From: Daejeonella sp.
GTDB lineage: Bacteria > Bacteroidota > Bacteroidia > Sphingobacteriales > Sphingobacteriaceae
Direction: 5' to 3'
DNA: 55,589 bases
Assembly: GCF_030684675.1 (NCBI RefSeq)
Contig: NZ_JAUXXZ010000080.1
Span: 1 to 55,589 of the forward strand
Position numbers and translations under genes: made by a program. Shown here in pieces: positions 1 to 55,589 of this stretch (positions within the stretch are counted from its first letter, which is position 1; the number at the start of each line of letters is the position of its first letter). Below the pieces are notes generated by a model. That model saw only the letters and a program-made list of their open reading frames with translations, was not told the origin of the DNA and ran no database searches.

Positions 1-118
1 GGGAATTAAAGGGGGTGGAACCTCCCCGTAGCCCCTCCAAAGGGGCACAGCATAGCGCCTAAATCCCTACTTAATAATAAATTTTGATACTTTGACACCT
101 GTTTAAAGATGTGTCCAC

Positions 119-235
119 ACGATAGGACCCTGAAGGGGTCGAATGTATTTAAAATTCTCACATACGATCCCTTCAGGGTCGAAAAATGAGCATTATGGCG
201 TTTCTATAAACATACGACCGCCTTCGGGGTCGAAG
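119..235. repeat. Cluster of three REP-like palindromic repeats
   Basis: Three short related palindromes sit at about 119-145, 161-185 and 211-235. Each has a core of the form gacc(c)-ttc/gaa-ggggtc followed by gaa, and two share the lead-in catacga. They can each fold into a small hairpin. Such elements are dispersed in many Bacteroidota genomes. The rest of the first 415 bases is AT-rich and holds no convincing gene; it should carry the promoter of the following operon, but I could not place a clear Bacteroidota -33/-7 pair. Confidence 0.6.
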
Positions 236-415
236 CCAAAAATATTTATCCAGAAAACGTGCTTCTAATCTTTTCAAATCACAGCCATGACAGCTCAGGA
301 CAGACCTTATTTTTTTAATATTTAATTTGTGTTTGGTATTGGGCAAAGACTTTCTTTTCCTGATTAATTCTATATTTAATTATACAAATCAATAATTACG
401 AATAATTTCTTTTTG

Positions 416-1570
416 ATGGCTTCCACAGGATTTTTTTATTATTCAAAAATTTTTATTGGCTTGTGTATTCTGCCACTTTTGTCTTTCCAGACAAGCTCTG
501 AACTCAAATTCAGAAAACAATTGATTGCCTCAGAAAGTGCCGAGTCGGTAGGTGTTTTTGACGTAAATGGAGACCAAAATCCCGATATAATTTCAGGAAG
601 TTACTGGTATGAGGGTCCGGCATTTCTCAATCGTCATTTCATAGGTCAGGTAGAACGGGTAAGTGAATATTATGATGACTTTGCGACCATCCCAATGGAT
701 GTTGATGGCGATGAAAAAATAGATTTTATCACGGGTGGCTGGTTTAGTAAAACCCTTCGCTGGCGTAAAAATCCCGGTAATGAAAAAGAGTGGGCTTTAT
801 TGGACATTGCACAAACAGGTAATATTGAGACCATACGGGCATGGGATATCGATGGCGACGGTTTTGATGAAATAGTGCCCAATACTCCGGGTAATCCGCT
901 GATATATTACACCCTGAAACGGGATAAAAATAATAAGGCACTCGGGGAATTCGCAAAAACATTGGTTATTGAAAAGCATGGCCATGGTTTGGGCTTTGGA
1001 GATATTAATGGAGACGGAAGAGGGGATTTTATAGTTTCGGAAGGCTGGATCGAAGCTCCTGATAACAAAAACAATAAAGCATGGAAGTTGCATACAGATT
1101 TTGATCTGAAGGATGCCAGCATTCCTGTAATTGTTGCAGATGTGAATAAGGATGGATTAAATGACCTTATTGCAGGCCATGGTCACTCCTACGGTCTTTA
1201 TTGGTACGAACAAAAAAGAAAAGAAAAATCAGCTAAATTTATAAAACATCCAATAGATCCTTTTCATTCCCAGTTTCATACAATGGAATGGGTGGATATA
1301 GATAATGACGGGCAAATGGAACTGATTACCGGTAAACGTTACCGCGCCCATAATGGTAAAGACCCCGGAGGAAATGAATCGCCGGGACTCTATTATTTTA
1401 AATGGAACGGGGAATCATTCACCAAACACGTAATCAGTTACGGTCCTTTTGGAGAGGGCAAGGGTACAGGAATCTTCTTTAGTATCGCAGATCTGCATAA
1501 AACCGGCAGGAAAGATATCGTAGTTGCAGGAAAAGATGGCCTCTATGTATTTTTTAATGAGAGACCCTGA
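416..1570 (+). CDS. Secreted FG-GAP/VCBS beta-propeller protein
   Basis: An exported protein of 384 residues; the ATG at 416 directly follows an in-frame TTG and is the better start. Residues 1-30 form a signal peptide. Seven FG-GAP-type calcium loops follow at regular spacing (D-x-N/D-G-D near residues 49, 97, 143, 196, 241, 293 and a weaker one near 359), giving a seven-bladed propeller. The segment HGHGLGFGDINGDGRGDF resembles the propeller of fungal aldos-2-ulose dehydratase, but the cupin half of that enzyme is absent here. It is the first gene of the 12-gene sugar block. Whether it is catalytic or a sugar-binding scaffold cannot be told from sequence alone. Confidence 0.8.
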   Translation: MASTGFFYYSKIFIGLCILPLLSFQTSSELKFRKQLIASESAESVGVFDVNGDQNPDIISGSYWYEGPAFLNRHFIGQVERVSEYYDDFATIPMDVDGDEKIDFITGGWFSKTLRWRKNPGNEKEWALLDIAQTGNIETIRAWDIDGDGFDEIVPNTPGNPLIYYTLKRDKNNKALGEFAKTLVIEKHGHGLGFGDINGDGRGDFIVSEGWIEAPDNKNNKAWKLHTDFDLKDASIPVIVADVNKDGLNDLIAGHGHSYGLYWYEQKRKEKSAKFIKHPIDPFHSQFHTMEWVDIDNDGQMELITGKRYRAHNGKDPGGNESPGLYYFKWNGESFTKHVISYGPFGEGKGTGIFFSIADLHKTGRKDIVVAGKDGLYVFFNERP

Positions 1571-1645
1571 TTAAAAAAAAATCACCATCATCACAAAAAT
1601 CAATTTTATATTTAAAATACTTTAAAAATAGCAGTACATAAAATC

Positions 1646-4354
1646 ATGAAACGTAACACGTACTTAAAACTGGCAGGATTGCTGTCTATCGTCTTTTTTC
1701 TGGCAATGTCCTTTATTGATAACGTAGAAGAAACTAAGAAAAACAGAGTCAGAGAACTCGATCCGAAAGTTGAGAAACTGAAGTTATTGCCAAATTTCAA
1801 GGCAGAATATTTGTACAGCCCCTCTGAAAGCAAAAATGGCTCCTGGGTTGCGATGACTTTCGATCACAAGGGTCGAATGATTGCCTGCGATCAGTACGGC
1901 TACCTATACCGTTTAACTATTCCGCCAATTGGCACAGAATCAGTTAAATCAAAAGTAATTGTAGAAAGACTGGAGCTCAAAATTGCAGGTGATACCTCAA
2001 AAGCCAAAATAAAAATGGGCTATGCGCAGGGTTTGCTTTACGCATTCAATAGCCTTTACGTGATGGTTAACCATAAAAGTGATACCTCAATGGCTAAGAG
2101 TAGTGGTTTGTACCGACTCAAAGACACTGATAATGATGACCAATATGATCAAATAACTTTGCTCAAAGACCTGGTTACTCCGGGAGGTGAACATGGGCCT
2201 CACAGTATGGTCATCTCTCCAGATAAAAAATCAATTCATCTAATTGCCGGTAATCATGTTGATGTTCCAAAAATGGAGGCCTATCGTTTACCCGAAACAT
2301 GGAAAGAAGATAATTTATTCCCATTGATCAAAGATCCAAACGGACATGCCAATGATCGTTATGCACCGGGAGGTTTTGTTGTCAAAATTAATCCGGAAGG
2401 AACAAACTGGGAGTTAATCAGTGCAGGTTACCGAAATGCATTTGACCTTGCCTTTAATGAGGTTGGGGATATGTTTGTTTATGATGCAGACATGGAATGG
2501 GATTTTGGAATGCCCTGGTACAGGCCTACCCGCATCAGTCATTCAACCAGTGGTAGTGAATTTGGATGGCGCACAGGAAACAGTAAATGGTCGCCTGCTT
2601 ATCCGGATAACCTGCCGGCAATATTAAATATCGGGCAAGGCTCACCTACAAGTTTGTTTAGTGGAAATAATGCCCGATTCCCTGAAAAATACCGCCGGGG
2701 TCTGTTTGCCTTTGACTGGAGTTTCGGAATCATCTATGCCGTTCAACTGACCCCTAGCGGATCTTCTTACAAGGCAACAGCCGAAGAATTTATTTCTGGT
2801 GCACCCTTGCCTTTAACTGATGGTATTATCGGGCCTGATGGAGCTATGTATTTTTTAACCGGCGGTCGTAAACTGGATTCAGACCTTTATAGGGTCTATT
2901 ATGGCGAAAATAATTTAGCGAATGATCCACTAATTACTAAAACTCCTCCGGATATACTTCAGGCGAGAAATTTAAGACGGCAATTGGAAACCTTTCATGC
3001 CGGCCCAAATGCAAAAGCAATAGCTCTTGCCTGGCCAAACTTAAAAAACAAAGATCGTTATATCCGATATGCTGCCCGTATAGCAATGGAACATCAGCCG
3101 CTTTACCAATGGCAGGAAAAAGCATTCTTAGAGAAAGACCCTCAGATACTTACTCAAGCCATGATTGCTATGGCCAGAACAGGTAACAGGGGTTTACAGG
3201 TCAGGATGATTAATACATTGATGAACATCAACTACAATCTATTACCTGAATCTCAACAAATAGATGTTTTAAGGGCCTATGAACTGATAATTTTCAGAAT
3301 GGGTAAGCCCAATGATGCTGAAAAAGTTAAATTAAGCAGGTATTTGAATCAATTCTATCCTGCAAAAAGCAATGAACTAAATCGCTCATTCAGCAAGGTT
3401 TTAGTAGCCCTGGATGACCCTTTAGTCGTTCAAAAAACACTGACCTTACTTGATGGAGTCGTTCTGGACGTGGATGACCAAAAATCTTTCATGCAGTCTT
3501 CAGACTTAATTCTGCGTAATCCTCAATACGGACTTGACATTGCAGGAATGCTGGCCAAAACCCCACCTGCACAGCAGATTTATTACGTAACGGCATTAAG
3601 TGAAGCAAAAAATGGCTGGACAACAGCATTAAGGGAAAAATATTTCAAATGGTATTATACCGCATTTGGATATAAGGGTGGTAATAGCTTTATTGGTTTT
3701 ATCGATAAGGCGCGCAAAATGGCTTTAGCTAATCTGCCACAAGATCAAGTCGAGCATTATAATAAGATTTCGGGCAATGAATTACTGACTAATAATGGTA
3801 TGAAACTGGCCAGTGTGGGCAGCCCTAAAGGTCCGGGAAGAAACTGGAAAATAGATGAAGCTCTGGAAGTTGTTCAGAAAGATTCAACAGACAGAAACTT
3901 TGAGCAAGGTGAAATGTTGTTTAGTGCAACCCGCTGTATTTCATGCCACAGCATGAAAGGTGAAGGAGGTGCAGTTGGTCCGGCATTAAGCCAATTGGGA
4001 ACACGCTTCTCTGCCCGTGATATCCTGGAGTCTATTTTTGAGCCCAATAAAGTGATATCTGATCAATATGCTTATACTTCTTTTTACTTAAAGAATGGTG
4101 GTTCGGTAACCGGGAGACTGAAAAATGAAGATTCTGAAAAATATTATATTTCTCAAAATCCTTTTGCCCCACAAACATTGCGTGAGATAATTAAGAGTGA
4201 TGTGGTAAGAACCAGGATTTCTGATGTATCATCCATGTATCCGGGTATGGTCAATGGCTTAAATAAAGAAGAATTAAAGGACCTGATGGCCTACCTTATT
4301 TCAGGATCAAATAAAGATCATCAGGTCTATAAGCCGAAATTATTAAAGAAATAA
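1646..4354 (+). CDS. Exported propeller-HEAT-cytochrome c protein (PVC type)
   Basis: A 902-residue exported protein. An N-terminal signal/anchor (residues 1-28, no lipobox) precedes a glucose/sorbosone-dehydrogenase-like beta-propeller (about 45-425, with segments such as GYRNAFDLAFN and DGIIGPDGAMYFLTGG). A helical HEAT-like region (about 435-700) follows, then a C-terminal haem c domain with CISCH at residues 764-768. Met residues in SSMYPGMVNGL near 865 are candidate axial ligands. This is the architecture of the 'putative membrane-bound dehydrogenase/haem-binding' proteins abundant in Planctomycetes and Verrucomicrobia. It likely oxidises or binds a sugar in the periplasm or outside the cell and passes electrons on. 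The substrate is unknown. Confidence 0.8.
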   Translation: MKRNTYLKLAGLLSIVFFLAMSFIDNVEETKKNRVRELDPKVEKLKLLPNFKAEYLYSPSESKNGSWVAMTFDHKGRMIACDQYGYLYRLTIPPIGTESVKSKVIVERLELKIAGDTSKAKIKMGYAQGLLYAFNSLYVMVNHKSDTSMAKSSGLYRLKDTDNDDQYDQITLLKDLVTPGGEHGPHSMVISPDKKSIHLIAGNHVDVPKMEAYRLPETWKEDNLFPLIKDPNGHANDRYAPGGFVVKINPEGTNWELISAGYRNAFDLAFNEVGDMFVYDADMEWDFGMPWYRPTRISHSTSGSEFGWRTGNSKWSPAYPDNLPAILNIGQGSPTSLFSGNNARFPEKYRRGLFAFDWSFGIIYAVQLTPSGSSYKATAEEFISGAPLPLTDGIIGPDGAMYFLTGGRKLDSDLYRVYYGENNLANDPLITKTPPDILQARNLRRQLETFHAGPNAKAIALAWPNLKNKDRYIRYAARIAMEHQPLYQWQEKAFLEKDPQILTQAMIAMARTGNRGLQVRMINTLMNINYNLLPESQQIDVLRAYELIIFRMGKPNDAEKVKLSRYLNQFYPAKSNELNRSFSKVLVALDDPLVVQKTLTLLDGVVLDVDDQKSFMQSSDLILRNPQYGLDIAGMLAKTPPAQQIYYVTALSEAKNGWTTALREKYFKWYYTAFGYKGGNSFIGFIDKARKMALANLPQDQVEHYNKISGNELLTNNGMKLASVGSPKGPGRNWKIDEALEVVQKDSTDRNFEQGEMLFSATRCISCHSMKGEGGAVGPALSQLGTRFSARDILESIFEPNKVISDQYAYTSFYLKNGGSVTGRLKNEDSEKYYISQNPFAPQTLREIIKSDVVRTRISDVSSMYPGMVNGLNKEELKDLMAYLISGSNKDHQVYKPKLLKK

Positions 4355-4361
4355 AGCACAA

Positions 4362-4368
4362 GAGGAGA
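4362..4368 (+). promoter_or_regulatory. Strong Shine-Dalgarno supporting a TTG start
   Basis: The purine run GAGGAGA ends eight bases before the TTG at 4377. This is unusually strong for this genome, where most genes have weak ribosome-binding sites, and it supports TTG as the real start of the next gene; no ATG lies between. Confidence 0.6.
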
Positions 4369-4376
4369 TTATAATT

Positions 4377-5411
4377 TTGAACCAACAGTCCTGGCATAAT
4401 AAAATATCGAATACCAACCAATTGGGAGGTATTGAAACTTCTGTTCTGAATAATGGGGCCGGGCGTGGAACACGCATTGCCTGGATTAATACCGGGTCTG
4501 GTCTCCGGTTTAAAGTCGTAATAGACCGCGCAATGGATATAGCCGATGCATTTTATAATCAGCATAGCCTCGCCTGGCTGAGCCATTCGGGAATCAGCAC
4601 TGCACAGCCTTTATCGGATAAGGGAATCGATTGGCTCAGAACTTTTGGTGGTGGATTAGTTGTTACCTGCGGACTCAGCCATGTTGGGGGACCCGAAAAA
4701 GACGAATTTGGCGAACGTGGAATTCATGGACAAATAAGCAATACCCCTGCAGAAATTGTGTCCATAATTCAACCTGATCCCTTATCAGGGAATATGGAAA
4801 TGAGCATTAGCGGAATCATCAGGGAATCGCAGGCATTAGGAAACAGACTGGAATTAAGACGTACCATTTCTTCCACTTTGGGTAAATCCATAATCCGGAT
4901 TCAGGATGAGGTAATTAACCGTGGAAATACAGATGCACCGCATATGCTCTTATACCACTGTAATTTCGGCTGGCCCCTCATTGATGAAGGAACAAAAATA
5001 AAATGGAATGGCAAATGGAAGCCGCGTGATGGAAATCCAAATAAACTATTTAAAGAAGGGAATGATTTCCATACCTGTCCTGCCCCTTTAGATGATCACA
5101 GTGGAGCAGGAGAAGAAGTCGCCTTTATAGATATTGAAACAGATGAATCAGGCGTTTGCTCCTGCGGACTAGAGAATCCAAAAATTGGATTAAGCCTGAA
5201 TTTAAGATTCCTTAAAAAACAATTACCCTGCTTAACAAATTGGTTGCATTATGGAAAAGGGGAATATGTTGTCGGGCTCGAACCCGGCACAAATCCGCCT
5301 ATCGGGCAAAGCCGGGCAAGGCGGCAAAATGAATTAATCCTGCTTACTCCTGGAGAAAGCAGAAAATATGACTTAGAAATAGAAGTATTAACAAATAAAG
5401 AGGGCTATTAA
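4377..5411 (+). CDS. DUF4432 family mutarotase-like protein
   Basis: A protein of 344 residues with no signal peptide, starting at a TTG behind a strong ribosome-binding site. It matches in length and pattern the DUF4432 family of the galactose-mutarotase (aldose 1-epimerase) superfamily: VVIDRAMDIADAFYNQ near the N-terminus, GGGLVVTCGLSHVGGP around 90-105, ERGIHGQISNTPA around 115-130, and LLYHCNFGWPLIDEG around 190. Members bind sugars in a beta-sandwich, so an anomer- or keto-sugar-handling role in the cytoplasm fits. It lies 22 nt after the cytochrome gene and 32 nt before the cupin gene in the same block. The exact reaction is unknown. Confidence 0.8.
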   Translation: MNQQSWHNKISNTNQLGGIETSVLNNGAGRGTRIAWINTGSGLRFKVVIDRAMDIADAFYNQHSLAWLSHSGISTAQPLSDKGIDWLRTFGGGLVVTCGLSHVGGPEKDEFGERGIHGQISNTPAEIVSIIQPDPLSGNMEMSISGIIRESQALGNRLELRRTISSTLGKSIIRIQDEVINRGNTDAPHMLLYHCNFGWPLIDEGTKIKWNGKWKPRDGNPNKLFKEGNDFHTCPAPLDDHSGAGEEVAFIDIETDESGVCSCGLENPKIGLSLNLRFLKKQLPCLTNWLHYGKGEYVVGLEPGTNPPIGQSRARRQNELILLTPGESRKYDLEIEVLTNKEGY

Positions 5412-5443
5412 ATTTTAGCCAACAAAACAATTTCAATAAGAAT

Positions 5444-6649
5444 ATGAGTTTAGCAAAGAAAGCATTAGAACAAGGAAAAGGAATTCTCAGATTGGCACCA
5501 ACCTGGGTTCCCCGTTCATTTTGCGTACCGGGAAGAAGAATTAAGTTACACCCGGATGATTATTATGTACTCGGTGGGCAACGTGGTGGTATTGATGAAA
5601 GATGGTTATCATCTACCACTCCAGCACAAAACGGACCACTGACAGGGAAAAATGAAGGTTTAAGTCCGGTAGTTTTCAACGAGGGAGGAAAGGATGAGCA
5701 ATTTTTATTAAAAGATGCCATTGATGAGCTTAAGGGCGAAATTATCGGAGACCGCCTATGGAATGAACACCAAAGCTGGCCGATGTATTCCAAATTCTTT
5801 GACAATATGGGTCCCCTACCCCATCATATTCATCACAATGATGAACATGCTTCCAAAATCGGACAAAAAGGTAAACCTGAAGCCTATTATTTTCCACCAC
5901 AACTAAACAATCATGGCGGAGATTTTCCTTATACCTTCTTTGGTATCGCCCCGGGTACTACAAAAGCACAGATTCGGGAATGTCTGGTGAATTTTACAAA
6001 AGGCGATAATAAACTTACCACCTACTCTCAGGCATTTAAACTGGAACCCGGAACCGGATGGGATGTGCCTCCGGGCATGCTTCATGCACCCGGAAGTATG
6101 TGTACCTATGAACCGCAAAAAGCGTCCGACGTTTTCGCGATGTATCAATCCCTTGTCAATGAGGCTATTATACCTGAGGAGCTCCTTTGGAACGGAACTC
6201 CAAAGGACAGGATTGGCGATTATGACCAGTTGATGGAAGTCATCGACTGGGATTTGAATGTAAATCCGAATATTCTGGAAACCCGGTTTATGCTTCCGAA
6301 ACCTATGAAGCCTCAGGCTGAAATGGAATCTGAAGGATATATTGAGAACTGGATCTGCTACAGATCAGCGGCATTCAGCGCGAAAGAACTTACTGTATTA
6401 CCCGGACAAACAGTTACAATCAGGGATAGTGCCTGCTATGGCATGATCGTGATGCAGGGGCATGGTAAATTTGGGGTATGGGATATTGAGACTCCGGCTC
6501 TGATCAGATATGGGCAACTTACAAATGATGAGTTCTTTGTAACTGAAAAAGCTGCGAAAGAAGGCGTACGCATTAGCAACCCTTCCAAAACCGATCCAAT
6601 TGTTATACTGAAACATTTCGGTCCGGAAAACCCGGATCTCATTTTGTAA
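5444..6649 (+). CDS. Cupin (bicupin, phosphomannose-isomerase-like) protein
   Basis: A cytosolic protein of 401 residues. The first cupin carries a histidine cluster, HHIHHNDEHA (about 126-136), and the later motif VPPGMLHAPGS, which resembles the metal site of type I phosphomannose isomerases (H-x-H plus GxxHA). A second, shorter cupin-like fold spans about 300-395 (ELTVLPGQTVTIRDSACYG onward). The family is found beside Gfo/Idh/MocA and TIM-barrel sugar genes. A metal-dependent isomerisation of a keto-sugar is the likely job, but this is inferred. The gene is 32 nt from DUF4432 and 19 nt from the next TIM barrel, so co-transcription is likely. Confidence 0.7.
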   Translation: MSLAKKALEQGKGILRLAPTWVPRSFCVPGRRIKLHPDDYYVLGGQRGGIDERWLSSTTPAQNGPLTGKNEGLSPVVFNEGGKDEQFLLKDAIDELKGEIIGDRLWNEHQSWPMYSKFFDNMGPLPHHIHHNDEHASKIGQKGKPEAYYFPPQLNNHGGDFPYTFFGIAPGTTKAQIRECLVNFTKGDNKLTTYSQAFKLEPGTGWDVPPGMLHAPGSMCTYEPQKASDVFAMYQSLVNEAIIPEELLWNGTPKDRIGDYDQLMEVIDWDLNVNPNILETRFMLPKPMKPQAEMESEGYIENWICYRSAAFSAKELTVLPGQTVTIRDSACYGMIVMQGHGKFGVWDIETPALIRYGQLTNDEFFVTEKAAKEGVRISNPSKTDPIVILKHFGPENPDLIL

Positions 6650-6668
6650 TTATTAAAAAATATAAAAT

Positions 6669-7694
6669 ATGGCTGAGAACATTTATCCAAAACTTCACAA
6701 TGCAACATGGCCTGGCATTGTGGGAAAAGGTCCTGATTCAGAACCACCAATATCATTAGAGAAAATGCTTGAAATGACTGCCGCTGCAGAAGTCGACGGC
6801 GTTAAATTCGATGGCGTTGATGTTGGTCTTTTTGACCCATCAATAAATTTAGATGATCTGGATGGCATTAAAAGACTGGCTGATCAGGTAAGCAAATATA
6901 ATTTAGTAATTGGCAGTCTGGTAGCACCCATTTGGGGCGGACCGGCAATGGGTACAAAAGAAGATCGTGCAAATTTTGTTGATCAGGTACGTAAATCATG
7001 TGTTTATGGTCAAAAACTGAAGGAAATGGGTGTACGCCCATATGGTATAATCCGTATTGATTCGGCCAGCAGCGTTGAAAGCTGGGCTAAAGACCCGGTT
7101 AATAACACTAAACTGATTGCTCAAACTTTCCGTGAAGCATGTGATGTGGCAGCTGATTATGGTGAAAAGCTTGCCGCTGAAGGCGAAATTTGCTGGGGTG
7201 GTATGCATAGCTGGAGAGCAATGCTGGATACACTTGAAGCTGTAGATCGACCGAATATCGGCTTTCAGGCAGACATGTCACATACATTTCTGTATCTCCT
7301 TGGTTATAATGCGCCTGAGGATCGCATTTTACCATTTGATTATCAATGGGATGATCGTGAAACGCTGACTGAGGGACTGAAAAAATTAACAGCTGCATTG
7401 CGTCCATGGACTTTAGATTTTCACGTTGCTCAGAATGATGGAACAGCTTATGGTTCAGGTTCACATGATAAAACCGGAAGACATTGCCAGGCAACCGATC
7501 CAAATGGTAAATTAGATATCTCTATCGACGCCGGGCATTGGCTGCGCAATGAAAATGGAGAATTGACCAAAGCATTTAAACACATTTGCTGGGATGGTTG
7601 CATGTTTCCAAATGCTGTTTTAGAGCAACAAAAAACATGGAATGATATTTTGGCGGCGATGATCAAGGTTCGAAATTTAAATAGCTGGTCTTAA
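6669..7694 (+). CDS. Xylose-isomerase-like TIM barrel (sugar isomerase/epimerase)
   Basis: A cytosolic TIM-barrel protein of 341 residues in the AP-endonuclease-2/xylose-isomerase-like superfamily. Likely metal ligands are the Glu in [10 protein letters not shown] (about 171), the Asp/His in [10 protein letters not shown] (about 200), the His in [10 protein letters not shown] (about 258) and the Asp/His in ISIDAGHWL. It is longer than typical hydroxypyruvate isomerases (about 260) and ends with an unusual [12 protein letters not shown] loop. Its place directly before a Gfo/Idh/MocA oxidoreductase recalls the pairing of such barrels with 3-keto-sugar oxidoreductases in O- and C-deglycosylation pathways. 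Substrate unproven. Confidence 0.8.
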
Positions 7695-7728
7695 GCAATT
7701 GATTAATTGAAATTTTCAGAATACAATA

Positions 7729-8871
7729 ATGGCAAATAAAAAAGAATTAAGAATCGGGTTAATTGGATGCGGCTTTATGGGCCGGACCCATTCGAATGGC
7801 TACAAAAGAGTTGGTGATTTTTTCCCTGAGTTGGAATATCGTCCGGTTTTAAAAGCAGTTTGCTCCCGTAGCAAAGACAAAGTTCAGGCTTTTGCTGAAC
7901 AATGGGGCTATGAATCTTTTGAAACAGATTGGAAGGTATTGATTGCCCGTGATGATATTGATGCTGTTGACATCTGCGCACCAAATAATATGCATGCAGA
8001 GATTGCTATCGCTGCAGCAGCTGCAGGCAAAATGATCCTGTGTGAAAAACCTCTTTCACGGACTTTAGCTGAAGGAGTAGCCATGGTGGATGCGATTGAA
8101 AAAGCAGGCGTACCTAATACAGTATGGTATAATTATCGTCGTGTTCCGGCAGTTTCTTTAGCCAAACAAATTATCGATTCCGGTAAACTGGGTAAAATAT
8201 TTCACTACAGAGCCAATTTCCTGCAAGACTGGACAATCAATGCTGATCTGCCCCAAGGTGGTGAAGGCTTATGGCGTCTGGATATCGATGCCGCGGGATC
8301 TGGTGTTACAGGCGATCTGCTAGCACACTGTATTGATACCGCTATCTGGTTAAATGGAGGCATAAAGGATGTTTCTGCACTTACCGAAACATTCGTTAAA
8401 GAACGGATGCATCAGCTGACCGGCAAAAAGGAAAAAGTAGGAATAGACGATGCCTGTATTTTCCATTGCCACTTCAATAATGGATCCTTAGGACTGTTTG
8501 AATCTACAAGATATGCCCGCGGACATAAAGCCCTGTACACCTTTGAAATAAATGGTGAACATGCTTCCATTCGCTGGGATCTGCACGACCTGAATCGTCT
8601 GGAATATTTTGACCATGCTGATGATTCCATTGTCCGTGGATGGCGCTCCATTCATGTAACTGATGGTGATCAGCCTTATATGGACAAATGGTGGGTTCCC
8701 GGACTTTCAATAGGCTACGAACATTCATTTGTGCATCAGGTTGCTGATTTCCTGAAATGTCTTGAAACCGGTGAGCCATGCTCTCCAACCTTTAAAGAGG
8801 CATTGGAAACCCAAAAAGTTTGTGAAGCGGTAATCGATTCTGCAAATACAAGAAGCTGGAAAACCATCTAA
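7729..8871 (+). CDS. Gfo/Idh/MocA family oxidoreductase (cytosolic)
   Basis: An NAD(P)-dependent dehydrogenase of 380 residues without a signal peptide. The Rossmann fingerprint [16 protein letters not shown] lies at residues 9-24, the family signature CEKPLS at about 105, and the catalytic-domain segment [14 protein letters not shown] near 198-212 contains the His/Asp pair typical of the family. Enzymes of this family oxidise or reduce sugars at C1, C2 or C3. With a DUF1080 protein 59 nt downstream and a TIM barrel 34 nt upstream, reversible oxidation at C3 of a glycoside or reduction of a 3-keto-sugar product is the best guess. Confidence 0.88.
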
Positions 8872-8930
8872 TCAATTGGAAAACAGAGTCAAAAATCATT
8901 GAATATTAATCCATTTTATAGCTATTGATC

Positions 8931-9713
8931 ATGTACAAGAAAATTAATTCAATTCAGGGATACTTAATTATGGGTTTCCTCCCGCTATTCATAATCCTTG
9001 CGGGCTATAAAATGGCTGATACTAATGAGAAGAAACAAAAAGGTTTTGTTCAAATTTTTGATGGTAAAACCCTCAATGGCTGGGAAGGTGATCCTGCCTA
9101 CTGGAGAATTGAAAATGGCAATATCATTGGAGAAATTACACCGGCGACCCTGCTTAAACGCAATTCCTTCCTGATTTGGCGGGGAGGAATGCCTGCTGAT
9201 TTTGAACTTACTTTAGAGTTTAAAATCACAAAGGCAGGCAATAGTGGTATAAACTACCGAAGTGAAGAGCTCAAGGATATCCCCTACGCTTTAAAGGGCT
9301 ATCAACTCGATATTGATGGAGCTAACCGTTATACCGGACAGAATTATGAAGAACGTGGAAGGACTACCCTGGCCTACAGAGGACAAAAGACTATCATAAA
9401 GGCTCAAAATGCCGAGAATGCTGCTGGCGCAGTTCAGTCAAAAATTAAAAATAATGCATGGACCGATTTAACAGTAAAGGGTTCATTAGGGGAATCTGAT
9501 GCCTTATTGCAAAAGATAAAAAGTGAAGACTGGAATACCTGCCGTTTGGTAGCAAAGGGTAACCGGCTAAAACACTATATCAATGGAGTATTGATGAGTG
9601 ATGTTAAAGATAATGATACGGTTAACGGAAAATCAAAAGGAATGCTAGGCATGCAGGTACATGTTGGTCCGCCTATGAAAGTGGAGTACCGTAAGATTAT
9701 GCTTAAGCAATAA
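8931..9713 (+). CDS. DUF1080 protein, 3-keto-disaccharide hydrolase family
   Basis: An exported protein of 260 residues; ATG at 8931 is preferred over the in-frame TTG at 8925. A hydrophobic signal segment covers about 8-27. The LamG/concanavalin-like DUF1080 fold is clear: IFDGKTLNGWEGDPAYW, NSGINYRSEE, YQLDIDGANRYTG, GRTTLAYRGQKT, the late WNTCRLVAKGNRLKHYING, and the closing GMLGMQVHVGPPMKVEYR. The family is now annotated as 3-keto-disaccharide hydrolase: it cleaves a glycosidic bond after the sugar has been oxidised at C3. In this block it would act in the periplasm or at the outer membrane, between an oxidase step and the isomerases. Confidence 0.88.
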   Translation: MYKKINSIQGYLIMGFLPLFIILAGYKMADTNEKKQKGFVQIFDGKTLNGWEGDPAYWRIENGNIIGEITPATLLKRNSFLIWRGGMPADFELTLEFKITKAGNSGINYRSEELKDIPYALKGYQLDIDGANRYTGQNYEERGRTTLAYRGQKTIIKAQNAENAAGAVQSKIKNNAWTDLTVKGSLGESDALLQKIKSEDWNTCRLVAKGNRLKHYINGVLMSDVKDNDTVNGKSKGMLGMQVHVGPPMKVEYRKIMLKQ

Positions 9714-9739
9714 TTCTATAGGCAAATAAAAACCTAAGC

Positions 9740-12700
9740 ATGAAAAAAAACCTGTTTTCAATATTGCTGGCTCTGTTAGTGATATCAAGTATCATACTCA
9801 TAAAGGCTTGTAGTTCAGCTAGTTCAAAACAGGTTTATGACCCGGCCGATACCTTACTTACTGAAAGTCAGAAACGCTTAGCTTCCAATGCTTTAAAAGG
9901 CCTTGTTATCAGCCCCGGTCTGCAAATTCAGACTATGGCAACAGAGCCAACATTAATAAACCCAACAAATATTGATGTTGATGAACAGGGAAGGGTATGG
10001 GTGACTGAAGCTTATAATTATCGTTTTCAAATCAACAATAACAAACCAAGAACTGAAGGTGATCGAATCTTGATTCTGGAGGATAAAGATGGGGATGGTC
10101 ACCTCGAAACAAGTAAAGTTTTTTATCAGGGTCCTGAACTAAATGCTCCTTTAGGTATCGCTGTACTGGGCAATAGGGTAATAATATCACAAAGCCCTTA
10201 TGTATGGATTTTTTATGATGATAATGGGGATGATAAAGCGGATCGTAAAGAGATACTTTTTCAGGGTATTGGTGGCGAACAGCATGACCATGGTATGCAC
10301 TCCTTTACTTTTGGGCCTGATGGCAAATTATACTTCAATTTTGGTAATTCAGGACAAACGCTAAAAGATAAAAACAACAAGGTTGTATTGGATCAGGATG
10401 GGGATGAAATTGGCCCCGGAAAGTATCGTGAGGGAATGGTATTCCGTTCTGATCCGGATGGCTCTAATGTAGAATGCCTGGGACACAATTTCAGAAATAA
10501 TTTTGAACTTGCTGTAGATAGTTACGGAACAATCTGGCAAAGCGATAATGACGATGATGGCAACCGGGGTGTACGCATTAACTATGTGATGGATTATGGA
10601 AATTATGGCTACAAGGATGAAATGACCGGTGCGAGCTGGCAGGCAAAAAGGACCAATCTGGAAGATTCTATTCCTTTGCGCCATTGGCATCTCAATGATC
10701 CAGGAGTAGTCCCAAATCTTTTACAAACCGGAGCAGGCTCACCTACCGGCATTTTACTTTATGAAGGTTCCTTACTGCCTGAGCCCTTTCAAAATCAAAT
10801 AATTCACTCCGATCCTGGCCCAAATGTGGTTCGGGCATATCCTGTAAAGAAAAACGGTGCCGGTTATACTGCGGGCATCCTCAACATTCTGAAGGGAGAA
10901 AATGACCAATGGTTCCGTCCATCAGACGTATGCATTGCTCCGGATGGTTCCCTGATTGTTGCTGATTGGTACGATCCCGGAGTTGGAGGTCATAGGGTTG
11001 GGGATTTACAGAGAGGACGTATCTACAGAATCGCTCCTGATGTTTCGCAGTATAAAATCCCCGGGTACGATTACAGCACACCTGGCGGAGCAATTATCGC
11101 ACTCCAGAATCCAAATCTTGCTGTAAGAAGGCATGCATGGCTAGCTTTACATGGAATGGGGAAAAAGGCAGTTCCCGGACTTGAAAAATTATGGCGAAAA
11201 GCTTCCAACCCAAGGATGCGTGCCAGAGCGTTGTGGGTTTTGGTAAAAATGCCAAATGGAAACAAATATATTAGCGAAGCCATAAAAGATAATAATCCTG
11301 ATATTAGAATAGCAGGAATCAGGGCGGCAAGACAATTAAAATTGGATCTCATTCCATTGTTAAAAAAACTAGCAGGTGATCAGGATACACAGGTTAGAAG
11401 AGAATCAATTATAGCTTTAAGACATAATAAATCGCCGGAAGCAGCTGAATTATGGGCCGGGCTTGCCGATCAATATGATGGGAATGATAGATGGTATTTA
11501 GAGGCTTTGGGTATTGCTGCAGACAGACAATGGGACAGTTTTTTTGAAGCTTATTTACAGGTGAATAAGAATCCATTACTCAACCCTGCCGGGAGAGACA
11601 TCATTTGGCGGGCACGTACCGAAAAGTCTCTTCCATTTCTTGCAAAACTGGCTTCTGATAATCAAAATGACCTTAAATCAAGATTAAGGTATTTCCGTGC
11701 TTTCGACTTTCAAACCGGGACGGAAAAATCCAAAATTCTGGTAAAAATGATTGAAGATAATCCTGCAGGCAATATTGAGTTCAAAAGTCTGGTTTTAAAT
11801 CATCTTGATATCAAAATTGCACTTCAATCTCCCCTGGCGAGGCAAACACTAATGGAGGTATTAAAGGTTTTTTCAGGAAAAGCCGACTATCTCGATTTGG
11901 TTAGACGCTATGAACTGCAAAGTGAAACCGCAAACCTCCTGAAATTGGCTATTGCAAAATCAAATGAGCCAATTGGTGTTGATGCAGCACGATTATTACT
12001 CGAACTGAAAGGAACTCCAGTACTAAATGATGCCTTAAATACTTCTGATTCAAATCAGATCAACTCAGTTTTGACAGCCTTGGGTGGTGTTGGAAATGCA
12101 GCGTCTGTTAGAATATTAGAGAATATTAGCCTTTGGGATCAACAGAATAAGGAAGTTCGCGAAAAAGCGGCTGAAATGCTTGGGAAAAGTCGAACCGGGG
12201 AAGATAGAGCACTTGAACTGTTGCGGACAAAAAAAGCTCCATCAGACCTTGTTCCATATTTTGTTGCAGGACTAAAGGGAAGCAGACGAAAAGCTGTTTA
12301 TGAGGAATCTTTAACCTTTTTACCCGAAACAGCAAAAAATATCAAACCAAAGCTAACAGTTACATTAAATGAATTACTCGCTTTAACCGGGAATTCGCAG
12401 AATGGTGCGGCAGTTTTTAAAAGATCCTGTAATGTTTGCCATCAGGTGGGTAAAGAAGGCTTTGATGTCGGTCCGAAACTAACAGAAATTGGTTCTAAAC
12501 TACCCAAAGAAGGCTTGTTTGATGCTATTATTAATCCTTCAGCAGGAATTAGTTTTGGGTTCGAAACCTGGCTCATTGAATTGAAGGATGGCTCAAGCCT
12601 GATGGGAATCATCTCCAGCAGAACTCCAATAGAAATAGAGCTCAGGTTCCCGGGAGGAACAAATCAAAAAATCTTTACCACTAATATTAAAACAATCAGG

Positions 12701-12805
12701 ATTCTGTCTGAATCAATGATGCCTGAAGGCTTGCATGAAACAATGACCAGGCAAGAGCTTGCAGATATCATTCAATACATGGCCACGTTAAAGAAAAAAG
12801 GATAA
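9740..12805 (+). CDS. Lipoprotein propeller-HEAT-cytochrome c protein (PVC type)
   Basis: A 1021-residue protein with a lipoprotein signal (lipobox ending KAC at Cys24). Residues about 50-430 form the 'membrane-bound dehydrogenase' propeller typical of Pirellula/Verrucomicrobium proteins (NIDVDEQGRVWVTEAYNYR, EDKDGDGH, FTFGPDGKLYFNFGNSG, DVCIAPDGSLIVADWYDPG). HEAT-like repeats follow (about 455-860). The C-terminal haem domain has CNVCH at 897-901 and the late SMMPEGLHETMTRQELADII segment that supplies the distal Met. As a lipoprotein it likely sits at the outer membrane. It lies 26 nt after the DUF1080 gene, which suggests paired function. Substrate and electron acceptor are unknown. Confidence 0.82.
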   Translation: MKKNLFSILLALLVISSIILIKACSSASSKQVYDPADTLLTESQKRLASNALKGLVISPGLQIQTMATEPTLINPTNIDVDEQGRVWVTEAYNYRFQINNNKPRTEGDRILILEDKDGDGHLETSKVFYQGPELNAPLGIAVLGNRVIISQSPYVWIFYDDNGDDKADRKEILFQGIGGEQHDHGMHSFTFGPDGKLYFNFGNSGQTLKDKNNKVVLDQDGDEIGPGKYREGMVFRSDPDGSNVECLGHNFRNNFELAVDSYGTIWQSDNDDDGNRGVRINYVMDYGNYGYKDEMTGASWQAKRTNLEDSIPLRHWHLNDPGVVPNLLQTGAGSPTGILLYEGSLLPEPFQNQIIHSDPGPNVVRAYPVKKNGAGYTAGILNILKGENDQWFRPSDVCIAPDGSLIVADWYDPGVGGHRVGDLQRGRIYRIAPDVSQYKIPGYDYSTPGGAIIALQNPNLAVRRHAWLALHGMGKKAVPGLEKLWRKASNPRMRARALWVLVKMPNGNKYISEAIKDNNPDIRIAGIRAARQLKLDLIPLLKKLAGDQDTQVRRESIIALRHNKSPEAAELWAGLADQYDGNDRWYLEALGIAADRQWDSFFEAYLQVNKNPLLNPAGRDIIWRARTEKSLPFLAKLASDNQNDLKSRLRYFRAFDFQTGTEKSKILVKMIEDNPAGNIEFKSLVLNHLDIKIALQSPLARQTLMEVLKVFSGKADYLDLVRRYELQSETANLLKLAIAKSNEPIGVDAARLLLELKGTPVLNDALNTSDSNQINSVLTALGGVGNAASVRILENISLWDQQNKEVREKAAEMLGKSRTGEDRALELLRTKKAPSDLVPYFVAGLKGSRRKAVYEESLTFLPETAKNIKPKLTVTLNELLALTGNSQNGAAVFKRSCNVCHQVGKEGFDVGPKLTEIGSKLPKEGLFDAIINPSAGISFGFETWLIELKDGSSLMGIISSRTPIEIELRFPGGTNQKIFTTNIKTIRILSESMMPEGLHETMTRQELADIIQYMATLKKKG

Positions 12806-12881
12806 AGATTTAAAATATCTAATAAATCATATTAAATTAATCTTTTATTCATTGAATATCAATCCGTTAATAATACATAAA

Positions 12882-13730
12882 ATGAAATTTGGCATTAATA
12901 CCTTTCTGTTCACATCTCCGTTCACAAATGAGAGTGTTAATTTGTTCCCTAAATTCAAAGCATGGGGATTTGACTCTGTGGAAATTGCAATTGAGGATCC
13001 CTCTCATATAGATCCGCTTATGATCAGGAAGGCATTAGATGAGAGTGGTTTGAAATGTGGCTCTATCTGTGCCGCCATGGGTCCGGGTCGTGATTTAAGA
13101 GGATCATCCGAAGATCAGCAGACAGCCATTACCTACATAAAAAGCATTCTCAACATGATGCCTGTCTTAGGTTGCGGCATACTGATCGGACCCCTTTACT
13201 CTGCTGTAGGACGTGCCGAATTAGTGAGTAAGGAAGATTATGCAAAACAATGGGAAACTGTTGCCACTCATTTAAAAATGCTGGCAGACTACGCTGAAAA
13301 ATTAGGTGTAAAAATGGCGATTGAGCCGCTGAACAGATATGAAACCGATTTTATTAATACCTGTGAACAAGGTTTGAAAATGGTTAACCAGGTGAACAGC
13401 AAAGCTTTGATGCTTCAACTGGACACTTATCACATGAATATTGAAGAAAAAGATCCCTATCAGGCGATTTTAAATGCAGGAAGTAAATTGGGGCATTTCC
13501 ACGCGTGTGGCTCAGACCGTGGAACACCGGGTGGCGATCAAATCAATTGGGACAAAATTAGTTCCGCCTTGAATCAGGTGAAGTATGACGGTGAAGTAGT
13601 AATAGAATCCTTTATTCCGGATATTGAAATGATTGCTAAGGCCGCCTCCATTTGGAGGCAATTTGAACCTTCACAGGAAGATATAGCAATTAAAGGGTTA
13701 AAATTTTTAAGATCTTGTTTAATTAAATAG
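12882..13730 (+). CDS. D-tagatose/D-psicose 3-epimerase-like TIM barrel
   Basis: A cytosolic protein of 282 residues; ATG at 12882 (MKFGINTFLF) is preferred over a TTG thirty bases upstream because family members start at this point. The catalytic metal tetrad of ketose 3-epimerases can be followed: Glu in MAIEPLNRYETDF (about 147), Asp in LQLDTYHMNIEE (about 180), His in GHFHACGSDRGTPG, and Glu in VVIESF (about 241). The string DTYHMNIEE is a hallmark of this family. Epimerisation at C3 makes sense beside enzymes thought to make 3-keto-sugars. The gene follows the cytochrome lipoprotein by 76 nt. Confidence 0.82.
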   Translation: MKFGINTFLFTSPFTNESVNLFPKFKAWGFDSVEIAIEDPSHIDPLMIRKALDESGLKCGSICAAMGPGRDLRGSSEDQQTAITYIKSILNMMPVLGCGILIGPLYSAVGRAELVSKEDYAKQWETVATHLKMLADYAEKLGVKMAIEPLNRYETDFINTCEQGLKMVNQVNSKALMLQLDTYHMNIEEKDPYQAILNAGSKLGHFHACGSDRGTPGGDQINWDKISSALNQVKYDGEVVIESFIPDIEMIAKAASIWRQFEPSQEDIAIKGLKFLRSCLIK

Positions 13731-13766
13731 TACCGGAGTTGTAACCTATATTTTAAACCTCAAGTT

Positions 13767-14882
13767 ATGGATTCAAGACGTAATTTTTTGCAAACATTAA
13801 GTGCTTCAATACTCGCTTTATCTATACCCCAACACGGTTTTGCGAGCATTGAGGACTTTTACAGTAAGCCTTATGAAGGCCCCGTTCTTCGGGTTGCAAT
13901 CATGGGCCTGGGTAGTTACGGAACCCGGGTAGCTGAGGCTATGCAAGCCTGTAAAATGGCTAAATTAGTCGGGCTAATCAGTGGTACGCCTTCTAAAATA
14001 AAGAACTGGCAGAGCAAGTATAATATTCCAGAGAAAAACTGTTACAATTACGAGAATTTCGATCTCATTAAAGATAATCCCGACATTGATGCAGTGTACG
14101 TAATTACTCCGAATGCCCTGCATCACGATCAGGTAATACGTGTAGCCAAAGCTGGCAAACATGTTATTTGCGAAAAACCAATGGCTTTGAATGCCAAAGA
14201 AGGGCAGGAAATGATAGAGGCCTGCAGGAAAGCGAATGTCAAGTTACTCGTAGGATACCGAATGCATTTTGAGCCAAAAACCCTGGAAATAATCCGGATG
14301 CGGAAAGAAGGGGAATTGGGGAAAATTATGTTTTTTCAGGGATTATGCGGCTTCAAAATTGGCGACCCTACTCAATGGCGCTTGAATAAGCAATTGGCCG
14401 GAGGGGGCTCATTAATGGACATTGGCATCTATGCAATAAATGGGGCACGTTATATGGTAGGCGAAGAGCCTGTTTGGGTAACTGCACAGGAAACCAAGAC
14501 TAACCCCGAAAAATTTAAAGAAGGCGTTGACGAAAGCATTCAATTTCAATTCGGCTTTCCTGGCGGAGCAGTAGCATCCTGTTTGTCTAGTTACAATATG
14601 AGTAATCTGGATCGCTTTTTCTTAGCTGCTGAAAAAGGATTTGCCGAATTACAACCCTCAACAGGTTATGGACCCATCAGGGGCCGCACTAACAAAGGAG
14701 AATTAAATCATCCGCATGTTACTCACCAGACTGTACAAATGGAAAAAATGGCTGGTATCATTTTGACAAATGAACCCGCCCAGGTACCTGTAGATGGCGA
14801 AGAAGCTCTAAAAGACCTGAAAATTATTGATGCGATCTATTTAGCAGTTAAAACAGGCAAAAAAATAAATTTAAAATTGTAA
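13767..14882 (+). CDS. Tat-exported Gfo/Idh/MocA oxidoreductase
   Basis: A dehydrogenase of 371 residues with an N-terminal twin-arginine signal (SRRNFLQTLSASILALS), so it should be folded with its cofactor in the cytoplasm and exported. The Rossmann motif is VAIMGLGSYGTRVAEAM (about 43-59), with ICEKPMALNAKEG near 133-145 and the catalytic-domain GGGSLMDIGIYAINGARYM near 211-229. Architecture and signal match periplasmic glucose-fructose oxidoreductase, in which NADP(H) stays bound and is recycled by a second sugar. It could be the C3 oxidase feeding DUF1080, which is inference. Confidence 0.87.
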   Translation: MDSRRNFLQTLSASILALSIPQHGFASIEDFYSKPYEGPVLRVAIMGLGSYGTRVAEAMQACKMAKLVGLISGTPSKIKNWQSKYNIPEKNCYNYENFDLIKDNPDIDAVYVITPNALHHDQVIRVAKAGKHVICEKPMALNAKEGQEMIEACRKANVKLLVGYRMHFEPKTLEIIRMRKEGELGKIMFFQGLCGFKIGDPTQWRLNKQLAGGGSLMDIGIYAINGARYMVGEEPVWVTAQETKTNPEKFKEGVDESIQFQFGFPGGAVASCLSSYNMSNLDRFFLAAEKGFAELQPSTGYGPIRGRTNKGELNHPHVTHQTVQMEKMAGIILTNEPAQVPVDGEEALKDLKIIDAIYLAVKTGKKINLKL

Positions 14883-14927
14883 ATGATTTTCTGGTAAACC
14901 CCTTACAATAAAATAAGCACCAAGAAC

Positions 14928-17900
14928 ATGATAATACCTCAGAAAAAGAATTTGAAAGTACTGCTCTACACCCTAACCCTGGTGCTAATTGCATTAACTG
15001 CGTTTAAGTTTACACAATCAGATTCAACTGCCTTAAAAATTAAAAAAGGAGATCACATCATTTTAATTGGAAATAATCTTGGTTCAAGGATGATGAACTA
15101 CGGTTATTTTGAGACAGAGATGCAGCTTCGGTATCCCGATAGTATGCTGTATATCAGGAACATGTGCGATGGTGGAGATACACCCGGTTTCAGGGCTCAT
15201 TCGGGTCGTGCATTACCCTGGGCATTCCCGGGTGCTGAAAAATTTCAGACCGAACTTGCAAAAAACTCAAACAGCGAAGGCTTTTATGATAGTCCGGATA
15301 CCTGGATCACAAACCATAAGGCCGATATTATCATTGCATTTTTTGGATATAATGAGTCTTTTCAAGGCCCAATGGGCCTTGAAAACTATAAAGCTGAGCT
15401 TGAAGCCTTCGTAATTCATACCTTAAAACAAAAGTATAACGGTAAGTCATCTCCACAACTAGCCCTTGTTTCACCCATTGCTTTTGAAGACCTGTCGGGT
15501 CAGTTAGATCTTCCAAATGGCAAAACTGAAAATAAAAACCTGGAACTCTACTCGCTGGCCATGAAAGAAGTTGCAGCGAAATATAAAGTTCACTATTTAG
15601 ATGTCTTCACAACCATTAAGCAGTGGTATTTGGCCAATGAAAAACCAATGACCATCGATGGATCACAGTTTACAGAAGCGGCCTATGCTAAATTTGCACC
15701 GTTCTTAGCGGATGGGCTTTTCGGTAAAACAAAAGTAAAACCTGCGGTTGAAAGCAATCGCAAATTGGTTCATGCTGCTGTTCAGGAGAAAAACTGGATG
15801 TGGCATAACGATATTAAAATCCCCAATGGGGTGCATGTTTTTGGGCGCAGATATAACCCCTTTGGACAGGATAATTATCCTACTGAGCTTAAAAAGATCA
15901 GGGAGATGACGGTTATCAGGGATCAGGCTATCTGGATGGCTTTAAAAGGAGAAAAGATGGATCTGGATGCTGCTGACAAGAATACAATAGCCCTTCCAAA
16001 AATTGAAACGAACTACAATCCTGATAAAAACGGCAGTCTTAAATACCTTTATGGAGAAGAAGCCCTGGCCAAATTTAAATTACCTCCGGGATACAAAATA
16101 GATTTATTTGCTTCTGAAGTAGAATTTAAAGACGTAGAGAATCCGGTTCAATTATCCTTTGACAATAAAGGTAGACTATGGGTTGCAACTATGCCGACTT
16201 ACCCTCACTGGCAACCGGGAGATAAAAAGCCGAATGATAAAATCATCATTCTCGAAGATACCAATGGCGATGGCAAAGCCGACAAGCAAACAACTTTTTT
16301 AGATGGCATTCATTTACCAGTAGGCTTCGAAATAGCGCCTGAAGGTGTCTATGTTTCTCAGGGCACTAATCTGGTACTTTACAAAGACACCAATGGCGAT
16401 AGTAAAGCTGATTCGAAAGAAATTCTTTTGAGTGGTTTTGATGATCACGATACGCACCATGCACATCATGCCTATACCACAGATCCTTCGGGTGCAATTT
16501 ACATGGGAGAAGGAGTATTCTTACATACGAATGTAGAAACAGCTTATGGCCCGGTTCGCGCCACAAATGGCGGTTTTTACAGATATAATCCTGTGAGACA
16601 TCACCTTGAGCGCACTGCTCAACTCTCCATACCGAATCCCTGGGGAATTGCCTTTGATGATTGGGGACAGAACTTCTTTGCTGAAACTTCCGGACCGGAT
16701 GTACTTTGGATGATGCCCGGTTCTATCAAACCGAGATATGGAGTAGCCACGCACAAATCGACCAACCTGATTGAGGATAAACACCGTGTTCGCCCTACTT
16801 CGGGGCTTGAATTTATTTCAAGCCGTCATTTTCCGGATGAGGTTCAGGGGGATATGCTTATCAACAACACCATTGGATTCCTTGGTACTAAAGAGCATAT
16901 CATGCAGGAAAAAGGTACCGGCTATGCCACAAAACACCGTCAGGATCTGCTGGTTTCAGAAGACAGAAATTTTCGTCCCGTTGATATGGAATTTGCACCG
17001 GATGGCTCCCTCTATATTGTTGACTGGCATAACGTTCTGATTGGGCATATGCAGCATAATGTACGTGATCCATTGCGCGACCATTCCCATGGTCGTATTT
17101 ATCGCATCACCTATCCTTCCAGACCATTAGTAAAACCGGCTAAGATAGATGGCGCAGGCATTGAACAACTGCTTAACAATCTTAAGTTACCTGAATATCG
17201 TACCCGCTACCGTACCCGCAGGGAGCTTCGTGGACGTCCGGTTAATCAGGTGCTTGCACAGATCACAAGCTGGACTGCCAGACTTGATAAAAAAGACCCT
17301 CAATATGAGCATCATTTGCTGGAAGCATTATGGGTAAGCTGGGGACTAAATAAGGTGGATCAGAAACTCCTTCGCCAGCTACTCCAGGCAAAGGACTACC
17401 GGGCACGTGCGGCTGCTGTACGCGTTTTAAGATATACGGGGCATCAGGTTGCTGATCAGACAAGCTTGCTGATGAAGGCAGCTGCTGATGTGCATGGACG
17501 TGTAAGGCTTGAAGCAATTGTCACAGCTTCCTGGCTTGGAAAAGACAAAGGCCTGCCCATCGTAATGGAAGCAGGTAAAAAACCGCTTGACGAATGGATG
17601 GTTCCGGCCTATGAAACAGCCATTGCTCACCTCAATGGATATGAACGCGCAGTTAAAAAGGAAGAGCCCATTTTAACCGATCTTAAAGGAGCTGAACGCG
17701 AGCTTTTCGTCAAAGGAAAAGCAATTTATGCACGTGATGGCTTTTGCAATACCTGTCACCAGAGTGACGGAAAAGGGCTAGGCAGCTCAGGATTCCCACC
17801 GCTTGCAGGAACAAAATGGGTAACGGGAAATGAAGAAAGATTGATTAAACTCGTGTTGAAGGGGCTTTATGGCCCAATAGAAGTACTTGATAAAAAATAT

Positions 17901-18107
17901 CCCGGACAAGTACCAATGACACCTTTTGCAGGAATGCTGAACGATGAAGAAGTTGCAGCAGTATTGACTTATGTGCGAAATTCATTTGGGAACAAGGCTT
18001 CGGCAATTTCTCCTGAAAAAGTAAAAATGACACGAGCATCAGTAAAAGATAAAACAGGCTTTTACTCACCTGAAGAATTGCTAAATCAACATCCATTAGA
18101 GAAATAA
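14928..18107 (+). CDS. Degenerate SGNH + propeller + HEAT + cytochrome c fusion
   Basis: A 1059-residue exported protein with four parts: signal peptide (about 8-28); an SGNH/GDSL-like domain (about 38-265); a membrane-bound-dehydrogenase-type propeller (about 370-720, with QLSFDNKGRLWVATMPTYPH, EDTNGDGKAD and MEFAPDGSLYIVDWHN); HEAT-like helices (about 735-905); and a class-I-like cytochrome c with CNTCH at 940-944 and a distal Met in VPMTPFAGMLND. The SGNH core reads IGNNLGSR where a catalytic Ser is expected, and DGSQ (244-247) where D-x-x-H is expected, so the hydrolase site looks dead. Related fusions occur in Planctomycetes. Likely an extracytoplasmic sugar-oxidising or binding cytochrome. 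Confidence 0.82.
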   Translation: MIIPQKKNLKVLLYTLTLVLIALTAFKFTQSDSTALKIKKGDHIILIGNNLGSRMMNYGYFETEMQLRYPDSMLYIRNMCDGGDTPGFRAHSGRALPWAFPGAEKFQTELAKNSNSEGFYDSPDTWITNHKADIIIAFFGYNESFQGPMGLENYKAELEAFVIHTLKQKYNGKSSPQLALVSPIAFEDLSGQLDLPNGKTENKNLELYSLAMKEVAAKYKVHYLDVFTTIKQWYLANEKPMTIDGSQFTEAAYAKFAPFLADGLFGKTKVKPAVESNRKLVHAAVQEKNWMWHNDIKIPNGVHVFGRRYNPFGQDNYPTELKKIREMTVIRDQAIWMALKGEKMDLDAADKNTIALPKIETNYNPDKNGSLKYLYGEEALAKFKLPPGYKIDLFASEVEFKDVENPVQLSFDNKGRLWVATMPTYPHWQPGDKKPNDKIIILEDTNGDGKADKQTTFLDGIHLPVGFEIAPEGVYVSQGTNLVLYKDTNGDSKADSKEILLSGFDDHDTHHAHHAYTTDPSGAIYMGEGVFLHTNVETAYGPVRATNGGFYRYNPVRHHLERTAQLSIPNPWGIAFDDWGQNFFAETSGPDVLWMMPGSIKPRYGVATHKSTNLIEDKHRVRPTSGLEFISSRHFPDEVQGDMLINNTIGFLGTKEHIMQEKGTGYATKHRQDLLVSEDRNFRPVDMEFAPDGSLYIVDWHNVLIGHMQHNVRDPLRDHSHGRIYRITYPSRPLVKPAKIDGAGIEQLLNNLKLPEYRTRYRTRRELRGRPVNQVLAQITSWTARLDKKDPQYEHHLLEALWVSWGLNKVDQKLLRQLLQAKDYRARAAAVRVLRYTGHQVADQTSLLMKAAADVHGRVRLEAIVTASWLGKDKGLPIVMEAGKKPLDEWMVPAYETAIAHLNGYERAVKKEEPILTDLKGAERELFVKGKAIYARDGFCNTCHQSDGKGLGSSGFPPLAGTKWVTGNEERLIKLVLKGLYGPIEVLDKKYPGQVPMTPFAGMLNDEEVAAVLTYVRNSFGNKASAISPEKVKMTRASVKDKTGFYSPEELLNQHPLEK

Positions 18108-18128
18108 ACCTATTCAGAAGCTATAAAA

Positions 18129-19151
18129 ATGAACAATCAAAATAACAGGCGGCTACTAGTCATTCTGATCACATTACTATATACAAGCCTTTCATTTGCT
18201 CAGAGCAATCCAAAATGGGTTGTGTATCAGGGAAATGAAGGACCCGGAAAAGGTAAACATATTGTATTTGTGAGTGGGGATGAAGAATACCGCTCGGAAG
18301 AGGGTTTACCCATGATGGCAAAAATTTTGGCAGAACGCCATGGCTTTAAGTGCACTGTTTTATTTGCTGTAGACCCAAAGACTAATAATATTGATCCAGA
18401 TAATCAAACAAATATCCCCGGACTTGAACACTTAAAGACAGCCGACCTGATGGTTATGCTATTACGCTTCAGGGAATTACCTGATGAGCAAATGAAACAT
18501 ATTATAGATTATACCAATTCCGGAAAACCAATTGTAGCCTTGCGCACCTCAACACATGCATTCAGCTATTCGCGCAACAAACAAAATTTGTATGCTAAAT
18601 ACAGCTATAACAGCAAGATTAAAGGCTGGGAAGGTGGATATGGCAAGCAGGTGCTTGGTGAAACATGGATCAATCATCATGGCGTACATGCCAAGGAAGG
18701 TACCCGGGCATTGATCAATGGACTTGTGAAAGATCATCCAATTTTGCGGGGAGTAAAAGACATCTGGACCCCAACTGATGTATATGGTATTCTGGGCCTG
18801 CCAAATGATGCTCAGGTTTTAATATTCGGACAAACCACAATGGGAATGACCTCTACATCCCCTTTGAGCTATGAAAAGTCGGTCATGCCGGTAGCATGGA
18901 TAAGGAACTACAGTTCAGCAAGTGGTAAAAAAGCGAAGATTTTTACAACCACTATGGGGTCTTCAGTGGATCTGATCAGTGAAGACCTGCGCAGATTACT
19001 TGTTAATGCTTGCTATTGGGCAACAGGTATTGAACAGCAAATTTCTGCACAAAATAATGCTCAACTGGTTGGTGAGTACAATCCAACCATGTTTGGTTTC
19101 GGAAAATATCAGAGAGGGCTAAGTCCCTCAACTTTTGAATGGAAGAAATAA
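18129..19151 (+). CDS. Exported ThuA-like domain protein
   Basis: A protein of 340 residues with a cleavable signal (about 1-25, ending SFAQ) followed by a ThuA-like glutamine-amidotransferase-fold domain (KHIVFVSGDEEYRSEEGLP, ADLMVMLLRFRELPDEQM, GKPIVALRTSTHAFSYSRN). ThuA in Sinorhizobium acts in trehalose catabolism through 3-keto-trehalose, which fits the block. Exported ThuA-like proteins are common neighbours of propeller cytochromes in PVC bacteria and Bacteroidota. It is the last gene of the block, 21 nt after the cytochrome fusion, and converges on accA with 19 nt between stop codons. Confidence 0.82.
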   Translation: MNNQNNRRLLVILITLLYTSLSFAQSNPKWVVYQGNEGPGKGKHIVFVSGDEEYRSEEGLPMMAKILAERHGFKCTVLFAVDPKTNNIDPDNQTNIPGLEHLKTADLMVMLLRFRELPDEQMKHIIDYTNSGKPIVALRTSTHAFSYSRNKQNLYAKYSYNSKIKGWEGGYGKQVLGETWINHHGVHAKEGTRALINGLVKDHPILRGVKDIWTPTDVYGILGLPNDAQVLIFGQTTMGMTSTSPLSYEKSVMPVAWIRNYSSASGKKAKIFTTTMGSSVDLISEDLRRLLVNACYWATGIEQQISAQNNAQLVGEYNPTMFGFGKYQRGLSPSTFEWKK

Positions 19152-19170
19152 TTTAGAATACTTTTTTTAA

Positions 19171-20130
19171 TCAGGACTCAATTACTACGCCCATTGCGCA
19201 GAATTTTTCGATTCGTTCATTGATTACTTCGTCGATATCCCGCTTAAGTAACACATTAAGGTCTTTAGTGATCTTATCCTGAATGGTCTTAGCCATTTCT
19301 TCAGGATTATGATGGGCGCCTCCCAGGGGCTCTTTGATGATTCCATCAATCAGTTTATTCTTAAGCATATCGTCTGCTGTCAGTTTCAGACAGTCGGCGG
19401 CTTTCTCTTTAAAATCCCAGCTTCTCCATAATATAGATGAACATGATTCAGGTGAGATTACCGAGTACCAGGTATGCTCGAGCATGTAAACGCGGTCGCC
19501 AATACCAATACCTAATGCACCACCAGAAGCTCCTTCACCTACTATAAAGCATAAGATAGGCACCCTCAATACCGACATTTCAAGCAGGTTCCGGGCAATT
19601 GCTTCACCCTGCCCACGTTCTTCTGCCTCTAGTCCCGGATAAGCCCCAGGAGTGTCAATAAACGTGATTACCGGTTTATTGAACTTTTCAGCTAGTTTCA
19701 TTAGTCGGAGAGCCTTACGATAACCTTCAGGATTAGCCATTCCAAAATTACGGTATTGACGCATTTTGGTGTTCACACCTTTCTGATGACCAATGATCAT
19801 TACTGTTTGGCCACCAATACTCGCAAATCCTCCAACAATGGCCTTGTCATCCTTTACCGTCCGGTCACCATGCATCTCGATAAAATCATCACAGATCATC
19901 TCAATATAAGACAAGGTGTAAGGCCTTTCCGGATGCCGCGATATCTGCACATTTTGCCATCCGCTAAGATTCGAGTAGATCTGATGTCTGGCTGCATCAA
20001 TCTTTAGTTCCAACTCAGCCAGTGTAACTGACATGTCTACCTTGGTTTTCTCAGCTACTTGTTTAACCTTTTCAATCTGCAATTGCAAATCAACAATAGG
20101 CTTTTCAAAATCGAATGTTGTACTACTCAT
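19171..20130 (-). CDS. accA: Acetyl-CoA carboxylase carboxyltransferase subunit alpha
   Basis: A cytosolic protein of 319 residues that matches AccA along its full length. It transfers carboxyl from carboxybiotin to acetyl-CoA to make malonyl-CoA for fatty-acid synthesis, together with AccD. Visible signatures include an N-terminal helical hairpin, [20 protein letters not shown], the crotonase-fold core [42 protein letters not shown], and [20 protein letters not shown]. The zinc-binding partner AccD is not in the window. It stands alone on the - strand, converging with the ThuA gene. Confidence 0.97.
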
Positions 20131-20244
20131 AGGTTATCTAAAAGACCCGGCTAAATTAGGAAATTAATACCATCGTCAATAAATCTAATTTTGAAAATCT
20201 GTAAACCTGAATTTACGGGAATTTTAATGTATTAATAGAAGAAT

Positions 20245-20460
20245 TCAGGGATTAAAGTTCTTTAACTTTTCCTTTGCCTGATCCCATGTATTTGCTGATT
20301 TCTTTTCGATTGCAGCATTATCAATGAGTTGCTGTAAATTTACAAGGGCTTCCAAAACTGCTTTATCTTTTACCCCATCCTTTTTGAAGCGAACCAGATC
20401 CAGAATGATAGCCTTATTATTTCCGCTTTCATCGGTTATAAAATTTATTCCATCTATCAT
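20245..20460 (-). CDS. Small antitoxin-like protein
   Basis: A protein of 71 residues: a short beta-rich N-terminus (GINFITDESGNNKAIILDL) followed by a helical C-terminus. The pattern 'FITDE-x-G-x-x-KAVIIDL' is seen in small Bacteroidota proteins that pair with RelE/ParE toxins, such as DUF2683-like antitoxins. No toxin-sized ORF lies beside it, so it may be an orphan or have a different role. It sits between accA and the divergent antiporter gene. The assignment is weak. Confidence 0.5.
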   Translation of the reverse strand: MIDGINFITDESGNNKAIILDLVRFKKDGVKDKAVLEALVNLQQLIDNAAIEKKSANTWDQAKEKLKNFNP

Positions 20461-20701
20461 TTCTTCATTCTTTTTGTGTGAGAAAAAGCAAAACTATTTC
20501 AATCTTACGAAAGATTATTGAAATACAAAGATAAATGATTCAATCAATACTGCTCTCTCCGCGAATAAACCTGCTTAGAGCCAATCACCATAGCATGATG
20601 GAAATGCTGACATTTTACTAACCCAAAAGGCGCTGGCAGCTTCCTTTTTTTGAATTTTTTATTATATTTTACAAGGAACTCAAAAAAAAGCAAAGAATTA
20701 T

Positions 20702-22969
20702 ATGGGTCATTTGCCAAAACTTATTGAAGATCTTGCACTAATATTAATAGTTGCTGCACTCACTACTTTATTATTCAGAAGGATAAAGCAACCGCTTGTT
20801 TTAGGATATATTATTGCCGGCTTTTTAGTTGGGCCCCATCTTTCGATCACTCCCACTGTAGTCGATACCACTAACGTCAAGACCTTAGCGGAAATTGGGG
20901 TCATATTTCTTTTGTTCAGCCTCGGACTTGAGTTTAGTTTTAAGAAACTGATGCGTGTTGGTGGCTCGGCATCTATCACAGCCTTTGTCGAAATTATTTT
21001 TATTTGCACAACAGGGTACTTTGCCGGTCGATGGATGGGCTGGTCGGTCATGGACAGTCTCTTTCTTGGAGGGATGCTCGCCAGTTCCTCAACAACTATT
21101 ATTATTAAAGCTTTTGACGAACTGGGCGTAAAAACGAAGCAATATGCCAGGGTTGTATTCGGGGTGCTGGTTGTTGAAGATATTGTGGTGATACTATTAA
21201 TGGTTTTACTTTCTACAGTTGCTGTCACTAAACAGTTTGAAGGTACTGAAATGTTGTTTACAGTCGGGAAACTGCTGTTCTTCCTGCTGCTTTGGTTCAT
21301 TGCAGGAATATTCCTCTTGCCAAGTCTGTTAAAAAAAGCAAAGAACCTGCTTGATGAAGAAACATTGCTTATTCTGGCCATTGGACTCTGTCTGGGAATG
21401 GTTGTCATTGCTACCCAGGTTGGATTCTCAGCCGAGCTCGGAGCCTTCATTATGGGATCTATCCTCGCCGAAACTACCAAAGCCGAAAAAGTAGAGCATC
21501 TTATAAAGCCCGTTAAAGACCTCTTTGGAGCTATTTTCTTCGTATCCGTCGGGATGCTCATCGATCCCCTTACCATCATGGAATACCGCTGGCCAGTACT
21601 ATGGATTACCCTACTTGTACTCTTTGGAAAATTCCTGAGCACTGCAGCAGGAGCTTTATTATCCGGCCAACCACTTAAGCAATCAGTACAGGTTGGAATG
21701 AGTATGGCTCAGATCGGAGAATTTGCTTTTATTGTTGCTTCACTGGGGCTATCACTTGGTGTAACCAGTAATTTCCTTTTCCCTGTTGCTGTAGGTACAT
21801 CTGCAATAACCACCTTTACCACCCCTTACATGATCAGGTTCTCACCAAAAGTTTATGATGGTATCCTGAAAATTCTTCCTGAAAAATGGATCATAAACCT
21901 GAATAATTATGCCAGCAGTACTCAAAACATACAGGCTGAAAGTAACTGGAAAAAAGTATTCAGCTCCTACCTCAATATTGCGGTAAGCAATGGTATTATT
22001 CTTCTGGCTATGATGCTGTTTTCTATAAATTTCCTTCAGCCTTTTCTGGATAAAAATATTGAGAATGGGATATTAAGCTCTTCGATAGGTCTTCTGATCT
22101 CCTTTGGTGCTGCTGCACCATTTATTTGGGCACTCATTGCAAAAAGACCAGGCAAATTGGGTTATAAGGAACTGTGGCTCGATAAAGAATACAGTCGTGG
22201 GCCATTATTGGTTCTGGAAATTGCCAGGGTAACTATCGGATTATTCATCATGGGATTTTGGGTAAACAAACTCTTCTCTGCAATGGTTGCAATTCTTATC
22301 GCGATGCCACTGATTGTAGTCGTTTTAATACTTTTCTCGCAGCGATTACAGCACTTTTATCAAAGGCTCGAAGGCCGTTTTCTGTCGAATTTTAATGCAA
22401 GGGAAATTGCTGAAGAAGAAAATGCATATTCTGAAAAAATCCTTAGAAAACATTTTAAACCGGAGTCTGAGCTTGTTCCATGGGAGGCCCATATGGTTGA
22501 TCTGCAGGTCGATCAGAATGCTGATTTTATAGGGAAAAATCTGGAAGAACTGGCATGGCGGGAAAAATATGGAGTCAATATTGCTTATATCAAACGTGGC
22601 GACAAATTGATTTATGCCCCTTCCCGCTTTAATAAGCTACTTCCTTTCGACCATGTCGGAATAATTGCAAGTGATGAGCAAATGCAACAGTTCAAACCTA
22701 TTTTTGATTCCACTGAAGCCATTGACACCGTTGAATATAATGTTGAGGATATTGTTGTTCAAAAGATTGTTGTTGATGAACACAATAAGCTAAAAGGACA
22801 TACAGTTCGCAATTCGGGTATCCGTGAAAGAACAAATGGGCTGATCATTGGTATTGAGCGAAATCACGAAAGAATTTTGAACCCAAATTCTCAAATGGTC
22901 TTTGAGTGGGGTGATATTGTGTGGATCGTTGGAGAACGGAAAAAGATCCAGCAGCTGAATGCCTCCTGA
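20702..22969 (+). CDS. KefB-type monovalent cation:proton antiporter (CPA2)
   Basis: An inner-membrane transporter of 755 residues. Residues about 8-385 form the Na+/H+-exchanger domain (VLGYIIAGFLVGP, GLEFSFKKLMR, SSSTTIIIKAFDELG, ELGAFIMGSILAET, FFVSVGMLIDP, QIGEFAFIVASLG). More membrane segments cover about 415-560. The C-terminal soluble part holds two TrkA-C/RCK-C-like domains (about 595-675 and 680-752: FDHVGIIASDEQ and GDIVWIVGERKKI) but no RCK-N Rossmann domain, so gating by NAD(H) binding is not expected. It exports K+ or Na+ in exchange for H+. Its stop codon directly abuts the stop codon of the next gene on the other strand. Confidence 0.92.
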   Translation: MGHLPKLIEDLALILIVAALTTLLFRRIKQPLVLGYIIAGFLVGPHLSITPTVVDTTNVKTLAEIGVIFLLFSLGLEFSFKKLMRVGGSASITAFVEIIFICTTGYFAGRWMGWSVMDSLFLGGMLASSSTTIIIKAFDELGVKTKQYARVVFGVLVVEDIVVILLMVLLSTVAVTKQFEGTEMLFTVGKLLFFLLLWFIAGIFLLPSLLKKAKNLLDEETLLILAIGLCLGMVVIATQVGFSAELGAFIMGSILAETTKAEKVEHLIKPVKDLFGAIFFVSVGMLIDPLTIMEYRWPVLWITLLVLFGKFLSTAAGALLSGQPLKQSVQVGMSMAQIGEFAFIVASLGLSLGVTSNFLFPVAVGTSAITTFTTPYMIRFSPKVYDGILKILPEKWIINLNNYASSTQNIQAESNWKKVFSSYLNIAVSNGIILLAMMLFSINFLQPFLDKNIENGILSSSIGLLISFGAAAPFIWALIAKRPGKLGYKELWLDKEYSRGPLLVLEIARVTIGLFIMGFWVNKLFSAMVAILIAMPLIVVVLILFSQRLQHFYQRLEGRFLSNFNAREIAEEENAYSEKILRKHFKPESELVPWEAHMVDLQVDQNADFIGKNLEELAWREKYGVNIAYIKRGDKLIYAPSRFNKLLPFDHVGIIASDEQMQQFKPIFDSTEAIDTVEYNVEDIVVQKIVVDEHNKLKGHTVRNSGIRERTNGLIIGIERNHERILNPNSQMVFEWGDIVWIVGERKKIQQLNAS

Positions 22970-23515
22970 TTAATATTCCTCGGCAAGCAGATTAATTATT
23001 GCCACTGAATTAATTATATTTTGTCTTTCCGAAATTCCGTAACAAGCTTCGATATAATATTCAGGACTATAATAGGATAAAACCTTCATCTGCCCCTTCG
23101 ACAGGATTGTGAATTCATAGGTATACGATTCATAGATATCATACTTTTTAGCACAAAAATTTGGAATGTCCTTTTCATCCCTGATTCTAAATAAATCATT
23201 TTGCTGAAAAATTTTCCTTATCTGATCGAGTGAATGACTTGATAGATTAAGGTCATTTAGTACATTGACTGAATATAAATATGCCTTAAGTTCCTCGCCT
23301 CTTCCGGTTAAAACAAAATACCTGGATTCTGATGCTGTCTCTCCCGGAAAATAGCTGCGAAAGGCCAGTACAAAATCATTCTTTGAGTTGAGCGACTGCA
23401 TAAATGGCTGTACCCGGGTATTATCATATTTAATCCCGTTTTCAATCCGGAATAGCTCCTGAGAAAATGCCGGAAGCAAAAATAAAAGAAATGAAATGGT
23501 TAAAAAAAATTTCAA
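22970..23515 (-). CDS. Secreted protein of unknown function
   Basis: A 181-residue protein with a clear signal peptide (residues 1-18, ending PAFSQ). I do not recognise the family. The mature part is mixed alpha/beta with aromatic-rich stretches (ESYTYEFTILSKGQMKVLSYYSPEYY is split by short turns) and two Cys residues, at about 121 and 158, that could form a disulfide. It is the last gene of the - strand run that begins with the pilin-like gene, 34 nt after a ThuA-like gene. Any link to the pilus locus is only positional. Confidence 0.65.
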   Translation of the reverse strand: MKFFLTISFLLFLLPAFSQELFRIENGIKYDNTRVQPFMQSLNSKNDFVLAFRSYFPGETASESRYFVLTGRGEELKAYLYSVNVLNDLNLSSHSLDQIRKIFQQNDLFRIRDEKDIPNFCAKKYDIYESYTYEFTILSKGQMKVLSYYSPEYYIEACYGISERQNIINSVAIINLLAEEY

Positions 23516-23549
23516 AATTATAAGGAATATATGGGTGCAAATTACTGTA

Positions 23550-24395
23550 CTATTTACTCCCTAGCCAAAGAAGGGCATTTGTAATCATCTTATTCTGCGA
23601 TACATTATCGAAAGTAAATGAAAGTGTTCGATTAGTCTTATCAATTTTATGCTCATAATCAATATCATTATGCCCCATATTAAGGTATAACATTCTGTAC
23701 CTGGTATTGGTCCATACCACAGGATAATAACCCTCATGCCAGATTTCATGAGGTTTCGGGCCGGTCCCGAGCGGAAAACTCTTCGAGTCTATGGATAACA
23801 GGATTTTTATATTGGGATTCGCCTTCAGATCATTTTTCCATCTGTACCATTCATTTGGAGCGGACAGAAATTTTCCGGGCAATCTTTTAGCTATTGGGTG
23901 TTTAGTATCCTCGAACCGCAATGTGGCGGATGTAGGCCTCCAGGTATTACTTCTGTATTGACCAGATCCCAAAAAATCTTCATGGTACCAATCCCAGTTT
24001 TGAGGATAGGTCGAAGGACTTAAGGCAAATGCTGAAAAATGAAATCCCATCCAGGCACCACCTGCCTCCATGTATTTTCGAAAAGCTTCCCTTTGCTCCG
24101 GTTTCTCAGGCCGGGTATCCAAAAAAAGTACGACCTGGTACCCTGCAAGAAATTCAGCATTCAAGTTATTCCAGTCATTTGTGGCAGTAAACCCAAAATT
24201 ATTCTTTTCTGCTATTTTAGGGAACCACTTCAGGGCCTCCGACACATAACTGATATGAGCCTGATCATTTTTTCCCGTATAGAATGCAATTACCTGAAAT
24301 TTAGGGTCAATAATCGTTGAAAAACAATCACTGGAATATAGCAAACCCAAAAACAGGGCATACAGTAATTTGTATCTGAAGAAAATCGAATGCAT
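23550..24395 (-). CDS. Secreted ThuA-like domain protein
   Basis: A 281-residue exported protein with a signal segment (about 8-26) and a full ThuA-like domain: FQVIAFYTGKNDQAHISYV, VVLFLDTRPEKPEQREAFR, EAGGAWMGFHFSAFALSP, then RFEDTKHPIAKRLPGKF and the closing PVVWTNTRYRMLYLNMGHND with its conserved His. The family has a glutamine-amidotransferase-like fold, is often annotated as trehalose utilisation, and its members outside rhizobia are mostly uncharacterised. It differs clearly from the ThuA-like protein at 18129-19151, with less shared motif detail. It may be co-transcribed with the genes upstream at 65 nt spacing. Confidence 0.85.
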   Translation of the reverse strand: MHSIFFRYKLLYALFLGLLYSSDCFSTIIDPKFQVIAFYTGKNDQAHISYVSEALKWFPKIAEKNNFGFTATNDWNNLNAEFLAGYQVVLFLDTRPEKPEQREAFRKYMEAGGAWMGFHFSAFALSPSTYPQNWDWYHEDFLGSGQYRSNTWRPTSATLRFEDTKHPIAKRLPGKFLSAPNEWYRWKNDLKANPNIKILLSIDSKSFPLGTGPKPHEIWHEGYYPVVWTNTRYRMLYLNMGHNDIDYEHKIDKTNRTLSFTFDNVSQNKMITNALLWLGSK

Positions 24396-24460
24396 CTTAT
24401 CCTGGTATAATTTAAGGATAAGGTAGAAAAAAAATAGAAATATTTAAGATTGAGAATCTG

Positions 24461-24850
24461 CTAACGTGGATCTATCTGGTAAAGTACAAGAGGAACGCTT
24501 CTGTTGGAACGTTGACTAAGGTTTGCCGTTTGCATATTAGTCCCTGAACCAGCAAAAATCGATGCAGGAATTTCCATCTGGCTACCTTTATTGTTCTGTT
24601 GGAACTCAAGTTCAGTATTTTCGGTTTGGGATTCAAATTTCCGGATCTGGGAGCTTGAAGGATTTAGTATAGATATATCCCCTTTACCTGATTTTTTTTC
24701 AGAAAATACAGCACTTGAATGCAAAGGAAGTTCAATAATTTGTACAGACTGAATATCTGAAAGCTTGATATACAAGGAGGAACTAGCCACCTGAGCCTTA
24801 ATTTCAGCGGCAATAAAAATGAAAAGAATAAAGCTCAATAAGACTTTCAT
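24461..24850 (-). CDS. Short secreted protein next to usher-like gene
   Basis: A 129-residue protein with a signal peptide (residues 1-19, ending IKAQ). I cannot assign a family. The mature start, SLYIKLSDIQSVQI, resembles the start of the pilin-like protein (ANLNITLSDVLSFSV), so it could be a small minor subunit or an accessory piece of the same surface structure. The middle is Ser/Gln/Glu-rich and low in hydrophobic residues. It lies 53 nt downstream of the usher-like gene on the same strand, which supports membership of that operon. Confidence 0.6.
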   Translation of the reverse strand: MKVLLSFILFIFIAAEIKAQVASSSLYIKLSDIQSVQIIELPLHSSAVFSEKKSGKGDISILNPSSSQIRKFESQTENTELEFQQNNKGSQMEIPASIFAGSGTNMQTANLSQRSNRSVPLVLYQIDPR

Positions 24851-24903
24851 ATATTCTTTTACGATAAATATATGAAAAGGTTACAATTAACGAAGAAATA
24901 TTT

Positions 24904-27783
24904 TTACCTATTAGGCAATTTATTTGGCGAGACAAATTTCTTAGTCTCAATTTTTCTTGGCTTGATAATCAGCTTAATAGTAAGATTTGCCGGACTTTCA
25001 GAATCAAGAATTACCTGAGGGATATTCTTCTCAACTTCTACTTCCGGAGGCAGATTAGTACTATCCACAGAGAGGGTGTATTTGCCTATCGGTAGATAAA
25101 AGATGAGCTGGCCTTCAAGATTGGTCTTGGTAACATACCTTAGGTTATTTTCATCCGTTGCAACTACAGTTATACCCTGTAAATTCCGATTGATCTCATA
25201 ACTGAACTGATCGAAACTATAAACTAAATTTCCTTTAATAGTTCCTGTTCTTTTCAGTGGGATTTCAAGTCTGTGTTTCTTTTTGTCGAGGTTGATGTAC
25301 TGATCAGGTGCATACCAGCCTTTGGTATTTGACAGGCTGATACGATAGCTCTCATGAGGTAGCTTCTTATAAACCACTGATCCTGAAGCATCCGTAATGA
25401 AAGCGACATCGTTAATATAAAGGAGATGGCCTTCTGCCTTTGTATCTCCCTGATCAAAAATATTATTCTGGTTCATATCCTTGTACACAACTACCTCCAA
25501 ATCACTATTTACAGCACCGGCTTTAGGTAAGGATAATTTTTGAGTAATACCTACCTCCAATAGACTGAATTGATAATTACTGAACCGGTTATGATTTATC
25601 GAAGTATAAATGCTGGATTTAGGTAAAATGTCGTACTCTGCCCTGCCGGTTAGAAAACTGCTGCTACCATAAGATGAATTATTCATTAATGCTAATCCTG
25701 CTTCAATTCTCAGCTTATCCCGGTAAAAATTCTTTCGGACTGTTGGAATAATGCTGAAAATCCTTGGTGAATCCTGAATCCTGAGAAAATTATTTACTGC
25801 TTCACCGATATAGAATGTTCCAAACTGCAAGGTAGAACTAAGGTTAAAGATTCCTCTCTTATAGTTGAGATTGGAACGAAAATGAAAACGAAGCTGTTCA
25901 TTAAATGAAGTACTGAAATAGCCACTTTCTGCATTTAATGACAGGTACTGATTATTTGATATTGGATAATTAAATGATGAGTTAATATTCCAGTAGCTCA
26001 ATGTGTGAACTTCCTTAGTTGAACCAGGTAATCGGAATGCATTATTTGATTCCTGAAAATAAAGTGGCGAAACAGAAGCTATCATTTTTTTAAAGATCGT
26101 ACCCGACATTCCTATTTCAGCCCTCAGAGTACTAAACTTAGGCATGAACAACCTGAAAGTTGAGAAAGTTTTAGGTGAATAATAATTATAATCAAATCCT
26201 GCCCAGATGTTAGATCTTTCTCTCATAAAAGTAATCCGTTCATTAAATGACAAAGCACCTCTCCTCATTCCCGGATAATATCCGGAACTAAAATAATTTG
26301 AGCTGTTGATTACTATTTTTTTAATTGTCCCGCTGATATTCAGTCCGGAGGCAAAACTTGGCCTTACCAAACTGATACTATCCCGCTGTTGTGTATGTCC
26401 TCCACTCAGATTAGCTACAATGCGTAAGCCTTTAAATTTAGACAGGGTATAGCTATTACTCAATATTGCACTTTTTGAGTTCTGCAGAGGGCTTATTTCA
26501 TAAATCACATTGGTTGAGAATTCAGAATTTTCATTCCGGTGGGTATATCCCGCCCATCCTGCACTACCCGAAGGCAAAAAATTATAAGAGTCCTTTCCAA
26601 TCAGATTAGAATTACCATCTAAAAAACCTACATCATAAGAATCATTATTTGTAGTATCATTCAAAAATAGATTCGCACCTCTCCCACTGAGGTTTATATC
26701 CATATTCTTATTAATGTTCCCCGCAGTTATCCCCATATTGCCAGCTTCATAACTAAGCCAGGTATTCCTCATCATAGGGGGTGAGTAAGCGTTCTTCCAA
26801 TCTGTATAATCGAGACTATAACCTAAATTTCCAGATTTAAGTTCAAGGTTACCCTGTCCGTTGAGCAGGTAGGATTCATTACTTGAGAACATCCCCTGCG
26901 AACTGAGCGAAATGCTATTGGCATTATACGAATCATTTAAATTAGGGTCATGATAAGCACGGTCACTCCTGCCGCTTTGGACTCTGACGTAAGCCATTCC
27001 AAAGACATCGCCGTTGGAATAAAGTCCGGTAAAGGTTACATCAAATCCTTCAGACTGAAACATTTTTCTCGTAACCGGCTTGGTTATGGTTAGGAGTGTA
27101 TCTGAAGATGGCTGAATTGTAAACTCCTGAGTGGCATGAAATGCCTGATTCTGAAATACAGCCGGGAAGCGATTAATTAAAGTTATTCGCTGGGCAGTAT
27201 TCCCCGGGTTGGAAATTCTGACTGGTATTCTGATGGAATCAGTTGAGGCGTCTATCAGGATACTTGAAACCAGTGAAAACATATTCACGTTTCTTTTTAC
27301 AGAAACCTGCACAATTGTTTCTGTCGCCATAATCAGATTATTACTTTCATCAGAAAGTACAAACCTGATTACATGCCTCTGACCGGAAACAGTTTTTTTG
27401 GTGATAAATACTTTGACAGGGATAAATAAACTATCCCCAGGCTTGATTGAAACTGTTATTTTATTTTTGCTGATCAGGTTAATACTTTTCTCAGGATTGA
27501 TACTTATTGTACCCACAAGTGGTACAGATCTTTTATTTACCAGTTTTAAAGTAAGATCGACGAGTTCTTCATTGGAAGCAGTAATAATTGGCTTAGAAGG
27601 TACTAAAACGATTAATGAATCATTCTCTTGCGCATTTAATTCTACAGAATTAAAAATGGAAAATGATAAAAACATAGTAAAAATCAGATAAACAGATAAT
27701 ACCTCCAGCTTAATTATAAAACCAGAGAGCAGGCTATTCAGGCAAAGTGGATTGCGCAAAAAATCTGATATCCTCTTTTTCAC
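24904..27783 (-). CDS. Outer-membrane usher-like beta-barrel protein
   Basis: A 959-residue protein with an N-terminal signal (about 25-52, ending LNAQ). Two or three Ig-like domains (about 55-265) are followed by a long beta-barrel-like region (about 290-770) with alternating aromatic strands. Two small carboxypeptidase-regulatory/SdrD-like beta domains end it (about 772-935; VVVYKDMNQNNIFDQGDTKAEG and LQGITVVATDENN). Gene order (pilin, PapD-like chaperone, adhesin, this protein) places it where an usher stands in chaperone-usher loci, but it has no recognisable FimD/PapC sequence. Acting as an outer-membrane assembly platform is inference; an outer-membrane anchor is the alternative. Confidence 0.65.
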   Translation of the reverse strand: MKKRISDFLRNPLCLNSLLSGFIIKLEVLSVYLIFTMFLSFSIFNSVELNAQENDSLIVLVPSKPIITASNEELVDLTLKLVNKRSVPLVGTISINPEKSINLISKNKITVSIKPGDSLFIPVKVFITKKTVSGQRHVIRFVLSDESNNLIMATETIVQVSVKRNVNMFSLVSSILIDASTDSIRIPVRISNPGNTAQRITLINRFPAVFQNQAFHATQEFTIQPSSDTLLTITKPVTRKMFQSEGFDVTFTGLYSNGDVFGMAYVRVQSGRSDRAYHDPNLNDSYNANSISLSSQGMFSSNESYLLNGQGNLELKSGNLGYSLDYTDWKNAYSPPMMRNTWLSYEAGNMGITAGNINKNMDINLSGRGANLFLNDTTNNDSYDVGFLDGNSNLIGKDSYNFLPSGSAGWAGYTHRNENSEFSTNVIYEISPLQNSKSAILSNSYTLSKFKGLRIVANLSGGHTQQRDSISLVRPSFASGLNISGTIKKIVINSSNYFSSGYYPGMRRGALSFNERITFMRERSNIWAGFDYNYYSPKTFSTFRLFMPKFSTLRAEIGMSGTIFKKMIASVSPLYFQESNNAFRLPGSTKEVHTLSYWNINSSFNYPISNNQYLSLNAESGYFSTSFNEQLRFHFRSNLNYKRGIFNLSSTLQFGTFYIGEAVNNFLRIQDSPRIFSIIPTVRKNFYRDKLRIEAGLALMNNSSYGSSSFLTGRAEYDILPKSSIYTSINHNRFSNYQFSLLEVGITQKLSLPKAGAVNSDLEVVVYKDMNQNNIFDQGDTKAEGHLLYINDVAFITDASGSVVYKKLPHESYRISLSNTKGWYAPDQYINLDKKKHRLEIPLKRTGTIKGNLVYSFDQFSYEINRNLQGITVVATDENNLRYVTKTNLEGQLIFYLPIGKYTLSVDSTNLPPEVEVEKNIPQVILDSESPANLTIKLIIKPRKIETKKFVSPNKLPNR

Positions 27784-27827
27784 TTTAAAGATTCTGAAAA
27801 ATCTACTAGGGTTCTAATTAAAGAACT

Positions 27828-29342
27828 CTATTGAGGAATAATTACAAATAAAACAGTTGTATTAAAGGTGCCGGTTTTACCTGCCAGTCTACTGTCATTT
27901 GCAGCAGTATAATACCTCAGATCATATTCCACTACTTGATGCGTATAATCAACCATTGGATTTGTAATGATTACCTGATCAACCGTTGAAAGTGCCCGGG
28001 TAAAAGTAGATATGCCACCCGAACTTGAAGTGTATTTAGTAGTCTGAACATTCACTGCAGCTACAGGAATCGTATTACTATCTGGCCCAATAAGGTTCAA
28101 TCCGCTGGTTTTAATAATTACCTGATAAGGCTGATAACCAACTACTCTCATACCTCTGGATTTATTTACTGACACACCATTCATATAACTCTCTAGTGTA
28201 TTAAACACAATATCAATCTCATTTGCTGAGTTCTGAAGTTCGAGTGTGAAACTGTTTGAGACAGAGTTTACCTGGAATGATACAGCTACTGTACTCGTAG
28301 AAACCAGTACATTATTTGAATTGTACAATGAAAGAATTAAGGTTCCGGTATAGGTTCCATTGGGAACCATCAAATGATTTCCTCCCTGAATCAGCATGTC
28401 GAATTTATGCTCAGTAAATACATTAGCTCCAAAAGGAGCATTCGAACCATTTATCAGAACAACATCAGTATTGTTTAAAACAACCGGAGTATTATTTACC
28501 CCGATTTGTGTGGCCGTAGGTGTACCTGTACTAACCCTGTTGAAACGTAATGAAAAAAACTGAGGTGCAACCGATTGACTTCCGTTTGTGAAATTACCTG
28601 CAGCCCTAACATTTAAACTCCATTCATCACAGGTAGCCCCATTTGGAGAATACTGAACACTCAGTGCATCTGTTACTGTCATTCCCGCCATCTGCTCTGC
28701 ATAGGTATTAAATGTACCCTGAGCGCTTGAATACGTATTCAATGTTGCTCCCTGGCAGGTACTGCTGTAACTGACTACAAATGAAACTGTAATATTACTA
28801 TTAGTTGCCATCACGTTACCATTTTTATCAAATATAGTTACCGTTAATGTTGTATTATAGGTGCCTGAACCTACATTCAGGTGATTCCCACCCGCAACTC
28901 TCATATTAAATCTTTGTTGAAATGAACGATTCCCTCCGGTTATATTCCCATTTGTATTAACCATAGACTTCGCCGTAGATGTACTTAAGCTCTGATATCC
29001 TCGACTACTTGTTCCGCTAGGGCCACCAACAGATGAGGCATAGGTCAATGAAACAAATGAGGCGGCAATAGTTGCAGTTCCATTACTAAAATCACTGTTT
29101 GCCTGAATACGCACTGTCCAACCCGATTGACTGTTCGAATTCAAATTATATTGTAAAGTAAGATAACTGTTGCTGGTTTTAGTCGTTGAGATCTCAGCTT
29201 TTGTATTAAATGTAACAGGAGTACCCAACACACCGTTTATTGTTTGTGCATTACCCTTAGTGGCTAAGAACAAAAAACCTGCAATTAGTATCGCCAGTTG
29301 CAGTTTGCCAATCTTAAAGTTAACTCCGAATATATTTTTCAT
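27828..29342 (-). CDS. Tip-adhesin-like protein with C-terminal pilin-like domain
   Basis: A 504-residue secreted protein (signal about 14-32, ending GNAQ). It contains two tandem homologous beta domains, about 35-190 and 195-365, recognisable by the paired segments RFNMRVAGGNHLNVGSGTY and HKFDMLIQGGNHLMVPNGTY. The C-terminal part (about 368-504) starts FTLELQNSANEIDIVFNT and aligns by eye with the small pilin (LDVNFDTEAKYTNG versus IDIVFNTLESYMNG). That makes it look like a two-domain adhesin carrying a pilin domain for incorporation into the fibre. It lies 12 nt downstream of the chaperone gene and 44 nt upstream of the usher-like gene. Confidence 0.65.
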   Translation of the reverse strand: MKNIFGVNFKIGKLQLAILIAGFLFLATKGNAQTINGVLGTPVTFNTKAEISTTKTSNSYLTLQYNLNSNSQSGWTVRIQANSDFSNGTATIAASFVSLTYASSVGGPSGTSSRGYQSLSTSTAKSMVNTNGNITGGNRSFQQRFNMRVAGGNHLNVGSGTYNTTLTVTIFDKNGNVMATNSNITVSFVVSYSSTCQGATLNTYSSAQGTFNTYAEQMAGMTVTDALSVQYSPNGATCDEWSLNVRAAGNFTNGSQSVAPQFFSLRFNRVSTGTPTATQIGVNNTPVVLNNTDVVLINGSNAPFGANVFTEHKFDMLIQGGNHLMVPNGTYTGTLILSLYNSNNVLVSTSTVAVSFQVNSVSNSFTLELQNSANEIDIVFNTLESYMNGVSVNKSRGMRVVGYQPYQVIIKTSGLNLIGPDSNTIPVAAVNVQTTKYTSSSGGISTFTRALSTVDQVIITNPMVDYTHQVVEYDLRYYTAANDSRLAGKTGTFNTTVLFVIIPQ

Positions 29343-29354
29343 TTGATTATTTAA

Positions 29355-30173
29355 TTATCTCTGGAATTCGAGTTCCACAAGCTTCAACTCATCCTTATCC
29401 CCATAATTGATGATAGCGGTTGCTGTATATTTGCCTTTGGCCAGGTTCATAGGCAGGCTTTGCCTGACCAAGCGCTGATCACCGGGTAAAGAAAATATCT
29501 CCTGATCATCCAGTTTCTTTTTTTCTCCGGTCTGGGTATTCAAAATCTCCCACTTTACTTTACCTTCAAGCCATTGCTTACCGGTATTATTCAGCTTTAA
29601 CTCAAGATATCCACTCGAAGTCTTAGCATCTTTATCAGGTAGAACATCAGTAAAATTCAACACCTCAATATCTCTTACATCAGATTGGGAAAATGAATGA
29701 TAGATCTTTATTCCCATTCTGACACTTACTTTAATCGAAGTACCATCTGCTGCCCTACCATCGCCCGGATTAAGCTGGGTTAAAAACATCATAGCGGTAT
29801 GTACCGGAATTTCGGTATTTGCACTCGCAGGAACACTAAATACCACATCCAGTTCACGCTTTTCCCCTGGTCTGAGAGTAAAATATGATCCGGGCATTAC
29901 CCTGATCCATTCTGTAGCAGAGGTTTTAAGAGTTCCTGCATCATAGGTCTTGTTATTACCCAATGAGTCGTAATCCCAGTCATTCAGAGAAACTCCAATC
30001 TCCAGGTCCTTGTTATTTGGATTACTTACAACTATTTTTTGTGTGCCGGCTCCACCCGGGGCAAGTTTGAAATATAATTTACCTGGACTAACCGTCATGC
30101 CTGCCTGTGCCAGAAGATTCTGACTAAAACCAAGCATGGCAAAACAAAGGATATAGAAAATATTTCTTTTCAT
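29355..30173 (-). CDS. PapD-like periplasmic pilus chaperone
   Basis: A 272-residue periplasmic protein (signal 1-22, ending LLAQ) with a PapD-like immunoglobulin domain first: MTVSPGKLYFKLAPGGAGTQ and IVVSNPNNKDLEI, then FTLRPGEKRELDVVFSVP and the edge-strand region VRMGIKIYHSF, whose Lys matches the subunit-anchoring Lys of classical chaperones. A second beta domain follows (LELKLNNTGKQWLEGKVKWEI). Chaperones of this kind hold pilin subunits by donor-strand complementation and deliver them to an usher. The gene lies between the pilin-like and adhesin-like genes, which supports that role. Confidence 0.8.
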   Translation of the reverse strand: MKRNIFYILCFAMLGFSQNLLAQAGMTVSPGKLYFKLAPGGAGTQKIVVSNPNNKDLEIGVSLNDWDYDSLGNNKTYDAGTLKTSATEWIRVMPGSYFTLRPGEKRELDVVFSVPASANTEIPVHTAMMFLTQLNPGDGRAADGTSIKVSVRMGIKIYHSFSQSDVRDIEVLNFTDVLPDKDAKTSSGYLELKLNNTGKQWLEGKVKWEILNTQTGEKKKLDDQEIFSLPGDQRLVRQSLPMNLAKGKYTATAIINYGDKDELKLVELEFQR

Positions 30174-30224
30174 AACTAGTATATAAAAAAGGCCTCAATA
30201 TAACGATAAAACTGCTGTTATATC

Positions 30225-30761
30225 CTACGGCTGTGTTACTGTATAAGTTACAGGAATCACATTTAAACCTGTTGCTTTACCTGCATATGTGCCACCTGCT
30301 CCAATCAGATAGGAAATATTGAATTTATTGGTAGGGTTTGATCCACTCCATGAGCTGTTGGTTGCTGTAATCACTGTTGCAGGACTTGTACCTGAAGCAG
30401 GAAGTGTAACTGAAGAACCGTAAGTGATACCTGTAGTGTTACCATTGTTTGTAGCACCGATTGAAGAAGTGATCTTTATTGATCCCGGAGCTAAAGCCGC
30501 TGATCCTGAAACTGTTCCTGCAACCGCTTTAACCACATATCCCTTTGAACTGGTTACACTCACATGGTCGGTAGCTAAAGCTGTGATACCATTGGTATAT
30601 TTTGCTTCTGTATCGAAATTCACATCCAATGATGCAGGTTGAGTTACACTGAATGATAATACATCAGATAAAGTGATGTTTAGATTTGCAGTCTGTGCAA
30701 ATGATTTGGTGCTTAATAAGGATACTGCTGCAATTGCGAATGTTATAATTACTTTTTTCAT
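30225..30761 (-). CDS. Pilin-like major subunit
   Basis: A 178-residue secreted protein (signal 1-22, ending SFAQ). The mature protein is Ser/Thr/Ala/Gly-rich with regular beta-strand patterns and only one domain. It opens with ANLNITLSDVLSFSV, a possible donor strand, and ends PVTYTVTQP, a typical C-terminal strand. The family resembles small 'fimbrial/DUF4402-like' subunits. Its homology to the end of the 504-aa protein and the PapD-like chaperone 51 nt downstream support a role as the major fibre subunit. It is the first gene of the run and probably the most expressed. Confidence 0.7.
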   Translation of the reverse strand: MKKVIITFAIAAVSLLSTKSFAQTANLNITLSDVLSFSVTQPASLDVNFDTEAKYTNGITALATDHVSVTSSKGYVVKAVAGTVSGSAALAPGSIKITSSIGATNNGNTTGITYGSSVTLPASGTSPATVITATNSSWSGSNPTNKFNISYLIGAGGTYAGKATGLNVIPVTYTVTQP

Positions 30762-31082
30762 CTGTTCGTTTGTGTCTGTTTAAATTTGTTGATGTTGATA
30801 AGCTATAGACAAATTACAGACCAAGTGCCAAAGGGCCTAAAAAGAGGATTTTTTGAGAAAAATGAGGAAATTATATGGGATAATTTTTCCCGATTGGGGA
30901 ACGGGATACTCAGGGGAGTATTGAGTAGTGAGTATTGAGTATTGAGTATTGAGATTTGATACTTATTCGATTGGTATTTATTGGTAATGATGAAAATCTG
31001 GGTAATGATTACTCAATTGTTTTAGGGAATGCGTAACCTGTAATTCGTAATTGATAATTCGTAATTACTAATTGGCAACAAT
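30762..31082. repeat. Spacer with heptanucleotide and 12-mer repeats
   Basis: No gene is visible in these 321 bases between the sigma gene and the pilin-like gene. At 30916-30957 there are about six copies of a GAGTATT-type heptamer, three of them perfect in a row (30930-30950). At 31041-31066 the 12-mer taattcgtaatt occurs twice with a 14-base period. The pilin promoter should lie in 30762-30910, but I cannot define it with confidence. Confidence 0.7.
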
Positions 31083-31694
31083 CTACGCCACGTATTCCCT
31101 GTTAAATGTCCTCCGAAGTTCGGTAATTGATGATTGAAGTCTGGATCGCAAAATACCGACTGTAATATTCAATTCTTCGGCAGCCTGAACATGGGTATAT
31201 CCTTTAAAGTAGATCAAATCCAATGCTAATCGCTGATCTTCATTAAGAATGTTCGTCATATCTTTGACTCCAATCAATTCAGGATTATACGAAACCTGAA
31301 ATTTCTGATCGATCTGCTGAGTTGATTCAGAAAGATTTTCACTGACCGTATAATTCCGGTAATTAACACTTCTCAGGTAATCTATTGAAATATTGCGCGC
31401 TAATCTGGCCATCCAGGTGTACAACCTGCCCTTTCCGGGATCATATTGTTTAAATGACTTCCAAATCTTGATAAAGGTCTCCTGAAGTAAGTCCTGAGCC
31501 ACCTCTTCTATTACCACTATGGTAGAAATAACCCTGTACAAGGAATCTGAATACATCCGATAGAGAGCAGACATTGCACTTCCATCCATATTCTTCAAAC
31601 CTTCAATCAGTTTATCTTCAGATAAGCGGAGTTTTCTGCTCCTTCCGATTCTACTTTTATTCGAATCTTCAACATGTATATCCATTGCTATCAT
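31083..31694 (-). CDS. ECF RNA polymerase sigma factor
   Basis: A 203-residue sigma-70 family protein of the extracytoplasmic-function type; a second Met three codons in is an alternative start. Region 2 is visible as EEVAQDLLQETFIKIWKSF with RLYTWMARLARNISIDYLR (about 70-110). Region 4 is the helix-turn-helix LALDLIYFKGYTHVQAAEELN...VGILRSRLQSSITELRR (about 155-195). No anti-sigma or FecR-like gene sits beside it, so its control is unknown. It is transcribed in the same direction as the pilus-like genes, 321 nt upstream, and might control them. Confidence 0.9.
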   Translation of the reverse strand: MIAMDIHVEDSNKSRIGRSRKLRLSEDKLIEGLKNMDGSAMSALYRMYSDSLYRVISTIVVIEEVAQDLLQETFIKIWKSFKQYDPGKGRLYTWMARLARNISIDYLRSVNYRNYTVSENLSESTQQIDQKFQVSYNPELIGVKDMTNILNEDQRLALDLIYFKGYTHVQAAEELNITVGILRSRLQSSITELRRTFNREYVA

Positions 31695-31783
31695 AATATC
31701 ATTACGATTATTATTTAAAAATGGATGTCCAACATGAATTTAAGATGAAGTTTAAAAAAAATTATATTTCCCTATTCCCTATC

Positions 31784-32329
31784 TCATTGCAACTTTTTTG
31801 CAAGGGCCAGAAAACCCTTCAGAAACTTATCCATTCTTCCGGCATAACCATCATCAGATAAAACTCCATCGGAGAACAAATTCTGAACCTTGGGAGTGAT
31901 AAGATATGGGGGATAAACAATCCCCTGCAAGGTATTAGCATATTGCTGCAAATTTTTGGCTGCACTTATTCCGCCCAGCATACCTGCCGAAACACTGACA
32001 ATCCCAAACACTTTTTCTGAATATTCCTGAAAAAAGTAATCCATGCTGTTCTTCAGACTACCGGGATAACTCCCGTTATGTTCAGGCGATACGATCAGAA
32101 AAACATTAGTTTCATCCAACCGGGATTTTAGATTCTTTAAGGTTTCCCCGGGTGAAGGATGGGAATCAAATGTATAATCCAATAAAGGCAGATTCGTTTC
32201 CTTAACATCCCATAACCAACTATCAATAGATAGCTTGTCTATTCTCTTTTTAACCTCCAGTGCAACCTGATGAGATTGTCTCCCTGGCCTGGCACTAGCT
32301 GAAATGATTGCAATTTTCATAAGTTTCAA
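31784..32329 (-). CDS. NADPH-dependent FMN reductase family protein
   Basis: A 181-residue cytosolic flavodoxin-fold protein. The phosphate-binding loop is IISASARPGRQSHQVA (residues 8-23), and the flavin-binding segment SPEHNGSYPGSLKNSMDYF (about 80-98) is the family hallmark. Later comes SAGMLGGISAAKNLQQYANTL (about 112-132). Members reduce FMN, quinones, azo compounds or chromate using NAD(P)H. It ends 89 nt upstream of the sigma factor gene; no functional link with neighbours is evident. Confidence 0.9.
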   Translation of the reverse strand: MKLMKIAIISASARPGRQSHQVALEVKKRIDKLSIDSWLWDVKETNLPLLDYTFDSHPSPGETLKNLKSRLDETNVFLIVSPEHNGSYPGSLKNSMDYFFQEYSEKVFGIVSVSAGMLGGISAAKNLQQYANTLQGIVYPPYLITPKVQNLFSDGVLSDDGYAGRMDKFLKGFLALAKKLQ

Positions 32330-32566
32330 TTCTTATTATTTAACCTAAGTTCGATCTAGAAATGATTTTTTTTTATTTAATAACCCCATTTCCCTAATTC
32401 ATAAACTCAAAATTTTGGTTTAAATTATATTCATAGCACTTCTTTCCCTATTCCCCTCACCCTTCGTAATTTTATCCTGCCAAATTAACGTGAAAGCCTG
32501 GTGTAAAAGTTAACCTGTGTTAAGAAATCAAGAAAGTTTGCTGAGAATTATGCAATTCATTTTAAT

Positions 32567-32598
32567 AAAAAAAGGGTGCCCAATACAATTGAGCCCCC
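32567..32598 (-). terminator. Rho-independent terminator of the OmpA-family gene
   Basis: On the - strand, 25 nt after the stop codon of the OmpA-family gene, an 11-bp stem (arms 32588-32598 and 32574-32584, one mismatch and one G-U pair) closes a three-base loop and is followed by seven T residues. Confidence 0.75.
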
Positions 32599-32623
32599 TC
32601 TTCTTAACTTAAAAATTTAAAAA

Positions 32624-33220
32624 TTACCTTTTCTTAATTTCTACTCTTCGATTTAACTGCCGTCCAGATTCTGTATCATTGGAAGTAAGGGGCATTGACT
32701 CTCCAAAACCTTTTGTAATTAGATTATTAGCATTAATTCCTGCAGTAACGAGATAGCTTTTCACCGCAGTAGCTCTATCAACAGAAAGAGTCATGTTCCT
32801 CTGGTCAGTGCCTTCAGCTGAAGAATGTCCGTTAAGATTGAAGCTCATGGATGGAAATTTCTTCATCTCTCTGGCTATCTCATCCAGAACAGAATAGGAA
32901 GAGGTTTTGAGAACTGAGGAGTTAAATTCAAACAATATATTTTTATAGTTGAATGTTGGTTCTGAAACAAACGTTTCGGGGCAACCACCATTAACAGAAG
33001 AACCAGCCTTATTCGGGCAATTATCTTTTGAATCAGGAATACCGTCACCATCTGTATCGGCCTCAATAACAGCAGCCCTTGGTGCATCCTGAACACTGGC
33101 GGGTATAGGTGCAGCTGGTGCCTGGCTGATAATCTTTTTAGGTTTACAGGAAGAAAACAATACCACAGCAGTAAAAATTGCAATGGCAAAAATCGAAAAT
33201 GTGCTTTTAAAGTTTCTCAT
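32624..33220 (-). CDS. OmpA-family lipoprotein with TSP3 calcium repeat
   Basis: A 198-residue lipoprotein: signal with lipobox ending FSSC (about Cys26), a Pro/Ala-rich linker, one thrombospondin type-3-like calcium loop (DTDGDGIPDSKDNCPN, about 55-70) and a C-terminal OmpA peptidoglycan-binding domain (about 92-198; FNLNGHSSAEGTDQRN, LSVDRATAVKSYL, ITKGFGES, GRQLNRRVEIKKR). It should sit in the outer membrane and bind peptidoglycan through its OmpA domain. It is monocistronic, with its own terminator, and divergent from the KdgF-like gene. Confidence 0.92.
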   Translation of the reverse strand: MRNFKSTFSIFAIAIFTAVVLFSSCKPKKIISQAPAAPIPASVQDAPRAAVIEADTDGDGIPDSKDNCPNKAGSSVNGGCPETFVSEPTFNYKNILFEFNSSVLKTSSYSVLDEIAREMKKFPSMSFNLNGHSSAEGTDQRNMTLSVDRATAVKSYLVTAGINANNLITKGFGESMPLTSNDTESGRQLNRRVEIKKR

Positions 33221-33566
33221 TTCTAGCTTAAATGGTTTATTAAATTATTGGAAATAAAACTACTACTTACTTGCTTTTTAAACAAACTAAACAGCAATTA
33301 AATGATAAAAATGATAGCATTTCAGGCCAGGGATAATTTCATAACAAAAAACAGACTGAGTTGATCCTTGGACACTGCTAAAAATACTGACTAATAAATG
33401 CTAATCATTAATAAACCATCCATTTCAAGCTGTTTTACAAAACAATTTATCTGAGATGCATTAAAAGGGCTAGTTAAGCAGAATAATGGAATAATTAAAT
33501 CAAGAATTTGATCGTTCAAATTTATAAGATATATCTTTGCCACATTCAATGCATACTAAATTAAGA
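33221..33566. other. Divergent intergenic region, no gene seen
   Basis: These 346 AT-rich bases separate the OmpA-family gene (- strand) from the KdgF-like gene (+ strand) and must hold both promoters. I see no repeats, RNA gene or convincing small ORF, and no clear promoter boxes. Confidence 0.5.
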
Positions 33567-33896
33567 ATGACAAAACATTTTATCGAAGACGAAAAAATTG
33601 AATGGGAACAGATTGATGAGGGTGTTCAGAGAAAGATCATAGCTCATGATCCAAGCCTGATGATTGTGAAGATCAAATTTGAAAAGGGCGGTGTCGGCCC
33701 CCTGCACCAGCATCCTCACGTTCAGATCACTCATGTGCAAAGTGGAAAGTTCGAAGTGAGCATTAATGGCAAAAAACAAGTACTTAAAGGAGGCGATGCA
33801 TTTCTTGTAACTTCAAACCTTGTTCATGGTGTTCATTGTCTCGAAGCAGGAATTCTGATTGATACCTTCAGTCCGATGCGGGAAGATTTTTTATGA
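33567..33896 (+). CDS. KdgF-like small cupin
   Basis: A single-domain cupin of 109 residues; ATG at 33567 (MTKHFIEDE) fits the family better than upstream TTG or ATG codons. The metal site is visible in GPLHQHPHVQITHVQSGKFE (His residues and Gln/His ligands) and in GDAFLVTSNLVHGVHCLEAG, and the C-terminal IDTFSPMREDFL is typical of KdgF. KdgF linearises unsaturated uronates released by pectate or alginate lyases. No uronate pathway genes are nearby, so a different small-molecule role is possible. Confidence 0.75.
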   Translation: MTKHFIEDEKIEWEQIDEGVQRKIIAHDPSLMIVKIKFEKGGVGPLHQHPHVQITHVQSGKFEVSINGKKQVLKGGDAFLVTSNLVHGVHCLEAGILIDTFSPMREDFL

Positions 33897-34240
33897 AAAA
33901 TAACCCTGAGTAATTTCAATTTCATACCTAATTTAACTCCATATTCCCTGTTCTGAATAGGCCCGGTCTTAGTGATTTTCAATTCAATTATCCAAAGGCG
34001 TTTTTCTGCCAGTCATGGGTATCCGCCTTGAGCGGAAAAGCAATCTCTTTAAAACTAATAAAATCACTTTTAAATTCCTTAATTATTAACATAGAACAAT
34101 ATTTATTGATTCATAATTAAATAATTTAACTTATACTACATAAATCCTGAAATATAAAAAACAAAAAAATCGTATATCAATTTAAACAGGGCCTCTGTTG
34201 AACAATAATTAATAGATATCAGAGGCTCAATTAAATTAAT
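33897..34240. promoter_or_regulatory. Upstream region of the YHYH operon with inverted repeats
   Basis: No gene is visible in 344 bases. There is a small hairpin at 34022-34036 (TCCGC/GCGGA arms) and, just before the YHYH start codon, a 7-nt inverted repeat GCCTCTG (34191-34197) / CAGAGGC (34220-34226). The second could be a protein-binding site or a 5'-UTR hairpin that affects translation. Confidence 0.35.
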
Positions 34241-35008
34241 ATGAAAATGAAACATATAATTTTCCCGGCATTTATAGCTTTTGCATTATTTGCCTGCTCA
34301 AAAAACAGTAATGACACCATTACTCCAGAGATTCCCGGCACAGGAACTGCAGTTGTTCCTGATGTTTATAAAAAAATCTATGGTGCTACCAGTATTACCT
34401 CCGATGGCACATACATCACTATAAAATCAAAGGGCCTCCCCGATCATACAAGCCCTTATTATGCCACGACAAATAATCTGTATGAAAATTTTTCAGGTGC
34501 AACCTTTGCGGGTGCAACCTTCGCAAAGAATCCAAATTCTATAAGTGAAAAAACGTATAGTTTTAAAATCCCCTTAAATCCCAAAGAAGCAGCCTCACAT
34601 CAGGCAACTCCACTTGGGCCGATGGGTGTATCATTGAACGGAGTTCCGTTTTTTAACCAGTATGCCGGTCCGAATCAACCACTGACCAACGAAATCGTTT
34701 CATTTGATAAATACTGGGGGCATCCCGCACCAGGTGGTGTTTACCATTATCATGTAGAGCCACTTTTTCTGACCACAATAAAAGCTTCAAAATCTGCGCT
34801 TATGGGATTCCTTCTTGATGGATTCCCGGTGTACGGGCCGGAAGAATTTGGTGTCGCTGTTGATGAAAGCAAGCTGGACATTTACCACGGACATACTAAT
34901 CCAACTACAGAATACCCTAATGGGATCTACCATTATCATGTGACCAATAAGGATCCTTATATAAATGGAAATGGTTATTATGGAACACCTGGAACTATAA
35001 CCCAATAA
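34241..35008 (+). CDS. YHYH-domain lipoprotein
   Basis: A 255-residue lipoprotein (signal with lipobox ending LFAC, about Cys19). The YHYH domain is unmistakable: the YHYH motif occurs twice (YHYHVEPLFL near 168 and YHYHVTNKDPY near 230), with MGVSLNGVPFFNQYAGP and MGFLLDGFPVYGP between and before. The His clusters suggest metal, perhaps copper, binding, but the family has no proven function. It begins a three-gene operon with a MORN-type protein and an SCO-family copper protein, which also suggests a link with copper. Confidence 0.9.
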   Translation: MKMKHIIFPAFIAFALFACSKNSNDTITPEIPGTGTAVVPDVYKKIYGATSITSDGTYITIKSKGLPDHTSPYYATTNNLYENFSGATFAGATFAKNPNSISEKTYSFKIPLNPKEAASHQATPLGPMGVSLNGVPFFNQYAGPNQPLTNEIVSFDKYWGHPAPGGVYHYHVEPLFLTTIKASKSALMGFLLDGFPVYGPEEFGVAVDESKLDIYHGHTNPTTEYPNGIYHYHVTNKDPYINGNGYYGTPGTITQ

Positions 35009-35010
35009 CA

Positions 35011-35628
35011 TTGAAAAAAGCAGGTTTTATATCCATTCTTTTATTTGCCATTTTAAGTCATTACGGATGTCAGCAATCTGTATCATCTTTCAAAATGGAA
35101 TCAGATACAGTCATACCTGATATTGTCAATGCCAGTACAGATTTAAAGTTCAAGTTCCAGCAGGACACGCTGTATTATGACAATGAAAAATATGACGGGT
35201 ATCTTATTGAAGAATATCAGAAAGGCGATACTGCATTGTTTATTAGTTATTTAAATGGTTTAGAAGAAGGCATTTCAAAAAAATGGTATCCCAATAAGCA
35301 GGTTTCTGAGATAAGAATGTATCGTCAGGGTAAGAAAACAGACACTCACAAAGGCTATTGGGAAAATGGGAAGCCAAAATTCGAATATAATTTCCTGAAT
35401 GGTGAGCATAATGGAATAGCCAAAGAATGGTATGAAAACGGTCAGTATTATAAATTCTTTCACTATAAAATGGGATATGAAGAAGGCAGCCAGAAAGCCT
35501 GGTGGGAAAACGGAATAATCAGAGCTAATTATGTGGTTAAGAATGGGCGTCGTTATGGTCTGATTGGACTCAAATTATGTATGAATCCTGAAGATTCGTT
35601 AAAAATTATAAATGCAACAATCAAATAG
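35011..35628 (+). CDS. MORN-repeat (YwqK-like) lipoprotein
   Basis: A 205-residue lipoprotein starting at TTG (35011), two bases after the YHYH stop; no ATG gives a signal peptide. The lipobox ends HYGC (Cys20). Residues about 70-180 hold MORN-like repeats of the 'W-Y-x-N-G' type: ISKKWYPNKQVSEIRMY, KGYWENGKPKFEYNF, AKEWYENGQYYKFFHY and QKAWWENGIIRANYV. Such proteins are often labelled 'toxin-antitoxin YwqK family antitoxin', but here it is an exported structural protein. Its first 20 bases are the same as those of the next gene. Confidence 0.82.
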   Translation: MKKAGFISILLFAILSHYGCQQSVSSFKMESDTVIPDIVNASTDLKFKFQQDTLYYDNEKYDGYLIEEYQKGDTALFISYLNGLEEGISKKWYPNKQVSEIRMYRQGKKTDTHKGYWENGKPKFEYNFLNGEHNGIAKEWYENGQYYKFFHYKMGYEEGSQKAWWENGIIRANYVVKNGRRYGLIGLKLCMNPEDSLKIINATIK

Positions 35629-35631
35629 AAA

Positions 35632-36303
35632 TTGAAAAAAGCAGGTTTTATTATTGCTCTCCTGATTACACTACTTTCTTGTGGAGACATCAAAAAGGAG
35701 ATGCCATCTGAGAAGACAGGTGCTGAGCAGGAGGTACTACCCTTTTTTAATCGTCCCGACTGGACGCCTGAATGGATCAAAGCAAATGATCCTGCCTATA
35801 AAAAAATACATCAGATACCTGCATTTTCATTAACTAACCAGGATGGTAAAACCATAACAGAAAAAGATGTGGAAGGCAAAATTTTTGTCGCTAATTTCTT
35901 TTTTACAACATGCAGAAATATCTGCACCAAGATGACTAATAATATGCACCTGATTCAGGATGAATTTGGCGATGATGATGAGGTATATTTGCTATCACAC
36001 ACGGTAGCACCAGAGTCTGATTCTGTTCCCAAACTTAAAAAATATGCCCTTGAAAATAAAATAAACTCAGATAAATGGAGCCTTCTAACCGGTGATAAAT
36101 CTTCCATTTACCGTCTGGCCAAACAGGAATATTTTGCTGGTGATACCATAGGCTTCTATCAAACAGGCAATGAATTTCTCCATACAGAAAACTTTATTCT
36201 GGTCGACAAACACAGACGAATCAGAGGTGTCTATAATGGCACACTCCTGGTTGAAATTGAGAGAATAAAGGAAGATATTGCGATTCTTAAGAATGAAGAA
36301 TGA
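35632..36303 (+). CDS. SCO1/SenC family copper-binding protein
   Basis: A 223-residue lipoprotein starting at TTG (35632), three bases after the previous stop; the lipobox ends LLSC (about Cys17). The thioredoxin-like SCO domain spans about 60-220, with copper ligands CRNIC in the segment FFFTTCRNICTKMTNNM (about 90-106) and a His in HTENFILVDKHRRIRG (about 187). SCO proteins deliver copper to the CuA site of cytochrome oxidase or act as thiol oxidoreductases. The usual Pro after the second Cys is replaced by Thr. Last gene of the YHYH operon; it converges on a sterol-desaturase-family gene 11 nt away. Confidence 0.9.
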   Translation: MKKAGFIIALLITLLSCGDIKKEMPSEKTGAEQEVLPFFNRPDWTPEWIKANDPAYKKIHQIPAFSLTNQDGKTITEKDVEGKIFVANFFFTTCRNICTKMTNNMHLIQDEFGDDDEVYLLSHTVAPESDSVPKLKKYALENKINSDKWSLLTGDKSSIYRLAKQEYFAGDTIGFYQTGNEFLHTENFILVDKHRRIRGVYNGTLLVEIERIKEDIAILKNEE

Positions 36304-36314
36304 TTCAAATTAAT

Positions 36315-37298
36315 CTAAGCTTCCTTCAGCATCACCCTTTTCAGAGCAGTTGAAGTTTTATGATCACCCTTATGACTCCAGCCTGGAGGCATAAAAATAT
36401 ATAAAACTTTATTTTTTATGCCGGGAGCATGATAAACATCCTTCGCCAGTGCTGTAATTTCCCCGAAATACGAATCCAGAAAACTATTGGGTTTCATTTG
36501 CCTGGTGATTCCATATTGAATGTTGATACCCTCCTTTTCAGGCTGATAAGTCTTAAATACTTTATCCCAGATATTCAGCAAGTTACAGTAATTCATATCC
36601 ATGTACTCAATATTTTTAGCATGATGCACCCTGTGGTGTGAAGGTGTTAAAATAAATTTTCCAATCATTCCCATTCGGGCATCCTTCATTATTGATTCTC
36701 CGATATGAATAAATGAACCCCAGGTTCCGTCGATGAACATGATCACGAATAACATTGCCGGGGGCACGCCCAGCAACATACAGATAGTTGTTCTAATCAC
36801 ATCCGCATACGGAGCCTCGAGAAAAAAATGAGCGTGAGAAACCGCCAGATTCATGCTCTCGGGCGCATGGTGAGTAGAGTGTAAACACCAGAACAATCTC
36901 ACTTTATGTCCTAAATAATGATAAACAAAATGAGCCAGTTCCCAGATAATATAGCCATAAATAAACCAGTACCAGGTGAACTGAATATTAATAATGGCAT
37001 ACTTCTCAAAAATGCCAATACATATAATAGTCATTCCTATAGCCAGGTATCTCCCAATAATGGAATTAAAAATATAAGAAAAGAAAGATATTTTATATGA
37101 AACAACCTTAAACTGCTTGTAAAGTAGTCCTCTGATCAATTCAAGTATCAAAATAACCGGCAGTAAAGGAGCAATTGCACTGCGCATTCCTTCATAAGTT
37201 AGCAGGGACTGATAATCACCGGATTTGATAATTTCAATAAGCCCATCAAGACTAAAAAAGCCCCAGATCTGCTTTAAAATAGTTTCAATAAATTCCAT
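36315..37298 (-). CDS. Sterol desaturase/fatty acid hydroxylase family protein
   Basis: A 327-residue integral membrane di-iron enzyme. The three histidine boxes are complete: HFVYHYLGH (about 127-135), HSTHH (about 144-148) and HRVHH (about 226-230), with several membrane spans (about 45-65, 80-115, 180-195). The family hydroxylates or desaturates lipids using O2; bacterial members act on fatty acids, carotenoids or alkylglycerols. The gene has no partners on its strand nearby. The lipid substrate cannot be told from sequence. Confidence 0.9.
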   Translation of the reverse strand: MEFIETILKQIWGFFSLDGLIEIIKSGDYQSLLTYEGMRSAIAPLLPVILILELIRGLLYKQFKVVSYKISFFSYIFNSIIGRYLAIGMTIICIGIFEKYAIINIQFTWYWFIYGYIIWELAHFVYHYLGHKVRLFWCLHSTHHAPESMNLAVSHAHFFLEAPYADVIRTTICMLLGVPPAMLFVIMFIDGTWGSFIHIGESIMKDARMGMIGKFILTPSHHRVHHAKNIEYMDMNYCNLLNIWDKVFKTYQPEKEGINIQYGITRQMKPNSFLDSYFGEITALAKDVYHAPGIKNKVLYIFMPPGWSHKGDHKTSTALKRVMLKEA

Positions 37299-37387
37299 AT
37301 TAAGGATTGATAATCAATTAAATTTAGAGTTTAGAATTCCCAGTTAAATTCACGTATGCTAAAGCTTTAAGCTTTTTGCTTTCAACT

Positions 37388-39079
37388 TTAGTACCCGGCT
37401 GCCTGCCCGTCTTTTCGTGATTCGGAGGCTCCAAAATAAACTTTTCGAACCGGATCCCATCGGATAGCCTGATATCCCCCATACATTCCATTGATATACC
37501 CAACCTGATGACCCTTTTGCATCAATTCCCTGATCACATCATAAGAATATCCGCTTTCAAGGGTGATCATTCCACCTTTTGGAGCCATGCCTTCACCGGT
37601 AGGTTCAGAAGATCCTTCATGATTAATTCTTGGAAAATCTCCTGCTTCCTGAATATTTAATCCGAAATCAACCACATTCATAACAATTTGTACATGTCCC
37701 AATGGCTGGAAAGCTCCGCCCATCACGCCAAAACTCATCACCGGTTGACCATCCTTGGTCATAAATGCCGGTATAATGGTTTGAAAAGGTCTTTTCCCCG
37801 GTGCATACGAATTATTTTCACCCTCTTTCATAACATTAAATAATTCTCCGCGATCCTGAAACATAAAACCCAGTCCATCAGGCATCATCCCTGAACCAAA
37901 ACCTCTGAAATTACTCTGAATAAGGGAAACCATATTCCCGTCCTTATCGGCGACTGTAAGATAAATGGTATCCCCATCTTTCATTGCCGGATTTCCTGCA
38001 TCTAAACGTTCAGATGCTTTATCAGGGTCTATAAGCTTTCTTCGCTCAGCAGCATAAGCTTCAGAAATCAGCTCTTTTACCGGAACTTTGGCAAATTCCA
38101 TGTCCGCATAAAACTTTGCCCGATCTTCAAATGCGAGTTTTTTTGCTTCTGCAAACAAGTGTACATGCTCAGCGCTGCCCAATTTGATTTTTGAAAAATC
38201 ATAACCTTCCAAAATATTGAGCATTTGCAAGGCTGCGATACCCTGACCATTAGGAGGCAATTCCCATACATCATAACCTCTGTAATTCACCGATACCGGA
38301 TCGATCCAGGTAGAAGTATGCGAAGCCATATCTTCATAACTCAGAAAGCCGCCGTTTTTTTTCATAAAAGCATCAATAGTACGCGCCATAGTTCCTTTGT
38401 AAAATACATCCCGGCCTTCATTACCTATCCTTTCCAGCGTATTGGCAAGATTTGGATTTTTGAAAATTTCGCCTTCAACCGGCACCTTGCCTTTAGGATA
38501 ATAATGTTGAGCAACATTGGGGTATTGATCATATAAAGACTTTACATTTTTTAAAGAGTTGGCTAATTCACCATGTACAGGAAATCCATTTCTGGCATAT
38601 GAAACAGCCTTTTCAAGCACTTTGCTCATAGGCATTGATCCGAATTTTTGATGCAATTCAAACCAGGCATCCACACAACCCGGAACAGATACCGGCAATG
38701 GTCCGCGGGAAGGAATGTGTGTGATTCCTCTTTTTCTGAACTCATCCAGGGTTAATGATTTTGGAGAACGTCCTGAACCATTCAAGCCATATAGTTTTTT
38801 TGATTTCGCATCCCAGACTATAGCATAAAGATCACCTCCTATCCCATTCATATGGGGCTCGACTACACCCTCCATTGCATTTGCAGCAATCGCTGCATCA
38901 ATAGCGTTTCCACCAGCCTTTAATACGTCGAGCGCAACCTGCGTTGTAAGTGGATGTGATGTTGCAGCCATGCCATGCTGAGCAATAACCTGCGAACGAG
39001 TTGACCATATTTTGCCATAAGGACGGTCCTGTGCTATTAGACTTAATGGCAGAAACAATAATAATATTAGCTTTTTCAT
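37388..39079 (-). CDS. Gamma-glutamyltransferase family protein
   Basis: A 563-residue exported enzyme (signal MKKLILLLFLPLSLIAQ). The frame is open for 59 more codons upstream, but that part is encoded by an AT-rich repeat (39108-39290) and is not credible, so ATG at 39079 is chosen. The Ntn-hydrolase fold is visible: AQHGMAATSHPLTTQVAL, GGNAIDAAIAANAMEGVVEPHMNGIGGD, the self-cleavage Thr in GDTIYLTVADKDGN (about 370), and GGMITLESGYSY near the end. Enzymes of this class process glutathione and gamma-glutamyl compounds in the periplasm; some relatives are cephalosporin acylases. The usual T-T-H motif is DTIYL here, a YwrD-like variant. Confidence 0.9.
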   Translation of the reverse strand: MKKLILLLFLPLSLIAQDRPYGKIWSTRSQVIAQHGMAATSHPLTTQVALDVLKAGGNAIDAAIAANAMEGVVEPHMNGIGGDLYAIVWDAKSKKLYGLNGSGRSPKSLTLDEFRKRGITHIPSRGPLPVSVPGCVDAWFELHQKFGSMPMSKVLEKAVSYARNGFPVHGELANSLKNVKSLYDQYPNVAQHYYPKGKVPVEGEIFKNPNLANTLERIGNEGRDVFYKGTMARTIDAFMKKNGGFLSYEDMASHTSTWIDPVSVNYRGYDVWELPPNGQGIAALQMLNILEGYDFSKIKLGSAEHVHLFAEAKKLAFEDRAKFYADMEFAKVPVKELISEAYAAERRKLIDPDKASERLDAGNPAMKDGDTIYLTVADKDGNMVSLIQSNFRGFGSGMMPDGLGFMFQDRGELFNVMKEGENNSYAPGKRPFQTIIPAFMTKDGQPVMSFGVMGGAFQPLGHVQIVMNVVDFGLNIQEAGDFPRINHEGSSEPTGEGMAPKGGMITLESGYSYDVIRELMQKGHQVGYINGMYGGYQAIRWDPVRKVYFGASESRKDGQAAGY

Positions 39080-39107
39080 TTTTAGAATTTGAAGCTTAAA
39101 TATAATG

Positions 39108-39290
39108 GATTTGGGTGCAATAATTTGGAGATTTGAAAATTTGATGATTTGAAGATCTATTGATTTGAAAATTTGATGATTTGAAAATTTGAAGATTATT
39201 ATCTTCCAGTACAAATTTTCCTTCATCTTCAAATTACCAAATTGCCAAATTTTCAAATTGCTTTATTGCCAAATTTTCAAATCAAAACAT
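39108..39290. repeat. AT-rich tandem and inverted repeat block
   Basis: Many copies of a 'gatttgaaaatttgatga'-like unit (39128-39198) face reverse-complement copies of the kind 'aaattgccaaattttcaaat' (39225-39283), so the block can fold back on itself. It lies between the gamma-glutamyltransferase gene and the divergent DUF2452-like gene and must overlap or flank their promoters. Similar low-complexity blocks are common in Sphingobacteriaceae spacers. No other gene lies in 39080-39391. Confidence 0.75.
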
Positions 39291-39391
39291 AATAATCAGG
39301 TCATTTTATTCTGCCTATAAACAATCATCCGTTTCAATAATTATTTTTGCAGGATAAAAGAGGAGTTTTTGATCTTTTACAAGCTGAGAAA

Positions 39392-39805
39392 ATGGAAGAA
39401 AATATAGAAAAGCCTGACCTGGTGGTTTGGGATAAGGAAAAAGGCTATTATCAAATGGGATTAAGCTATGGCAGCAATGTGAGTGCCCCTGCCATAAATC
39501 TCGAAAATGTACGTGGCTGGAAGCAATCCAATGCAGAGCTGGCAAACAAAAATTTTAAAACAAAATTCGATGAGCTAAAAGAAGAATATGATAAACTGGT
39601 AAATGAAGTTCAGTTAAATGAACTTGTCTATTCCGCAAAATATAATTTCACTCCGGTTATGGGTCAGGTATATCATTTGTACAGTAAAACAGATGATACC
39701 CTATTCCTTTCAATGATCTCTCCTGATAGCTGGAACCAAAAATATCTGGGCTCCTTCAAATTAGATGCAAGTCATAAATGGTCAAAAACTGAGGTTTTGA
39801 AATAA
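39392..39805 (+). CDS. DUF2452-like protein
   Basis: A cytosolic protein of 137 residues; ATG at 39392 (MEENIEKPDL) is preferred over a TTG fifteen codons earlier. The C-terminal motif VMGQVYHLYSKTDDTLFLSMISPDSW is characteristic of the DUF2452 family (a few Bacteroidota and eukaryotic proteins of unknown function), and a central coiled-coil-like stretch covers about 55-80. It converges with the DUF6786-like gene, with only two bases between stop codons. I cannot say what it does. Confidence 0.7.
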   Translation: MEENIEKPDLVVWDKEKGYYQMGLSYGSNVSAPAINLENVRGWKQSNAELANKNFKTKFDELKEEYDKLVNEVQLNELVYSAKYNFTPVMGQVYHLYSKTDDTLFLSMISPDSWNQKYLGSFKLDASHKWSKTEVLK

Positions 39806-39807
39806 GT

Positions 39808-41010
39808 CTAAAATTTAAACTGATCTAAACCCAGCCCAAATAATTTTAGCGAAACTTCATTTAGCTTTTCTACAGGACCGCTCAAATGAATTGTACGATG
39901 AATATGTTTTGCATTTGCTCCGGGTGCCAAACTTAAAGCAGGAGAAGAGCTTTCGAGCTCATAGAATTTTCCCATTTGTTTTCCGTCAATCGGTCCATCG
40001 GTATAGGCATTAACCGCATCTCCCACAAAGGGATCTTCCTGTATCTTCCAGGTAGAATTTACATAAGTTGTAATACCTTCAGGCAAAGTAAATTGAGCAA
40101 TAGTCAGTACTTTATTTTCAGCATCATAGCTCCCGGCAATTGGCAAAGCCCGCTTCGGAGAAACTCCTATTTTACTTCGCTGTTTTGCATCCGCTTTAAA
40201 CAAAAGATGCCCATCTTCAATCTTTAAGCGGTCTGAGCTTAATTTGCCGAAATAATCATCGGTTACAATTTTACCAAGACTCAGGCTGTCTCCTTTCCTG
40301 TATGGGATTATCACATTCGTTTGATCATTAGACTTAAGCATGCTTAATACCCAGATTGAAAGTAAGCCTGCTTCCTGATCCCAGGTCTTTGATCCGGTAT
40401 TGGTTAATATATTTTCAGATTGAAATCCTACTGAATGAATATCTGACCCCAATTCATAGCCCAAAAAATCACTGATCGACTTCTGATCAAGCAGGGAAAT
40501 AGTTCTGTTCACCTTTAAATCAAAAGCGGTACCAGCATAATTTTCCAGATGCATTGTTTTTTCAAACTTTGCTTCTGTTGCACTTGAAGAAATCAGGTTA
40601 AAAGGTTCTGAATCAATTGCTTTTGGAACATACCAATTGTCAAAAGTAAATTCTGATCCTTTTTTAAAGTACAGGGCAAACTGTCCGCCTTCTGGTCCGA
40701 ACCAAAGCCTTTCCTCACCACCCAGGGCGGTAAACTGTTCTGAGAAAGTGCCTTTTGCTATCAGATCGTAATTGATCCAGCCATAGCTCATTCCCTTTTC
40801 CCCATCAGAAGTACTGGTCATCACACGGCCCTGATACGCCGGAAGAACAATGAGTTGAGCATCACTTTCAGGATCTTTCAAAAGAACTAGATCCTGATGA
40901 TATTGTTTTAAAAATGCCAAATCATATGCAAAGGTTCCCTTTTGATTTGCCTTCTCTTTACAGGCACTGAATAAAAACAAAAGGACTAATAAGCCAAAAT
41001 ATCTCTTCAC
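39808..41010 (-). CDS. DUF6786-like lipoprotein (mutarotase-like fold)
   Basis: A 400-residue lipoprotein (lipobox ending FSAC, about Cys17). The mature part is beta-rich, with YQGRVMTSTSDGEKGMSYGWINYDL, GGEERLWFGPEGGQFALYF and FQSENILTNTGSKTW, which recall the large beta-sandwich of sugar mutarotases and the DUF6786 family. The LWFGPEGG motif suggests sugar-binding loops. Function unknown; location likely the outer membrane. It stands alone on its strand. Confidence 0.65.
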   Translation of the reverse strand: MKRYFGLLVLLFLFSACKEKANQKGTFAYDLAFLKQYHQDLVLLKDPESDAQLIVLPAYQGRVMTSTSDGEKGMSYGWINYDLIAKGTFSEQFTALGGEERLWFGPEGGQFALYFKKGSEFTFDNWYVPKAIDSEPFNLISSSATEAKFEKTMHLENYAGTAFDLKVNRTISLLDQKSISDFLGYELGSDIHSVGFQSENILTNTGSKTWDQEAGLLSIWVLSMLKSNDQTNVIIPYRKGDSLSLGKIVTDDYFGKLSSDRLKIEDGHLLFKADAKQRSKIGVSPKRALPIAGSYDAENKVLTIAQFTLPEGITTYVNSTWKIQEDPFVGDAVNAYTDGPIDGKQMGKFYELESSSPALSLAPGANAKHIHRTIHLSGPVEKLNEVSLKLFGLGLDQFKF

Positions 41011-41122
41011 GGTACTGTAATTAAGTGATTGATTATTAATTATTTACAATATACAAAAGAAATATTACTCAACAAGGCTTATCCGATCACGGCTTCAATG
41101 GTCTCTTTATTAACTATTAATC

Positions 41123-41148
41123 TCAATTGTCAACTATCAATTGTCAAC
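41123..41148. repeat. 12-mer direct repeat at the 3' end of the hydrolase gene
   Basis: The 12-mer tcaattgtcaac occurs at 41123-41134 and 41137-41148 with a 14-base period. It provides the last codons and the stop of the metallo-beta-lactamase-fold gene. It has the same layout as the repeat at 31041-31066. Confidence 0.5.
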
Positions 41149-42270
41149 CCCCCTCCACCACTCTCCAAAAACCTGCTCTTCATCATTCACCCAAACTACT
41201 TCCCCGATGGTTGGTGTAACCAGGGGCAGATTATTCACCTTGCTAAGCCTTGAAACCTCATTCAGTGGCTCATCCCAGCTATGAAGAGCCAGAGAGAACT
41301 TGCCGGAATGAACAGGCATAACCCGCTTTGCATTGAGATCTTTGGCGGCTTGCACTACTTCCTCCGGAAGGCAATGGATAGCACGCCATGCCAGATTATA
41401 CTGTCCGTTCTCGAGTATGGCCAGATCAATGGTACCAAAACGCTTCCCGATCTCAGCGAAATGGCTGTCGTAACCACCGTCGCCACCGATGAAGATCTTT
41501 TGCAGGGGTGTTTCAATCAGGTAAGCCAGCCAAAGGGTGGTGTTGCGCTTGAAGGTACGGCCGCTAAAGTGACGTGCAGTGAGCGTATGGATTTTGATAT
41601 TATCGCCTATTGTAATAGTTTCATTCCAATCCCTTTCTGATATGATTTCCGACTGATGTCCCCATTGCTCAATATAAGCCCCCACACCTAAACCGCAGAT
41701 TACATTCTTTACCTTTCCCTTAAGTTCTTTAATGGTGGAATAATCAAGATGGTCGTAGTGATCATGGCTGATTAGCAGGTAATCAATCTCCGGCAGATCA
41801 TTTACACCATAGGTATTGGTGCCTTCAAAAGCTTTCGTTGTACCGGGTATGGGCGATGCATTGCCGCTGAACACCGGATCCACAAGAATTTTCAGTCCGT
41901 CGACCTGCATATAATAAGATGAATGCCCGAACCAAACCACCACATTACTATCAGCCGGCAAGTTTTTCAGATCTGTTTTGATACATGGAATTTCCTTAAT
42001 AGGCTTTTGCCTCGGGTTTTTCTTAAAAAAGAAATTGTACATCACCCCGGTCATTGAATAACCTTCTGTTAAGCTAGGTGTATAACTCAGGTTCGCAAAA
42101 GCCCCATCACGAAAATGCTTTGACTTTTTCATCCGCTCCAGGCGTTCGCCGGATGCAGCCTGACCAAATTGGGGCTGCTGCAGAAAAATTATAGTAACAA
42201 GGCTCAACAGAGCCGTAGTAGAAATTAGAATAATCATAGTGTATTTTAAAATTTTGTACAATCGCTTCAT
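41137..42270 (-). CDS. Metallo-beta-lactamase-fold hydrolase (UlaG/NAPE-PLD-like)
   Basis: A 377-residue protein with one N-terminal membrane segment (about 10-30). The metal-binding HxHxDH motif is in LISHDHYDHLDY (about 170-182), preceded by VVWFGHSSYYMQVDG and ILVDPVFSG, and followed by TARHFSGRTF, GGDGGYDSHF and VMPVHSGKFSLALH. This set is typical of the NAPE-PLD/UlaG-like branch, which hydrolyses phosphodiesters or lactones. It is the last gene of the TetR operon, 20 nt after the NAD(P)-binding protein gene. Confidence 0.9.
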   Translation of the reverse strand: MKRLYKILKYTMIILISTTALLSLVTIIFLQQPQFGQAASGERLERMKKSKHFRDGAFANLSYTPSLTEGYSMTGVMYNFFFKKNPRQKPIKEIPCIKTDLKNLPADSNVVVWFGHSSYYMQVDGLKILVDPVFSGNASPIPGTTKAFEGTNTYGVNDLPEIDYLLISHDHYDHLDYSTIKELKGKVKNVICGLGVGAYIEQWGHQSEIISERDWNETITIGDNIKIHTLTARHFSGRTFKRNTTLWLAYLIETPLQKIFIGGDGGYDSHFAEIGKRFGTIDLAILENGQYNLAWRAIHCLPEEVVQAAKDLNAKRVMPVHSGKFSLALHSWDEPLNEVSRLSKVNNLPLVTPTIGEVVWVNDEEQVFGEWWRGVDN

Positions 42271-42290
42271 ATTTGAATATACCTGGGATT

Positions 42291-42938
42291 TTACTTTGCC
42301 AGGATTTTGATATCACCTATTTCCAACACTTGTTTGCTATAGCCCCTTGTAACTGTATGAATCATTGCCTGCCCGACCTCATGCAGCGTAAGAGACTGTT
42401 TCGGCAGCAGGTATGGGAAGATGGCTATGAATGGTTTAAAGAACCAGCGCACATTTTTCTGGTCATTCACCGGCTTCATAAATCCGGGGCGGAAATTATA
42501 CTGCCCTTTAAAACCCAGAGCGATCAGTGCATCTTCTGTACGACCCTTTACACGCTGCCACATCTGTTTGCCATCGCTTTTTGTAAGAGTACCGCTTACG
42601 AAATTGAATACCATGCCGGGATTAACCTCGAATAATCCCTTAGCAAAATTCAAAGTGGTATCGTAGGTAATGCGGGTATAATCAGTTTCGTTTTTACCTA
42701 AAGAACTCACTCCGGCGCAGTAAAAACATGCATCAAATCCGGTCAGGCGATCGCTATGGTCTGCAAGTTTATTAAAATCGCTAAGCAGCAGCTCACTTAG
42801 CTTTGGGTGCGGTATTCCTGAGGGTTTACGGTTGATAATCAGCACTTCTGACACCTTATCACTTTGCAGGCAATGTAGCAATACTCCTTCACCTACCATT
42901 CCGGTAGCGCCTGTTGTGATTACTCTTAATTTTTTCAT
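42291..42938 (-). CDS. NAD(P)-binding Rossmann protein (NmrA/TIP30-like)
   Basis: A 215-residue cytosolic atypical short-chain dehydrogenase. The nucleotide-binding loop is TTGATGMVGEGVL (residues 8-20), with VLIINRKPSG next (about 33) and the active-site-like segment FDACFYCAGVSSLG (about 68-81). The family of small NAD(P)H-binding 'epimerases' lacks the full catalytic triad, so it may be a sensor or a reductase. It sits between the TetR regulator (50 nt upstream) and the hydrolase. Confidence 0.82.
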   Translation of the reverse strand: MKKLRVITTGATGMVGEGVLLHCLQSDKVSEVLIINRKPSGIPHPKLSELLLSDFNKLADHSDRLTGFDACFYCAGVSSLGKNETDYTRITYDTTLNFAKGLFEVNPGMVFNFVSGTLTKSDGKQMWQRVKGRTEDALIALGFKGQYNFRPGFMKPVNDQKNVRWFFKPFIAIFPYLLPKQSLTLHEVGQAMIHTVTRGYSKQVLEIGDIKILAK

Positions 42939-42951
42939 ATTATTTCTTTAC

Positions 42952-42975
42952 TGGACTGAACATTCATTCCAAATA
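42952..42975 (-). promoter_or_regulatory. Candidate TetR operator inside the operon
   Basis: The imperfect palindrome TGGACTGAACATTCATTCCA (42952-42971, 16 of 20 positions symmetric) plus the flank AAATA lies between the TetR gene and the next gene. Fourteen of its bases (42962-42975) are the exact reverse complement of 43561-43574, part of the palindrome before tetR. Confidence 0.5.
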
Positions 42976-42988
42976 TTGCTAAATTTTT

Positions 42989-43546
42989 TTATTCCTTAAT
43001 CGCATCCCAAACCAAACGCATCTGCCTTTCGAGATAAACCGGGTCATTTTCCTTGCCGGAAGCCTGCATCCAGCGCACATAAGTGGTAATAGTACCCGCC
43101 AGGAAATGCAGTAAAGCATCCAGTTCCATCTCTTTAATGATTCCGTCCTTCTGTCCCTGCTGCACCAGACTAATTACCGGGAGAAAATCCTGCTGACCTG
43201 TTGCGCGGGTAGTTTCGGTAATAATCGGGGAACTATGAAACTGATCCATAAATGCAAAGCTTTCAGGGTATTTGAAGTAAAAACCTACCATAGCACCATA
43301 AAAACCAAAAAAACTAGCCTTTAATGAAGAATCCGCATCCATTGTTTTGGCAATCAGGTGGACCTCAGAACGTTTGATGTAAAGGTAGATCTCATTGATC
43401 AGCTCTTCCTTGGTGGCAAAATAATTGTAGATCGTACCCATACCGGTATTTGCTGCTTTCGCAACAGCGGACATGGGCGTGGCCTGGACCCCTCGTTCGG
43501 TCAGGAGCTTCATTGCAGCTTTAATGATCTGTTCTTTCTTGTCCAC
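42989..43546 (-). CDS. TetR/AcrR family transcriptional regulator
   Basis: A 185-residue regulator. The N-terminal helix-turn-helix is clear: IIKAAMKLLTERGVQATPMSAVAKAANTGMGTIYNYFATKEEL (shown here in parts; residues about 7-50). The C-terminal ligand-binding domain (about 70-185) resembles the TetR_C type found with small repressors. It heads the operon with a Rossmann protein and a metallo-hydrolase and likely represses all three; two matching palindromes, before its own start and before the second gene, support autoregulation. The inducer is unknown. Confidence 0.92.
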   Translation of the reverse strand: MDKKEQIIKAAMKLLTERGVQATPMSAVAKAANTGMGTIYNYFATKEELINEIYLYIKRSEVHLIAKTMDADSSLKASFFGFYGAMVGFYFKYPESFAFMDQFHSSPIITETTRATGQQDFLPVISLVQQGQKDGIIKEMELDALLHFLAGTITTYVRWMQASGKENDPVYLERQMRLVWDAIKE

Positions 43547-43560
43547 GAAACAAAAATGAG

Positions 43561-43584
43561 TATTTGGAATGAATATTCCAAATA
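43561..43584 (-). promoter_or_regulatory. Candidate TetR operator upstream of the regulator
   Basis: Perfect 10-nt arms TATTTGGAAT / ATTCCAAATA with a 4-base spacer lie 15-38 bases before the tetR start codon, in the usual place for an autoregulatory operator. Confidence 0.55.
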
Positions 43585-43608
43585 AAGGTGAAATAATATC
43601 TGAGGGAG

Positions 43609-43909
43609 AAAGGATTGCTTCTTCGTATCTGCCCGTCCGGTCAGGCGGGCCTCCCTGCCTACCGGCAGGCAGGCTCGCAATGATAGTTATGCGTGCTTGT
43701 CATTGCGAGCGCAGCGCGGCAATCTCAAAACTAATAATACTAAATGTCATAAGATTGCTTCGTCGTGCCTCCTCGCAATGACAAATCCTCTCCAATTTCT
43801 ATTTAGAGTTCAATTTTTTTCTCGCAAAGACGCTAAGACGCAAATGTGTTCCAACTATATTAAGATTCGTTTTTGGGTCGTATGCTTTGCGTCTCTGCGT
43901 CTTTGCGAG
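43609..43909. repeat. Cluster of dispersed palindromic repeats
   Basis: In a 472-base spacer with no real gene, several repeats stand together: GC-rich hairpins at about 43631-43676 (gcccg...cgggc and tgcctaccggcaggca), 'cattgcgag...ggcaatct' elements at 43700-43726 and 43751-43781 in opposite orientation, and a 24-nt inverted repeat of the 'ctcgcaaagacgc' type with arms 43821-43844 and 43886-43909 (two mismatches). These are families of intergenic repeats frequent in Bacteroidota. Short open frames across them are not credible genes. Confidence 0.75.
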
Positions 43910-44018
43910 ACCATTTTTGGAATACCTTAACAAAAGAGATTCGCAGGAAGGATTAGTTCCTTTCTAAAAAATAACTTAATTTAATTTCTTGAATCAACCC
44001 GGAACCATATTTATTTTT

Positions 44019-46415
44019 ATGATTTTTTCTAAACTAAGAGTAGTCAAAAATATCATCCTACTCAGCGGCTTAATCTGTCTGTCGCAATACTCCCTTGCAC
44101 AAGTGTCATTCACAGCAGGTGAATTGAAAATGACCCTTAACAAACAAGGATCGGTCACAGAATTATCCAATTCATCAACGGGTAAAAATTATAGTTATAC
44201 TGATACCCTTTCTTCACTGATTACTTTGGTAAGCAAGGATATCCGCTACCAGGCCAGTTCAATGAAGTATGATCAGATTCAGAAAAAAATCACCCTTGGT
44301 TTTAAGGAAGCGGGAGTAAGTATTGATGTCAGGGCAATAAGTAAAGCCAGCCACCTGGTTCTGGAAATTATCAGGGCAGTACCAGAGAGTAAAATCGATG
44401 CCATCATCTGGGGACCATTCCCCAACACAATAGGTAAAACTATAGGTGAGATCATAGGTGTGGTACGCGACGGCGAAGTTTCCCTTGGCATACAGGTTTT
44501 AAACATTAAAACACTTGGTGGTGATTATCCCAGCAAGGAAGGCAGCACCTGGGCAAGGGGTATTGCAGCAGTTCCATCAAAATGGGGAAGCAAACTACAA
44601 GCCTATTCAATTAACCGAGATCGCGAGCGTTTGGTGGATGCCTGGGGTAGACTTTATAAAGACATGCCTGTTAAAGCATTAAAAAGCGAAACAGTTGTTG
44701 GAAGTAAAATCGCAGTTTTTTCATGTAAAGAACCTCAAACCTTCGACCGGCTGGAGCAGATTGAGATCGCCGAAAACCTGCCGCATCCCACCATCAAAGG
44801 AATTTGGTTTAAAAAGTCTAATCTGTATGGCAAATCTTATATGATCTCCTCCTATGGAGAAAAAGATATTGATGAGATGATTGGGTATACCAAACGCGCC
44901 GGACTGGTTTCCCTGTATCATGAAGGACCGTTCAAAAGCTGGGGTAATTTTGTGTTAAATCCGGAGCAATTCCCGAATGGAAAAGAGGGTTTAAAAAACT
45001 GTGTGGACAAAGCGCATGCCGCAGGTTTGTATTTGGGCATGCATACCCTAACCAATTTCATCAATACCAATGACCCTTACGTAACACCTGTCCCCGATAA
45101 CAGGCTTAGTTTTACAGGAGTTTCCACACTAAACAGAAATATAGATGCTGATCAAAATACCATCGAGGTAATATCGCCTGAGTATTTTAATGATGAAAAA
45201 GGAAATAACCTGCATACCATAAAAATAGGATCTGAGTTGATCCGCTATAAATCGGTAAGTAGTACTGCCCCTTATCTGTTATTAGATTGCCAGCGAGGTG
45301 CATTTGGCACAACAAAATCTGACCATCAGGCCGGAGATCAGGTTGGAAAATTATTCGATCATTCCTATAATGTGTTCTTCCCAAATCTGGATATGCAAAG
45401 AGAAGTTGCGAAGAACATAGTCGATTTAATGAATGAAACCGGTGTGGATCATCTTGATCTGGATGGGCATGAAGGTGCTCTTGCATCCGGACAGGGTGAT
45501 TATGCGCTTGAGCTCTTTGCCAAAGATGTTTATGATCAGGTAAAACATGATTTTTTAATCGGTACCAGTCTGAGTAAAACCTTTTACTGGCATATCGGAT
45601 CATATTATAATTGGGGTGAGCCTTGGTACGGCGGCTTTAAAGAAAGTATGCAACAGTATCGAATTGATAATCAGGGTTTATTTGACCGGAATTATATGCC
45701 GCATATGCTGGGATGGTATCTTTTGGCAGAAAACACCACACTTACAGAGATGGAATGGATGTTATCAAGAGCAGCAGGATATAATGCAGGATTTGCGATG
45801 GTTGCAAGGCCTGCGGCATTGAGAAAAAACACCCAGACTAATCAATTGCTCGATGCGATACGTGAATGGGAATTAGCCAGGAATGGTAATGCCTTTAGTA
45901 AAGCGCAGCAGGAGGTGCTAAAAAACCCTAAGAATGAATTCCATCTCGAAAAGCGGGCAGAAGGAAAATGGACATTACATCAGTATGCCATGTCGCCGGT
46001 TTTTACCAGAGAGAAATTTGAACGTCAGCCGGGTGAACCCACTAATACCACCTGGAATTTGCAATATAAATGGAAGGAGCAGCCTTTACAATTCAGGATG
46101 CAGATCACAGGCGAAAAGGGCAGCGTAAAAAATATTAAAATGCAAATCGACAATTATAAGGAACTTCTATTCCCTGTTGCATTAGCTGCAGGTGAAAGCC
46201 TGGTTTCGGATGGTACAGAAATAATCCGTCTTTACGATAAAAATGGAAAACCAAAAGGCAACTTTAAATTGCAAACCAATCCGCCAAAAATTTCAGCAGG
46301 ATCGCATGTCATCTTAATTGATTCTGAGTACCCTGAAGATGATAGTCCTAAAATTGAAGTACAATTTAAGGGGCTGGATAAAATGGAGGATGTTGAGGTT
46401 TCTGAAAAACTTTAA
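44019..46415 (+). CDS. Secreted TIM-barrel glycoside-hydrolase-like protein
   Basis: A protein of 798 residues; ATG at 44019 is preferred over the TTG ten codons upstream because it gives a clean signal peptide (ending YSLAQ). An N-terminal beta-sandwich-like part (about 28-250) is followed by a barrel-like region: IDEMIGYTKRAGLVSLYHEGP, AHAAGLYLGMHTLTNF, the strand end GVDHLDLDGHEGALASG (about 475, with candidate catalytic Asp/Glu), FLIGTSLSKTFYWHIGSYYNWG and MPHMLGWYLLAEN. A C-terminal beta domain closes it. The layout recalls alpha-galactosidase-type hydrolases, but I cannot assign a GH family. No SusCD genes are nearby. Confidence 0.65.
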   Translation: MIFSKLRVVKNIILLSGLICLSQYSLAQVSFTAGELKMTLNKQGSVTELSNSSTGKNYSYTDTLSSLITLVSKDIRYQASSMKYDQIQKKITLGFKEAGVSIDVRAISKASHLVLEIIRAVPESKIDAIIWGPFPNTIGKTIGEIIGVVRDGEVSLGIQVLNIKTLGGDYPSKEGSTWARGIAAVPSKWGSKLQAYSINRDRERLVDAWGRLYKDMPVKALKSETVVGSKIAVFSCKEPQTFDRLEQIEIAENLPHPTIKGIWFKKSNLYGKSYMISSYGEKDIDEMIGYTKRAGLVSLYHEGPFKSWGNFVLNPEQFPNGKEGLKNCVDKAHAAGLYLGMHTLTNFINTNDPYVTPVPDNRLSFTGVSTLNRNIDADQNTIEVISPEYFNDEKGNNLHTIKIGSELIRYKSVSSTAPYLLLDCQRGAFGTTKSDHQAGDQVGKLFDHSYNVFFPNLDMQREVAKNIVDLMNETGVDHLDLDGHEGALASGQGDYALELFAKDVYDQVKHDFLIGTSLSKTFYWHIGSYYNWGEPWYGGFKESMQQYRIDNQGLFDRNYMPHMLGWYLLAENTTLTEMEWMLSRAAGYNAGFAMVARPAALRKNTQTNQLLDAIREWELARNGNAFSKAQQEVLKNPKNEFHLEKRAEGKWTLHQYAMSPVFTREKFERQPGEPTNTTWNLQYKWKEQPLQFRMQITGEKGSVKNIKMQIDNYKELLFPVALAAGESLVSDGTEIIRLYDKNGKPKGNFKLQTNPPKISAGSHVILIDSEYPEDDSPKIEVQFKGLDKMEDVEVSEKL

Positions 46416-46424
46416 TTTATTAAT

Positions 46425-46716
46425 ATCCGAGGACTTTCCAGCGATTACGAAAATTGATTTTTCATTACAACAGTCAAGTCGTAACTTCTATCGACTATCA
46501 GAAGTATTAAACTCATCGGATGACTTGAAGTCATCCGATGAGTTTAACTGCAGAGTTCACAGCGATTACAAAAATTGATTTATCAGTGCTATATTGAATG
46601 GCTGTTGTACAGTTTAGCATCGCTGGTGCGTCAGCAGAGCAAAAACCATACAATAGTTCAAGCTGTTGTTATTAAAAATCAATTTTTTAAAGTGATGGAA
46701 ACTCTAAATAGGGATC
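46425..46716. repeat. MITE-like palindromic element upstream of DUF5916 gene
   Basis: Two inverted ends, about 46425-46472 and 46666-46716, carry related sequence (tttccagcgattac-gaaaattgatttt and its reverse complement with gctgttgt). Between them lies a perfect palindrome with 20-nt arms (46507-46526 and 46528-46547) around a single G. The segment also holds ggctgttgtacagttta (about 46601). It has no ORF and looks like a non-autonomous mobile or processed repeat. The rest of 46416-46790 is AT-rich and must hold the DUF5916 promoter. Confidence 0.6.
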
Positions 46717-46790
46717 GCAAGGCTGCTTTTTGGATTAAATGAATATAAGACTAAATTAGCGCCATCATAAAACAAAATTCTATTTCAGAC

Positions 46791-49022
46791 ATGACCCTTC
46801 AGTGTAAATCTCCATGGATAATATCAATAATGTTGATTTTTTCATTTTATGTTGAAGCTCAGGAAAACCGAACCCAAACACAAGTTACAAACCGACCTGT
46901 AATTCAAGCCAAATTATCTAATGAAGACCCTGTTGTAGACGGTAAAATAATAGGCGATTCATTTTGGGAAAGCATAGAACCCATTGGTGGTTTAACACAA
47001 ATCAAACCTAATATCGGGGCTCCTGCTTCCGAAAAGACAGTAATAAGGATTGCTTATACAGATAAAATGTTTTATGTGGCAGCTATTTGTTACGATAGTA
47101 ATCCGAAGTCAATAGTTGTTTCTGACTCAAGAAGAGATGCTGATCTGACAGATGACGATAGTTTTCTATTTATCCTCGACACCTATAATGATACTCAAAA
47201 TGGTTTTTTATTCGGAACCAACGCAGATGGCATGGAATACGATGCTCAAATTGACAATGAAGGCAAGGGCAGTAATAATACTAATCGCCAGCAAGGAGGT
47301 GTGATTGGTGGTATAAACTTAAACTGGGATGCAGACTGGGATGTCAAGACTCATATTGGAGATTACGGGTGGAGTGCAGAGTTTGCTATTCCACTGCGTT
47401 CTTTGAGATTTACAGCAGGTGAAAACCTGGTTTGGGGTATCAATTTTGAGAGGAACATTAGCAAAACTACTGAAACTGCTTACTGGGCAACAATTCCAAT
47501 AGGGTTTGATCTGAAAAGATTATCCATGTCAGGTAAATTGAACGGATTAAACCTCAAAAATCCTGGCAATTTCAAAATATTTCCATACGCACTTACTCAG
47601 GTAGTTAACAATAAGTCTGTAGTGCCTGATAAAACTGATACAAATTTTGAGGCCGGAATGGATTTGAAATATAGTCTAACGCCTAGTCTGACAGTTGACT
47701 TAACCTACAACACCGATTTTGCCCAAGTTGAAGTAGATGATGAGCAAGTTAATTTGGATCGATTCAACTTATTTTTTCCGGAAAAGAGGCCATTTTTCCT
47801 GGAAAATGCAGGTCAATTTACAGTGGGCAGTCCGGGCGAAATAGATTTATTTTTTAGTCGTAAGATTGGAATTAGTGAAAATGGGAATATTATACCTATC
47901 ACAGGTGGAGGACGGGTTTCAGGTAAAATAGGGCAAACAAATGTGGGATTACTAAGCATGTTTACAGACGATGTCCAAAGCCTGGGCATAGATAAGAATA
48001 GTTATAACATGGCCAGAGTAAATCACGATTTTCCAAAAAACAGATCTTCCATTGGAGCGGCATTTATAAATAGAACAGGACTGGGAGAACGAAATGATGA
48101 TTATAATCACGTCATGGCGGTAGATGGGAAATGGGGTCTGGGCCAAAAGGCACAAATCACCGGATTTTTAGCTAAAAGTGCAACTCCTGGAATTACTGAT
48201 TCTGATCATTCATATAAACTTCAGTTCAGTTATAATTGGGAAAGATGGGAGCTTAGAGCAGCTTATACTGAACTGGGTGAAGGATTCAACCCGGAAGTTG
48301 GTTTTCTTCAAAGGAGTGCTTTCAGAAAGCCTGAATTTTTTGTCCAGCATAGGTGGCGACCAGATAATTTGTTGAATTTATTAGAACTCAGGCCTCATAT
48401 CTCCTTCAGACAATATGCCGATTTTAAAGGAAATTTAGTTACAGGATACCTCCATATTGACAATCATTGGGTTTGGAAAAGTGGCCTGGAAATACATACC
48501 GGAATAAATTATACAACAGAAGGTGTTTTACAAGATTTTAATTTATCAGGGGTCTTAGTGCCAAAATCAACATACAAGCATAATGAAATGCAAGTGGTCC
48601 TGATAACAAATCAAAACAAAGCAGTTTCATTAAATGCCCGAACTATCATAGGAGGATATTTTGGAGGAGATCGGATAGCAACGACAGCCACTGTAAAAGC
48701 CAGAGTTGGAGATAAATTGAATTCATCTGTCATTGTAAATCACAATATACTAAATCTGCCAAATGGGGAATTGAAAGCTATTGTACTTGGGAATCGTTTG
48801 GCTTACTCATTTACCCCACGTATGTTTGTTCAAAGTTTAGTTCAATATAACAACAGATCAAGAATTACTTCTGTAAATGCAAGATTTGGCTGGCTTCAAA
48901 ATGCAAATAATGGTTTGTTTGTCGTAGTCAATATCGTAAAAGATAAAGATTTGCTTGATCTGTTAGATACCCGGAGCCTGACATTGAAATACACTCGTAG
49001 CTTTGATTTATTAAGTTTATAA
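46791..49022 (+). CDS. DUF5916 protein (CBM9-like domain + outer-membrane barrel)
   Basis: A 743-residue exported protein (signal about 8-24, ending VEAQ). The N-terminal CBM9-like beta-sandwich (about 35-235) is visible as DGKIIGDSFWESIEPIGG, TVIRIAYTDKMFYVAAICYD and DDDSFLFILDTYNDTQNGFLF. The rest is DUF5916: TDFAQVEVDDEQVNLDRFNLFFPEKRPFFLENA (split here; about 305-340) followed by a barrel of aromatic-ending strands to the C-terminus. The family is common in Bacteroidota outer membranes and of unknown function, perhaps glycan-related. Repeats on both sides (46425-46716 and 49040-49200) isolate it from its neighbours. Confidence 0.87.
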   Translation: MTLQCKSPWIISIMLIFSFYVEAQENRTQTQVTNRPVIQAKLSNEDPVVDGKIIGDSFWESIEPIGGLTQIKPNIGAPASEKTVIRIAYTDKMFYVAAICYDSNPKSIVVSDSRRDADLTDDDSFLFILDTYNDTQNGFLFGTNADGMEYDAQIDNEGKGSNNTNRQQGGVIGGINLNWDADWDVKTHIGDYGWSAEFAIPLRSLRFTAGENLVWGINFERNISKTTETAYWATIPIGFDLKRLSMSGKLNGLNLKNPGNFKIFPYALTQVVNNKSVVPDKTDTNFEAGMDLKYSLTPSLTVDLTYNTDFAQVEVDDEQVNLDRFNLFFPEKRPFFLENAGQFTVGSPGEIDLFFSRKIGISENGNIIPITGGGRVSGKIGQTNVGLLSMFTDDVQSLGIDKNSYNMARVNHDFPKNRSSIGAAFINRTGLGERNDDYNHVMAVDGKWGLGQKAQITGFLAKSATPGITDSDHSYKLQFSYNWERWELRAAYTELGEGFNPEVGFLQRSAFRKPEFFVQHRWRPDNLLNLLELRPHISFRQYADFKGNLVTGYLHIDNHWVWKSGLEIHTGINYTTEGVLQDFNLSGVLVPKSTYKHNEMQVVLITNQNKAVSLNARTIIGGYFGGDRIATTATVKARVGDKLNSSVIVNHNILNLPNGELKAIVLGNRLAYSFTPRMFVQSLVQYNNRSRITSVNARFGWLQNANNGLFVVVNIVKDKDLLDLLDTRSLTLKYTRSFDLLSL

Positions 49023-49039
49023 CTATTCTTGCCAGCGCA

Positions 49040-49200
49040 TCTGTCCGAGTTTCCAGTGATTACTAAAATTGATTTTTTAGCACAACATTAATTGTTAAAC
49101 TCATCTGATGACTCCAAGTCATCTGATGAGTTACACCAAGTCATCCGATGAGTTTAATAGCTGTTGTACAGTTTAGCGTAGCGGCTCTACGGATTTTCAA
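49040..49200. repeat. Second palindromic element downstream of DUF5916 gene
   Basis: It begins with a left end like that at 46425 (gagtttccagtgattactaa at 49048), then has three palindromic-arm copies: taaactcatctgatgact (49096-49113), aagtcatctgatgag (about 49116-49130) and aagtcatccgatgagtttaa (49138-49157). The sequence agctgttgtacagtttagcg follows (49159-49178). It is related to the element at 46425-46716, with the arm unit amplified. Confidence 0.6.
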
Positions 49201-49301
49201 TGATGAGGAGTCTCCTGACTCCTCTAGTACATCGTTGGCGCGTGATTCCCAATTTTCTCTCCAGTCCCCATTTTATTGCCTCTCTAAAACAGAGATCCCA
49301 C

Positions 49302-50144
49302 CTACCCAAACTCCGGCCCAATAATAGCAAATTGATTCTCCGGGACGCCCTTAAAACGATTAGTCCCCCGAAACATCCTAATAAAATTACGTTGCTCTGT
49401 AAAACCGATCTCTCTCAGCCAGGCTATCCATCCGGACTCAAAATGCAAAACATCCAAAATAACAGGAGACCCTGCACATTTACTCAAGGCAGCAATTACA
49501 AGATGCTTAGCAATGCTGGTGTTTTCTGCTATAATTGGCCCGATATGTATAAAATCATGTCCGTACCTCCCCATAGAATATCCCTTAATTTCATTTCCAT
49601 CTTCAATCAAAAAGGATAATTGAGGTGCTTTCTCCCACATCCATTGCAACAAAGTTGAACGATTTGCACCAAAGATATTGCTGTCAAATTCGATCAAATT
49701 GGGCAAATCTTCCTTAAGAATTGGTCTGGCAGTTGTAGGATTAAACAGATTTTCTACAACAATCATATTCATCCTACTCAAACGATACTCATCAACAAAA
49801 TTCAATTTCAGGTAGACCTCCCGACCCTGAGTTGTAGCATCCAGTTTCACAGTTTCTTCAGTCTGCAAAATCTGAAGGGCTTGCTGCAGTAACTTTTGTC
49901 CAATCCCCTGCCGCCGAAAATCAGGGTCAACTAATACCATGCCTATCCAACTAAAAGAATATCCATATCTGATAGTAGTAACCGTTCCCACAATTTGATC
50001 CTGAAAAGTGGCAACCATACAAGCTCCGGGACTATGCTGTAAAAATATCTGCCAATCCGCTTCCAATTGATTCCACTTGGCTTTGCGACAGAGCTTTATG
50101 CCATCTGGGATATCAACCGCTGTCATTGTACGATACTTAATCAT
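49302..50144 (-). CDS. GNAT family N-acetyltransferase, two-domain
   Basis: A 280-residue cytosolic protein. The first GNAT domain (about 1-130) has the acetyl-CoA loop DPDFRRQGIGQKLLQQAL (about 73-90), and the second half (about 135-280) matches the C-terminal acetyltransferase-like domain seen in YitH-type proteins (KGYSMGRYGHDFIHIGPIIAE, WIAWLREIGFTEQRNFIRM). Members acetylate small molecules or protein N-termini. The substrate is unknown. It is monocistronic and lies downstream of the anti-sigma gene by about 100 nt. Confidence 0.9.
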   Translation of the reverse strand: MIKYRTMTAVDIPDGIKLCRKAKWNQLEADWQIFLQHSPGACMVATFQDQIVGTVTTIRYGYSFSWIGMVLVDPDFRRQGIGQKLLQQALQILQTEETVKLDATTQGREVYLKLNFVDEYRLSRMNMIVVENLFNPTTARPILKEDLPNLIEFDSNIFGANRSTLLQWMWEKAPQLSFLIEDGNEIKGYSMGRYGHDFIHIGPIIAENTSIAKHLVIAALSKCAGSPVILDVLHFESGWIAWLREIGFTEQRNFIRMFRGTNRFKGVPENQFAIIGPEFG

Positions 50145-50248
50145 GCCTTATATTATTCGAAGAGATTCTGAATAGAAAGTAATTGATCTAATTTATTGAT
50201 AATTTTCAGGCAAGGGATATTGATTTAAGATCTCAAGAAGAATTACAT

Positions 50249-50545
50249 TCACTTTTGATTTAATTCAGATTCAATACGCTTTTCTAAGTTTTGCTTAAAA
50301 TTATTATCCAGCTTAGGGAGATCCTCCTCTTCAGTAAAAAAATGCTTTTTCACCATTTTATCAATCAGCAAACTTTGTTGTTGGAATAATTGACAAACAG
50401 AACATCCAGCCAAATGAAACTTGAGTTCGTACTGTTGCTTTATTGTAATCCCGGATAAGTTCTGTTTTTCAATCAGGAAAGTTGCCTTCCGGCAATTGTA
50501 TGCGATCGCATTTAGTGTGCTCATAACCAATTTTTTTGAAGACAA
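50249..50545 (-). CDS. Putative zinc-finger anti-sigma factor
   Basis: A 98-residue soluble protein whose start overlaps the end of the sigma factor gene by 25 nt. The zinc-binding H-x3-C-x2-C motif of ZAS anti-sigma factors is visible in KFHLAGCSVCQLFQQ (about 50-64). The C-terminal 35 residues are acidic and helical, with no membrane segment, so this would be a cytoplasmic, perhaps redox-responsive, anti-sigma factor. The overlap implies translational coupling with the sigma factor. Confidence 0.8.
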   Translation of the reverse strand: MSSKKLVMSTLNAIAYNCRKATFLIEKQNLSGITIKQQYELKFHLAGCSVCQLFQQQSLLIDKMVKKHFFTEEEDLPKLDNNFKQNLEKRIESELNQK

Positions 50546-51120
50546 GCCCTAAGGCTAAGCTTTGTCCGGTGAATAATGACCCAGAAGTTCGCTGAACTAA
50601 GCCGGAGCTCTGCAAGAATTACTTCTGTTTTTTCTTCGTCCATATGTTTCATAACAAATACCGATGCCCACAGGGCTGGCAGTTTATTCATGCAACTTTG
50701 TAAAACCCTGTTAAACTCTTTGTCCTGCAGAGGGTCCTGCACTTTTCCGAATGGCTTTGGTGTATATTCATTTTTCCAATGGCCATCAGCACTTTCAAAA
50801 TATTCATCTTCAATTGCTTCCACATTAGAAATCGCCTTAATATTGGCTAAACCTGAAGATTCCTTACGATAAATATCAATAATCTTGTACTTTAAAATTG
50901 CTGTTAACCAGGTACGTTCTGAACTTTTCCCGGAAAAACCTGCTAGTCCTTTTAGACCTGCCAAAAAGGTCTCCTGAACCAAATCCTTTGCCAAATCCTG
51001 ATCGTTAATACGCACAATCGCATATTTAAAAAGATAATCTGCATGTACCTCAACCCATTTCTTGGGATCTAAAGTCACTGAACCATCTATTTTGCCTTCA
51101 AATCTATATTCAGCAGACAT
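50521..51120 (-). CDS. ECF RNA polymerase sigma factor
   Basis: A 199-residue sigma factor. Region 2 is DQDLAKDLVQETFLAGLKGL with RTWLTAILKYKIIDIYRKE (about 40-90), a long linker (about 95-135) carries an FGKVQDPLQDKEF element typical of this Bacteroidota subgroup, and region 4 ends in VILAELRLSSANFWVIIHRTKLSLR (about 165-190). It is followed by an overlapping anti-sigma gene and is divergent from a DM13-YHS-DoxX gene run, which is a likely target. A direct repeat lies just upstream of its start. Confidence 0.92.
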   Translation of the reverse strand: MSAEYRFEGKIDGSVTLDPKKWVEVHADYLFKYAIVRINDQDLAKDLVQETFLAGLKGLAGFSGKSSERTWLTAILKYKIIDIYRKESSGLANIKAISNVEAIEDEYFESADGHWKNEYTPKPFGKVQDPLQDKEFNRVLQSCMNKLPALWASVFVMKHMDEEKTEVILAELRLSSANFWVIIHRTKLSLRACLQKNWL

Positions 51121-51133
51121 AGAAAAAATTGAA

Positions 51134-51174
51134 GTCGAATAAATTAATCATAATTATAGTTTGTCGAATAAATT
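51134..51174. promoter_or_regulatory. Direct repeat in the divergent sigma/DM13 promoter region
   Basis: The 12-mer GTCGAATAAATT occurs at 51134-51145 and again at 51163-51174, a 29-base period, just upstream of the sigma factor gene in the 178-base divergent spacer. It could be a regulator site or an autoregulatory promoter element. Confidence 0.4.
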
Positions 51175-51298
51175 TCTAAAGCCTTACAAGTTATTCAAAA
51201 AAATCATTCCATCATTTTAAGCTATTCTCAGGAATGGAAATAAAAGAAAATAATCTGTAAGGTTTGTGTAAAAGTCCCGACAAAATCATAAAAACCAA

Positions 51299-51721
51299 AT
51301 GAATATGAAACGTAATCTGGCTCTGCTCCTCTTGCTTGCTTTGATCGCATGTAAAAAAGAAAATACACCAAATCTCAGTCTGGATGAAAAAGTAGACAAA
51401 ACCATGTCGATGGAAAAAGCTAAAGGAAATTTTTCTAATGGCCCTTACGGGACTGCCTCTGGCCAGGCAAAGATCTATACGGTAGGCTCTGGTTCACAAC
51501 TAGCACTCGAAAATTTCTCATCCAGCAATGGGCCTGACCTTAAGGTGTACCTCAGTAAGGAAAAAGATCCTGTCAACTTCATCAATTTAGGTGATCTTAA
51601 AGCTACAGGCGGAAACCAACTCTATGACATTCCCAATAATATAAAAACTCCCGATTATAAATATGCACTGATATACTGCAAACGATTCAGCCACCTTTTT
51701 GGTTTTGCTGAAATTAACTAA
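51299..51721 (+). CDS. DM13-domain lipoprotein
   Basis: A 140-residue lipoprotein (lipobox ending LIAC, Cys18; a second Met at codon 3 is an alternative start). The DM13 domain spans about 45-138: SGQAKIYTVGSGSQLALENF, SSNGPDLKVYLSKEKDP, NLGDLKATGGNQLYDIP and YALIYCKRFSHLFGFAEI, with the conserved Cys near the end. DM13 domains are predicted to take part in redox or electron transfer. The gene leads the + strand run facing the ECF sigma operon. Confidence 0.9.
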   Translation: MNMKRNLALLLLLALIACKKENTPNLSLDEKVDKTMSMEKAKGNFSNGPYGTASGQAKIYTVGSGSQLALENFSSSNGPDLKVYLSKEKDPVNFINLGDLKATGGNQLYDIPNNIKTPDYKYALIYCKRFSHLFGFAEIN

Positions 51722-51751
51722 GAATTAAACCCTGTAATTAAAATAAAGCAA

Positions 51752-52210
51752 ATGAAAACCTTAGTCTCCATCTTTCTTATTTTCCTGTTCATCAACACAA
51801 GCTCAGCACAAAATGCTCAGCGTGTTAAAAATTTCAACATAGATAAAACTACGCTGGCAATTGAAGGATATGACCCTGTAGCCTATTTTACTTTAAAAAA
51901 AGGAGTTGAGGGTAAAAAGGAAATTAGTCTGGTCAGAGAAGGCATTATTTATCAATTTTCATCCATTCAGAACCGGGAATTATTTAAAATTAATCCCTCA
52001 AAATATGAGCCTCAGTTTGGAGGTTGGTGTGCCTATGCAATGGGCGAAAATGGCGAAAAAGTATCTGTAGATCCCCAAACTTTTAAAGTACTTGACGGTA
52101 AACTCTATCTGTTTTACAACAAATTTTTTAACAACACTTTAAAAGAATGGAACAAAAATGAAAATGCGCTCAGGCAGAAAGCTGAGATTAATTGGACAAA
52201 ATTCAAATAA
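51752..52210 (+). CDS. YHS-domain exported protein (first paralogue)
   Basis: A 152-residue exported protein (signal 1-18, ending SSAQ). The YHS-type core is AIEGYDPVAYFTLKKGVEGK, then YQFSSIQNRELFKINPSKYEPQFGGWCAYAMG (split here; about 70-100), a metal-binding-like domain found in copper and heavy-metal systems. It is followed 20 nt later by a paralogue. The Cys in GGWCAYAMG is a candidate ligand. Confidence 0.88.
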   Translation: MKTLVSIFLIFLFINTSSAQNAQRVKNFNIDKTTLAIEGYDPVAYFTLKKGVEGKKEISLVREGIIYQFSSIQNRELFKINPSKYEPQFGGWCAYAMGENGEKVSVDPQTFKVLDGKLYLFYNKFFNNTLKEWNKNENALRQKAEINWTKFK

Positions 52211-52230
52211 ATCAATTCAAAACACAAAAC

Positions 52231-52674
52231 ATGAAAAAAATACTGACCATCGCCGCCATGCTATTGCTGATTATATCGGTTGCAAAAGCCCAAAAATCTG
52301 AAATCTTTATCACTGATGGCAAAGCCATCAAAGGCTATGACCCTGTAGCTTTTTTTAAGGAATCTAAGCCTGTAAAAGGATCCAACAATATTTCATTCCA
52401 ATATAAAGATGCAACCTGGCTGTTCTCTTCCCCTGAAAATTTGGAGAGTTTTAAGAAAACGCCAGAAAAATATGCTCCACAATATGGTGGCTATTGTGCC
52501 TATGGGACAGCTGATGGACATAAGGCACCAACTCAAACTGATACATGGACTGTAGTGAATGGAAAACTTTATTTTAACTACAATACAAAAGTTAAAGAAA
52601 ATTGGGACAAGCAGCAGGCTGCACTTATTGAAAAGGCAAATGCACAATGGCCATTAATTAAAGATAAACCATAA
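52231..52674 (+). CDS. YHS-domain exported protein (second paralogue)
   Basis: A 147-residue exported protein; ATG at 52231 (MKKILTIAAMLLLI) gives a clean signal ending VAKAQ and is preferred over a TTG inside the previous gene. The YHS-like core is AIKGYDPVAFFKESKPVKG and PEKYAPQYGGYCAYGTADG, the same layout as the previous gene, so the two arose by tandem duplication and have since diverged considerably. Likely a periplasmic metal- or haem-associated protein; function unproven. Confidence 0.9.
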   Translation: MKKILTIAAMLLLIISVAKAQKSEIFITDGKAIKGYDPVAFFKESKPVKGSNNISFQYKDATWLFSSPENLESFKKTPEKYAPQYGGYCAYGTADGHKAPTQTDTWTVVNGKLYFNYNTKVKENWDKQQAALIEKANAQWPLIKDKP

Positions 52675-52699
52675 AATTCATAATTAATCAAGTTAAAAA

Positions 52700-53092
52700 A
52701 TGACAACAAAACAGAAAAATATTGGCCTTTGGTTAGTAAAACTAATCACGGCAGTTATCCTGTTACAAACACTTTTTTTTAAGTTTTCAGCTGCCCCTGT
52801 TTCCGTTTATATTTTCAGCGAACTGGGTATGGAACCCTGGGGACGGATTGGTACTGGTATATTGGAATTAATTGCATCAGTATTACTTCTCCTTCCGGGA
52901 AAAACACTCTATGGAGCTATCCTTGGGCTTGGCCTTATGAGCGGAGCAATATTTTTTCATCTTACAAAACTGGGAATTGAGGTGCAAAATGATTCAGGCA
53001 AGTTATTTCTGCTGGCATTAATTGTAACTATGCTTTGTGTTTTTCTTATTGGTACAGAGCGAAAAAAACTTATGGCATTAATTAAAAGATAA
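52700..53092 (+). CDS. DoxX-like membrane protein
   Basis: A 130-residue protein with four membrane segments (about 12-30, 48-68, 70-90, 100-118) and the DoxX-like pattern LLQTLFFKFSAAPVSVYIF, then GRIGTGILELIASVLLLLPG. DoxX-family proteins are inner-membrane components linked to thiosulfate:quinone reduction or to redox homeostasis. It lies 25 nt after the YHS genes and 5 nt before the DinB-like gene, so it is probably in the same operon. Confidence 0.85.
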   Translation: MTTKQKNIGLWLVKLITAVILLQTLFFKFSAAPVSVYIFSELGMEPWGRIGTGILELIASVLLLLPGKTLYGAILGLGLMSGAIFFHLTKLGIEVQNDSGKLFLLALIVTMLCVFLIGTERKKLMALIKR

Positions 53093-53097
53093 TCAGG

Positions 53098-53604
53098 ATG
53101 ATAAACCAGCTTGAGCATTCCATCAGACACTTGCTTACCCAGCTTGAGAATGCAGTTTCGGAATTGTCTGACCAGCAATTTTGCACACCAATACCGCTAC
53201 TTGGCAATTCCACAATTGGCCAGCATATCAGGCATATACTTGAATTCTATGTCGAATTGAATAATGGTTACAAAAGTGGCCTGATTGATTATAACGGGCG
53301 TAAAAGAGATCATAATCTACAGACCTGCAGGAAATCGGCAGTTCATAAAATTCAGGAAATCGGCAATATCATTATGCTGGAGAACAAAGAATTAAATGTC
53401 ACAGTGGAATTTGATTCTAATGATGAAATCAAACAAGAATTACCAAGCAATTATTTCAGAGAATTGATGTACAATATTGAACATACGGTACATCATATGG
53501 CATTGATAAGGGTGGGCATATCTCTTTGCTCAGGCATCTCGCTACCCGAAGATTTTGGCCTTGCTGCATCTACAATTAAGTATAAAAAAGCGTGTGCACA
53601 GTAA
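53098..53604 (+). CDS. DinB-like four-helix-bundle protein
   Basis: A 168-residue cytosolic protein of the DinB/YfiT metalloenzyme superfamily. The likely metal ligands are His in STIGQHIRHILEFYVEL (about 41-57) and the pair in YNIEHTVHHMALIRVGI (about 125-141). Bacterial relatives include bacillithiol and mycothiol transferases. Its last 13 bases overlap the GTG start of the next gene, which implies translational coupling. Confidence 0.87.
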   Translation: MINQLEHSIRHLLTQLENAVSELSDQQFCTPIPLLGNSTIGQHIRHILEFYVELNNGYKSGLIDYNGRKRDHNLQTCRKSAVHKIQEIGNIIMLENKELNVTVEFDSNDEIKQELPSNYFRELMYNIEHTVHHMALIRVGISLCSGISLPEDFGLAASTIKYKKACAQ

Positions 53605-55382
53605 GCTACATACCTACAGCTGATGGCATCATCATTACCTCAAACCGTGATGAAAACCTTTCACGTGCTTGTGTATTTCCTCCATCCACCGAGAATTTCG
53701 GAAAATATCAATTGTTTTTCCCAAAAGATCCCGAAAGTGCCGGAAGCTGGATAGTTATTAAGAATAGTGGTGAAGTAGCAGTATTACTCAACGGCGCATT
53801 TGAAAATCACATTAAGCTTAAGTCATACCGAAAAAGTAGAGGACTGATACTATTGGATATTATGCGTGTGAAATCTCCGGAACAAGCTTTTGATAAGATA
53901 AATTTATCTGAAATCGAAAATTTTACACTGCTTTTATATAAAAACAGGCGACTGTTGGAATACAGGTGGGATGGATTTCAAAAACATAAAGAATCCAAAA
54001 ATGCTGATATACCACATATTTGGTCATCGGTCACCCTTTATCCCCATCCCGTAAGGGAACAAAGGGAGCTATGGTTTAGCTCCTGGCTGAAAAATGAATC
54101 AGATATTGATCAGCAAAAAATTATTCAGTTCCATCACTCTGCCGGCCATGAAGATGAAGAAAATGGCTTAGTAATGAAGCGCGACAACAACATTTCCACC
54201 ATTTCTATTAGCTCAGTCAAAATTAATTCAACTGAAATAATAATGAGTCATGAAGACCTTAAACAGGATAGCATCAAGCAAACCGGCCTTCAAATATTAC
54301 CAGAAAAAACAAGTCATTCGATAGTTGAAAGATGGAAAACAGCTCTTAGGATTATTGCGATTAAGATTTTTAACTGGGAATTCTGGCCAATGCATGTTAT
54401 CTATGCACCCATGTACTTTTATTGGGTCTATCTAAGCGCAAGGGCGGGATCATTATTCTTCTTTAGTGCTGCAAATCCTGGCAGAAGAAACGCAGGCTTT
54501 GCGATGGAAAAGAAGAGTGACAGTTATACACATCTTCCACAACAATGCTATCCCAAAACAATTCTTTGTCAGCAGGATACTTCTGCAGCAAAACTGAAAA
54601 TGATGTTGGCGGATAAAACAATCGGTTTCCCATTAATTGCAAAGCCGGATATGGGGGAACGAGGGGCAGGGGTAAAATTGATCAAAACTCTTGAGGAACT
54701 GGTTGATTACAGTAAATTGTGCAGCACCGGGTTTCTGGTACAGGACTTCATTGACTATCCCAATGAAGTGGGAATCTTCTATTATCGGTTTCCGGGATCC
54801 GAAAATGGACACATAAGCGGAATTGTAGGAAAGGAGTTTCTTACTTTAACTGGTGATGGAATATCCACTATGGAAAGCCTCATTAAAAATAAGAGCCGAT
54901 GCCTTTTGCAATTGAAAACGCTGAGAGAGCTCTATGGGAATCGGCTTGAAGAAATACTTCCGTCCGGCAAAGAAAAGGTTTTAATGCCTTATGGCAATCA
55001 CTGCAGAGGAGCAAAATTTATCGACCTGAGTTTCATGATCAGCGAGAAACTGACAAGTTCCATTGATAGAATCTGCAAGCAAGTACCGGAATTCTATTTT
55101 GGCCGGCTCGATATAAAATTCAACACCTGGAAGGATCTTGAAAATGGTGAAAAATTTTCAATTATAGAACTGAATGGGGCAGCCAGCGAGCCAACCCATA
55201 TGTATGATCCGAAACATTCTATCTTCTTTGCCTGGAAAGAGATAAAAAGACACTGGTATTTACTGTATAAAATCAGCAGAAAAAATGCAGAAAGAAATGC
55301 AGTCCCATTAATGAATACCAAAGAAGGCATGAAAATGCTAAGAGATCATAGCAAACATATCAGAGGACTTTCCTCAATATAA
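53592..55382 (+). CDS. NRDE (TANGO2-like) + ATP-grasp fusion protein
   Basis: A 596-residue protein starting at GTG (53592), which overlaps the DinB-like gene. Residues 1-240 are an NRDE/TANGO2-like domain: Cys2 after the initiator, TSNRDEN (16-22) and ESAGSWIVIKNSGEVAVLLNG. The remainder (about 250-596) has a short hydrophobic segment (FNWEFWPMHVIYAPMYFYW) and an ATP-grasp domain: PLIAKPDMGERGAGVKL (about 346), VQDFIDYPNEVGIFYYR (about 383), FGRLDIKFN (about 503) and FSIIELNGAASEPTH (about 522). The frame is unbroken. The ATP-grasp half looks like Bacteroidota ligases that join a carboxylate to an amine or thiol. TANGO2 relatives are tied to haem or lipid handling. Confidence 0.85.
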   Translation: MCTVSYIPTADGIIITSNRDENLSRACVFPPSTENFGKYQLFFPKDPESAGSWIVIKNSGEVAVLLNGAFENHIKLKSYRKSRGLILLDIMRVKSPEQAFDKINLSEIENFTLLLYKNRRLLEYRWDGFQKHKESKNADIPHIWSSVTLYPHPVREQRELWFSSWLKNESDIDQQKIIQFHHSAGHEDEENGLVMKRDNNISTISISSVKINSTEIIMSHEDLKQDSIKQTGLQILPEKTSHSIVERWKTALRIIAIKIFNWEFWPMHVIYAPMYFYWVYLSARAGSLFFFSAANPGRRNAGFAMEKKSDSYTHLPQQCYPKTILCQQDTSAAKLKMMLADKTIGFPLIAKPDMGERGAGVKLIKTLEELVDYSKLCSTGFLVQDFIDYPNEVGIFYYRFPGSENGHISGIVGKEFLTLTGDGISTMESLIKNKSRCLLQLKTLRELYGNRLEEILPSGKEKVLMPYGNHCRGAKFIDLSFMISEKLTSSIDRICKQVPEFYFGRLDIKFNTWKDLENGEKFSIIELNGAASEPTHMYDPKHSIFFAWKEIKRHWYLLYKISRKNAERNAVPLMNTKEGMKMLRDHSKHIRGLSSI

Positions 55383-55415
55383 TTTCATGAATCTTCACCT
55401 AAGCAGTACTACCTA

Positions 55416-55427
55416 GTGACATGTCAC
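55416..55427. repeat. Palindrome GTGACATGTCAC
   Basis: A perfect 12-nt palindrome is nested between two copies of AGTACT (55405-55410 and 55429-55434), in the spacer after the ATP-grasp gene. It might be a weak terminator or a protein-binding site. Confidence 0.35.
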
Positions 55428-55468
55428 AAGTACTTTGGCTTATCGCTTAATAGCCCGGGGCTTTAGTG

Positions 55469-55589
55469 GCTGTTGCACAACTGAGATATTTAAAAATAAA
55501 TTTATCTATGTCATTGATTATTAATATCTTAATGCATGCAAGGCAAAAAAGGCTATCAGGAAAAGTTGTTTATCACTTTTCGACTATCT
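55469..55589 (+). mobile_element. Probable left end of an insertion sequence (cut by window)
   Basis: The spacer after the ATP-grasp gene ends in ggctgttgcacaactgag (55469-55486), a form often seen at insertion-sequence termini, followed 21 bases later by the start of an open frame that runs off the window. The boundary and family cannot be fixed without the right-hand end. Confidence 0.4.
55508..55589 (+). CDS. Truncated ORF, possible transposase N-terminus
   Basis: ATG at 55508 opens a frame of 27 codons that is still open at the window end (MSLIINILMHARQ then KRLSGKVVYHFSTI). The basic, helical start and the position just inside a ggctgttgcacaa-type end are consistent with a transposase gene. 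There is too little sequence to be sure. Confidence 0.4.
   Translation, partial: MSLIINILMHARQKRLSGKVVYHFSTI

Follow-up and report, generated by a model that had tools for sequence, protein, structure and literature searches.

A co-conserved sugar locus in Daejeonella sp. with a credible candidate for a respiratory-linked haem propeller oxidase beside a DUF1080 protein

The window, a stretch of 55,589 nucleotides that makes up contig C65 of an 84-contig Daejeonella sp. genome, carries twelve open reading frames on the plus strand (g01 to g12) that span 413..19151 when start codons are assigned mechanically. From g01 to g12 the intergenic gaps are 75, 22, 32, 19, 34, 53, 26, 46, 36, 45 and 21 nt. 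The original prediction of twelve genes on a single strand with gaps of 19-76 nt therefore holds, our gene calls giving 19-75 nt. Pfam also reproduced its list of domains, with the bicupin and ThuA-like labels reached through relatives, and its three haem c proteins are present, with one CxxCH motif each in g02, g08 and g11.

The series opens with g01 (413..1570), an FG-GAP propeller by Pfam, and g02 (1646..4354), which joins a propeller, a HEAT-like part and haem c, as assigned from TIGR02603, an AF2 model and conservation. We count g02 as a propeller because the AF2 model shows one; Pfam gives it cytochrome c. Five genes follow: g03 (4377..5411), a DUF4432 protein by Pfam; g04 (5444..6649), a ManA-like bicupin by profile search; g05 (6669..7694), a TIM barrel of Pfam family AP_endonuc_2 (TIM1); g06 (7729..8871), a Gfo/Idh/MocA protein by Pfam and equivalog models (Gfo1); and g07 (8925..9713), a Pfam match to DUF1080, the 3-keto-disaccharide hydrolase family. 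The remainder are g08 (9740..12805), a PVC-type haem protein by Pfam and TIGR models (TIGR02604, HEAT and TIGR02603); g09 (12852..13730), a second TIM barrel resembling tagatose/psicose 3-epimerases by Pfam and nearest structures (TIM2); g10 (13767..14882), a second Gfo protein by the same two kinds of evidence (Gfo2); g11 (14928..18107), in which Pfam finds a GDSL-like N-terminus, weak and below its cut-off, followed by a DUF7133 propeller and cytochrome c; and g12 (18129..19151), ThuA-like by the Pfam matches of its relatives. Judged by hydropathy and by eye rather than by a trained predictor, export signals are probable in g01, g02, g07 and g12, and g10 carries an RR (Tat-like) motif, while none was seen in DUF4432, the bicupin, TIM1, Gfo1 or TIM2. 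The block had been described as extracytoplasmic, which suits the first group of proteins and not the second.

Downstream, the block ends at 19151, where the next gene, accA, lies on the opposite strand. Upstream, it is truncated by the contig break and continues on contig C46 of the same genome (4,864 bp), whose last 78 bases overlap bases 1-78 of the window exactly. By Pfam, C46 carries a membrane cytochrome (DUF2231-PSCyt1-PSCyt2-PSD1) and then a DUF1501 gene; it holds no further ORF of at least 130 aa. In four related loci (L001, L002, L003 and L005), g01 is preceded by an 836-aa protein and DUF1501 (the L003 copy of the former has 669 aa, and the L003 contig starts there), and the DUF1501 gene and membrane cytochrome of C46 are 98% and 94% identical to their L001 counterparts. 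From these two upstream genes in relatives and the 78-bp overlap, the locus comprises at least 14 genes once C46 is joined to the window. Hairpins are present in the region ahead of g01 (1..412, of which 1-78 is the end of C46), and they lie within the 573 bp that separate the DUF1501 stop codon from g01. No TTTG/TAnnTTTG promoter match was found on the plus strand upstream of g01, and a promoter and terminator scan, which is no proof of an operon, returned 43 sigma-70-like sites against 51 expected and 24 terminator-like sites against 19.

To compare the locus with its relatives, we took the bicupin g04 as bait and examined the best 80 of 592 relatives, among which the bait itself is 82-98% identical and the closest matches, at 96-98% identity, belong to Sphingobacteriales, some of them labelled Daejeonella. 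Fifty-three of the 80 loci extend 8 kb or more to either side of the bicupin; left out were one whose bicupin was missed by the ORF caller (L027) and 26 with less than 8 kb on one side. Coming from the best 80 of 592, counts over these 53 well-flanked loci are biased towards close relatives of the bait, and they depend on per-gene identity limits chosen after seeing the tables (26% for TIM2, 28% for g01, 30% for g12 and 45-70% for the rest). DUF4432, TIM1 and Gfo1 each occur in 53/53 loci, DUF1080 in 52 (50 on the bicupin's strand) and g02 in 47 (46 on that strand), g02 being absent from 6/53 and from the same strand in 7/53. All six genes lie on one strand in 45/53. Co-conservation of DUF1080 with a CxxCH propeller, which had been suggested as a neighbourhood check, is therefore upheld in these loci from the best 80 of 592.

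Over the same 53 loci from the best 80 of 592, the counts are 15 for TIM2-like genes (at least 26% identity), 13 for g01-like genes (at least 28%), 11 for g12-like genes (at least 30%), 11 for g11 (9 on the same strand) and 2 each for g08 and g10. Other neighbours include SusC and SusD (30 each), an ABC ATPase, permease and binding protein (18, 18 and 17), the C46-type membrane cytochrome (10) and DUF1501 (9). Even in close relatives, g08 is missing from L001 and g10 from L005, with collinear flanks. The locus consists of a six-gene core (g02, DUF1080, DUF4432, bicupin, TIM1 and Gfo1) with g01 and g08-g12 as a variable add-on, and we rejected the proposal that the twelve genes form a single conserved unit. 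Near the core, Zobellia uliginosa (L026, L103), L046 (by blastp) and L107 have a gene for rhamnulose-1-phosphate aldolase, a hint of a deoxysugar product that is too rare to build on.

A second sample, an even draw of 247 genomes across the phylum, was read at a 50% identity limit set after seeing the tables. Bicupin matches occur in 22 genomes: 8 at 50% or above (including the genome studied here), 7 at 36-40%, and 7 that are weak and partial (E 3e-5 to 6e-4); a true orthologue is present in about 3% of the sample. At 50% or above, g02 was found in 7/247 genomes, 6 of them with a bicupin at that level, and TIM1 was found in 9, 7 of them with such a bicupin. The core genes co-occur more than expected by chance (p = 7e-10 for g02 and 3e-11 for TIM1, or 2e-8 and 7e-10 with the genome studied here removed). 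Four of the seven other genomes with a bicupin of at least 50% (G182, G162, G076 and G194) share the order g02-DUF1080-DUF4432-bicupin-TIM1-Gfo1, with two additional genes ahead of Gfo1 in G182; DUF1080 follows g02 in these genomes, whereas it follows Gfo1 in the window. Among the others, G190 keeps five core genes together with g02 on a separate contig, G171 combines DUF4432, bicupin, TIM1 and Gfo1 and carries weaker relatives of g02 (39%) and DUF1080 (32%) nearby, and the bicupin contig of G200 is merely 3.7 kb long. No other core gene was found by blastp (1e-8) in the bicupin loci (L110-L114) of five of the seven genomes with 36-40% bicupins. The locus occurs in diverse Bacteroidota but is patchy, since the one further genome from this genus among the 247 gave no bicupin, g02 or TIM1 match at the limits used. 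Finally, in a separate set of 53 six-gene loci, pairwise protein distances are correlated (Spearman 0.28-0.63), each coefficient exceeding the highest value from 300 permutations, a result that may partly reflect the shared descent of the hosts.

Of the core proteins, g02 is the candidate oxidase. Its AF2 model (pLDDT 79) divides into a propeller (residues 44-420), a helical HEAT-like part (435-710) and a haem c part (736-890), with CISCH 764-768 and Met864 as the haem ligand residues. The predicted propeller fold is that of PQQ sugar dehydrogenases (sGDH/Asd/AA12), by a margin so small as to be a tie (19.2 vs. 18.8); in the same fold search AA12 enzymes stand at 17.2-17.7 amid unrelated propellers, non-enzymes such as HHIP have the same fold, and identity across the six top PDB rows is 12-18%. 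H183, R263 and N264 are invariant in 65/65 g02 sequences, as are the haem motif and Met864. We take H183 to be the candidate catalytic histidine, placed by the sGDH motif and not by superposition; the Arg-Asn pair aligned to 2ism at E 2.9, a match that is very weak. The protein exceeds the TIGR02603 cut-off (82.4 bits vs. 68.15) and falls below that of TIGR02604 (68.1 bits vs. 122.2). PqqE was over its cut-off in 0/18 genomes holding g02, but also in 0/14 controls, a count that lacks a valid positive control and, at face value, would mean that PQQ is scavenged or that the cofactor is another. PqqC was likewise found in 0/18, with zero in the control genomes too, which voids the test. Enzymes of the sGDH type oxidise aldoses at C1, not C3.

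The partners of g02 are sugar proteins of several kinds. Among the core proteins, g07 matches DUF1080 (PF06439) over the whole profile (1-187 of 187; 124.2 bits, cut-off 26.8) and is related to structures 4jqt and 8rr2. The best equivalog for Gfo1 is the levoglucosan dehydrogenase model NF052479, at 324 bits against a cut-off of 650, and its nearest structures are 4h3v and 6a3f, the latter presumably of the levoglucosan dehydrogenase kind. Against the BT_2158 and BT_2159 models (cut-offs 750 and 650), Gfo1 reaches 27.3 and 34.6 bits and Gfo2 36.5 and 32.2 bits. Gfo2 is closest to an aldose-aldose oxidoreductase (5a02, 1.1e-87) and to glucose-fructose oxidoreductase (1ofg, 6.8e-71) and has an RR export motif (SRRNFL) in its N-terminal region; its sequence makes it a probable GFOR-type enzyme, exported and binding nicotinamide tightly. 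In the add-on, g08 exceeds both TIGR02604 (313.8 bits, cut-off 122.2) and TIGR02603 (124.3, cut-off 68.15), which makes it PVC-type, and has a DUF7133 propeller and cytochrome c by Pfam, while g11 exceeds TIGR02604 (231.6) with TIGR02603 absent from the matches listed and so is not PVC-type by both models. For TIM2 the nearest structures are tagatose 3-epimerases, and the 3-keto-glucoside 4-epimerase 6wn6 comes lower in the list; a single-sequence PDB search with TIM1 returned nothing at E 0.01. Pfam gave no match for g12 itself, and two of its relatives match ThuA (5e-12 and 4.5e-17).

Nothing in Pfam matches the bicupin, even with the limit relaxed to E 10, and a single-sequence PDB search with it was likewise empty at E 10. 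Its family profile leads to class I mannose-6-phosphate isomerases (best 1qwr, E 0.0041), and by tblastn it matches annotated class I PMI plasmid genes at 4e-7 over 41%; as the AF2 model is poor (pLDDT 55), the ManA-like label reflects profile evidence only. H128, H130, E146 and H214 are invariant (22/22) and are presumed metal ligands. The family extends beyond Bacteroidota, to an Arthrobacter plasmid gene that is 33% identical over 96%.

Elsewhere in the same genome there are further pairings of this kind. Thirteen DUF1080 matches lie on 10 contigs, and on five of these (C21, C36, C65, C83 and C16) a CxxCH protein of at least 650 aa lies within about 5 kb. Those on C83 (923 aa) and C36 (1,127 aa) match Pfam GSDH (134.5 and 118.4 bits, cut-off 25) together with cytochrome c, that on C21 is a DUF7133 protein, and that on C16 has cytochrome c alone; DUF7133 has 11 matches in the genome. 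Near DUF1080 on C80, C22, C29, C67 and C9 no CxxCH protein was seen, C22 being read to 0.8 kb on one side and C67 being 8.8 kb long. The GSDH-cytochrome c fusions beside DUF1080 on C36 and C83 favour a respiratory oxidase. LacC-like genes (PF13618) occur on C36, C21 and C58, the C36 copy being roughly 12 kb away from a gene for DUF1080; the contig of the block has no PF13618 match, and the block is not a LacABC locus on that measure.

Recent work has recognised the 3-keto-glycoside route as an alternative to conventional glycosidases, and a 2024 Nature paper reportedly describes a 3-keto pathway in gut bacteria. The gene combination found here is a new variant of this theme: the sugar locus is real and co-conserved, and it includes a credible candidate for a respiratory-linked oxidase. 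Our preferred reading, which we hold tentatively and at a little short of an even chance, is a two-compartment, redox-assisted locus for glycoside use, built on the six-gene core, in which oxidation and respiration are joined. Outside the cytoplasm, g02 (and here also g08), as a quinoprotein-type propeller with cytochrome c, would oxidise a hydroxyl group on a sugar or glycoside, and electrons would pass from its own haem c to the C46 membrane cytochrome or another periplasmic carrier and on to respiration. DUF1080, to judge by its family, would then cleave the keto-glycoside, and the products could be taken up by a SusCD pair and an importer of ABC or MFS type, genes that adjoin the core in some relatives and are absent from the window's block. 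Once in the cytoplasm, the keto-sugar would be reduced, isomerised and mutarotated towards central metabolism by Gfo1, TIM1, DUF4432 and the ManA-like bicupin, with g01 and g09-g12 as an add-on. Against this pathway, the C46 cytochrome is set apart from g01 by the 573 bp with hairpins, and its family occurs in only 10/53 loci from the best 80 of 592. Further points against it are the C1 specificity of sGDH-type enzymes, the PqqE count of zero, itself short of a positive control, the tie in the fold search, the very weak Arg-Asn alignment, and the 6/53 core loci from which g02 is missing. These data sharpen the original prediction's idea of direct feeding of respiration, at which we still arrive by inference.

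A bolder version, which we consider doubtful, makes g02 and its relatives a new class of quinohaemoprotein glycoside dehydrogenases (with scavenged PQQ or another cofactor, acting perhaps at C3) that would feed the DUF2231-PSCyt cytochrome in a patchy, phylum-wide and undescribed route, with DUF1080 cleaving and the bicupin as a dedicated downstream isomerase. If the haem-fused propeller does oxidise, respiratory electrons would be gained outside the cytoplasm during the breakage of glycosides, without NAD. The PVC-type haem family and a conserved bicupin that has no Pfam model would also acquire a testable function.

The keto step might instead be nicotinamide-based or take place elsewhere, through Gfo1, Gfo2 or both, or through a LacABC-type flavoprotein at a different locus, with the haem propellers binding, sensing or the like. 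The best equivalog of Gfo1, at 324 bits, belongs to a C3 oxidiser in the passages available from PMC7676230, BT2158 is described in part of PMC11300592 as a periplasmic glycoside 3-dehydrogenase, LacABC with DUF1080 is a published pairing (PMC9007349, in part), and on C36 a LacC-like gene lies some 12 kb from DUF1080. However, Gfo1 has no export signal and is therefore unlikely to act ahead of an exported DUF1080, Gfo2 occurs in just 2/53 loci from the best 80 of 592, the LacC-like genes are on other contigs, and it is g02 that is co-conserved with the core; we regard this alternative as unlikely. A different challenge comes from Lac161_ORF7, a Verrucomicrobia protein with the architecture of g08 (TIGR02604, HEAT_2 and cytochrome c) which, according to the passages of PMC5342196 available to us, released glucose from lactose when purified (Km 1.8 mM). 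By analogy, this observation is explained by cleavage at least as well as by oxidation, and it is the main evidence against the respiratory reading: the haem propellers themselves might cleave glycosides, as glycosidase-like enzymes or internal redox lyases, with a structural or regulatory haem. Yet this activity comes from one report, read out with glucose oxidase and with no mutants in those passages of PMC5342196, g02 falls below the TIGR02604 cut-off, and its family shows no variation in the haem motif or Met864, so that we find direct cleavage improbable. We think it no more probable that separate systems make up the block as neighbours in a mosaic (the core, a cytochrome-DUF1501 pair, and a g08-g12 set with other substrates), as the losses of g08 in L001 and g10 in L005, the separate run of g11, g12 and a g09-like gene in L052, L069 and L078, and the 573-bp gap might suggest, because the twelve genes share a strand with gaps of at most 75 nt and L001, L002 and L005 keep the order to the ends of their loci save for those two losses.

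The respiratory-linked core that we favour resembles several known systems in part. A search of the PMC literature, a scope that leaves most subscription journals outside, found no paper joining DUF1080 to these haem propellers; passages of PMC11003636 and PMC5673643 were also consulted on the topic. The LacABC route for lactose (Caulobacter; Pedobacter, Indibacter), as far as covered in the passages of PMC9007349, likewise has periplasmic C3 oxidation, tied by its authors to an exported DUF1080 protein, with epimerases and a reductase nearby; its oxidase is LacABC, whereas the block's candidate is a propeller of sugar-dehydrogenase fold with its own haem, on a contig with no LacC-like gene. 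The Bacteroides BT2157/BT2158 pathway for 3-keto-disaccharides shares DUF1080 and Gfo/Idh/MocA proteins (PMC9007349 and PMC11300592, in part), to which the block adds cytochromes, a bicupin and DUF4432, its own Gfo proteins reaching 27-37 bits against cut-offs of 650-750. The levoglucosan genes lgdA-B1-B2-C and the A. tumefaciens OGE operon have two TIM barrels, two Gfo proteins and a logic of oxidation, elimination, hydration and reduction, and ABC importers also lie near some relatives of the block; the passages available (PMC7676230, PMC10066097, PMC10628242) name no DUF1080, bicupin, DUF4432 or haem propeller, and Gfo1 reaches 324 of the 650 bits. PVC-type haem-binding CxxCH proteins, including Lac161_ORF7, have the same domains as g08, whereas g02 passes TIGR02603 and not TIGR02604, and the activity reported for Lac161_ORF7 in part of PMC5342196 is lactose cleavage. 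Finally, the PQQ sugar dehydrogenases (sGDH, Asd and AA12; PMC6881810 and PMC6881789, in part) resemble g02 in predicted fold, with the candidate histidine and the Arg-Asn pair conserved; CcPDH is, in those accounts, a quinohaemoprotein too, but with haem b, whereas g02 has HEAT repeats and haem c.

The same genome carries a second oxidative sugar locus, on contig C36 (22001-39671), which encodes a FAD-enzyme fragment, a TIM barrel, a Gfo-like gene, a small CxxCH protein, DUF1080 and a ThuA-GSDH-cytochrome c fusion of 1,127 aa. A LacC-like gene (PF13618) lies just beyond the edge of this locus, at C36:20318. On contig C83 (locus L131, 3369-6137), a GSDH-PKD-cytochrome c-CBM6 protein is encoded next to a DUF1080 gene.

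Within the window but outside the block, the minus strand carries a gene for a DUF6786 protein (39808-41010; 516 bits) and a clear ThuA-family gene (23550-24395; 5.9e-33), the latter only weakly similar to g12, the ThuA-like gene that ends the block. In the interval between the DUF1501 gene and g01, near the contig break, hairpins at 126-140 (GACCCTGAAGGGGTC) and, on the opposite strand, 215-232 are perhaps repeat elements.

In other genomes, bifunctional rhamnulose-1-phosphate aldolase genes lie close to the core in loci L026 (at the same site as L103:562-2664), L046 and L107 (5761-8007), which hints at a deoxysugar product. L107 also contains a plastocyanin/azurin-like gene (4471-4929, minus strand), adjoining a weaker homologue of the haem propeller gene g02; its product is a possible electron carrier.

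Finally, relatives of the bicupin in L111-L114 (34-37% identity, blastp) sit within a different gene set common to these loci, with kinase-, oxidoreductase- and hydrolase-like members as classed by eye. Thus, the bicupin family has a second genomic context besides the core.
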